Source: an uncultured Oscillospiraceae bacterium
GTDB taxonomy: Bacteria > Bacillota > Clostridia > Oscillospirales > Oscillospiraceae
Direction: 5' to 3'
Assembly (NCBI GenBank): GCA_947589545.1
Contig: CANQBA010000045.1
Span: 1-33,391, forward strand
DNA: 33,391 nucleotides
Both the position numbers and the translations under genes were made by a program. Positions 1 through 33,391 of this stretch are shown here, piece by piece. Numbering within the stretch: the first letter of the stretch is position 1; each line of letters begins with the position of its first letter. The notes under the pieces were generated by a model that saw only the letters and a program-made list of their open reading frames with translations, had not been told where the DNA came from and did not search any database.

Positions 1-57
1 TGACAGATAACACTTACAAAATTCCTGTCAAATCTTATTATACGAGGAGGGATAAAG

Positions 58-351
58 ATGGACAATCTTATCAACGAGCTTTATTACGGCAATATCTGCC
101 CGGTTGAGCAAATGGGCCGGCCAACGCCGGAAGAAAGGGAAATACTGAAGCGAATACATGAAAATGAGGAGAAGCTACGGGCGACTCTCGATGAGCAGGA
201 GAAATCTATCCTTGATGCGATAAAGGACGACAGTCTTGATGCGGCGAGCTCGATGGGCGAAAGGCGGTTCCGAGAAGCGTTTAGCTTGGGGGCGAGGCTG
301 ATAATGGAGATAATGCAGGATGGACGGTCAACGGCCACATCATTACAATAG
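58..351 (+). CDS. DUF6809 family small protein
   Basis: This 97-residue soluble protein begins with a Leu-Tyr-Tyr-Gly-Asn motif and has a charged, helical middle rich in Glu, Lys and Arg (about residues 25-60). I recognise it as the DUF6809 family of small Clostridia proteins, whose function is unknown. The ATG has a strong GGAGGG ribosome site seven bases upstream. A second, broken copy lies at 16929-17160 in element Y. In both elements the gene stands immediately before the large cargo block, so it belongs to the shared element scaffold rather than to the restriction operon that follows. No membrane segment or catalytic motif is visible. The family name is recalled, not searched. Confidence 0.7.
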   Translation: MDNLINELYYGNICPVEQMGRPTPEEREILKRIHENEEKLRATLDEQEKSILDAIKDDSLDAASSMGERRFREAFSLGARLIMEIMQDGRSTATSLQ

Positions 352-406
352 GACTACAAAACGTCCAGATATTTTGTCAAAAGCCCTCCCATTTTCTGAT
401 TATCTA

Positions 407-415
407 TGGTATAAT
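407..415 (+). promoter_or_regulatory. Extended -10 promoter before the restriction operon
   Basis: TGGTATAAT is a perfect extended -10 (TGn plus TATAAT), 28 bases before the ATG at 443. No good -35 is present at 17 bp, which is usual for extended -10 promoters. It would drive the small ORF at 443 and the mod/res genes behind it. Confidence 0.6.
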
Positions 416-442
416 GGAGAAAAACGTTGCTGGGAGTAGATT

Positions 443-748
443 ATGACCGATTTGGAGTATTTAAAACAGTTTCGTGAGATTAAAGAAATCGCTGATATTA
501 TCGGCGACATTGAAAAACTTGATTCTCTGATGGAGCAAAACGAGTGGGATTCTGTAAGTCAATTGCTTTATGTAATTTCTGCAAAACACCCTGCTGAAAA
601 GGTAGTATACAATTCCGCAAATCCGCTGCCGCCACTTTCAATCCAGCAGTCCGCCTCAAGCTGTCGTCAATTTCTGATCGCTCTTGGGAAAGCAAAGATC
701 ACCGCAGAAGGTTTAAAACATATGGGAGGAAGCCAAAATGTCCACTAA
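443..748 (+). CDS. Hypothetical protein, first gene of the type III R-M operon
   Basis: A 101-residue protein with a GGGAG ribosome site before its ATG, overlapping the methyltransferase start by 11 bases, so the two are probably translationally coupled. It is predicted mostly helical and acidic at the N terminus, with a Pro/Ser-rich middle. I do not recognise the family. The overlap and the promoter just upstream indicate that it is the leader gene of the mod-res operon. It could be a regulator or specificity accessory of the system, but nothing in the sequence proves that. Confidence 0.6.
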   Translation: MTDLEYLKQFREIKEIADIIGDIEKLDSLMEQNEWDSVSQLLYVISAKHPAEKVVYNSANPLPPLSIQQSASSCRQFLIALGKAKITAEGLKHMGGSQNVH

Positions 749-2414
749 CATTTCCAAACAGCGGCGGGACGAGCTTGTGTGGAAGATTCGGGAGATTCGG
801 AGGTTCATCTCCGCCGCGCCGCAGGATGAGAATACGGGAAATTTGCTGGCTTACCTCTCTGAGCTTGAAAAGGACGTGAATGGGAAGAAATACGGCCTTG
901 TGTTTGAGGAGCACCGGGAGGAGATTGACGAGGTGCTGGACACGCACACGCCTGTCCTCACTGAGGACGCCGGCCTCTACGTAGACAACGGTGGGCAGAT
1001 GAATTTTCTCATCGAGGGGGACAATCTGGCGGCGTTGAAGCTGCTGGAGAAAACGCACAAGGGAAGAATAGATTTAATTTATATAGATCCACCATACAAC
1101 ACAGGTGCAGCTAACTGGATATATGATAACAACTATGTAGACGGCAATGACTTATTTAAACACAGCAAATGGTTAAGCATGATGAAATCACGGCTTGAAA
1201 TTGCAAAACGCCTGTTGACGGAAGACGGAGTACTTATTTGCGCAATCGATGAAAATGAAAGTGCTACATTAAGACTATTACTTGATGAAATTTTCGGTGA
1301 AGCATACGAATATGACTGCATAACGATCATTCACAATCCGCGCGGGATTCAAGGGAAGAATTTTTCATACACAAACGAATTTGCCTATTTTGTAATTCCG
1401 AAAGGCGATAAGATAATTGGAGAACGCCGCCTATCGGAAGACGAGATATATTGGTCCCCGCTCAGGAACTGGGGAGGAGAATCTCTGCGGACAGATGCGA
1501 GAAATTGTTTTTATCCTATTTTTGTGAAGGACAATAAAATAATCGGCTTCGGGGACGTTTCACCTTCCGATTATCATCCGAGTAAAAATGAAAATATGCC
1601 AGACGGGTCTGTCGCTGTATTTCCAATAGACGCAAACGGCACAGAACGAAAATGGAGATACGCTCGCCATACAGTCGAGAAAATTATAAATTTCCTTTCA
1701 GTGAAGGAAACAAAGGGGTGCTACGATATAGTATTGGGCAAGACTTTCGGAACCTATAAAACCGTCTGGTCTGACCCACGATATGATGCCAATGGTTATG
1801 GCAAACAGTTACTTAATTCAATTATACCTGATTGCATGTTTGATTTTCCAAAATCGCTGTGGAATGTCTACGATTGTCTTTTCTCAGTGGTTGCCAAACG
1901 CTCCGGGGCAATTATTCTCGATTTCTTCGCCGGAAGTGGCACGACCGGCCATGCGGTTTTAAAGCTAAACTCCGAGGACGGGGGCAATCGCCGCTTCATT
2001 CTCTGCACCAACAATGAAAATAACATCTGCCGTGATGTCACCTATGAGCGAATCAAGCGTGTCATCGCCAACGAGGACTACGCCGCCTCCCTCAAGTATT
2101 TCAAAATCGAATATGTTCCCATTACCGAGAGGATGTACTATGAGTACGCCGACGAGCTTCTGGGGCATATCCGGGAGCTGGTGGAGTTGGAAAACGGCGT
2201 CAACTTCACGGGAAATGACAAAATCGCCATCGTCCTTACTGATGATGAACTCGCGGATTTCGTAGAACATCTTGACAGAACTCCGAACTGCCGCAAGCTG
2301 TACATGGGTCACGACCTTCTCCCCGACGAGGAGCAACAGGCCGCAATTTTGGAGAGAGGTATCGAAATTAGCATCATCCCGGATTACTATTACAGAGATT
2401 TGCAGGAGAGGTAA
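738..2414 (+). CDS. mod: Type III restriction-modification methyltransferase (Mod)
   Basis: A site-specific adenine N6 DNA methyltransferase of 558 residues. The amino-group motif DPPYNTG lies near residue 116 and the SAM-binding FAGSGTTGHAV near residue 396, the beta-class order used by type III Mod subunits. The segment between them (about 180-390) should hold the target recognition domain. In the complex Mod reads the site and modifies it, and also guides Res. The ATG has a GGGAGGA site. Base composition is uneven: about 1068-1900 is clearly AT-rich while both ends are GC-richer, as if the central catalytic and recognition part had been exchanged. A 172-residue ORF sits between mod and res. 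The assignment is firm; the target sequence is unknown. Confidence 0.92.
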   Translation: MSTNISKQRRDELVWKIREIRRFISAAPQDENTGNLLAYLSELEKDVNGKKYGLVFEEHREEIDEVLDTHTPVLTEDAGLYVDNGGQMNFLIEGDNLAALKLLEKTHKGRIDLIYIDPPYNTGAANWIYDNNYVDGNDLFKHSKWLSMMKSRLEIAKRLLTEDGVLICAIDENESATLRLLLDEIFGEAYEYDCITIIHNPRGIQGKNFSYTNEFAYFVIPKGDKIIGERRLSEDEIYWSPLRNWGGESLRTDARNCFYPIFVKDNKIIGFGDVSPSDYHPSKNENMPDGSVAVFPIDANGTERKWRYARHTVEKIINFLSVKETKGCYDIVLGKTFGTYKTVWSDPRYDANGYGKQLLNSIIPDCMFDFPKSLWNVYDCLFSVVAKRSGAIILDFFAGSGTTGHAVLKLNSEDGGNRRFILCTNNENNICRDVTYERIKRVIANEDYAASLKYFKIEYVPITERMYYEYADELLGHIRELVELENGVNFTGNDKIAIVLTDDELADFVEHLDRTPNCRKLYMGHDLLPDEEQQAAILERGIEISIIPDYYYRDLQER

Positions 2415-2415
2415 A

Positions 2416-2934
2416 ATGGAGGATTTTCTTGAGGATAATGCTAACCTGTGGGTTCAAGTCTTTGCGGAGTTTGAAACATTCATTTATGTGTCAATGTTTG
2501 AAGCAAATAATGAGATGTTACGAAAAATATTCCTTGAAAGTAAAAGAATACATATCCGAATGTTATACGATTTCTTTTCAAACCACAGAATAAAAGAAGA
2601 TGACCTGATAAGCTCGGATTTGCTTTCTAGGCCAGTTGACTTGAGCGCAAGCATTTCAGGAAATCTGAGAATTTTAATAAACAAAAGCACAGCGCATCTT
2701 ACGTTAGCGAGAGGAACGATCAGTGTACCTGATAGTGATTATATTGATGCCATCAAAAGTATTTTCATCTCAATTTGTCACTTTATAAAAGAGATTGATC
2801 AGGGTAATGTAAACGAAACGTATAAAGAAGATTTGAATGACAAAAATGTTATGGGCCTTAAATGGACGGTAAAGCGGTTGATTCACCGCTTTACCGACTT
2901 AAACCAAATGAGTGAGGTGCTGATAGAATCATGA
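2416..2934 (+). CDS. Hypothetical protein inserted between mod and res
   Basis: A 172-residue, mostly helical protein whose ATG starts two bases after the mod stop, with the GGAGAG at the end of mod as ribosome site. Its own stop overlaps the res ATG in an ATGA. The coding sequence is AT-rich, unlike res and the ends of mod. Charged helices around residues 15-60 and 90-125 resemble no family I can name, and no catalytic motif or membrane segment is obvious. Tight coupling on both sides says it is made with the restriction system, so it could be an accessory, inhibitor or independent abortive-infection factor. That role is inference. Confidence 0.7.
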   Translation: MEDFLEDNANLWVQVFAEFETFIYVSMFEANNEMLRKIFLESKRIHIRMLYDFFSNHRIKEDDLISSDLLSRPVDLSASISGNLRILINKSTAHLTLARGTISVPDSDYIDAIKSIFISICHFIKEIDQGNVNETYKEDLNDKNVMGLKWTVKRLIHRFTDLNQMSEVLIES

Positions 2935-5117
2935 CACTCAAAGAATTTCAGCTCAACGCTGTAAAAGCCCTGTTTGAGGCGATGGACAAGCCGGTGCGGG
3001 ATATTATTCTGAAAAGTCCCACCGGGAGCGGCAAGACCATCATTCTCACCTACTTCATGCATCAGTACATACAAAGCTGCGCCAAGACCGTCTTTATCTG
3101 GCTTACTCCCGGCAAAGGCGATTTGGAGGAGCAGAGCAAGGCCAAGATGGACAAGTATATCCACGCCGCCCAAACAAAGCTTCTGGCCGATGTAATGACC
3201 GGGGGCTTTGAGGAGAATGACAGCGTTTTCATCAACTGGGAGAAGCTCACGAAAAAGGGCAACAACGCTCTGAAGGACAGTGAGCGGACAAACTTCATCG
3301 AGTACGTGGATCATGCCCTCCGAGACGGCCTTCAGTTTGTGGTGATTGTGGACGAGAGCCATCAGAACAACACGGTCAAGGCGGATGAGATCATTCAGCT
3401 CTTTCACACGGACAAAATCATCCGCTGCTCCGCCACGCCCAAAAGCGTAAGCGGTGCTGAGGTAATCGAGATTTCTGAGGAGGATGTCATCGCCTCCGGC
3501 CTCATCAAGAAAATTCTCATCATCAACGAGGACTTCCCTCAGCGGGTGGAGACGGGCGACCAGACCGCTTACCTCCTTGAACGGGCCTATGCCAAGCAGC
3601 GGGCGCTCCGGGCGGCGTTCCTCGCCATGGGAAAGGACATAAACCCGCTGATCGTTGTGCAGATACCGAATAAGTCTGAGGTCCTGCAGGATCAGGTGGA
3701 GCGTTGGTTTGGAGATCAGGGCGTCACCTGTGAAAACAGGCAACTGGCTATTTGGCTTTCCAAGGAGCATGAAAATTTGGAGGGTATCGATAAACTCGAC
3801 GCCCCGTCTGTCGCTGTCATCATAAAGCAGGCCGTCGCCACCGGCTGGGATTGCCCAAGAGCGCAGATTCTCGTTAAGCTCCGGGACAATATGGACGAGA
3901 CTTTTGAGATCCAGACCATCGGGCGTATCCGCCGTATGCCGGAGGGTACGCACTACGGAAGCGACCTCTTGGATAGCTGCTATCTCTATACCTTTGACGA
4001 GAAGTTCACCGCCGGAGTGCGGATGAGCCTTGGGTATGGAGCACTCAACTCGACTACGCTCTTTCTGAAAAGCGAGTACCGTGATATTACCCTCACCAGC
4101 GAACAGCGAACCTATGTGACTCAAACCCGCAGCCCCAAGGCGGCGCTTTTGGCCGTTAGCGAGTATTTTGAACGGGAATTTGGCGTTGGCGGCGATTTGA
4201 GCAAAAATGAAATTGCCTTGCGAAAAGCCGGATTCGACTTTTCCGAGGACGTGGTACGCCACACCATATCCAGCGAGACGGTGACGTTGGAGTTTGCGGC
4301 CCACGACATGAATACCATCGATGTGACTGAGACATTGAATACCCATAAGCACGGACGCGAATACCACCGAAGGATCGGCCAAATCGGGCTTGAGATCGGC
4401 ATGGAATACTCCTATATGAACACCATTATCCGTAAGCTGTTCGACAGGAATTTCAAGTACAACAAGAAGGTACTGAACCTGGAGCCTCGGCTGGTCTATT
4501 CATTTGTTCTGAACAACGCAGACCGTCTTCGCCGAATCATTCGTGATGCTATGGCGGTGGAGATGGCTCAAACGGAGATCGACTTTAAGAACGTGTCAAA
4601 GACGGCTTTCCATATTCCCCGCGCCTGCCAGTTCACCTACGACAGCAGGGCCAAGACACAGGTGGAGATGAGCAAGAACGTCTACCAGGGCTATCTGTCC
4701 TCTGCGGAGCCGCGCTCCTCCGCCGAGCGGAAGTTTGAAAAATTCTGCGAGACCGCCGACGGCGTGGAATGGGTCTACAAAAACGGCGACAAGGGCAGCG
4801 AATATCTGTCCATCGTATACTCTGACAACTCCGGCAAACTGAAAAACTTCTTCCCCGATTACATCGTCGGTGTGCGTGGAGAGATTTGGATCATCGAAAC
4901 TAAGGGCGGTTTTGACAGGTCGGGCAACAGTCAGGATATTGACATCTTCACGCCCAAAAAGTTTGAGGTACTTAAGGATCACCTCGCACGCTACGGCCTT
5001 AAAGGCGGTATAGTGCGGTATGATAACAAGAGCGAGGAACTCTTTATCTGCCGGGATCATTACGTCGATGATATAAGCGATGATGTTTGGGAGCTGTTAA
5101 GTGGTGCGCTTGGGTGA
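2931..5117 (+). CDS. res: Type III restriction enzyme subunit Res (SF2 helicase-nuclease)
   Basis: A 728-residue helicase-nuclease. Walker A SPTGSGKT is at about residues 29-36, the DESH box near 141, motif III-like SATPK near 166 and the arginine-rich motif VI GRIRRMPEG near 330. The C-terminal PD-(D/E)XK nuclease shows FPDY near 642 and ETKGG near 658. In type III systems this subunit uses ATP to signal along DNA from Mod-bound unmethylated sites and cuts between opposed sites. The length is shorter than the roughly 900-1000 residues of EcoP1I-type Res but all the motifs are present. It overlaps the preceding ORF by four bases. The sequence is GC-rich like the ends of mod. The enzyme appears intact. 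Confidence 0.92.
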   Translation: MTLKEFQLNAVKALFEAMDKPVRDIILKSPTGSGKTIILTYFMHQYIQSCAKTVFIWLTPGKGDLEEQSKAKMDKYIHAAQTKLLADVMTGGFEENDSVFINWEKLTKKGNNALKDSERTNFIEYVDHALRDGLQFVVIVDESHQNNTVKADEIIQLFHTDKIIRCSATPKSVSGAEVIEISEEDVIASGLIKKILIINEDFPQRVETGDQTAYLLERAYAKQRALRAAFLAMGKDINPLIVVQIPNKSEVLQDQVERWFGDQGVTCENRQLAIWLSKEHENLEGIDKLDAPSVAVIIKQAVATGWDCPRAQILVKLRDNMDETFEIQTIGRIRRMPEGTHYGSDLLDSCYLYTFDEKFTAGVRMSLGYGALNSTTLFLKSEYRDITLTSEQRTYVTQTRSPKAALLAVSEYFEREFGVGGDLSKNEIALRKAGFDFSEDVVRHTISSETVTLEFAAHDMNTIDVTETLNTHKHGREYHRRIGQIGLEIGMEYSYMNTIIRKLFDRNFKYNKKVLNLEPRLVYSFVLNNADRLRRIIRDAMAVEMAQTEIDFKNVSKTAFHIPRACQFTYDSRAKTQVEMSKNVYQGYLSSAEPRSSAERKFEKFCETADGVEWVYKNGDKGSEYLSIVYSDNSGKLKNFFPDYIVGVRGEIWIIETKGGFDRSGNSQDIDIFTPKKFEVLKDHLARYGLKGGIVRYDNKSEELFICRDHYVDDISDDVWELLSGALG

Positions 5118-5245
5118 ACACAGAACTCTACGCAAAATGCGGCCTGACCGATAAGGAGATAGTGTTTATTGAGGTGGCGGTCAATTTGGCGAAGTATAAT
5201 TTTTCCTCCAAAAGCGACTTTAGATTGGAGTGTTGTAATGGATAA
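5114..5245 (+). pseudogene. Short ORF after res, probably a truncated gene start
   Basis: A GTG codon overlapping the res stop opens a 43-residue frame beginning VNTELYAKCGLTDKEI. The first 28 residues are GC-rich and resemble the LYxxYGLT(D/E)EEI segment found near the C termini of many restriction-associated methyltransferases. The frame then passes into AT-rich sequence and ends inside the start of the DUF4238 gene. The simplest reading is the head of a former operon gene cut by the arrival of the DUF4238 gene. A genuine tiny protein is possible. Confidence 0.4.
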
Positions 5246-6005
5246 TCTTGAAGGCGACGGCATTAAAGTCAAATCCCATATTCAAATTCCAAAACTGCTT
5301 TTAAAACGATTTCAAAGAAATGGGACTTTTGCTATTTATGATGTTGAAAATAAAACTATTTCAAAACGCGGTACCGCCGGTAACGCAAACATTCAATTAG
5401 GGTATTATTCAACGCAGTTTGAAGCCACATTAAACGAAGAAATAGAGCGTCCGTTTAGTAAAACACTTTCAATTTTAGAAAAATGGGATTATGAAAATTG
5501 TGATTTGTCCATTAAAATGGCGCCCATATGGAATTTTATTTATTCTTTATTTTTGAGAGACCCGATAGTACATGAGCAGGTAAAAAACACATCTTTATGT
5601 AGATTGCTCCCAGGAACTCAGCAAAATGACTTTATCGTAGCTGTCGGATTAGAAGCCATAAACGAATTAGATTTGCTTTCTAAATTTAATACCATGACGG
5701 TATTAATCAACAAGACAAACACTCCATTTGTATTGCCAATGATGGGGATATATTCTTATAAAAATGATGGGGAAAGCATGATAAACTTACCAATTAACCC
5801 CAAAATGGCTATCTGTTTGTTATGCAGAAAAGAAACCGCAATGTCAGGCTTGGAACGCGATGGTATTCCTCCTATTACAACAGAAAGTCCCCAAGTAATA
5901 ATGCAATTGAATGAATTTGCTTTTGAAGCTCAAGTGAAAAAAGGGCAGGGATTTGTAATTTGCCCAGATTTAGGCGAGTTAAAACGTTTAGTGAACACAA
6001 TATAA
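5238..6005 (+). CDS. DUF4238 domain-containing protein
   Basis: A 255-residue protein that fits the DUF4238 pattern. It has an N-terminal His-x-x-Pro-x-x-x-L(K/R)xF segment (about residues 12-24), an IYDV strand and a helical middle. There is a conserved late region where FVLPMMG and INLPINPKMAI (about 165-195) correspond to the family's target-like and PL(S/N)P blocks. The function is unknown; members often sit in defence islands, and here it follows a type III restriction system directly. The ATG at 5238 has GGAG eight bases upstream, which is why I prefer it over an earlier in-frame codon. The gene is AT-rich compared with res, suggesting separate acquisition. Confidence 0.75.
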   Translation: MDNLEGDGIKVKSHIQIPKLLLKRFQRNGTFAIYDVENKTISKRGTAGNANIQLGYYSTQFEATLNEEIERPFSKTLSILEKWDYENCDLSIKMAPIWNFIYSLFLRDPIVHEQVKNTSLCRLLPGTQQNDFIVAVGLEAINELDLLSKFNTMTVLINKTNTPFVLPMMGIYSYKNDGESMINLPINPKMAICLLCRKETAMSGLERDGIPPITTESPQVIMQLNEFAFEAQVKKGQGFVICPDLGELKRLVNTI

Positions 6006-6033
6006 TTTCCTTGAACTAATACGGCGGTACAGT

Positions 6034-6255
6034 ATGTTCTCCCAAAAACACCCTACCATCGACATTACCCACAAATCCGTCCCGACCTGGTACGGTGGTA
6101 CGAAGGTAGTACCCACATCGAAATCCGAGCAGCGCAAGATGAAGGCGGAGATTCTCAAGCGTGACCCGAAGGCGGTTGTTGTTGACAGTAAGGCGAAGGA
6201 GAAGGACTTGGACTGGATCGACCGTATCGAGGAATTTGACGCGTTTATGGAGTGA
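6034..6255 (+). CDS. Hypothetical 73-residue protein
   Basis: A small basic/acidic protein with a WYGGTKVVPT segment (about residues 19-28) and a helical, lysine-rich second half ending in acidic residues. Codon use and GC content resemble mod and res rather than the AT-rich neighbours, so it may be the last gene of the original restriction operon, separated from res by the DUF4238 insertion. The ribosome site is weak (GGCGG-like). I do not recognise the family. Confidence 0.5.
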   Translation: MFSQKHPTIDITHKSVPTWYGGTKVVPTSKSEQRKMKAEILKRDPKAVVVDSKAKEKDLDWIDRIEEFDAFME

Positions 6256-6330
6256 GGCGCTTAGCAAAATATATGTTATTGAGAAAATCGTAATCATTTT
6301 TATCAGGTTTGCTTGCTGGGGGTGAAGCTT

Positions 6331-7311
6331 ATGGACGAACAAAACACAGCCGAAAGAGATATGCAACTTGCAGAAGCGGCAGTCAATAATGCTTACTTCG
6401 ACTATCGCTGGAATACGTTTTGTTATAATCTTATTCATAAGACACGCTTTTCCCTCAATGAGGATGACTTAAAATTTATAAACGAAATAACAAGCCTTCT
6501 GATAAAATATTTTACCGTTGAAGCGCCAATAGGATCAGCCTTTTTCCGCGCGAGAATTATTGATGGACATAAATTATCAGTTCAAAAATATCTTGAAGAA
6601 AAAGAAATCGGGCAAAGGAAAATAACTGTTTGGAATCCAAGCAAAAGCCTTATCAGAGGATATTCAAGTCTCTCTGACATTGGAATACCGCCGTTGGACA
6701 AAGCAATTTCTAACCGAGCCAGTCCAAAAGGGATTCGATACTTATATGTAGCAGACGATATATACACAGCTGTTTCTGAAGTTCGCCCTTCTATTCTGGA
6801 AGTTGTGAATGTAGCTGAATTTACAAATGCCTCCCTATTAAAAATAATAAAGATACCTCGAAACAAACAAGAACTAATGGATATGGCGGTACATGACATA
6901 GAAATGGAAATGCTTTTTTATTTGCATACAATAGCAAGTAAAATGGCTTTTGAGTTCTCACGTCCAATTCGCCGGGGCGATTCTGATCTCGAATACTTAC
7001 CAACTCAGTATTTAGTCGATGCAATCAAAGCGAAAGATGCGTCGATTCGCGGAATTGCGTATCCAAGTTTTCAAAGTCACTCTGGAATGAATTACGTTAT
7101 TTTTTCCCCAGATGATTTAACGCCGTTAGATAAGCCCGAAAGGATAATACGAGTACAAAATGTCACCTACGACTGCTGGAATTTGAATGACTTGGAGGAA
7201 AAAATCAATCCCACAAGTGGTAACTATAATCCCGCATTAAATGAAGAAATGGTTTGCAAGATGAAAAAACAGATAGTTAACGAAGCTGACGATACTGAAC
7301 AAAGGGGCTGA
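6331..7311 (+). CDS. RES-domain protein (putative NAD+-degrading toxin)
   Basis: A 326-residue protein. A helical N-terminal part (about 1-65) precedes a RES domain, whose hallmark residues are visible: Arg in FFRAR near 73, the ADDIYTAVSEVRP segment with its Glu near 150, and Ser in FQSHSGMNYVIF near 250. RES-domain toxins are NAD+ phosphorylases that drain NAD+. The ATG at 6331 has an excellent GGGGGTGAAG site, so I prefer it over the upstream TTG. Classical RES toxins pair with an upstream Xre/DUF2384 antitoxin, and none is visible here; the preceding 73-residue ORF does not look like one. The defence setting suggests a stand-alone abortive-infection effector. That role is inferred. Confidence 0.8.
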   Translation: MDEQNTAERDMQLAEAAVNNAYFDYRWNTFCYNLIHKTRFSLNEDDLKFINEITSLLIKYFTVEAPIGSAFFRARIIDGHKLSVQKYLEEKEIGQRKITVWNPSKSLIRGYSSLSDIGIPPLDKAISNRASPKGIRYLYVADDIYTAVSEVRPSILEVVNVAEFTNASLLKIIKIPRNKQELMDMAVHDIEMEMLFYLHTIASKMAFEFSRPIRRGDSDLEYLPTQYLVDAIKAKDASIRGIAYPSFQSHSGMNYVIFSPDDLTPLDKPERIIRVQNVTYDCWNLNDLEEKINPTSGNYNPALNEEMVCKMKKQIVNEADDTEQRG

Positions 7312-7345
7312 TTGGTGGACGCACTGAAAAGCCAAACTTTGCCCA

Positions 7346-7360
7346 CCCTTAACTAAAAAA
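7346..7360 (+). repeat. Boundary motif CCTTAACTAAAAAA, copy 1
   Basis: This word sits between the restriction cargo and the DUF6076 module, directly before a terminator. Related copies occur at 12644-12657, 22850-22863 and 33109-33122. The copy here and the one at 12644 also share the preceding CAAACTTTGCCCA-like bases, and they lie at opposite ends of the X mobility module. Confidence 0.6.
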
Positions 7361-7362
7361 CG

Positions 7363-7399
7363 TCCGGGAGCTGACCCTGCGTCGGCTCCCGGATTTTTT
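7363..7399. terminator. Terminator between RES gene and DUF6076
   Basis: A perfect 9-bp stem, TCCGGGAGC with GCTCCCGGA, a 13-base loop and six T residues. It can serve the RES-side transcript and, through its A-rich left flank, the convergent DUF6076 transcript. A sequence relative stands at 22864. Confidence 0.85.
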
Positions 7400-8438
7400 A
7401 TGTGGCGGTTATGATCTTCAGTGCTTCCTCCTCGCTCAACTCTCCGGCGAGGTATTGGTCGCGGGCTTTGGTGGCTTTGGCTGTCCAGTCGTAGAGCTCC
7501 ACGGAGGTCAAGCTCTTGTTGGTGGCCTGGTTGAAATCGCGTGTGCGCTCGTAGCGTTTGTACATGCGTTGGCGGGCGCGGTCAAATTCCTCGATGACCT
7601 TGTCGCGACCAGCGTCGTACTTGTGCTTGAGGCGGGGGCCCAAATCCTTGCAGGTCTTCTTGTCACGGATGACGCGGTCACAGTAGAGCGTCTTCCGCTT
7701 CGTCTTCGGCACGAAAAATCTGCCGCAGCACCGGCAAATCTCCACGGTGGGTTTGCGCTCGATGAAGTTCAAAAGGAGAAAACAGTAGTAAGACGCGGGC
7801 GAGCGGAAGTGGTAGCGGTTGACAAGATGGCCGTCCTTGTTCATCAGCATGGTCTGAACAAACTCCGTCTTGCGAAGCGGGCGGTACTTCTTCTTGAAGT
7901 CCAGGGCGACACCGTGGTGGAGGTCGCTGAGTAACTGGACGGTGAGATTTTGAAAGAGGACGATTTCCTGCAACGGAGGAACGACTGCATGAGTCGCCGC
8001 GAGAAGATGTTCCAACGTTCCGTTGTTGATGGGGATGGTGTCATCCAGAACGGCTCTCGTCAGCGTCCCCTGAAGCGGGTTGTCACACTCGAAGGTGTAT
8101 ACGAAGTCAGAGAGAGTCTCCATCATGTTCTCAAAGGTGTCGTGGTCGAAGACCTGGCGCTTGTTAAAGTCGGTGAGGATGTAGTTGGACATGGTCGTGA
8201 TGTAGTTGATGACCTGCACATAAGGCCCGAAGTTGAGTTCGGAAAACTCGATGATCTCCTGCTCAACCGTTGAGTCGGGCAGCCGCGTCTCCACCTTGTC
8301 AAACACGGACAGCGGCCCCTCTATCGGGTAGTCGTGGAGCGCGTCCTCTAATTTTCTTCCGCGAAGTTTTAAGTGAATCAATCGCCGCTTCAAAGTCCCA
8401 TCCGGGAGCAGCGAGACGTACAAACCCAAGTCCTCCAA
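7398..8438 (-). CDS. DUF6076 domain-containing protein (zinc-ribbon)
   Basis: A 346-residue protein of the DUF6076 type: a long variable helical N-terminal part, then a zinc ribbon with CRCCGRFF near residue 235 and YCDR near 254 followed by another Cys, then a basic helical tail. I recognise the family name but its function is unknown. The zinc ribbon and basic tail suggest nucleic acid binding. Translation probably starts at TTG 8436-8438, which has AGAGGTGAG five bases upstream. The gene diverges from the excisionase-like gene. Related copies are found at 22901-22999, 23006-23707 (both broken) and 23988-24950 (intact), always at the left edge of the mobility genes. Confidence 0.75.
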   Translation of the reverse strand: MEDLGLYVSLLPDGTLKRRLIHLKLRGRKLEDALHDYPIEGPLSVFDKVETRLPDSTVEQEIIEFSELNFGPYVQVINYITTMSNYILTDFNKRQVFDHDTFENMMETLSDFVYTFECDNPLQGTLTRAVLDDTIPINNGTLEHLLAATHAVVPPLQEIVLFQNLTVQLLSDLHHGVALDFKKKYRPLRKTEFVQTMLMNKDGHLVNRYHFRSPASYYCFLLLNFIERKPTVEICRCCGRFFVPKTKRKTLYCDRVIRDKKTCKDLGPRLKHKYDAGRDKVIEEFDRARQRMYKRYERTRDFNQATNKSLTSVELYDWTAKATKARDQYLAGELSEEEALKIITAT

Positions 8439-8524
8439 TGGTTCTCACCTCTGTCTAAAAGTGTTAACCCTCTGAAATATTCAAGAACGATTTTTCATTT
8501 TGAAATCCTCTGTCCTGATGTAAG

Positions 8525-8553
8525 ATTATACCACAAGCGGGGCAAACTCGCAA
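8525..8553 (-). promoter_or_regulatory. Promoter of DUF6076
   Basis: On the minus strand TTGCGA (8548-8553), a 17-bp spacer and TATAAT (8525-8530) preceded by TG form a strong extended -10 promoter. It would give an 80-base leader before the TTG start. Confidence 0.7.
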
Positions 8554-8575
8554 GAAAACAAAAGGAGGATGAAAA

Positions 8576-8794
8576 ATGAAAGAGACGACCTACACAAGCT
8601 ACGACGCCCTGCCACTGTTTCTGAACGCTGAGACGGTGGCGAAGGCGCTGGGGGTGTCCATCTCGTCCGGCTACGAGCTGATGCACGAGGCGGGCTTCCC
8701 GGCACTGCGGATCGGGAACCGGTTGATGGTTCCCAAGGAGAAGTTCATCCAATGGGTGGACGAGCGGACGGGAGGTGACAGAAGATGCAGTTGA
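8576..8794 (+). CDS. xis: Excisionase-like helix-turn-helix protein
   Basis: A 72-residue winged-helix protein of the excisionase/MerR-like type: LFLNAETVAKALGVS is the HTH start (about residues 14-28), followed by GYELMHEAGFPALRIGNR and the VPKEKFIQWV wing. Such proteins bend DNA at attachment sites and steer integrases towards excision. It has an AAAGGAGG site and overlaps the next gene by ten bases. The element Y homolog (28270) stands directly before its integrase, while here it is 1.25 kb from the first integrase, so the module order differs. It might instead regulate the divergent DUF6076. Confidence 0.75.
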   Translation: MKETTYTSYDALPLFLNAETVAKALGVSISSGYELMHEAGFPALRIGNRLMVPKEKFIQWVDERTGGDRRCS

Positions 8795-9183
8795 TGCCGG
8801 GAGAATTTTTCGAGATGCCCTCCGCGGTGTTCCAGATGGACCTGACATCGGAGGAACTGGCGACCTACGCCTATCTCAGGTGCCGCAAGAACAACCGCAC
8901 CTACAAGTGCTGGCCCAGCTACAAGACCATTGGCGAGGCCATCGGACGGAGCCGTAAGTCGGTGGCCAAGTACGTCAGCGCCCTTGAGGAGAAGGGCCTC
9001 ATCAGCACGGAGCCCACGGAGATGATCACGAAGAAGGGCGTGCCGCTGAACGGGAACCTGATGTACACCGTCCTGCCCGTCCGCCCCGCGATAGCGCAGT
9101 TCAACCGCCGCCTCATACGCCAAGCGGAGGTCGAGAACGAGCGGCGGCGAGTACAGGCGGTGCTCAATGAGAAGGGAGCGTGA
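8785..9183 (+). CDS. HTH_36-type DNA-binding protein
   Basis: A 132-residue protein with a winged helix-turn-helix of the HTH_36 type: a CWPSYKTIGEAIGRSRKSVAKYV-like recognition region near residues 36-60, then a wing ending in NLMYTVLP. The basic C-terminal tail is probably DNA-binding or coiled. Homologs are at 25141-25518 (intact) and 23712-23960 (broken), each in the same position after DUF6076. The domain is common in plasmid replication initiators and regulators of mobile elements; here it could be either. It overlaps the excisionase-like gene and has a GGAGGTGA site. Confidence 0.75.
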   Translation: MQLMPGEFFEMPSAVFQMDLTSEELATYAYLRCRKNNRTYKCWPSYKTIGEAIGRSRKSVAKYVSALEEKGLISTEPTEMITKKGVPLNGNLMYTVLPVRPAIAQFNRRLIRQAEVENERRRVQAVLNEKGA

Positions 9184-9217
9184 GAGCGTGTGTCGAGGCG
9201 TGTGCGCCCCGTGGCTC

Positions 9218-9237
9218 CGACATGGGGCGCGGACACG
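9218..9237 (+). other. Conserved motif shared with element Y (oriT candidate)
   Basis: CGACATGGGGCGCGGACACG matches CAACATGGGGCGCTTACACG at 25553-25572 at 17 of 20 bases. Both copies lie 35 bases after an HTH_36 gene and before a ribbon-helix-helix-like gene, where IME transfer origins are often found. The role is inferred. Confidence 0.35.
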
Positions 9238-9325
9238 GAGAACAGTCAAAGCCCAACGTGCGAAAACCTGCGAGGCGTGGCAAGGCCCTTTTTTCGGGCA
9301 AAAAGGCCGTTCGATTATTGGACAA

Positions 9326-9390
9326 GATAAAGGGCCGCACCGCTTCGCGGCACGGCCCGGCCACAAAGCCCCGCAGGGCGGGGCTTTTCC
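9326..9390 (+). terminator. Tandem hairpins R5, second is an intrinsic terminator
   Basis: The first hairpin pairs GGGCCG with CGGCCC and CCG with CGG around a CTTCG loop. The second pairs GCCCCGC with GCGGGGC across AGG and ends in TTTT. The same pair of hairpins recurs at 16589-16654 with a different first-stem sequence that still mostly pairs. It terminates transcription between the HTH and ribbon-helix-helix-like genes. The remaining 9184-9325 and 9391-9484 stretches hold no convincing gene; one imperfect hairpin is at 9281-9309. Confidence 0.7.
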
Positions 9391-9484
9391 GGGGAGGAAA
9401 TCCGCACCGTTTTTCGGGGCATGTGAAAAATTCCGCACCGGTCGGCGATGCGGAAACGCCCAAAGCCTTAGTGCCACGGGACTT

Positions 9485-9519
9485 TGACCGATTTATTATA
9501 GGTACACATGACCGATTTT
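9485..9519 (+). promoter_or_regulatory. Direct repeats TGACCGATTT before the RHH-like gene
   Basis: TGACCGATTT occurs at 9485-9494 and 9510-9519, 25 bp apart, the second touching the AGGAGG ribosome site. A TATTAT -10-like box (9494-9499) lies between. A pair of repeats of different sequence stands before the homologous gene in element Y, so they may be operator or relaxosome sites of the protein encoded behind them. Confidence 0.45.
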
Positions 9520-9532
9520 AGGAGGTATTTTC

Positions 9533-9964
9533 ATGGAAAACAAAAAAGGCTCAACTTACTGGCTCAGGCCGGAAACGATTGCGAAAATGGACAGGCTCAT
9601 GGCGTCGGATAACTGCCAGAGCCGCAGCGAGTTCGTGGAGAAGTCGGTGGAGTTCTACACCGGGTACCTGGACTGCCTGGACGCCTCAAACTATCTGGGA
9701 CCGGTTCTCTCCGCAACCATCAAGGGCATCCTGGAGAACAACAATAACCGTCTCCGCTCTCTGCTCTTCAAGTGGGCGGTGGAGCTGAACATGGCCTGCC
9801 ACACCATCGCAGCTCACTATGGGGTGAGGGAGATGGACAGAAAGGCCCTCCGGGATTTTGCGGAGGACGAAGTCAGAAAGACCTGCGGACAGGTGAGCTT
9901 CGATCACGCGCTGGATGTGCAGCGGCGCATCCCCGTGAAGGACAACCAGAAGTGGCCGGGATAA
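9533..9964 (+). CDS. Ribbon-helix-helix-like accessory protein (MobC-like)
   Basis: A 143-residue protein. The N terminus reads as a ribbon-helix-helix: a beta strand STYWLRPE, then helices around IAKMDRLMA and SRSEFVEKSVEFY (about residues 7-43). A helical C-terminal region follows, with NNNNRLRSLLFKWAVELNM near 72-90. It is homologous in layout to 25893-26309, which overlaps a relaxase gene, so it is probably the DNA-binding relaxosome accessory. In X the relaxase that should follow is missing and an integrase promoter follows instead. The start has AGGAGG seven bases upstream. Confidence 0.65.
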   Translation: MENKKGSTYWLRPETIAKMDRLMASDNCQSRSEFVEKSVEFYTGYLDCLDASNYLGPVLSATIKGILENNNNRLRSLLFKWAVELNMACHTIAAHYGVREMDRKALRDFAEDEVRKTCGQVSFDHALDVQRRIPVKDNQKWPG

Positions 9965-9991
9965 TTCTTTGCAGAACGCAAGAAAAAGGTA

Positions 9992-10020
9992 TAGCTATTC
10001 CGCGAGGACTGTGGTATGTT
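9992..10020 (+). promoter_or_regulatory. Conserved integrase promoter, copy X
   Basis: TAGCTA, a 17-bp spacer and TATGTT preceded by TGG (extended -10). The elements GCTATT and GTGGTATGT recur at identical 17-base offset before the integrases of Y (28477-28505) and Z (31880-31908), although the bases between differ. Confidence 0.6.
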
Positions 10021-10045
10021 GTGTTGCTAACAAGGAGGTGGTACT

Positions 10046-11248
10046 ATGTCCAGCAAACGCCCGGACGGTGACGGTACTGTGCGCAAAAGAGCGGATGGTC
10101 GTTGGGAGGGCCGCATTGTCATCGGGCACAAGGCAGACGGGACGCCCATCTACAAATCCGTGTTCGCCAAAACGCAAAAGGAGTTGATGCCGAAGCTTCA
10201 CACGCTCATCGGCGAGTACCGGGGCGTGGAAGTCACGGACTGCGACATGACGCTGGAGGAATGGGCGGAGAGGTGGATGACTGAGTACGCCGAGCCGACG
10301 TTGAGAGCGAGTACCGTTGAAAGATACCGTTCCTACCTCAAGCACCACATCCTCCCCACGCTGGGAGCGAAACATCTGCGGTCCATCACCCGGACAGATG
10401 TACAGAAGCTGTACAACTCCCTGGCAAAAAAGAAAAGTCTCGCACGTGGGCGCGAGGACAGAACGCTCTCAGGTACGATGGTCGTCAAGGTCCATATGCT
10501 CCTGCATGAGGTCATGGGCTCGGCTGTCAGCGCACGGCTCATCCCGCGCAATCCCACCGAAGGGGCCAAGCTCCCCAAGACCGCTCCGGCGCCCAAGACC
10601 ATACTGAGTGCAGAACAGCTGAAGCGGTTCATGAGCGCCATAAGGGAGGACGCGGTGTGGCATGACTTCTTCTACACCGCCATAACCACGGGCCTTCGGA
10701 AGGGTGAAATGTGCGGGCTCAAGTGGTGTGACCTCGACGAGGGCAGCGGGAAGCTCACAGTGCGCCGCTCCGTCCGCGTCATTGCCGGAGGGGAGCTGGA
10801 GGTCGGAGAAACGAAAACGGAGAGAGGGACACGGACCATTCTGCTCCCGCCGGGTACGCTGGACCTGCTGAAAGAGCGGCGAAAATCCGTTATATCAGAA
10901 TGGATGTTCCCTGATCCCTTCGACCCGGAAAAGCCCATATCCCCCAACGCCGCTTACGGGCGGCTCAAGAAGCTGCTCAATTCCGACGGTCTGCCGGATA
11001 TGCGCTTCCACGACATACGTCACACCTTCGCCACTCATGCCCTGGCCGGAGGCGTGGACGCGAAAACGCTGTCGGGGATCCTTGGACACGCCAGCGCCTC
11101 ATTCACACTGGACACCTATACACACGTCACAACGGATATGCAGACGAACGCCGCCGTGATCGTCGGCGGGTTTATGAAGGAGCTTTTCGGAGAGGAGCTG
11201 AAGCCATGGCAAGAAAACGCAAGGCCGGTGAGGGGACCCTCCGCCTGA
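10046..11248 (+). CDS. int: Tyrosine-family site-specific integrase 1 of element X
   Basis: A 400-residue tyrosine recombinase. An N-terminal AP2-like arm-binding domain (about residues 8-55, GDGTVRKRADGRWEGRI) is followed by a SAM-like core-binding domain (about 65-165) and the catalytic domain. Catalytic residues are visible: Arg in TTGLRKGE near 216, HDIRH near 318, the LGH histidine near 342 and Tyr in LDTYTHV near 352. It inserts and excises element DNA. The start has AAGGAGGTGG. Its 3' end overlaps integrase 2 by 43 bases, so the two are probably co-translated. It diverges clearly from the Y and Z integrases. Confidence 0.93.
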   Translation: MSSKRPDGDGTVRKRADGRWEGRIVIGHKADGTPIYKSVFAKTQKELMPKLHTLIGEYRGVEVTDCDMTLEEWAERWMTEYAEPTLRASTVERYRSYLKHHILPTLGAKHLRSITRTDVQKLYNSLAKKKSLARGREDRTLSGTMVVKVHMLLHEVMGSAVSARLIPRNPTEGAKLPKTAPAPKTILSAEQLKRFMSAIREDAVWHDFFYTAITTGLRKGEMCGLKWCDLDEGSGKLTVRRSVRVIAGGELEVGETKTERGTRTILLPPGTLDLLKERRKSVISEWMFPDPFDPEKPISPNAAYGRLKKLLNSDGLPDMRFHDIRHTFATHALAGGVDAKTLSGILGHASASFTLDTYTHVTTDMQTNAAVIVGGFMKELFGEELKPWQENARPVRGPSA

Positions 11249-12648
11249 GAAAGGACGGCCGCTGGGAGGGTCGGGTGGTCGTCGGCTACGATGAAAAGGG
11301 CCTGCCCAAAACAAGGAACGTCCTGGCAAAGACAAAGACCGAGTGTCTGGAGAAGCTGGACAAGCTGAAAGCGGAATGCGGTGTAGTCGTCCCCCGGGCA
11401 AAACCGGATATGAAATTCGGTGACTGGCTGGACCTTTGGTATAAGACCTGGTCCAAGCCGACGATACGGCTCACGACGCAGACCAGCTATGAGGGACAGA
11501 TATACCTGCACATCATACCGTCCATCGGAGATATACCGCTGAACAGGCTCCAGGCCAGTGACCTGCAACAATTCTACTCCGAGCTTAAAAAGTGTGGCCG
11601 TAAGTCGAGAGTCGATTTATACGGTCCCGGCCTTTCGGACCGGATGGTCAGAGCCTGCCACGCCGTCTGCCATATGGCGCTGGAAAAGGCGGTGACGGAG
11701 GGGCTGATACCCGCTGATCCCGCCAAAGGCTGTAAGCTGCCTCCTGCAAAGGCGGCAGAGATGCAGGTGCTGACGCCGGAGGAGATGCGGCGCTTCCTCA
11801 TACAGGCGAAGCAAAACGATTTCTACGAGATCGCTATTCTTGAGCTCGCGACAGGCATGAGGCGTGGCGAGATCAGCGCGCTGAAGTGGTCAGACCTGGA
11901 CTTTGAAACAGGGGCTCTTCATATCCAGCGACAGGTCATACATCTCCGGGGACAAATCAGCATATCCGCGCCAAAGACGGCAAGCTCAGACAGGACCGTC
12001 ATACTTCCGAAAGAGGTAGTGGACATCCTCAAGGAGCTGAGGTCACGCACAGATTCTGAGTGGATGTTCCCCTCCCCGGTCAATAAAGATACCCCCCTGG
12101 ACCCCCAGAGCATATACCACACGATGAAGAAGGTCCTTAAGCGGGCCCAGTGCAAGGATGTGCGATTTCACGATCTCCGCCACACATTCGCCACCACATC
12201 CCTGGAGCACGGGATGGACATCAAGACCCTCTCCGCCATCATCGGCCATGTGCGTTCCGCCACCACCATCAATATCTACAGCCACATCACCGACACCATG
12301 CAGATTCAGGCGGCAAACAGGATCGAGAAGGCAATCGGGGACGGTGAATCAGCCAAGGCGTATCCGACACCGACCAAAAGTGTTGCCGAGACAGAGCCCC
12401 CGCGGCGGTTTACACCCTACATGGGCAAGATCCGCAAGTCCGGTACCGGAGGGATATACCAGATCAACGACCACCTCTACGAGGGCCGCTACACCCCGAC
12501 CAACGTACAAGGGAAACGAGAGGTGCATACGGTGTACGCGAAGACGAGAGAGGAATGTGAGCAACTCCTGAATGATATGATCCCGTCGGTGCGAGCCAGG
12601 ATACAGGCGGAAAAGGCGGCCACGGAGAGCAAAACTTACCCAGCCTAA
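11206..12648 (+). CDS. int: Tyrosine-family integrase 2 with duplicated arm-binding domain
   Basis: A 480-residue tyrosine recombinase beginning inside integrase 1, with a GGAGAGGAG site. It has the usual N-terminal AP2-like domain (GEGTLRLRKDGRWEGRV, about 7-23), core-binding domain and catalytic domain (TGMRRGE, HDLRH, IGH, INIYSHI). Unlike ordinary members it continues for about 80 residues. That tail, from KSGTGGIYQINDHLYEGRY through VYAKTREECEQLL (about 408-455), repeats the pattern of the N-terminal arm domain: Gly-rich start, YEGRY strand and YAKT(R/K)xEC helix. It may thus carry two arm-binding modules and bridge sites. The catalytic residues appear intact. Confidence 0.9.
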   Translation: MARKRKAGEGTLRLRKDGRWEGRVVVGYDEKGLPKTRNVLAKTKTECLEKLDKLKAECGVVVPRAKPDMKFGDWLDLWYKTWSKPTIRLTTQTSYEGQIYLHIIPSIGDIPLNRLQASDLQQFYSELKKCGRKSRVDLYGPGLSDRMVRACHAVCHMALEKAVTEGLIPADPAKGCKLPPAKAAEMQVLTPEEMRRFLIQAKQNDFYEIAILELATGMRRGEISALKWSDLDFETGALHIQRQVIHLRGQISISAPKTASSDRTVILPKEVVDILKELRSRTDSEWMFPSPVNKDTPLDPQSIYHTMKKVLKRAQCKDVRFHDLRHTFATTSLEHGMDIKTLSAIIGHVRSATTINIYSHITDTMQIQAANRIEKAIGDGESAKAYPTPTKSVAETEPPRRFTPYMGKIRKSGTGGIYQINDHLYEGRYTPTNVQGKREVHTVYAKTREECEQLLNDMIPSVRARIQAEKAATESKTYPA

Positions 12649-12657
12649 TCTAAAAAA
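12644..12657 (+). repeat. Boundary motif, copy 2 (after integrase 2)
   Basis: CCTAATCTAAAAAA, overlapping the integrase stop region, with AAAACTTACCCAG just before it. It matches the copy at 7346 imperfectly and could be the right end of a unit 7346-12657. Confidence 0.5.
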
Positions 12658-12669
12658 GCAAAAACCTAA

Positions 12670-12698
12670 GGGCCGGACTCCACCAAGGAATCCGGCCC
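12670..12698 (+). terminator. Terminator after integrase 2
   Basis: GGGCCGGA pairs with TCCGGCCC around a 13-base loop, followed by ATTTC. The stem is strong but the T tract is short. From here to 12957 I see no gene. Confidence 0.65.
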
Positions 12699-12957
12699 AT
12701 TTCGGCGATATGGTCTTTCATGTGGTCAGCAGGCGATTTTACCAGCCAGAACAGCAAGCCCCGGCACAACCACCGCTTACTGTCGCAAAGGTTTTCAAAA
12801 CCCGAAAGTGTCACAGGGCAGAAATGCGTATATGCTTACAAATCGCTTTCGCTCCATAAATCCGGGCATTTCTAAGGCTTTCCACCCCTTTTCCCTCCGA
12901 AATCAGCAGCTCGTTACTGCTGTTCCCTCCACTGTTTCCACCCGCATATTTCGTCCA

Positions 12958-13018
12958 GTGGGTCAAGTTGTGAGTCAGCCCACCTTCCGGGCGGAAAGCG
13001 GGCTGGACGATTCGGATA
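12958..13018 (+). other. Attachment-like site X/Y (arm repeats plus core)
   Basis: GTGGGTCA (12958-12965) and GTGAGTCA (12970-12977) are direct repeats with 12-bp period. After 28 bp, which hold an imperfect CCCACCTTCC/GGAAAGCGGG hairpin, comes GACGATTCGGATA (13006-13018). The same layout stands at 30301-30361 and 33186-33246. I read the repeats as integrase arm sites and the 13-mer as the crossover core. Confidence 0.6.
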
Positions 13019-13143
13019 AGCTCGTGAAAAGAGCGTAGAGCGCGCCAATTCAAGGGACTACATAGTAACTCTGAACGGAGGAAAAGTCAAGCTGTCAAGA
13101 TTTTGGATGCAATAAGCAATAAACTTTTTCCTCTGCCATACGC
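13019..13143 (+). repeat. Left-end repeat of element Y, first part
   Basis: It aligns with 30362-30487 in element Z: shared words include CATAGTAACTCTGAA, GAAAAGTCAAGC, ATAAGCAA and CTCTGCCATAC. In Z the repeat runs straight on into the R2 hairpin, but here it breaks off after CTCTGCCATAC and resumes at about 13930, the TA module lying between. Confidence 0.7.
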
Positions 13144-13175
13144 CTGTCGTGATAAAGGAAAATCAATCTTCGTCA

Positions 13176-13520
13176 TCAATTTTCCTGATTGGCCGCTTCC
13201 AACTCCCGGCGCAGGCGCGGGATGTCCTCAGAAACAGTATCCCAAACGATCCGCAGTTCTACACCGGAATATCCGTGGACGATTCGGTTCCGCATCCCGT
13301 AAATTTGCCGCCACGGAATTGCCGGGAGAGCCTCCTTTGCGGCATCACTCAGGGAGTTTTTCGCCAGCTCCCCGATTTGCATCAGATTAAACACCGTGGC
13401 TTCCACACGCATGGAATTTGCCTCAAAGTCGGAGAGGGAGGCGCAGTCCTTGCAATACCTCAGCACTGCCTCCGCATGTTCCTGAAGCTTGCGCAGTACC
13501 CTGCGGTCTTTATCGTCCAT
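13176..13520 (-). CDS. hepT: HepT-like HEPN toxin (DUF86)
   Basis: A 114-residue HEPN-domain protein of the HepT/DUF86 type, with the R-x4-H-x-Y active motif as RNRIVHGY near residues 78-85. HepT toxins cleave RNA and are neutralised by MntA, which AMPylates the tyrosine of this motif. The ATG at 13520 lies inside the end of the antitoxin gene (11-base overlap), so the pair is coupled. The order antitoxin-toxin, the size and the motif all fit an intact module. The longer upstream frame would need an unlikely start within mntA. Confidence 0.88.
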   Translation of the reverse strand: MDDKDRRVLRKLQEHAEAVLRYCKDCASLSDFEANSMRVEATVFNLMQIGELAKNSLSDAAKEALPAIPWRQIYGMRNRIVHGYSGVELRIVWDTVSEDIPRLRRELEAANQEN

Positions 13521-13809
13521 AGATCGGCACCCCGCTTTCACGAATCTCGCGCTCGATTCTGGAGCCACTGTCGATTTGCCTGACATCCAACAAATCTACG
13601 GGAGTCTCCAGAGATGAGGCCACGTCCTCTAAAAGCCCAAAAAACGCCAGACCGCGCAGACCGCTGTCCACAAGGATGTCCACATCACTGCGCGGCGTCG
13701 CGATCCCTTTCGCGTATGAGCCAAAGAGCACGGCCTGTCTGACGCCGTTCCGTTCGAAAATAGGCGTCAGCAGCTCCTTCAGTTCAGGAACAGTGTATAC
13801 CTTGCTCAT
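13510..13809 (-). CDS. mntA: MntA-like nucleotidyltransferase antitoxin
   Basis: A 99-residue minimal nucleotidyltransferase: GSYAKGIATPRSDVDILV (about residues 31-48) contains the GS(Y)-x-(K/R)G and the S-D-x-D metal-binding pair of MNT antitoxins. It transfers AMP to HepT and blocks its RNase activity. The ATG has a GGAGTGTTC-type site, and a strong promoter lies at 13866-13894. The two genes stand in sequence that splits an otherwise continuous element-end repeat, so this is a cassette that arrived after the repeat. Confidence 0.88.
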   Translation of the reverse strand: MSKVYTVPELKELLTPIFERNGVRQAVLFGSYAKGIATPRSDVDILVDSGLRGLAFFGLLEDVASSLETPVDLLDVRQIDSGSRIEREIRESGVPIYGR

Positions 13810-13865
13810 GCGAACACTCCTCTCTTCGCAATGATGTCAACGGTTGGCTGCTTGCCTACGATAAT

Positions 13866-13894
13866 AGTATAGCATAAAAGCGTATAAAAAGCAA
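13866..13894 (-). promoter_or_regulatory. Promoter of mntA-hepT
   Basis: On the minus strand TTGCTT (13889-13894), 17 bp, TATACT (13866-13871), about 60 bases upstream of the mntA ATG. Confidence 0.7.
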
Positions 13895-13929
13895 CTCGCG
13901 ATTGTGACAGTGATGCTATCCAACAAATA

Positions 13930-14045
13930 TTTCTCTGCCGTACACCATCAACTACGGCCCCTCAAATTCTGCGGGGGACCCCCTGCAATTTTTGGGAGGG
14001 GAATAGTATTAATAATACGAAGAGCAACAAGTATAAAGCCCTCTC
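13930..14045 (+). repeat. Left-end repeat of Y, second part with hairpin R2
   Basis: It starts with TTTCTCTGCCGTACACCATC, which restates the last bases before the TA module and continues as in Z (30476 onward). The core is a hairpin in which CCCCTC...GCGGGGG pairs with CCCCCTGC...GGGAGGGG around a two-base turn. AT-rich sequence with CAACAAGTATAAAGCCC follows. Other copies are at 30511-30603 (full) and 28187-28252 (half). Confidence 0.7.
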
Positions 14046-14808
14046 AGATATGGATTTGAAAGTTTCCGTACTGAAATAAACCGCCGCCCTGCCTCAGCTT
14101 TCCCTCCCGCGACAGCTCCCGGAACGCCTTTTCGATCCTGTCCACCATGTCAACTGGGACAGAAAGCTCGTGGTGGCCGGGGAGGATGCGGCTGATTTCC
14201 AGATCCCGCACCTTCCTGACGGACTGCCAGAACAGCTGCGGATCCGTAGTCGGATAAAAGGCGTCTAGACAGCCCTGATAGATCAGGTCGCCGGAAAACA
14301 AATATTTGCGCTCAGGCTCATAAAAGCAGCAATGTCCAGGGGAGTGTCCGGGCGTGTGAATCACCGTAAGTGTCCTGTCGCCCAAGGACAGACAGTCACC
14401 GTCATGCAGAAGCTCTTGAGGTGCCCCTTGGAAGATTCGGTAATCATCAAGGACAAAATCCTCCGGGAAATCGCACAGGCGGCAGGTCAAGTTGTGCTTG
14501 ACAACCTCCAACGGGATGGGGAACTGCTCCGCCAGCCAATCCTTCTCGGCCTCGTGCACGGCGATCCTGTCAAAATATCTGTGCCCGCCGATGTGGTCCC
14601 AATGGACGTGGGTCGTGACTACGGTCACCGGGAGGTTCGTGAGGCTGTCAACAACCTCCCTGATATTACCGACGCCCAACCCCGTATCGATCAACACCGC
14701 CCTCTCGGTTCCACAGACCAGGTAGCAGTGCGTCTCCTCCCAGTGCTTATACTCGCTAATCGCAAATGTATCGCTGTCGATTGTTTCGACTGTAAACCAA
14801 GTGCCCAT
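14044..14808 (-). CDS. MBL-fold metallo-hydrolase
   Basis: A 254-residue metallo-beta-lactamase-fold enzyme. THVHWDHIGGH near residues 66-76 is the HxHxDH di-zinc motif. TPGHSPGHCCFY near 151-162, FSGDLIYQG near 171-179 and the ILPGHH motif near 208-213 supply the other metal ligands. Such proteins hydrolyse thioesters, lactones or phosphoesters; the substrate here cannot be told. No signal peptide is present, so it acts in the cytoplasm. Its stop falls at the end of the R2 repeat and its start lies 116 bases from repeat R4, so it occupies a cargo slot between the element left end and R4. The same slot in Z holds a YdeI-like gene. Confidence 0.85.
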   Translation of the reverse strand: MGTWFTVETIDSDTFAISEYKHWEETHCYLVCGTERAVLIDTGLGVGNIREVVDSLTNLPVTVVTTHVHWDHIGGHRYFDRIAVHEAEKDWLAEQFPIPLEVVKHNLTCRLCDFPEDFVLDDYRIFQGAPQELLHDGDCLSLGDRTLTVIHTPGHSPGHCCFYEPERKYLFSGDLIYQGCLDAFYPTTDPQLFWQSVRKVRDLEISRILPGHHELSVPVDMVDRIEKAFRELSREGKLRQGGGLFQYGNFQIHI

Positions 14809-14923
14809 AAGGAACCGCCCTCACTCAAGCTGCAAGTTGCAGAATCATTGGCCTCCAAGGAAAGTATACCATGTGCGCTTAAAAAAGTCCACGGTAATTC
14901 GATCCCACTCAGCATCGTGGCCT

Positions 14924-15025
14924 CGCTGTTGCCCCGTGTGCGGCTTCAGGGCAGAGGGGAGGACGTATACACCTCCACGAAGCCAAAGCGCCGTGTTGCG
15001 GATTTGTGGGGCAGGTGGGAAAGCC
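14924..15025 (+). repeat. Repeat R4, Y copy
   Basis: About 100 bp related to 31618-31719 in Z, with shared words such as GTGTGCGGCTTCA, GGCAGAGG and TTTGTGGGG. In Z it is followed directly by R3. Here the IS110 element and other sequence intervene before R3 at 16770. Short frames across it look accidental. Confidence 0.6.
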
Positions 15026-15121
15026 AAGGCGGGTTTTGTCAGACAGCCATATAACCGCAGTCACGGCAGTTTTCTCCGGTTTTGACCCTGTTCGAAAATT
15101 GGACAGACCGGCTATAAATTG

Positions 15122-16306
15122 TCAAGTGGAAAGTAGGCCGGGGACGTAAGTTTTGTTATCACGAATAACAGCGTAGATGACCGACACCATCTTCCGGCAG
15201 GCGTGGCCGAGGGAGGCCATGTAGGGCTTGCCCTCTGACCGCTTCTTCTGGAAGTACTCCCTGAACATGGGGTCGTGGATAACAGCCGCGCTGGCGGCAA
15301 GCCATATGGCGTGGCGTAGATATGGCGAGCCCCGTTTGCTCATCCTGTTGCGAACGCCGTTGTACTCCCCTGACTGGCGCATGGTCGGGTCAATGCCGGC
15401 GTAGGCCGCCAGCTTTGCGGAGGAGGGGAAACGGCTGATGTCACCGATCTCGCTGACGATGACCGCTCCCAACGTCGGACCGATCCCAGTGATCGTCATG
15501 ATGGGCGTATCCAGAGTATCCATGATCTCCGCGATTTTCTCGTCCATTGTGCTGATCTGCTGCTTGAGAAAAACAATGTGCTGGGCATAGAGCTTGATCA
15601 TCGCGCTGAAAACGTCGCTCACCATGTCGAATCCGAAGGAGCTACGCGCGAGCTCCTGAATCTCCCGCGCCTTCGCCATCCCGAACCTCTTGCGGCTCGG
15701 CTTCTGGATAAGCTCACAGAGCTCGTCCGTATCCATGGTGGACAGTTCCTTCGGCGTAGGGCAAGTCTGTAGAATGGCCATGGAGGTGTCACCGAAGAGA
15801 TCCGTGAAGAGCTTCTCGTACTCAGGGAAGACCTGATCCAGCAGGGCTATGACTTTGCGCTTGACGTCCGCCTGCATAGAGACGATGGCGTGGCGGCCGC
15901 GGCAGAGCTCTCGGAGCTCGTAAATGACCTCCCGGTGGAGCGTGGACTCGGAGAAGTGTCCAAAGCGTATGGCCTCCGCGATGAGAACAGCGTCACGAGG
16001 GTCGGTCTTGGCCTGCCGGATGTAGAAGCTGCGGATGGAATTCGTCTGTACTGGGTTGATGACCTGGATCTGGTATCCCTCATGCTGCAGACGCGCGAAA
16101 AGGGGCAGCCAGTAGTGACCTGTCGACTCCATCGCGAATCGCGTCTCGCCGAGAGGCAGCTTCGCCTTTCGGAGCACGCCAAGGAGGTGGTTGTAGCCGG
16201 AGCAGTTGTTGGTGAAGGAGAAGGGCTTAATGACGGTTTCTCCTTCCCCGTCGATGACGGCGGCCTCATGCTTCCTCTTGGCGATGTCGATACCCACGAT
16301 GTACAT
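15122..16306 (-). CDS. IS110-family transposase
   Basis: A 394-residue transposase. The N-terminal DEDD RuvC-like domain opens with YIVGIDIAKRKHEA (first Asp near residue 7) and includes MESTGHYW near 59-66 and KTDPRDAVLIA near 100-110. The C-terminal Tnp domain has TGIGPTLGAVIVSEIGD near 274-290 and YAGIDPTMRQSGEY near 305-318, with its catalytic Ser in the following segment. These enzymes recombine circular intermediates with targets under guidance of an RNA made from the upstream non-coding end. The GGAGGAAT site confirms the start. The gene is full length and without frameshifts. Confidence 0.93.
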   Translation of the reverse strand: MYIVGIDIAKRKHEAAVIDGEGETVIKPFSFTNNCSGYNHLLGVLRKAKLPLGETRFAMESTGHYWLPLFARLQHEGYQIQVINPVQTNSIRSFYIRQAKTDPRDAVLIAEAIRFGHFSESTLHREVIYELRELCRGRHAIVSMQADVKRKVIALLDQVFPEYEKLFTDLFGDTSMAILQTCPTPKELSTMDTDELCELIQKPSRKRFGMAKAREIQELARSSFGFDMVSDVFSAMIKLYAQHIVFLKQQISTMDEKIAEIMDTLDTPIMTITGIGPTLGAVIVSEIGDISRFPSSAKLAAYAGIDPTMRQSGEYNGVRNRMSKRGSPYLRHAIWLAASAAVIHDPMFREYFQKKRSEGKPYMASLGHACRKMVSVIYAVIRDNKTYVPGLLST

Positions 16307-16505
16307 GATAAAATTCCTCCAATGAAAGATTTGCGGACATCCTCATGCTGCTGAAGGTCACAACCTGTTGAGAGATCAGAAGAAAGCGACGAATCGCTCC
16401 TACATCCGGCTCATAAGCGACATCCCGCAGGGCAGAGGTTCCAGTCTGTGCGCAGTAGACACGACTACAAAGATAGGAGCAGGAAATTCTCTGTCCGCAT
16501 GAGGT
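16307..16505 (-). ncRNA. Candidate bridge RNA region of the IS110 element
   Basis: The roughly 200 bp upstream of the transposase start carry no gene and begin at an extended -10 box. In IS110 elements this segment encodes a structured bridge RNA with loops that pair with target and donor. I see complementary words able to fold (for example CTCTGCCCTGCGGGATG on the minus strand) but have not derived the loops. Confidence 0.5.
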
Positions 16506-16511
16506 ATTATA
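16506..16511 (-). promoter_or_regulatory. -10 half of a split IS110 promoter
   Basis: Minus strand TGGTATAAT is an extended -10. The -35 at the correct distance in the integrated form is poor (TCAACG at 16529-16534), while a perfect TTGACA waits at the other end of the element. Confidence 0.5.
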
Positions 16512-16588
16512 CCATCGCCCGCATAGGGCGTTGATACCGAATTTCAAAATGGTTTGGGGGGAAATCCCCCTGTTTGAAAATATAATAA

Positions 16589-16654
16589 GATAAAGAGCCG
16601 CCATCGTGCGCGACGGCAGCTCGGCCACAAAGCCCCGCAGGGCGGGGCTTTTCT
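16589..16654 (+). terminator. Tandem hairpins R5, Y copy
   Basis: GATAAAGAGCCG opens a stem that closes with GGCAGCTC, followed by GCCCCGC/GCGGGGC and TTTT. The second hairpin is identical to the one at 9368-9388, the first differs in sequence but still mostly pairs. No gene ends immediately before it here, so it is a relic of module shuffling. Confidence 0.65.
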
Positions 16655-16769
16655 GAGTTACACAACACAGTCGGTTTTGAGGCAGCGGTGCGGTTTAGGC
16701 GGTCGGTTAGAACGGATTTGCCAGCGATTCCAAGGAAAAATCCGCAGTCATGAGCGCAGAGGGAAAAGC

Positions 16770-16916
16770 TCTCCCGTTTGGGAGAGGCAAGCATCGCATT
16801 TGTCTGTACACCGGGCGAGCCCGGCGCCCCGCCAAACGCATTTGCGGGCAGAAGCCCGGACCCACTGAGCGAAAAGTTATCCGTTTGTACACAATTTCTC
16901 TCTGGCTATTTGGCGA
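16770..16916 (+). repeat. Structured repeat R3, Y copy
   Basis: About 147 bp, closely matching 31747-31893 in Z. It contains the hairpins TCTCCC-GTTT-GGGAGA and CCGGGC-GA-GCCCGG, a GCCCGGACCCACTGAGC block, and ends in GGCTATTTGGCGA, which is also the -35 part of the Z integrase promoter. Here it precedes the DUF6809 relic. Confidence 0.75.
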
Positions 16917-16928
16917 GGGGGAGTAAAA

Positions 16929-17160
16929 ATGGAGAATTAAATTAGCGAACTCTATTACGGCAACATCTGCCCAGTCGAACAGACGGAAGGAGCCACATCG
17001 GAGAAAAAGGAAAGAGGATACACGAAAACGAGGAAAAATTGCGTGCAACCCTCGATGAGCAGGAAAACGCCATTCTTGACGCCATAAAGAATGACTGCCT
17101 CACCGTATCCAGTTCAATAGACGAGAGACGTTTTCGCGGGGCCTTCCGCTTGGAGTATAT
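16929..17160 (+). pseudogene. Decayed DUF6809 gene
   Basis: ATG at 16929 is followed by a stop at the fourth codon, then ISELYYGNICPVEQ in frame as in the gene at 58. About 7 bases are deleted near 17013, shifting the rest into another frame, where LRATLDEQENAILDAIKND and ERRFRGAF match the intact protein. The tail is replaced by unrelated sequence. It has the same place, before the cargo operon, as the intact copy in X. Confidence 0.85.
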
Positions 17161-17168
17161 GTTTTGCG

Positions 17169-17191
17169 CCGGGTCATACCCGGTTGTTTTT
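17169..17191 (+). terminator. Small terminator after the DUF6809 relic
   Basis: CCGGGT-CAT-ACCCGG followed by TTGTTTTT. Confidence 0.7.
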
Positions 17192-17252
17192 GCCGTTCAT
17201 AGACGATATTCCATTCCCGCTTTTAAAGTGGGGAGTTCTTTTTTGCGAATAT

Positions 17253-17275
17253 CTGTGGTATACTATATCCCACAG
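17253..17275 (+). promoter_or_regulatory. tetR promoter with overlapping palindrome
   Basis: CTGTGGTATA and TATCCCACAG form an inverted repeat with 9 of 10 bases paired around CTA. The extended -10 TGGTATACT lies inside it, 45-60 bases before the TetR ATG. This is the expected layout for autorepression. Confidence 0.65.
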
Positions 17276-17319
17276 TCGTAAGACAGCTGCGGCGGAAGAC
17301 ATCCTGAAGGAGATCAAAA

Positions 17320-17877
17320 ATGGCTAACTTTACAAAGAAAGCGATCCAGGAATCCTTTCTGAAATTGCTGACGGAACGGCCCCTGTCCCAAATCACGATC
17401 AAGGATATTGTGGCGGATTGCGGCATCAATCGAAACACCTTTTACTACTATTTTGAAGATATGCCAAAACTCATTGAAAGTATTGTGGAGGATGATGCCG
17501 CAAAAATCATTCAGTCCTATCCCACGATAGAAAAATTCGAGGACTGTCTGGACGCGGCAATTACGCTGGCGCTGGCAAAAAAGCGCGCGGTACTGCATAT
17601 TTATCACTCGGCAAACCGGGAAATCTATGAGATGTACTTATGGAAAGTCTGTGATCATACGATCAATGCCTATGTTACCTCCGCCCTGCGCGGAAAAAAG
17701 GTTCGGGAAAGCGACCTTTTCATCGTAAAAGAGTATCTGTCCGGCCTTGCCTTCGGCATCTTTTCCAGATGGCTGAAAAACGATATGAACGATGATATTC
17801 GGGGTATGCTCTCACGCCTGATGGAGATCAAGAAAGGAATGATCGAAGAGATGATTCTGTGCTGTGTCAATGAGTAA
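17320..17877 (+). CDS. TetR/AcrR-family transcriptional regulator
   Basis: A 185-residue repressor-type protein. The N-terminal helix-turn-helix is clear: LSQITIKDIVADCGINRNTFYYYF (about residues 21-44), the most conserved part of TetR proteins. The helical ligand domain follows with a TetR_C-type tail. It precedes an HdeD-like gene, an MMPL transporter and a secreted coiled-coil protein, and probably represses the group in response to an unknown compound. A palindrome overlaps its own promoter. It ends in a terminator, so the transporter genes are likely transcribed separately. Confidence 0.9.
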   Translation: MANFTKKAIQESFLKLLTERPLSQITIKDIVADCGINRNTFYYYFEDMPKLIESIVEDDAAKIIQSYPTIEKFEDCLDAAITLALAKKRAVLHIYHSANREIYEMYLWKVCDHTINAYVTSALRGKKVRESDLFIVKEYLSGLAFGIFSRWLKNDMNDDIRGMLSRLMEIKKGMIEEMILCCVNE

Positions 17878-17922
17878 ATTCAGACAAATGCCACCGTTTG
17901 CCTGAAAATCGGTCATTTTTAT

Positions 17923-17956
17923 GTCCCGTGTCTGATTATCGGACACGGGACTTTTT
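17923..17956 (+). terminator. Terminator after tetR
   Basis: A perfect 10-bp stem GTCCCGTGTC/GACACGGGAC, 9-base loop and five T residues. Confidence 0.88.
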
Positions 17957-18023
17957 GCGTCTGTATGCAAATCAAATAAGCCGGATTACAATAGAGACAA
18001 ACGAGCAAAGGAGGTTTGCTTCT

Positions 18024-18632
18024 ATGAAGATGCGATCTGTAGCACCAATGAAAATCGCGAAAACCGGATACATCGTCATGTCCGTCCTGTTTTGCGCCGC
18101 AGGCATTCTTTTTATGGCCGAGCCCGGAATCTCAACGGAAATCATCGGCGTTTGTATCGGCGTCGCAATGATCCTTTTCGGCATTGTCAAGCTGATCGGC
18201 TATTTTTCAAAGGATCTATTCCGATTGGCATTCCAGTTCGATCTGGAATTCGGGATATTGATGATCATACTCGGCGTGATCGTCCTTTTTAACCCGAAAA
18301 ACCTGATGGTATTTATCTGCATTGCTCTTGGGATCTCCATCCTGCTTGACGGTCTTTTTAAAATACGAATTGCCATGGATTCAAAACAGTTTGGCATCAA
18401 AAGCTGGTGGCTGATTTTGGCTCTGGCGATTATCGCCGGGGGGACCGGGGTTTTCCTGATTTTTGATTCGGTCATCGGATCACGGGCTCTATCGGTTTTA
18501 TTGGGACTCACGCTTCTTTTGGAGGGCATTTTGAACCTGTATACGGCGATCAGTACCGTTTTGATCGTCAAAAATCAAGCGCCGGATAGCTTTGAAGTAG
18601 AGGCATTTGAGATTGACGGAAAGGAAAGGTGA
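18024..18632 (+). CDS. HdeD-like DUF308 membrane protein
   Basis: A 202-residue integral membrane protein with six hydrophobic segments in three pairs (starting near residues 12, 35, 72, 97, 133 and 160). This is the pattern of HdeD/DUF308 proteins, whose role in acid or envelope stress is poorly defined. The ATG at 18024 follows AAAGGAGG and is preferred over a frame opening at 17898. Its stop lies six bases before the MMPL start. A TACAAT box at 17987 may be its -10, without a clear -35. Confidence 0.8.
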   Translation: MKMRSVAPMKIAKTGYIVMSVLFCAAGILFMAEPGISTEIIGVCIGVAMILFGIVKLIGYFSKDLFRLAFQFDLEFGILMIILGVIVLFNPKNLMVFICIALGISILLDGLFKIRIAMDSKQFGIKSWWLILALAIIAGGTGVFLIFDSVIGSRALSVLLGLTLLLEGILNLYTAISTVLIVKNQAPDSFEVEAFEIDGKER

Positions 18633-18637
18633 AAGAC

Positions 18638-20743
18638 ATGAAATTTTCAAAAGCGGTGGTAAAATACCGGGTTCCGATTCTGATTCTGACCTTGGTTCTC
18701 CTGATTCCTTCGGTTTTGGGGATGACCCATACACGCATTAACTACGATATGCTGACCTATCTGCCGGAGGATATGGAGACCGTTATCGGGCAAAACGAGT
18801 TATTAGAGGATTTCGACAAGGGCGCCTTCGCATTCCTCATTGTGGAGGATATGCCGAATAAGGATGTGGCGGCGCTGAAAGAGCAAATCTCTGAGGTCGA
18901 TCATGTGGACACCGTCCTATGGTACGATTCTGTCGCCGACCTTTCCATCCCCATGGAGTTGCTGCCCGATAAAATCTACAACGAATTTAACACAGAGAAT
19001 GCCACCATGATGGCCCTCTTTTTCGACAGCTCCACCTCCTCCGATGTCACCATGGATGCGGTACGTCAGATCCGTGGGATTGCCGGAAAACAGTGTTTCC
19101 TGTCGGGACTTACAGCTATGGTGGTAGACCTCAAGGACTTGTGCGAACGGGAGGAACCCATCTATGTGGGAATCGCCGTGGCGTTGGCGCTGTTCGTCAT
19201 GCTGCTTCTGTTGGATAACTGGCTGACGCCGTTTGTCTTTCTTTTGAGCATCGGTATGATGATCCTCATAAACCTTGGGAGCAACTATTTCCTCGGTGAA
19301 ATTTCCTACATAACAAAGGCGCTTTCCGCCGTTTTGCAGCTGGCCGTGACCATGGATTACTCCATCTTCCTCTGGCACAGCTACAATGAACAGCTGACAA
19401 AGCACGACGACCATAAGGAAGCTATGGCGAACGCCATTCGGGAGACGCTGACCTCCATCGTTGGCAGCTCCATCACGACTGTCGCCGGATTTATCGCCCT
19501 TTGCTTCATGTCCTTTACCCTCGGCCGCGACCTTGGCATTGTGATGGCGAAAGGCGTTATCCTGGGCGTGATCGGCTGCGTGACCGTGCTGCCGGCTCTG
19601 ATCCTCGTGCTGGATAAGCCGCTGCAAAAGGCAAAACACAAGTCGCTGATCCCAAATATGCGCCGCTTTGCCAAGGGTACGGTGAAGGCTTTCCCGGTTT
19701 TTCTCTGCCTGTTTGTGCTGCTGATCCCGCCCGCCCTTTACGGATACAACCGAACCAACAACGAGACGTACTACAATCTGGCAAAGTCCCTGCCGGATGA
19801 CATGGAATATGTGATCGCAAACAGCAAGCTGTCGGAGGATTTTGACATTGCCTCGACGCATATGCTCCTTGTTGACAAAAATCTCTCGCCCAAATCCGTC
19901 CGAGACATGATGAAGGAAATGGATGAGGTGGACGGGGTCAAATATGTGCTGGGACTGGAATCGGTGATCGGCCCCCGTGTGCCGGAGGAAGTCCTGCCGG
20001 AATCGATTACCGGGCTTTTGAAGAGCGACAAATGGGAACTGTTGCTCTTAAACTCCGAATATCCCGTAGCAAGCGACGAGGTCGGCGCGCAGATCGAATC
20101 TCTGAAGTCCATCCTGAAAAAATACGATCCCACCGGAATGCTCATCGGAGAAGCGCCCTGCATGAAGGATATGATCGACGTCACCTCTCACGATTTTGAG
20201 GTTGTCAATGCGATCTCCATCGTTGCGATCTTTCTCATCATCGCCTTAGTGGAACGCAGTGCTTCTTTACCATTTATTCTGATCTCGGTCATTGAACTGG
20301 CTATCTTCATCAACTTGGGATTACCCCATTACCTGGGGCAAAGCCTCCCGTTTATCGCGCCCATTTGCATCAGCACCATCCAGCTTGGCGCGACTGTGGA
20401 TTACGCCATTTTGATGACGACACGCTATAAGTCCGAGCGAATCCGTGGGCAGGACAAAAAGGAGGCCGTGAGGACGGCGCTGACCACGTCGATCCCATCC
20501 ATCCTGGTTTCGGGATTCGGATTGTTCGCCGCCACCTTCGGCGTGGCGCTTTACTCAAAAATCGATATGATCAGCTCGATTTGTATGCTGCTTGCCCGTG
20601 GCGCTGTCATCAGTATGCTCTGCGTCATTTTGATCCTTCCGGCGCTTCTCTTGCTGCTGGATAAGGTTATTTGCGTGACTACGCTGGGAATGAACAGAAA
20701 ACACAAAATCGAACAGACTGAACAGGAGGTACTTTTGAAATGA
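18638..20743 (+). CDS. MMPL/RND-family transporter
   Basis: A 701-residue proton-driven RND transporter of the MMPL type, built as two similar halves. Each has one N-terminal membrane helix, an extracellular domain and a five-helix bundle. The paired Asp-Tyr proton relay is visible in both halves as TMDYSIF near residue 245 and TVDYAIL near 588. Substrates of this family are usually lipids, detergents or hydrophobic drugs; here it is unknown. ATG 18638 has AGGTGA five bases upstream, better than an earlier GTG. It overlaps the next gene by four bases. Confidence 0.9.
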   Translation: MKFSKAVVKYRVPILILTLVLLIPSVLGMTHTRINYDMLTYLPEDMETVIGQNELLEDFDKGAFAFLIVEDMPNKDVAALKEQISEVDHVDTVLWYDSVADLSIPMELLPDKIYNEFNTENATMMALFFDSSTSSDVTMDAVRQIRGIAGKQCFLSGLTAMVVDLKDLCEREEPIYVGIAVALALFVMLLLLDNWLTPFVFLLSIGMMILINLGSNYFLGEISYITKALSAVLQLAVTMDYSIFLWHSYNEQLTKHDDHKEAMANAIRETLTSIVGSSITTVAGFIALCFMSFTLGRDLGIVMAKGVILGVIGCVTVLPALILVLDKPLQKAKHKSLIPNMRRFAKGTVKAFPVFLCLFVLLIPPALYGYNRTNNETYYNLAKSLPDDMEYVIANSKLSEDFDIASTHMLLVDKNLSPKSVRDMMKEMDEVDGVKYVLGLESVIGPRVPEEVLPESITGLLKSDKWELLLLNSEYPVASDEVGAQIESLKSILKKYDPTGMLIGEAPCMKDMIDVTSHDFEVVNAISIVAIFLIIALVERSASLPFILISVIELAIFINLGLPHYLGQSLPFIAPICISTIQLGATVDYAILMTTRYKSERIRGQDKKEAVRTALTTSIPSILVSGFGLFAATFGVALYSKIDMISSICMLLARGAVISMLCVILILPALLLLLDKVICVTTLGMNRKHKIEQTEQEVLLK

Positions 20744-22785
20744 AAAAGTCTTCAACGAAAATCATTGCGCTTTGCCTTTGCACCCTTTTAGCGGTGAGTG
20801 GGATTGCCATGACCGCGTTCGCCCAAAACTCCGACGGGAATGGAGCGGATCATCAGGAGAAGCCCGAAACCGTATCCGTATCTGGTGCCGACGATGCTGG
20901 CGTATCCAAGGATGAAACCGTTTATGTCCTGGCTGGAGCGGACGGAACCGTTCAGAAAATCATCGTCAGCGATTGGCTCCGCAACTCCCTTGGCAATGCC
21001 GCGGTGAGCGACCGATCTGAGCTGACCGATGTAGAAAATGTCAAGGGCGACGAAACCTATACCATGAACGGTGACGGTATGCGTGTATGGGACGCCCAGG
21101 GCAATGACATTTACTATCAGGGCAACATCGAAAAAGAACTTCCGGTCGATTTGTCTGTCTCCTACAAGTTGGACGGAAAGCCAATTTCGGCTGACGATCT
21201 CGTTGGGAAGAGCGGCAGGGTGACCATCCGCTTTGACTATCAAAACAAGCAGTATGAGACGGTGGAGATTGACGGCAAGCAGGAGAAGATCTATGTCCCG
21301 TTTGCCATGCTGACAGGCGTTCTCTTAGATGACGACGTGTTTACAAATGTGGAGGTCACAAACGGAAAACTCATCAATGACGGCAGCCGCACCGTCGTGA
21401 TTGGGATCGCTTTTCCGGGCCTCCAGGAAAACCTTGGAATCGCCAAAGACAAGCTGGAGATCCCGGACTTCGTGGAGATCACAGCCGACGCCAAGTGCTT
21501 CCGGCTCGACATGACGGTGACGCTTGCCACAAACCAGGTGTTCAATGAGTTTGACACGGACAGCTTTGGTTCCGTTTCAGACCTCAGTACCTCCATGGAG
21601 GAACTGACAAACGCGATGGATCAGCTGACTGCCGGGGCGGAGAGCCTCAAAAGCGGAGCCGAGAGTCTGGATGCCGGGGCGGCCGAGCTTCAAACCGGCG
21701 CGGCGCAACTCAGTGAGGGACTGGACACCCTTGCGTCCAACAACGACACCTTAAACGGCGGAGCCAAACAGGTATTTGACACACTGCTTGCCACAGCAAA
21801 TACCCAGCTTGCCGCTGCGGGACTGGACGTTCCGGCGTTGACGGTGGAAAACTACGCGCAGGTTTTGAACGGCGTCATTGCGACACTGGATGAGGATGCC
21901 GTAACAGAGCAGGCACGCAGTCAGGTGACAGCAGCCGTAGAGGCACGCAGAGACGTGATTGAACAGCAGGTCACGGCGGCTGTTCAGGAGGAAGTGGCCG
22001 CACAGGTCACAGCTGCCGTCAGGGAGAAGGTTACAGCGCAGGTTACGCTGGCCGTCAGGAATATGGTGGCGGAACAGGTCATAGAGTCAGCTCTACATAT
22101 AGATAAAGCGTCTTATGACGCCGCTGTCAGCGCCGGTCAAATCGATCAAGAGATGCAGGAAAAGATCGAGACGGCCATAGAACAGCAGATGCAGTCCGAG
22201 CAGATACTCCAGCAGATTCAGACGCAGGTAGAGGGGCAGATGGCAACCCAGTCGATTCAGGATACCATCTCCGTAAAGACCCGTGAGCAAATGCAGAGTG
22301 AAGCTATAGCTGAGACGATTGCGGAGCAGACGGAGCTGCAGATCCAGAAGATCGTCTCGGAACAAATGGCCTCCGAAGAGGTGCAGGCACAGATTGCCGC
22401 CGCCGGGGAGGGCTTGCAATCCATCGTCGCGCTCAAAGCCTCCCTTGACAGCTACAATACATTTTATCTCGGCCTCAAAAGCTACACGGCCGGTGTGGCC
22501 GACGCCGCGGCGGGGGCGGGGACCTTGAAGGCAGGTACGGATGATTTGAAGGACGGTACTTCCCAGCTTTCTGCCGGAGCCTCGGAGCTCTACGATGGAG
22601 TGAACGAATTTTATGAAGAGGGTATCCAAAAGCTGGTGGACGCGGTGGACGGTGATCTCAATGGACTTACAACCAGACTCCGCGCGACAATAGATGTGTC
22701 TCACCGCTATAAGAGCTTTGCCGGAGCAAGCGAGGACATGGACGGTCAGGTGAAATTCATCTATCGGACGGATGCGGTTGAATAA
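20740..22785 (+). CDS. Secreted coiled-coil protein, YhgE/Pip-like, transporter partner
   Basis: A 681-residue exported protein: signal peptide of about 29 residues (Lys-rich start, hydrophobic core, AFA cleavage). A beta-rich domain (about 70-290) follows, then a long helical region. It begins and ends with the repeated Gly-Ala heptads (AGAESLKSGAESL near 300 and LSAGASELYDG near 609) typical of YhgE/Pip-type proteins. The middle (about 385-560) is a Gln/Val/Glu-rich coiled coil made of near-repeats such as QVTAAV. There is no C-terminal membrane helix. The four-base overlap with the MMPL gene makes it a likely extracellular or wall-side partner of the pump. Confidence 0.8.
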   Translation: MKKSSTKIIALCLCTLLAVSGIAMTAFAQNSDGNGADHQEKPETVSVSGADDAGVSKDETVYVLAGADGTVQKIIVSDWLRNSLGNAAVSDRSELTDVENVKGDETYTMNGDGMRVWDAQGNDIYYQGNIEKELPVDLSVSYKLDGKPISADDLVGKSGRVTIRFDYQNKQYETVEIDGKQEKIYVPFAMLTGVLLDDDVFTNVEVTNGKLINDGSRTVVIGIAFPGLQENLGIAKDKLEIPDFVEITADAKCFRLDMTVTLATNQVFNEFDTDSFGSVSDLSTSMEELTNAMDQLTAGAESLKSGAESLDAGAAELQTGAAQLSEGLDTLASNNDTLNGGAKQVFDTLLATANTQLAAAGLDVPALTVENYAQVLNGVIATLDEDAVTEQARSQVTAAVEARRDVIEQQVTAAVQEEVAAQVTAAVREKVTAQVTLAVRNMVAEQVIESALHIDKASYDAAVSAGQIDQEMQEKIETAIEQQMQSEQILQQIQTQVEGQMATQSIQDTISVKTREQMQSEAIAETIAEQTELQIQKIVSEQMASEEVQAQIAAAGEGLQSIVALKASLDSYNTFYLGLKSYTAGVADAAAGAGTLKAGTDDLKDGTSQLSAGASELYDGVNEFYEEGIQKLVDAVDGDLNGLTTRLRATIDVSHRYKSFAGASEDMDGQVKFIYRTDAVE

Positions 22786-22849
22786 ATCGGTTCCCACAGC
22801 AAGCAGGGTGCTGACAAAATCAAGGTTTCTCCATGCTGATCCTACCAAT

Positions 22850-22863
22850 CCTTAACTAAAAAA
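22850..22863 (+). repeat. Boundary motif CCTTAACTAAAAAA, copy 3
   Basis: Identical over 14 bases to the copy at 7347-7360, again between the cargo and the DUF6076 side and directly before a terminator. Confidence 0.65.
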
Positions 22864-22902
22864 TGTCCAGGAGCCGATTTACGTCGGATCCTGGACATTT
22901 TT
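22864..22902. terminator. Terminator between efflux operon and DUF6076 remnants
   Basis: TGTCCAGGA pairs with TCCTGGACA and an extra CCG/CGG, with TTTTTATA behind. It is a diverged relative of the terminator at 7363. Confidence 0.85.
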
Positions 22903-22999
22903 ATACCCCGTTGATAATTTTCGACACCGTTTCCTTACTCATCTCTTCGACAAGTTATTTGTCTCTAAGTGACTTTGCCCGTCCACTCATATTTGTGTA
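22901..22999 (-). pseudogene. 3' remnant of a first DUF6076 copy
   Basis: On the minus strand YEWTGKV and, in a shifted frame, LVEEMSKETVSKIINGV then stop, correspond to YDWTAKA and LAGELSEEEALKIITAT at the end of the X protein. A frameshift and an internal stop have broken it, and the rest has been replaced by the second copy. Confidence 0.65.
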
Positions 23000-23005
23000 T
23001 CACAC

Positions 23006-23707
23006 CTATTTTCTGTTCAACCGCTCCCTCAGCTCCCTGAATATCTCCTCCGCTATTGCACTTCTGACCCTGTTCCCCTGGAGCTTTCGGAGCGCCTTGT
23101 CCCTCTCCGCAGCCGCCTCGTCCGCCCAGGACTTAAACTCCTCCTGCGTCATAGTGCCCTTCATCAGCCACGCGTAGTATTTCTTGTATGCGCGCTTGCA
23201 TATCTTCCAGGCGTTCTCTTCCTGGATCTTCTTCTCGAACACCGCCCGCGCGCCCACCTCCCGGCAGATGCGCTCCGTCTCACCGGGCGCAATGCGGTCA
23301 CAGTAGATGGTCCGGTCACTCTTCTCGTAGAAGTACTACCTCCCACACAGTCGGCACTGGCGCGGCGCGTTGCCGTTGAGAAGTCCCTTCCCCAACTCCG
23401 TAAACAGGAAGTCTCTCAGCGAGTCAAAGGTGTACCGCTCCACGAGATAGATGCTGCCGGTGACAGGGTGGTACCCGAAGCTCACCGCGCACCCGGCCGC
23501 GCGCTCCGGGAGGTCAGAGCTCCCACCTGCCGTACTGCCGTCGGCGAACGGTGACGTGAAGGACCCGAAGCTTCCCAGGAACTCCTCCAGCTCCTCCCGC
23601 AGCGCCCCGTCCTCATCACCGGCCAAAAACGCCGTGGCCGCCATGCCTAACTTGTAAGATCCCTCATCACCGATCCAATACTGACTGCCCGCGACATCCA
23701 CGGCCAA
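23006..23707 (-). pseudogene. Second DUF6076 copy, nonsense mutation and lost N terminus
   Basis: One continuous frame interrupted by a single TAG (23333-23335) inside the zinc ribbon: CRLCGR, stop, YFYEKSDRTIYCDR. After the stop the typical CREVGA and basic tail follow, so the reading frame is otherwise sound. The N-terminal half is missing, joined near 23710 to the interior of an HTH_36 gene in opposite orientation. A single internal deletion removed both 5' ends and their shared promoter region. Confidence 0.8.
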
Positions 23708-23711
23708 AGCT

Positions 23712-23960
23712 GCATCGGTGGAGTTTATGGCCTACAGCTACCTGGTCCGCTGCGCGGGGCAGAGGGATAAATGCTGGCCCAGCATCCACAAGATCGCAGT
23801 CAACTGCAACTGCCCAGAGAACACGGCGAGGAAAGCAGTCGCGTCTCTCACCGAGAAGCGGTTCATCCGAAAGACGGCGACCTACGAGGACTGGCAGGGT
23901 GGACGGAGCAGGCAGACGAACAGATCCTATTACATCCTCAATCCGCCACCGCTTTGCAGG
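23712..23960 (+). pseudogene. HTH_36 gene lacking its 5' end
   Basis: FMAYSYLVRCAGQRDKCWPS and ENTARKAVASLTEKRFIRKT match the protein at 25141-25518 closely, but the first 20 or so residues are absent and the 3' end runs into the third DUF6076 gene. It is the partner relic of the second DUF6076 copy. Confidence 0.8.
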
Positions 23961-23987
23961 GCCTTATCCGATCCTGCAAAGGTGTAT

Positions 23988-24950
23988 TCACTCTCCGCTC
24001 TTCCCCAGCCACTCCAAAAATTCTCCCTCCGAGATCTCCCCCGCCTCGCAGGCGTCCTTCCTCCTCCTGGCCTCCTCGCCCCAGGCGTAGAAGGCTGACG
24101 GCTCTATCTTCCCGGACTTGATCCACGCGAAACGCTTCTTGTACTCCCGGCGGTAGGCCTTGAAGATGTCGTCCTCCCCGCGCCGCTTGGTCCACGCCAT
24201 GATCGCACCCACCTCCCGACAGGTGCGGCCCTTCTTGTCGCAGACCCGGTCGCAGTACTCCACACCCCCGTGCCCCGTCACCGCGAAATACCGGCCGCAG
24301 TTCTTGCAGACCCGCATCCGAACCTCCCGCTTGACGCACTCCCGAACGTGGTAGTCGATGATGTCGTACACTGTCTCCGGCACCAGCACCTCCGCAAAGT
24401 CTCCGGAGGGCAGAAGGTCAAACCCAAGCGGGTACGCTCGAAACCGAAACGCCCTCTCTCCGTCCCGCAGATAGTAGTCCGCCATCTTCCGCATGACCGG
24501 TCTCTGGTCGCGGTCCGTGTCGAGGACGTTGGCGAACAGCTCCCTGATCTGCTCCTGCATCTGTTTCAGATTCTCCGCCATCCGCAGCAGGGTACTGCGC
24601 CGCAAAAGGTTCTCACTGAAGTTCCCCAGCGCCAGTGCCTGACCGATCCGCCACGTCCAGTCTAAGCGAAGGTGTGAAAAATAGATGTGGCGCTCCTCCA
24701 GCTCCGCCAATTCAGACAGAGCCTCCTGCGCGAACCGCTTGTCCTGGGTCAAGGTCAGCGACCAGAGCTCGTCAGAAATCTTCTTAAACAAAGGCGCAAG
24801 AGTATCCGTATCCAAATCAAGAAAGCCGAGCAGACTGCTGGGGAACGGTGCCTTCCCCTCGTGATACTCCTGGGCGTCCAGATTCTTTATTGACATCCCG
24901 TAGAACTCGGTCCCCTCCGCAATATAGGTTCTGAAATCGTAACTGAGCAT
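23988..24950 (-). CDS. DUF6076 domain-containing protein, intact third copy
   Basis: A 320-residue protein. The N-terminal helical region is unlike that of the X copy, but the C-terminal part is shared: CKNCGRYF near residue 217, YCDR near 234, CREVGA and a basic, helical tail (KKRFAWIKSGKI). The ATG has GGAGGCG upstream. The gene diverges from an HTH_36 gene across a promoter/operator region. Function is unknown; the zinc ribbon suggests nucleic acid contact. It is the only whole copy among three in tandem here, so its presence seems to be maintained in the element. Confidence 0.75.
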   Translation of the reverse strand: MLSYDFRTYIAEGTEFYGMSIKNLDAQEYHEGKAPFPSSLLGFLDLDTDTLAPLFKKISDELWSLTLTQDKRFAQEALSELAELEERHIYFSHLRLDWTWRIGQALALGNFSENLLRRSTLLRMAENLKQMQEQIRELFANVLDTDRDQRPVMRKMADYYLRDGERAFRFRAYPLGFDLLPSGDFAEVLVPETVYDIIDYHVRECVKREVRMRVCKNCGRYFAVTGHGGVEYCDRVCDKKGRTCREVGAIMAWTKRRGEDDIFKAYRREYKKRFAWIKSGKIEPSAFYAWGEEARRRKDACEAGEISEGEFLEWLGKSGE

Positions 24951-24969
24951 GAGCGGCGCCTCCTACAAA

Positions 24970-25073
24970 TAGACTGATGAAAATAATAGATTCCATAAGT
25001 CTCGACAAAATCCAACACTCGTGTTATACTCACCACGTTAAGACCTATGGACTAATCAGTTTACATCAGTCTA
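24970..25073 (+). promoter_or_regulatory. Divergent control region with promoter and inverted repeats
   Basis: TCGACA (25002-25007), 17 bp and TATACT (25025-25030) form a good promoter for the HTH_36 gene. TAGACTGATG (24970-24979) and CATCAGTCTA (25064-25073) are perfect inverted repeats 84 bp apart enclosing it, and GACTAATCA (25050-25058) is a third related site. They could be operators of the HTH protein. Confidence 0.6.
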
Positions 25074-25140
25074 TACCCGGGTCAGAATAAAGTCAAGAAC
25101 TTTTTTGAGCCGAGGGAAAAATCCAGAGAGGATGGTACAC

Positions 25141-25518
25141 ATGATACTTGGAGAACGCTTCTACCAAATGAGCAACGCGATATTTTACTATGACCTGACA
25201 CCGACAAAGTTCATGGTCTACAACTATCTGGTCTGTTCTGCCGGTCAGAAAGGTGTCTGCTGGCCGAGCATAGGCAAGATCGCGGTCAACTGCAACTGCT
25301 CGGAGAACACGGCGAGGAAAGCAGTGACCTCGCTCGTCAGGAAGAAGTTCGTTCGGAAGGTGGCGACATACGAAGACTGGCAGGATGGCCGGAGCAGGCA
25401 GACGAACAACACCTACTACATCCTCAACCTCCCGCCGGTGCAAAGCGCCTCCGCGCCAGACACCGCAAAACGGTACAGGCAGGCCGAAAGCACGACGTCC
25501 CCACAACCCCCGCCGTGA
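25141..25518 (+). CDS. HTH_36-type DNA-binding protein
   Basis: A 125-residue winged helix-turn-helix protein. KFMVYNYLVCSAGQK, CWPSIGKIAVNCNCSENTARKAV (about residues 41-63) and the wing ending NNTYYILNLPP give the HTH_36 pattern. The tail is Pro/Ser-rich. Start ATG 25141 is favoured because AGAGAGG lies nine bases upstream; the ATG at 25132 abuts it. Homologous to 8785-9183. It likely regulates the module or acts in element replication. Confidence 0.75.
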   Translation: MILGERFYQMSNAIFYYDLTPTKFMVYNYLVCSAGQKGVCWPSIGKIAVNCNCSENTARKAVTSLVRKKFVRKVATYEDWQDGRSRQTNNTYYILNLPPVQSASAPDTAKRYRQAESTTSPQPPP

Positions 25519-25552
25519 GGACGTGGGTCACGACGTGTGCGGTTCTTGGGAT

Positions 25553-25776
25553 CAACATGGGGCGCTTACACGTCAGACAAATATGAGTCAGCAAGAGGCG
25601 CTATGGGGCCCCCGCCAAGTCGGAGACTTGGTGGGGAGAGGAGGAGCCGAACACGCGCCTGAGGGCGAATACATGGAGTCCGAAGTTAAGCGGTTCGCGC
25701 GACGACGAGAAGCAGGATAAACACCTGGCATCTAATCCGATGCTGTTCTACTCACATCTGCCCGCAGTGCGGGCAG
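25553..25776 (+). other. Candidate transfer origin region of element Y
   Basis: It contains the motif CAACATGGGGCGCTTACACG (shared with 9218-9237). A 12-bp hairpin follows, CCCCGCCAAGTC with GACTTGGTGGGG around GGA (25610-25636), and then a perfect 8-bp hairpin CTGCCCGC-AGT-GCGGGCAG (25758-25776) without a T tract. No gene is convincing between 25519 and 25892. Its place upstream of the RHH-like protein and relaxase fits an oriT. The nick site is not identified. Confidence 0.4.
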
Positions 25777-25791
25777 TTTCGGGGGACGAGG

Positions 25792-25834
25792 GTGACATCT
25801 TAATACGGAGGAAAAAGAAAAAGTGACATCTTGG
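25792..25834 (+). promoter_or_regulatory. Direct repeats GTGACATCTT before the RHH-like gene
   Basis: Identical ten-base repeats at 25792-25801 and 25825-25834, period 33. They stand 60 bases before the ribbon-helix-helix-like gene, as TGACCGATTT repeats do in X. Confidence 0.5.
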
Positions 25835-25892
25835 CGCCGAAACGCTTACGGACACGGGCATTTTTCGGTGTCAAACAGGAAAGGAGGACAAT

Positions 25893-26309
25893 ATGAGCAA
25901 GGAAGGACAAGAACGGATCACATTTCGGACAAGTACGAAAACAAGGTCTGCCATTGAGCAGTTGATGGGAGATGAAGGCAGCCGGAGCATGAACGAGTTC
26001 ATCGAACACGCGGTCAAACACTACATCGACCACATCCTGATGACAAGAGCGACCACACTCCCAAAAGCCATCAGCAGCGCCATCGACGGCAGGCTGGGCA
26101 TGTTGGAAGACAGGTTGTCGGCTCTGCAGTTCAACAACTCGGTTGAGCTGGACATGCTGGTACAGATCATCGCACACGCATACAAATTTAACGACACCGC
26201 TCTGCGCAAGCTGCGCTCGGACAGCGTGAGGAAAGTGAAGCAGACGAGCGGCCGCGTGTCGCTGGCGAACGCGGTGAGGGAGAGTGACGAAGCTGAATGG
26301 CAGGGCTGA
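25893..26309 (+). CDS. Ribbon-helix-helix-like relaxosome accessory
   Basis: A 138-residue protein: strand ERITFRTS, helix KTRSAIEQLMG and helix SMNEFIEHAVKHYI (about residues 7-45) suggest a ribbon-helix-helix. A helical region containing NNSVELDMLVQIIAHAY (about 81-97) follows, which corresponds to KWAVELNMACHTIAAHYG of the X protein. It overlaps the relaxase start by 13 bases. MobC-type proteins bind the transfer origin with the relaxase. AAAGGAGG precedes the ATG. Confidence 0.7.
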   Translation: MSKEGQERITFRTSTKTRSAIEQLMGDEGSRSMNEFIEHAVKHYIDHILMTRATTLPKAISSAIDGRLGMLEDRLSALQFNNSVELDMLVQIIAHAYKFNDTALRKLRSDSVRKVKQTSGRVSLANAVRESDEAEWQG

Positions 26310-28183
26310 TCCTCAAGTCGCCGTACATCAAGGCGGGCGGGGCCGGGAAGTACATGAGGTACATCGCCACCCGCGAGAACGTAGAGCGGCTGCCGGACAG
26401 CAGACCACCGACGCAGAAACAGGCGGAGCTCGTGCAAAAGCTGACCCGCGACTTCCCAACCTCGATGAAGTCCGACACCTACTCCCGGTACACCAAGTCC
26501 CCCACGCGCGCAAGCGCCTCCGCCTACATCTCGTCAACCCTCGAAGCGAATTGGGACGCGGCGCAGAGCACGGAGGTCTACATGAAGTACATCGCCACCC
26601 GCCCGCGCGTCGAGAAGCTGGGCACCCACGGTCTGTTCGGCGACACAGACAACGTGGACCTCGACACAGCTATCACAGAGCTGGAGTCCGTCACCGGAAA
26701 TGTGTGGACCCACATCATCTCCCTAACCCGCGGCGACGCGGAGCGGCTGGGCTACGACAACGCCTCAACCTGGCGCAATCTCCTCCGCGCCCACCGCAAC
26801 AACATCGCCGAGGCTATGCGGATAGAGCCAAACGACTTCCACTGGTACGCTGCCTTCCACAACGAGGGCGACCACCCCCACGTCCATATGATGGCGTGGT
26901 CAGAGAGTGGCGGTGGCTACCTGAGCAAGGATGGGATAAGAAAAATCAAGTCCGGGTTGGTCAACGACATCTTCAAGCAGGAGCTTCTGCACACCTATGA
27001 ACAGAAATCCGAAATGCGGGATGAGCTGGTCAACGAGGTGCGTCAATCGCTGCAAGAGCTGGTCGGTCAAATCCGCGACGGCCTGTGCGCCTGCCCGCAG
27101 ATAGCACCGATGCTGATGGAGCTGTCCACAGAGCTGGGCACAGTCAAGGGGAAGAAATCCTACGGCTACCTCAAGAAAAATCTCAAGGACAAGGTAGACA
27201 AAATCGTTGATGAGCTGGAGACAGTTCCCGCAGTGCATGAGTGCTACATGAAGTGGCTCGACCTGCAGGCGGAAGTGGACAGATACTACAAGGACGAACG
27301 GCGAAAACGCCTGCGCCTCTCCGAGCAAAAAGAATTCCGCTCCGTGAAGAACGCGGTCATCCAGGAGGCAGAACGCCTACGGATGGGCGAGGTGACAGTC
27401 GAGGAAGTGCCGCCAGGCCCTGTGGACGAGTGCGACTGGCAGGAACAAAGCTACATCAGCACATACTTCCTGGACGAAACCACGCCCCTCGACGAGCGCG
27501 ACGAGGCGGTGGAACAAGAGCGGAAGTACGCAGAAGATGGTGAGCCATCGTCGCAGTATGTGCTGGGCGTGCTCTACCGTGACGGTGGTCTCCTCATGCC
27601 GGACGTGGTGAAGGCCAGAGATTGGTTCACCCGGTCGGCACAGCAGGGTTACGTCCCGGCGCAGTACGCTCTCGACAAGCTGCTCCTCTCCGATGACCCG
27701 GAGGTACATGACCAAGACAACGGCATCCGCTGGCTCCAAACAGCCGCGAGGAACGGCAGTCCCTACGCGGCCTATGAGTTGGGAAAAGCCTATCTGAAAG
27801 CCGGTGACCGTCAGCAGGCTGAGACATACTTCACCCAGGCCGCCGAAGGCGAGAACGCCAACGCCATGTACATGCTGGGCAAGCTCCTCTACGACAGCGA
27901 CCCCAAACAGGCCAACTACTGGCTGCGCGAATCCGCTTCCTACGGTAACCTATACGCACAACGAGCAATCAGCGCCCACACCTCCCCGACCATCGCCGCC
28001 TGCGTCACCCGTCTGCTCTACCACCTGGGCCGTGTCATCCGCGACAACACGGAGCAAAATTCTCACGGCCCCGGTTTCGGCATTGACCGCAAGCGCCGCC
28101 GCGAGCTCATGGACAAACGCCTCGCCATGGGCCACAAGCCGGACGACCATGCGGATATACAGATGCAGGGGTTCAGCATGTGA
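26297..28183 (+). CDS. MobP3/MobL-type relaxase with C-terminal Sel1 repeats
   Basis: A 628-residue relaxase. The N-terminal part has YMRYIATRENVE and YMKYIATRPRVEKLG (about 19-30 and 95-109), VWTHIISL near 136, and the metal-binding HNEGDHPHVHMMAWS near 188-202, as in MobP3/MobL proteins of Clostridia. It should nick the element at oriT and pilot one strand through a helper's secretion system. A helical linker follows, then about four Sel1-like repeats (roughly 400-555, for example SSQYVLGVLYRDG and NAMYMLGKLLYD), and a basic end. The Sel1 part may contact the coupling protein. No frameshift is visible. Confidence 0.85.
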   Translation: MAGLILKSPYIKAGGAGKYMRYIATRENVERLPDSRPPTQKQAELVQKLTRDFPTSMKSDTYSRYTKSPTRASASAYISSTLEANWDAAQSTEVYMKYIATRPRVEKLGTHGLFGDTDNVDLDTAITELESVTGNVWTHIISLTRGDAERLGYDNASTWRNLLRAHRNNIAEAMRIEPNDFHWYAAFHNEGDHPHVHMMAWSESGGGYLSKDGIRKIKSGLVNDIFKQELLHTYEQKSEMRDELVNEVRQSLQELVGQIRDGLCACPQIAPMLMELSTELGTVKGKKSYGYLKKNLKDKVDKIVDELETVPAVHECYMKWLDLQAEVDRYYKDERRKRLRLSEQKEFRSVKNAVIQEAERLRMGEVTVEEVPPGPVDECDWQEQSYISTYFLDETTPLDERDEAVEQERKYAEDGEPSSQYVLGVLYRDGGLLMPDVVKARDWFTRSAQQGYVPAQYALDKLLLSDDPEVHDQDNGIRWLQTAARNGSPYAAYELGKAYLKAGDRQQAETYFTQAAEGENANAMYMLGKLLYDSDPKQANYWLRESASYGNLYAQRAISAHTSPTIAACVTRLLYHLGRVIRDNTEQNSHGPGFGIDRKRRRELMDKRLAMGHKPDDHADIQMQGFSM

Positions 28184-28186
28184 CCC

Positions 28187-28252
28187 CCACCCCCTTCAAA
28201 ATCTGCGGGGGAAATATACAACAATACGAATAGCAACAAATATAAAGCCCTT
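28187..28252 (+). repeat. Half copy of repeat R2 before the excisionase
   Basis: CCCCTTCAAAATCTGCGGGGG followed by ACGAATAGCAACAAATATAA and AAAGCCCTT matches R2 at 13955-14044 and 30511-30603 but lacks the second hairpin arm. It forms the upstream region of the excisionase gene. Confidence 0.65.
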
Positions 28253-28269
28253 CGGAAAGAGGTGAAATC

Positions 28270-28479
28270 ATGGAAAAGCAATTCAAGACCTACGACGATT
28301 TACCCCTGATGCTGTCCGTCCAAGACGTGTCGGCGGTACTTGGAATATCCAGAGCCGGAGCCTACGAGCTGGTCAAAAGCGAGGGCTTCCCGGCGATGAA
28401 CATCGGAAGCAGGATCATCGTGCCGAAAGAGGAATTTATCCTCTGGATCAGGCAAAAAGTTTCTGAGAAAAAACAGTAG
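28270..28479 (+). CDS. xis: Excisionase-like helix-turn-helix protein
   Basis: A 69-residue winged helix protein: LMLSVQDVSAVLGISRAGAYELV (about residues 13-35), GFPAMNIGSRIIVPKEEFILWI. It is close to the X homolog at 8576. It lies 58 bases before the integrase, the classical place of an excisionase that controls direction of recombination. GAAAGAGGTGA is the ribosome site. Confidence 0.82.
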   Translation: MEKQFKTYDDLPLMLSVQDVSAVLGISRAGAYELVKSEGFPAMNIGSRIIVPKEEFILWIRQKVSEKKQ

Positions 28480-28505
28480 CTATTTCCCGGAAAGTGTGGT
28501 ATGTG
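28477..28505 (+). promoter_or_regulatory. Conserved integrase promoter, copy Y
   Basis: TAGCTA at the end of xis, 17 bp, extended -10 TGGTATGTG. Same spacing as in X and Z. Confidence 0.55.
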
Positions 28506-28537
28506 TTGTGGTTACCAAATCAAAGGGGGTACCGTAG

Positions 28538-29686
28538 ATGGCAAAGCGCAGAGCCAATGGCGAGGGAAATATACGCAAAAGACCTGACGGTCGTTGGGAA
28601 GGGAGATACATCGCTGGACATGACGAGAACGGGAACGCTATCCGAAAGAACGTCCTTGGTCGGACCCAGGCGGAGGTCAAGGAGAAGCTGAAGAAAGCCA
28701 TCGGGGAGTGTGCGGAGGTAGACATCGAGAGGGCTGAGGAATACACGGTGGCTGCATGGGTCAGGACATGGTATGAAACCTACTCGAAGCCGCACGTTAG
28801 GGAGAGTACGCAGAGGTTCTACGAGGACTATATCGAACATCATGTGGTGCCGAGGATTGGGGCCATCAAGCTCACCAAATTGACTGGCAGAGACATACAG
28901 AAGATGTACAACGACGTTAAGGCGAAGGGGCGGATCAGGAAGAAGGCGGACGGGGACACCAGCATGAGCGCCAGTTACGTCCGGGGCCTCCACATGATGC
29001 TCCACAACTGCCTGGACCGTGCAGTGAAGGAGAGGTTGATTCTGCGGAATCCCACTGAGGATTGCATCGTACCGAAGTTGGAGAAGAAGGAAATGCACAT
29101 CCTGCACCCGGAGGACATCAGCGCCTACCTCAAAGAAGCAGACCGGCGGGGCGTGCTGGCGATGTTCTTCCTCGAATTGACCACCGGCCTCCGAAAAGGT
29201 GAGCTGGTTGCCCTGTTGTGGAGCGACCTCGATGAAAAGGCCATGACCCTGAACGTCTGCAAACAAGCCGCCGGAGTCAAAGGCGGAGGGGTGAAGGTCA
29301 CAAGACCAAAAACGGACACCTCCATCCGCAGAATCTCGTTGTCCCAGGAGACCATCGACGTCTTGAAACGGGAGCATGACAAGCACCCAGAAATCGAATA
29401 TATGTTCCCTTCCCCGGTCACTCTCGGCATGTATTACCCGGATTCCGTCACGGCCATTCACAACAAAATCCTCAAATCTGCCGGTCTCCCGCACATCCGT
29501 CTGCACGACCTCCGCCATACCTTCGCAACTCTGGCACTGCAAAACGGTGTAGATGTCAAAACCGTCTCCAGCATCCTCGGCCATTTCGATGCCGGCTTCA
29601 CCCTCCGCACCTACACCCACGTCACTACAAAAATGCAGGAGGAAGCAGCAGCCACCATGGGTAAGCTAATCGGGGCGAATGTGTGA
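28538..29686 (+). CDS. int: Tyrosine-family site-specific integrase of element Y
   Basis: A 382-residue recombinase: AP2-like arm-binding domain (ANGEGNIRKRPDGRWEGRY, about 5-23), core-binding domain (about 65-165), catalytic domain with TTGLRKGE near 215, HDLRH near 326, LGH near 349 and RTYTHV near 362. It differs from the Z integrase at about 18 residues by my count, yet the DNA has many silent changes, so both have been under selection. AAAGGGGG precedes the ATG. Arm-type repeats and the core lie 615-675 bp downstream. Confidence 0.93.
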   Translation: MAKRRANGEGNIRKRPDGRWEGRYIAGHDENGNAIRKNVLGRTQAEVKEKLKKAIGECAEVDIERAEEYTVAAWVRTWYETYSKPHVRESTQRFYEDYIEHHVVPRIGAIKLTKLTGRDIQKMYNDVKAKGRIRKKADGDTSMSASYVRGLHMMLHNCLDRAVKERLILRNPTEDCIVPKLEKKEMHILHPEDISAYLKEADRRGVLAMFFLELTTGLRKGELVALLWSDLDEKAMTLNVCKQAAGVKGGGVKVTRPKTDTSIRRISLSQETIDVLKREHDKHPEIEYMFPSPVTLGMYYPDSVTAIHNKILKSAGLPHIRLHDLRHTFATLALQNGVDVKTVSSILGHFDAGFTLRTYTHVTTKMQEEAAATMGKLIGANV

Positions 29687-29706
29687 GTAAAATCCAGACA
29701 AAAAGA

Positions 29707-29740
29707 GAGCCTGGAGGCACTTGCTCCGGGCTCCCCTTTT
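29707..29740. terminator. Terminator between integrase Y and sodC
   Basis: GAGCCTGGAG pairs with CTCCGGGCTC, then CCCTTTT; the left flank AAAAAGAG makes it usable from both sides. The two genes converge on it. Confidence 0.75.
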
Positions 29741-29754
29741 GCGTGTACCGCGCT

Positions 29755-30192
29755 TTAAACGCGGCGAATGACGCCGCAGGCGATTTTCTCTCCCGCGTTC
29801 CCGGATGGCTGCGTTTTGAAATCGTCCAGGCCTCCGTGTATGACAACGGTTTTGCCGATGACCTCATTCACCCGGAACCGGCCCGTCAGCACCTGACAGT
29901 ACGCCCTCCCGCGATTGCTGAGCAGCGGCGGGAGATCGCCCACGTGACGCGGATGCTCCACGGCTGTGGGGTTATAATGGGAACCTGTGTCCGGGAATCC
30001 GGCACCTCGGCAATCGCCGCCCGCGTGGATGTGGAACGCGAAAAAACCGGTATCCGTATCGGGCAAGCCCACAATATCCGCGACCACCAGCGTCCCTCCG
30101 CATCGTGGATAGAACCGGACTGTTCCCCTAAGCCCCGAATACGCCTCCCCGCCTTCGATTTGGGCAATGGCCGAAGGCTTTTTATTCTCCAA
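29755..30192 (-). CDS. sodC: Cu/Zn superoxide dismutase family protein
   Basis: A 145-residue SodC-like enzyme. FHIHAGGDC supplies two copper His and the first disulfide Cys, SHYNP the bridging His, HPRHVGDLP two zinc His and the zinc Asp, VIHGG the last copper His, and TQPSGNAGEKIACGVI the conserved end with the second Cys. All metal ligands are present. It converts superoxide to oxygen and peroxide. No signal peptide is seen, as in many Firmicutes members. The start is TTG 30190-30192, with AAGAGGTGA about six bases upstream; GTG at 30201 is the alternative. It lies between the integrase and the element right end and is probably cargo. Confidence 0.85.
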   Translation of the reverse strand: MENKKPSAIAQIEGGEAYSGLRGTVRFYPRCGGTLVVADIVGLPDTDTGFFAFHIHAGGDCRGAGFPDTGSHYNPTAVEHPRHVGDLPPLLSNRGRAYCQVLTGRFRVNEVIGKTVVIHGGLDDFKTQPSGNAGEKIACGVIRRV

Positions 30193-30240
30193 ATAAATCA
30201 CCTCTTAACCATGCTACGCAGATCCGGGTTTAGTGGTGAA

Positions 30241-30271
30241 AAGGTCGTGGGACGAGGAATCCCACGGCCTT
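30241..30271 (+). terminator. Hairpin upstream of the Y right end
   Basis: AAGGTCGTGGGA pairs with TCCCACGGCCTT over 12 bp. The matching hairpin in Z is at 33121-33151. In Z it directly follows the integrase; here sodC lies between. Confidence 0.75.
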
Positions 30272-30300
30272 ATGTTATCCCGTTCTTTCCGCTTCGTCCA

Positions 30301-30361
30301 GTGGGTCAACTTGTGGGTCAGCCCACTTTCCGTCCGGAAAGTGGGCTGGACGATTCGGATA
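30301..30361 (+). other. Attachment-like site Y/Z (arm repeats plus core)
   Basis: GTGGGTCA at 30301-30308 and 30313-30320, 28 bp containing the perfect hairpin CCCACTTTCC-GTCC-GGAAAGTGGG, and the core GACGATTCGGATA at 30349-30361. Confidence 0.65.
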
Positions 30362-30605
30362 ATTCACCGAAGGAGGTGCGAGAAAGGCAATTCGATGGTT
30401 GCATAGTAACTCTGAATGGCAGAAAAGTCAAGCCTTCAATATTTGGACGGCTATAAGCAAAAAGAGCCTTTTCCCTCTGCCATACACCATCAACCGAAGC
30501 TGAACCCAAACCACGGCCCCTCAAATTTTGCAGGGGACCCCCTGCAATTTTCGGGAGGGGAATAGTATTAACAAGACGAAGGACAACAAGATAAAGCCCT
30601 CTGCC
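30362..30605 (+). repeat. Left-end repeat of element Z with hairpin R2
   Basis: The uninterrupted form of the left end. The hairpin at 30515-30556 pairs TTGCAGGGG with CCCCTGCAA across one base and continues with outer pairs CCCCTC/GAGGGG. It shows what the Y end looked like before the TA module entered. Confidence 0.7.
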
Positions 30606-30740
30606 CTGACCTTGCCGCCAGAAAAAGCGATGGCAAAACGATAGCAAAACAGCCAGGGCATTTTCTATATGAAATGGGCGGAGCTTAAAGGAAAGCGCAA
30701 TGAACCGCCTTAACGGACAGTGGATTTCTTTACATTTTCG

Positions 30741-30749
30741 TGATATAAT
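30741..30749 (+). promoter_or_regulatory. Extended -10 promoter of the YdeI-like gene
   Basis: TGATATAAT is TGn plus a perfect TATAAT, 60 bases before the ATG at 30809. The rest of 30606-30808 holds nothing else I can support. Confidence 0.6.
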
Positions 30750-30808
30750 GCAAAATATCGAATGGACGGCTGTTCGGCAAATCGGGATTTAGTGAGGCCA
30801 AGTAAGGA

Positions 30809-31381
30809 ATGGAGTATAAAAATATTTTACAAGTCGATTGCCGCAAATCATTTCGTGAATGGCTCAGCGTTTATTCAGAACAAGAGACAGAATGCTGGGT
30901 TAATGTAAAACGTGGAAAGCCTGTTGATGACACCCACTTTTGGTATATTGATGCTGTGGAAGAAGCGCTTTGCTATGGCTGGATAGACAGCACCCACCGA
31001 ATCATTGACGGAAAGAGGTTGCAGCGCTTTACACCCCGTAAAAAGGGGAGCAAGTGGACAGAACTCAACAAGGAGCGCGTTCGCAGACTGGATGCTTTAG
31101 GTCTGATGACTGATGCGGGAAGAGCAGTCCTCCCTGCTATGGGGATTCGCAGTTTTCAAATTGACCCTGATATTGAGGCGGCACTGAAGGCTGCACGGGC
31201 ATGGTCAAAGTTCAAATCATTTCCTCCCTTATACCAAAGGGTTCGAGCGGGAAATATCGCCTTCTATAAGAAACGAAACCCAGAGATGTACGACCAAATG
31301 TTGGCGCACTTAATCGAGGAAACCAGACAAGGTAAAATGTTTGGCGAATGGAATGACTATGGCAGACTGTTAGATTATTAA
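30809..31381 (+). CDS. YdeI/OmpD-associated family protein
   Basis: A 190-residue cytoplasmic protein of the YdeI/OmpD-associated family. FREWLSVYSEQETECWV, then YIDAVEEALCYGWIDS (about residues 50-65), RFTPRKKGSKWTELNKERV (about 77-95) and LALL-like helices rich in Lys at the end give the family pattern. Its biochemical role is not settled; relatives are linked to peptide and stress resistance in some bacteria. It occupies the slot held in Y by the MBL hydrolase. The ribosome site is weak (AAGGA touches the ATG). Confidence 0.8.
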   Translation: MEYKNILQVDCRKSFREWLSVYSEQETECWVNVKRGKPVDDTHFWYIDAVEEALCYGWIDSTHRIIDGKRLQRFTPRKKGSKWTELNKERVRRLDALGLMTDAGRAVLPAMGIRSFQIDPDIEAALKAARAWSKFKSFPPLYQRVRAGNIAFYKKRNPEMYDQMLAHLIEETRQGKMFGEWNDYGRLLDY

Positions 31382-31424
31382 ATTCCCGTTTGTCGAACTG
31401 AACACAACTGAATACCGCAAGATT

Positions 31425-31472
31425 GACCGTTGACGCACCGGCTTCCCGGTGAAAAAGCCAGCGGTCTTTTTT
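31425..31472 (+). terminator. Terminator after the YdeI-like gene
   Basis: GACCGTTG pairs with CAGCGGTC and, inside, ACCGG with CCGGT; six T residues follow. Confidence 0.8.
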
Positions 31473-31498
31473 ATCCCAAAAGAAGGGTGTCACACAAT

Positions 31499-31694
31499 GG
31501 CAAAGGCAATCAACCAGCTCCAAGTGGAGATCGTAAAACCTCAGATGTTCAGGTGCCACATTAATCGGCATTCTAAAGTCACAATAGACCAATTGCCCTG
31601 TCGGAAGAGCAGTGACGCGATTGCTGCCCCTGTGTGCGGCTTCACGGCAGAGGGACAGGATTGTACACCCCTGAGCACCAAAGGCACCGTGTAG
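31499..31694 (+). other. Possible truncated ORF running into repeat R4
   Basis: ATG 31499 has AAGGGTG at good distance and opens MAKAINQLQVEIVKPQ, but the frame continues into R4 with no sign of a protein family. It may be the start of a gene lost by rearrangement, or chance. Confidence 0.2.
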
Positions 31695-31719
31695 CGGGTT
31701 TGTGGGGAGGTGTGAAAGG
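31618..31719 (+). repeat. Repeat R4, Z copy
   Basis: Matches 14924-15025. Here R4 and R3 are 27 bp apart, the arrangement that the IS110 insertion and rearrangement broke up in Y. Confidence 0.6.
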
Positions 31720-31746
31720 TAGAGCGTGAGGTGCAGAGAGGAAGAC

Positions 31747-31893
31747 TCTCCCGTTTGGGAGAGGCAAGCATCGCATTTGTCTGTACACCGGGCGAGCCCG
31801 GTGCCCGCCAAATGCTTTTCTGGGCAGTAGCCCGGACCCACTGAGCAAAAAAGTTGTCCGTTTGTACACAATTTTCCCCTGGCTATTTGGCGA
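31747..31893 (+). repeat. Structured repeat R3, Z copy
   Basis: Close to 16770-16916, with both hairpins conserved. Its last 13 bases form the -35 side of the integrase promoter. Confidence 0.75.
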
Positions 31894-31908
31894 ACGTGGT
31901 GGTATGTT
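31880..31908 (+). promoter_or_regulatory. Conserved integrase promoter, copy Z
   Basis: TGGCTA, 17 bp, TATGTT preceded by TGG. The -35 part belongs to R3, the -10 part to the integrase module. Confidence 0.6.
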
Positions 31909-31944
31909 GTGTGTTTGCCGAAGGGCAGAAAGGAGGCGCACAGC

Positions 31945-33093
31945 ATGAGTAAACGCAGAGCCAACGGTGAGGGGAATATTCGCAAGAGGCCGGATGGGCG
32001 CTGGGAAGGGCGGTATGTGGCTGGGCACGACGAGAATGGGAAAGCTATCCGAAAGAACGTGCTCGGCAGGACACAAGCGGAGGTCAAGGAGAAGCTGAAG
32101 AAAGCCATCGGGGGGTGTGCGGAGGTTGACGTTGAACGAGCAGAGGAATATACCGTCGGCACTTGGGTCAGAACGTGGTACGAGACGTACTCAAAGCCGC
32201 ACGTCAGGGAGAGTACACAGAGGTTCTATGAGGATTACATCGAGCACCATGTGGTGCCCCGTATCGGCGGCATCAAACTCACCAAGCTGACTGGCAGAGA
32301 CATACAGAAGATGTACAATGATGTGAAGGCAAAAGGGCGGATTCGGAAGAAAGCGGACGGGGACACCAGCATGAGCGCCAGCTACGTCCGGGGCCTCCAC
32401 ATGATGCTCCACAACTGTTTGGACCGAGCGGTGAAGGAGAGGCTGATCCTACGGAATCCAACCGAGGACTGCATCGTGCCGAAGCTGGAGAAGAAGGAAA
32501 TGCAAATCCTGCACCCAGAGGACATCAGCGCCTACCTCAAGGAGGCAGATAAACGGGGCGTTCTGGCGATGTTCTTCCTGGAGCTGACCACGGGGCTACG
32601 CAAAGGGGAGCTCGTTGCCCTCCTTTGGGCTGACCTTGACGAGAAAACTATGACCTTGAATGTCTGCAAGCAGGCCGCCGGAGTCAAAGGCGGAGGAGTG
32701 AAGGTGACGAGGCCGAAAACGGAGACCTCCATCCGCAAAATCTCTCTGTCGCAGGAGACTATCGACGTCCTGAAACGGGAGCACGAGAAGCATCCAGAAC
32801 TCGAAATCATGTTCCCTTCCCCGGTAACGCTGGGTATGTATTACCCCGACTCGGTTACTGCCATCCACAACAAAATCCTCAAATCCGCCGGACTCCCACA
32901 CATACGTCTGCACGACTTGAGACATACCTTCGCAACCTTGGCACTGCAAAACGGCGTGGACGTCAAAACCGTCTCCTCCATCCTGGGCCACTACGACGCC
33001 GGGTTCACCCTCCGCACCTACACCCACGTTACCACAAAGATGCAGGAGGAAGCCGCAGCGACGATGGGCAAGTTGATCGGGGCGAATGTATGA
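31945..33093 (+). CDS. int: Tyrosine-family site-specific integrase of element Z
   Basis: A 382-residue recombinase with the same domains and catalytic residues as the Y integrase (TTGLRKGE, HDLRH, LGHYD, RTYTHV). ATG 31945 with AAGGAGG nine bases upstream gives the same length as in Y, so the longer upstream frame is not used. It lies 140 bp from its core site and 225 bp from the tRNA-Tyr 3' end. It is the most likely enzyme for the site next to the tRNA. Confidence 0.93.
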   Translation: MSKRRANGEGNIRKRPDGRWEGRYVAGHDENGKAIRKNVLGRTQAEVKEKLKKAIGGCAEVDVERAEEYTVGTWVRTWYETYSKPHVRESTQRFYEDYIEHHVVPRIGGIKLTKLTGRDIQKMYNDVKAKGRIRKKADGDTSMSASYVRGLHMMLHNCLDRAVKERLILRNPTEDCIVPKLEKKEMQILHPEDISAYLKEADKRGVLAMFFLELTTGLRKGELVALLWADLDEKTMTLNVCKQAAGVKGGGVKVTRPKTETSIRKISLSQETIDVLKREHEKHPELEIMFPSPVTLGMYYPDSVTAIHNKILKSAGLPHIRLHDLRHTFATLALQNGVDVKTVSSILGHYDAGFTLRTYTHVTTKMQEEAAATMGKLIGANV

Positions 33094-33108
33094 GCAAAAA
33101 CTACACAG

Positions 33109-33122
33109 CCATAACTAAAAAA
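33109..33122 (+). repeat. Boundary motif, copy 4
   Basis: CCATAACTAAAAAA, 15 bases after the integrase stop, preceded by CAAAAACTACACAG, as after integrase 2 of X. Confidence 0.5.
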
Positions 33123-33151
33123 GGCCGTGGGACGCATGATCCCACGGCCTT
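33121..33151 (+). terminator. Terminator after integrase Z
   Basis: A perfect 12-bp stem AAGGCCGTGGGA/TCCCACGGCCTT with a 7-base loop; only TGTG follows. Confidence 0.75.
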
Positions 33152-33185
33152 GTGCTGTCCCGTCCTTTCCGCTCCGAAATCCCGT

Positions 33186-33246
33186 TGGGGTCAGAAGTGG
33201 GTCAGAGGCAGGAAACAGCGAAAATACGACATAGACGATTCGGATA
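33186..33246 (+). other. Attachment-like site Z/chromosome
   Basis: TGGGGTCA (33186-33193) and GTGGGTCA (33197-33204), 29 bp of sequence unrelated to the other two sites, then GACGATTCGGATA (33234-33246). The spacing is kept although the filler differs and has no hairpin. Confidence 0.6.
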
Positions 33247-33280
33247 GCTGGTTTCTCCATCCGCCCATTTCCAGATATAA

Positions 33281-33318
33281 CAAAAGCCTCGATTTTGTTC
33301 TCAAAATCGAGGCTTTTG
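33281..33318 (-). terminator. Terminator of the tRNA-Tyr transcript
   Basis: A perfect 17-bp inverted repeat with a four-base loop starting right after the tRNA CCA; on the minus strand it reads AAAAGCCTCGATTTTG and its complement, ending in TTTTGTT. Confidence 0.75.
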
Positions 33319-33391
33319 TGGTGGAGGAGGGTGGATTCGAACCACCGAAGGCATCGCCAGCAGATTTACAGTCTGTCCCCTTTGGCCACTC
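33319..33391 (-). tRNA. tRNA-Tyr (GTA), 5' end outside the window
   Basis: On the minus strand the sequence ends in a T arm with GGTTCGAATCC, acceptor strand and encoded CCA. The anticodon loop reads CTGTAAA with anticodon GTA, and there is the long variable arm typical of bacterial tRNA-Tyr. About 12 bases of the 5' acceptor and D arm are beyond the window. The gene is undisturbed at its 3' end. Confidence 0.92.

Follow-up and report, generated by a model that had tools for sequence, protein, structure and literature searches.

Tandem integrative elements in an Oscillospiraceae genome probably recombine in a tRNA-Thr anticodon loop and carry a tail that rebuilds a tRNA operon

The window analyzed here (the whole stretch of 33,391 nucleotides, contig CANQBA010000045.1 of an uncultured Oscillospiraceae bacterium) is best explained as a series of tandem integrative elements that recombine in the anticodon loop of tRNA-Thr, with a tail in one class of right end (herein the Tyr class) that rebuilds the target operon and with the second of three repeat sites representing a scar; we assign this reading a probability of roughly 0.85. 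The integrase, whose activity is predicted, would recombine within the core GATTACRAA, and insertion into the first gene of the operon would rebuild both tRNAs behind the host promoter and leave the host's former tRNA-Tyr promoterless at the left junction. The fusion at the second site would have welded two elements into a single unit. The features that bear on this reading are as follows.

11206..12648, + strand: 480-aa tyrosine integrase of the second class, at the right end of W1, the first element (PF00589, PF14659)
12836..12843, + strand: core TTACAAAT, where by genome comparison W1 in fact meets W2, the second element
12958..12977, + strand: site 1, type A (left-end) candidate arm repeats of W2, about 122 bp past the core
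12976..13005, + strand: conserved inverted repeat (hairpin) from the arms to the 13-mer, overlapping the last two arm bases
13006..13018, + strand: 13-mer of site 1, at the inner limit of left-end conservation
26297..28183, + strand: MobL relaxase with Sel1/TPR repeats (PF18555, E=1.7e-54)
28270..28479, + strand: excisionase-like protein (TIGR01764, E=2.9e-5, below the curated cut-off)
28538..29686, + strand: W2 integrase, 382 aa (PF00589, PF14659)
30301..30361, + strand: site 2, a direct fusion of type A arms, hairpin and 13-mer to the terminator side of a right end (TTTCCGCT)
31945..33093, + strand: W3 integrase, 382 aa (PF00589, PF14659, profile search)
33184..33204, + strand: site 3, type B (right-end) candidate arm repeats, 93 bp past the start of the integrase stop codon
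33234..33246, + strand: 13-mer of site 3
33280..33319, - strand: terminator-like stem-loop of the carried tRNA-Tyr, by direct reading
33319..33391, - strand: tRNA-Tyr, 73 of 85 bases, truncated by the contig end (100% identity)

Judged by gene content, the window would comprise integrative, partly mobilizable elements: the W2 unit holds a MobL relaxase, an integrase and an excisionase-like protein (the last matched below its curated cut-off), and its integrase is 95% identical to that of W3, whose sequence relatives of solved structure comprise integrases and Xer-type recombinases. The W1 right-end integrase frame and the tail of another integrase (10046-11248) overlap. These tyrosine integrases resemble the Tn916 subgroup; they contain the core-binding and catalytic domains PF14659 and PF00589, which are common to other subgroups too. 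No Pfam match to an arm domain was found at E 1e-3, and a comparison of the N-terminus with solved structures returned only an unrelated match (E 0.97). The N-terminus is predicted at moderate confidence (block-mean pLDDT 66-77 over residues 11-60) to form short strands followed by a helix at residues 44-58, a model from which we propose a candidate arm-binding domain. In the IntTn916 subgroup, according to the available part of one report (PMC8138268), the N-terminal domain that binds arm sites is made of three strands and a helix, a possible likeness that here is model-based; the same text describes Tn916 and Tn1549 as inserting in AT-rich DNA without strict specificity, unlike the elements described here.

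The initial annotation of this DNA described three sites at which two GTGGGTCA-type repeats precede a 13-mer by 28, 28 and 29 bp, and both coordinates and spacings proved correct on re-measurement: the repeats at 12958 and 12970 and those at 30301 and 30313 are followed after 28 bp by the 13-mer (at 13006 and 30349, respectively), and at the third site TGGGGTCA at 33186 and GTGGGTCA at 33197 are followed after 29 bp by the 13-mer at 33234. The filler of site 3 is indeed unlike those of sites 1 and 2, and since the spacing is kept while the fillers and flanks of the three sites differ, they are not copies of one simple duplication. The 13-mer occurs five times in the window with at most two mismatches (shuffle mean 0.81, with 0 of 100 shuffles reaching five) and 13 times exactly in the 3.83-Mb host genome, compared with no copies of a reversed control. 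On its own, GTGGGTCA shows no enrichment in the window (29 matches with at most one mismatch, 25 expected); the special feature is the paired arrangement only. Each site had also been placed downstream of an integrase, with the correction that about 600 bp containing a sodC-like gene separate the integrase from site 2; the left end reported to be shared after sites 1 and 2 is shared in sequence, but only partly.

The point of exchange emerges from comparison across 34 draft genomes of the genus, fragmented assemblies in which repeats lie at contig ends. In the sites read, element ends break in the tRNA-Thr anticodon loop, at GATTACRAA; at least 17 Tyr-Thr or Thr matches in 11 genomes end in this loop, at query base 142-144 of 173, and intact loci continue through Thr into similar host flanks. 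Because the breaks fall in tRNA-Thr and the tRNA-Tyr copies that were read are complete except at contig ends, tRNA-Tyr can be discounted as the target. The left host flanks of intact and occupied sites yielded no match among ten (the sole match was between two occupied flanks), and the argument that these sites are the same locus thus rests on the right flank. TTACRAA alone occurs in the window at chance frequency, so that the assignment of the core at 12836 rests on comparison: the W1-type right end AAATGCGTATATG and its core precede differing left ends in 5 of the 34 genomes, and the TTACAAAT core elsewhere is the tRNA-Thr anticodon loop. A related open frame precedes this type of right end in four of the six places read.

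Tandem accretion of elements beside tRNA-Tyr, as proposed initially, is supported. Neither boundary in the window keeps a tRNA: that between W1 and W2 retains the core, and that between W2 and W3, at site 2, has no core, tRNA or tRNA fragment (TTACRAA is absent between 29686 and 30301). Site 2 looks like a scar in which a right end has been fused to left-end arms, and three other fused sites have different junctions (C5:45486, C71:13878 and G022:C18). ARAGORN reports no tRNA in the window because the tRNA-Tyr is incomplete at the contig end; the equivalent of its stem-loop in C16 scores as a terminator. The ends of C16 and of the window's own contig, C45, share a 61-bp overlap within tRNA-Tyr.

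The target operon is ordered promoter, Thr, Tyr, terminator, and Tyr-Thr adjacency is usual, the full 143-bp query being matched in 77 of 108 genomes from the family's other genera. Since Thr comes first, an ordinary tail would restore Thr but separate Tyr from the promoter. Tyr-class right ends hold tRNA-Tyr in full, along with a terminator and the Thr 3' half. At the right junction tRNA-Thr is intact; the carried tRNA is Tyr and the target Thr. A promoter matching 11 of 12 positions lies upstream of tRNA-Thr at one occupied site, at the intact site of genome G025 and in G019, and the terminator is found beyond Tyr in the operon, whereas a scan of one displaced tRNA-Tyr copy found no promoter upstream on that strand. 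Displaced Tyr copies are changed in 6 of 13 cases (seven unchanged) and promoter-linked copies in none of nine, a weak difference (p=0.046, or 0.045 without the contig-edge copy G020:C14). One Thr(TGT) right end has no Tyr (L099), and 5 of the 20 right ends with the 13-mer have no tRNA downstream (L002 = C5, L005 = C23, L024, L025 and L096).

A tRNA gene that is split and restored can be read in two elements, G030:C48 and G019:C21, with the G025 site as the intact counterpart. G030:C48 lies complete on a single contig, measuring 3,775 bp from core to core, in a genome that also contains a tandem array; its Tyr-Thr3' repeat has one mismatch in 145, joining its flanks in silico restores a single intact copy each of Tyr and Thr, and its predicted circle would hold one tRNA-Tyr between two arm pairs. 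The second case, G019:C21 (integrase 67% identical), has a 353-bp perfect repeat and a 9-bp core, the repeat spanning the terminator, Tyr, the spacer and the Thr 3' half, with arms at 123 and 135 bp within the left end.

Arm geometry is conserved at the left end. We read 37 distinct double-arm sites, five of which are of a sister design with inverted arms and no 13-mer; all of the remaining 32 carry the 13-mer, with at most two mismatches, 27-28 bp past the arms. The core lies 122-123 bp from the arms in 22 of the 22 left ends still joined to a tRNA. At right ends with the 13-mer (n=20), the gap from arms to 13-mer is 29 bp in 17, 30 in two and 21 in one, and the distance from arm end to core is 246-248 bp in all 13 Tyr-class ends with 13-mer and visible core, 262 in the single Tyr-class end without the 13-mer, 102-112 in 14 of 14 Thr(CGT) ends and 129 in one Tyr-less Thr(TGT) end. 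A rigid right-side distance is hence rejected (102 to 262 bp in the genus and about 355 in G019), and the arm-to-core distance is fixed on the left side only. Position and conservation support the initial proposal that the GTGGGTCA pairs are tyrosine integrase arm sites; they are probably such arm sites, and in the circle the core would be flanked by a pair on either side. In an alignment of 24 distinct hairpin rows, 275 of 312 pairing cells are standard (shuffle mean 265, maximum 275), and two-sided changes number 14 (mean 5.3 and maximum 14 over 2000 shuffles). Core, arm geometry, Tyr-Thr tail duplication, intact sites and fused sites are established by comparison of sequences.

The initial annotation took the 13-mer for the crossover core and each site for an att junction, a reading favored by the exact 13-mer at all three window sites, by its fixed distance to the arms and by the fall in left-end conservation immediately past it (from 1.64 to 0.58 bits per column). 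We now consider it extremely improbable. The left ends start at the anticodon loop, before the arms, in every tRNA-joined case; the intact Tyr-Thr pair of G025, where an empty site with one 13-mer had been expected, has neither 13-mer nor arms anywhere; and 16 right ends (14 at Thr(CGT), plus one that carries Tyr and one Tyr-less at Thr(TGT)) show arms and core without the 13-mer, as does the G019 element. Tandem neighbors in G016, G020, G030 and G033 keep two 13-mers, 390-391 bp apart, in the order 13-mer, tRNA-Tyr, Thr 3' half, core, arms, 13-mer. Among the sites read, the 13-mer never serves as a junction between a type B left side and a type A right side, and sequence in related genomes is continuous across it at sites of the same kinds as sites 1 and 3, the very observation named beforehand as speaking against it. 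The proposed circles joining 30349 to 13006 and 33234 to 30349 are unlikely because the 13-mer is not the crossover core.

It is more conceivable, albeit doubtful, that the 13-mer and hairpin form a regulatory or replication site that sits beside the arms and is unrelated to recombination: the abrupt end of conservation and the two-sided hairpin changes would fit such a site, as would the absence of the 13-mer from the 14 Thr(CGT) right ends and G019, but its near-fixed arm spacing at both ends and its strong link with Tyr-carrying right ends (15/16, compared with 0/15) do not. The 13-mer marks the inner limit of left-end conservation and probably serves as a site for an accessory protein. The extra tRNA-Tyr could also have arisen outside the mobile circle, by homologous recombination or unequal crossing over within arrays, in which repeats of about 144 bp invite exchange; fused sites such as site 2 reveal that arrays do rearrange, and the perfect G019 repeat may reflect recent homogenization. 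This origin is nonetheless improbable, given that the single elements in G030 and G019 carry the copy at their own ends, that Tyr-class right ends have in common a conserved flank and a terminator unlike that of the intact G025 site, and that a circle closed anywhere in the repeat retains one Tyr.

We favor instead recombination in the tRNA-Thr loop with a carried tail, which was probably acquired by imprecise excision taking host DNA from beyond the left junction; phage lambda acquires bio by imprecise excision. In a broader form, to which we lean only slightly, elements at a promoter-proximal tRNA would take the remainder of the operon in this manner at least two times, later integrations would keep all tRNAs expressed, each new array member would leave a promoterless, decaying tRNA-Tyr, and the right-end 13-mer would be a by-product of one capture. 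The 353-bp repeat of G019 fits such capture.

Related systems share parts of this arrangement. In the Islander set, 2,083 of 3,919 islands have anticodon-centered sites and tandems number 125 of two or more and four of three or more; there too a tyrosine integrase splits a tRNA gene that the island restores, and a displaced fragment marks the other end, whereas the tail described here also restores the complete next tRNA gene and terminator, which the available portion of that report does not mention (PMC4383910). In tRNA-dependent lysogeny, a whole element-borne tRNA gene likewise offsets damage to an essential tRNA target; however, in the excerpts available the target stays unrestored and the phage tRNA is of the same isotype, with its own promoter in the tested phage, whereas in the present elements Thr is restored and the imported tRNA, Tyr, is its operon neighbor, placed behind the host promoter (PMC10865867). 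ICEMh1-like elements similarly integrate in a tRNA-Leu anticodon loop to give one functional and one disrupted copy, with some insertions between two complete copies and some missing an end, but the accessible sections mention copies of the target tRNA only and no operon neighbor (PMC6861422). Within titles and the starts of abstracts in the openly licensed literature, we found no description of an element that carries a complete operon neighbor of its target tRNA.

Mobile elements favor tRNA genes, and the usual rule covers repair of the struck gene only. When the gene hit stands first in an operon, all that follows it would be lost as well, and for this further difficulty the carried tail suggests a simple solution. 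For annotation, element boundaries should be placed at the anticodon loop rather than at the conspicuous repeats, and the several tRNA-Tyr copies of some genomes may be mostly silent leftovers of insertion rather than extra translation capacity.

Three arm sites, at 12958, 30301 and 33186, have the positions and spacings first described for them, and the element array that they were taken to mark is real. In type A (sites 1 and 2), period-12 arms, the probable integrase-binding repeats, lead through an inverted repeat to the 13-mer, and in type B (site 3), arms of period 11-12 precede a different filler, the 13-mer, a terminator and tRNA-Tyr. In G000, the genome that the window comes from (3.83 Mb, 148 contigs), the 13-mer has 13 copies and the reversed 13-mer, searched as a control, has none, and 18/34 genomes of the genus contain the 13-mer; five of the loci read (L021, L022, L028, L032, L038) are chance-like matches inside coding sequence, and such matches are the sole hits in genomes G017, G018, G026 and G032. 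Searches with the arms only returned 54 type B places in 17/34 genomes and 43 type A-like places in 14/34, and of these, 42 and 37 distinct sites, respectively, were read. Five of the 37 type A-like sites follow a sister design, in which the arms are inverted and the 13-mer is missing, and the remaining 32/32 carry the 13-mer with at most two mismatches, 27-28 bp past the arms. The sister design (L108, L109, L118, L126, L129) has two forward and two reverse GTGGGTCA arms, which form an inverted repeat and in several cases lie directly 3' of an integrase-like reading frame.

The proposal of the initial annotation that the 13-mer is the crossover core was not borne out; sequence comparison places the crossover elsewhere, in GATTACRAA within the tRNA-Thr anticodon loop, because element ends break in that loop, intact loci run through it and G025, where the Tyr-Thr pair is intact, lacks the arms and the 13-mer. 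The arms of 22 type A sites are preceded, at a distance of 122-123 bp, by the 3' portion of a tRNA gene that is cut in the anticodon loop; the cut tRNAs are mostly tRNA-Thr(TGT) or tRNA-Thr(CGT) (in cut copies, CGT was taken from the loop sequence, whole copies being called tRNA-Thr by ARAGORN), and a complete tRNA-Tyr stands ahead of the cut tRNA-Thr(TGT) wherever the flank read was long enough. A 173-bp Tyr-Thr query matches over its full length at intact loci and ends at base 142-144 at element ends (at least 17 such matches in 11 genomes). The flank beyond tRNA-Thr is common to intact and occupied loci (e.g., G025 and G030); G025 has an intact Tyr-Thr pair, and neither arms nor 13-mer were found when searched for in that genome.

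The two tRNA genes form an operon transcribed in the direction Thr to Tyr, with a strong promoter match 5' of tRNA-Thr (TTGACA, 17, TATCAT; 11/12) and a terminator downstream of tRNA-Tyr in both G000 and G025. Integration into tRNA-Thr separates tRNA-Tyr from the operon promoter, and the right end of the element supplies a terminator, tRNA-Tyr and the 3' half of tRNA-Thr, so that both genes are whole at the right junction. One complete element, of 3,775 bp, is readable within a single contig (G030:C48).

Right ends divide by cargo. The 13-mer was found in 20/42 type B sites: 13 of these reach the Thr core via tRNA-Tyr, 246-248 bp past the arms, two (the window and G020:C14) meet the contig end inside or just past tRNA-Tyr, and five are without a tRNA. 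Among the 22 sites without the 13-mer, 14 have Thr(CGT) 102-112 bp past the arms, Thr(TGT) follows at 262 bp with tRNA-Tyr present in L047 and at 129 bp without it in L099, and six show no core. The 13-mer thus occurs in 15/16 Tyr-carrying right ends versus 0/15 with a core but no Tyr (P = 6e-8, Fisher's test, on related and thus not independent elements). The integrase stop lies 91-94 bp upstream of the arms in 31/42 type B sites. In Thr(CGT) right ends, the core lies either 102 bp (L074, L092, L102) or 111-112 bp (L013 and others) from the arms, and the two distances differ by roughly one turn of the helix. Right ends with the 13-mer and terminator and without a tRNA occur at G000:C5:59709, C23:31434, L024 and L025, and the same GTGGAATAAGTGGTTAAAA sequence follows in the last three.

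At 31 type A sites (five sister-design sites and short-flank sites left out), the arms have 1.89 bits of conservation per column and the 13-mer 1.64, with 1.45 for the filler between them; past the 13-mer the value is 0.58. The inverted repeat has 14 two-sided changes (shuffle mean 5.3, maximum 14 in 2000), which is supportive only, the rows being related. In one left end (L026), type A arms are combined with a type B-like filler ahead of the 13-mer. The 13-mer is probably a site for an accessory protein, on the inner border of the attachment region.

The window holds elements W1 to W3, with these features:
1 to ~12836, W1, type III restriction-modification-like genes and two overlapping integrases
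12836-12843, core TTACAAAT, the start of W2
14932-16916, inside W2, a copy of the region upstream of the W3 integrase, without that integrase
29755-30201 (-), Cu/Zn superoxide dismutase-like gene (matches below curated cut-offs), between the W2 integrase and fused site 2

W1 terminates in AAATGCGTATATGC, and a W1-type end is joined to core TTACAAAT in 5/34 genomes; TTACRAA by itself turns up in the window about as often as chance predicts (8 found vs 6 expected). Besides MobL, W2 encodes an integrase and an excisionase-like protein, and W3 encodes an integrase and a gene we take to be YdeI-like, ending in site 3, terminator and tRNA-Tyr. Site 2 joins the terminator side of a right end (TTTCCGCT) directly to type A arms, and no TTACRAA was found between 29686 and 30301. 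Three further fused sites (C5, C71 and G022:C18) have differing junctions just 5' of the arms, which suggests independent rearrangements; C5 and C71 have no whole integrase immediately upstream. The predicted mobile unit is W2 plus W3, from 12836 to a Thr core past the contig end. The 14932-16916 copy, interrupted by what is presumably an IS110-like transposase gene, is an older rearranged element within W2. Another class of integrase, with 480 aa in the window, comes with tRNA-less right ends (window 12822-12839; L247-L251) that abut the same core, followed by differing left ends. The end of the window's contig (C45) and the start of C16 overlap by 61 bp inside tRNA-Tyr, so the array may run on into C16, where tRNA-Tyr is followed by an intact tRNA-Thr.

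An independent case is provided by G019:C21, an element of ~22 kb with an integrase 67% identical, whose ends have in common a 353-bp perfect repeat (terminator, tRNA-Tyr, ~190-bp spacer, Thr 3' half) and a 9-bp core. At its left end the arms are 123 and 135 bp in from the edge, matching the window, and at its right end they start 375 and 363 bp upstream of the right core; the 13-mer is absent from the ends read, with no exact copy genome-wide. The repeat start adjoins GTCAG of the second arm, and GTCAGG precedes the host copy; imprecise excision joining the right arm region to host DNA past the left junction would yield this arrangement. Eight of its frames were scanned and showed no relaxase; among their products are type I restriction-modification proteins, a GmrSD-like protein and another member of the phage integrase family. 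An 11/12 promoter, the sole match in the stretch scanned, lies 5' of tRNA-Thr.

Copy number of tRNA-Tyr varies across the 34 genomes: one match each in G025, G002, G003, G004, G009, G011 and G012; two each in G022, G024, G030, G033, G006, G007 (the second in G006 and G007 at 76% identity only) and G019, the last because its element carries tRNA-Tyr in the end repeat; a full match plus a 32-base one in G016; four in G020, of which one is partial; six in G000, two of them partial at contig ends and possibly one gene; and none in 9/34. None of the nine copies that follow an intact tRNA-Thr has changed, versus 6/13 displaced copies (P = 0.046; 0.045 without G020:C14, counted as displaced by presumption), a count that excludes partial copies (G000:C45, C16 start, G015, G020:C17), G025 (intact site, one change), G026 and more diverged genomes.

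The arms-plus-13-mer pattern occurs in 3/300 genomes sampled from the family, all of this genus (1/106 genera). Tyr-Thr adjacency is usual, 77/108 genomes of other genera matching the entire 143-bp query, four of which (G063, G116, G138, G140) have a second, partial match. Among loci encoding integrase relatives, 54/61 come from MAGs labelled Lapin, mostly called Oscillospiraceae; the Lapin label suggests a rabbit source. A tRNA-gene island with an anticodon site and a tandem array is of a known kind; the new aspect is that the element carries the operon neighbor of its target tRNA.
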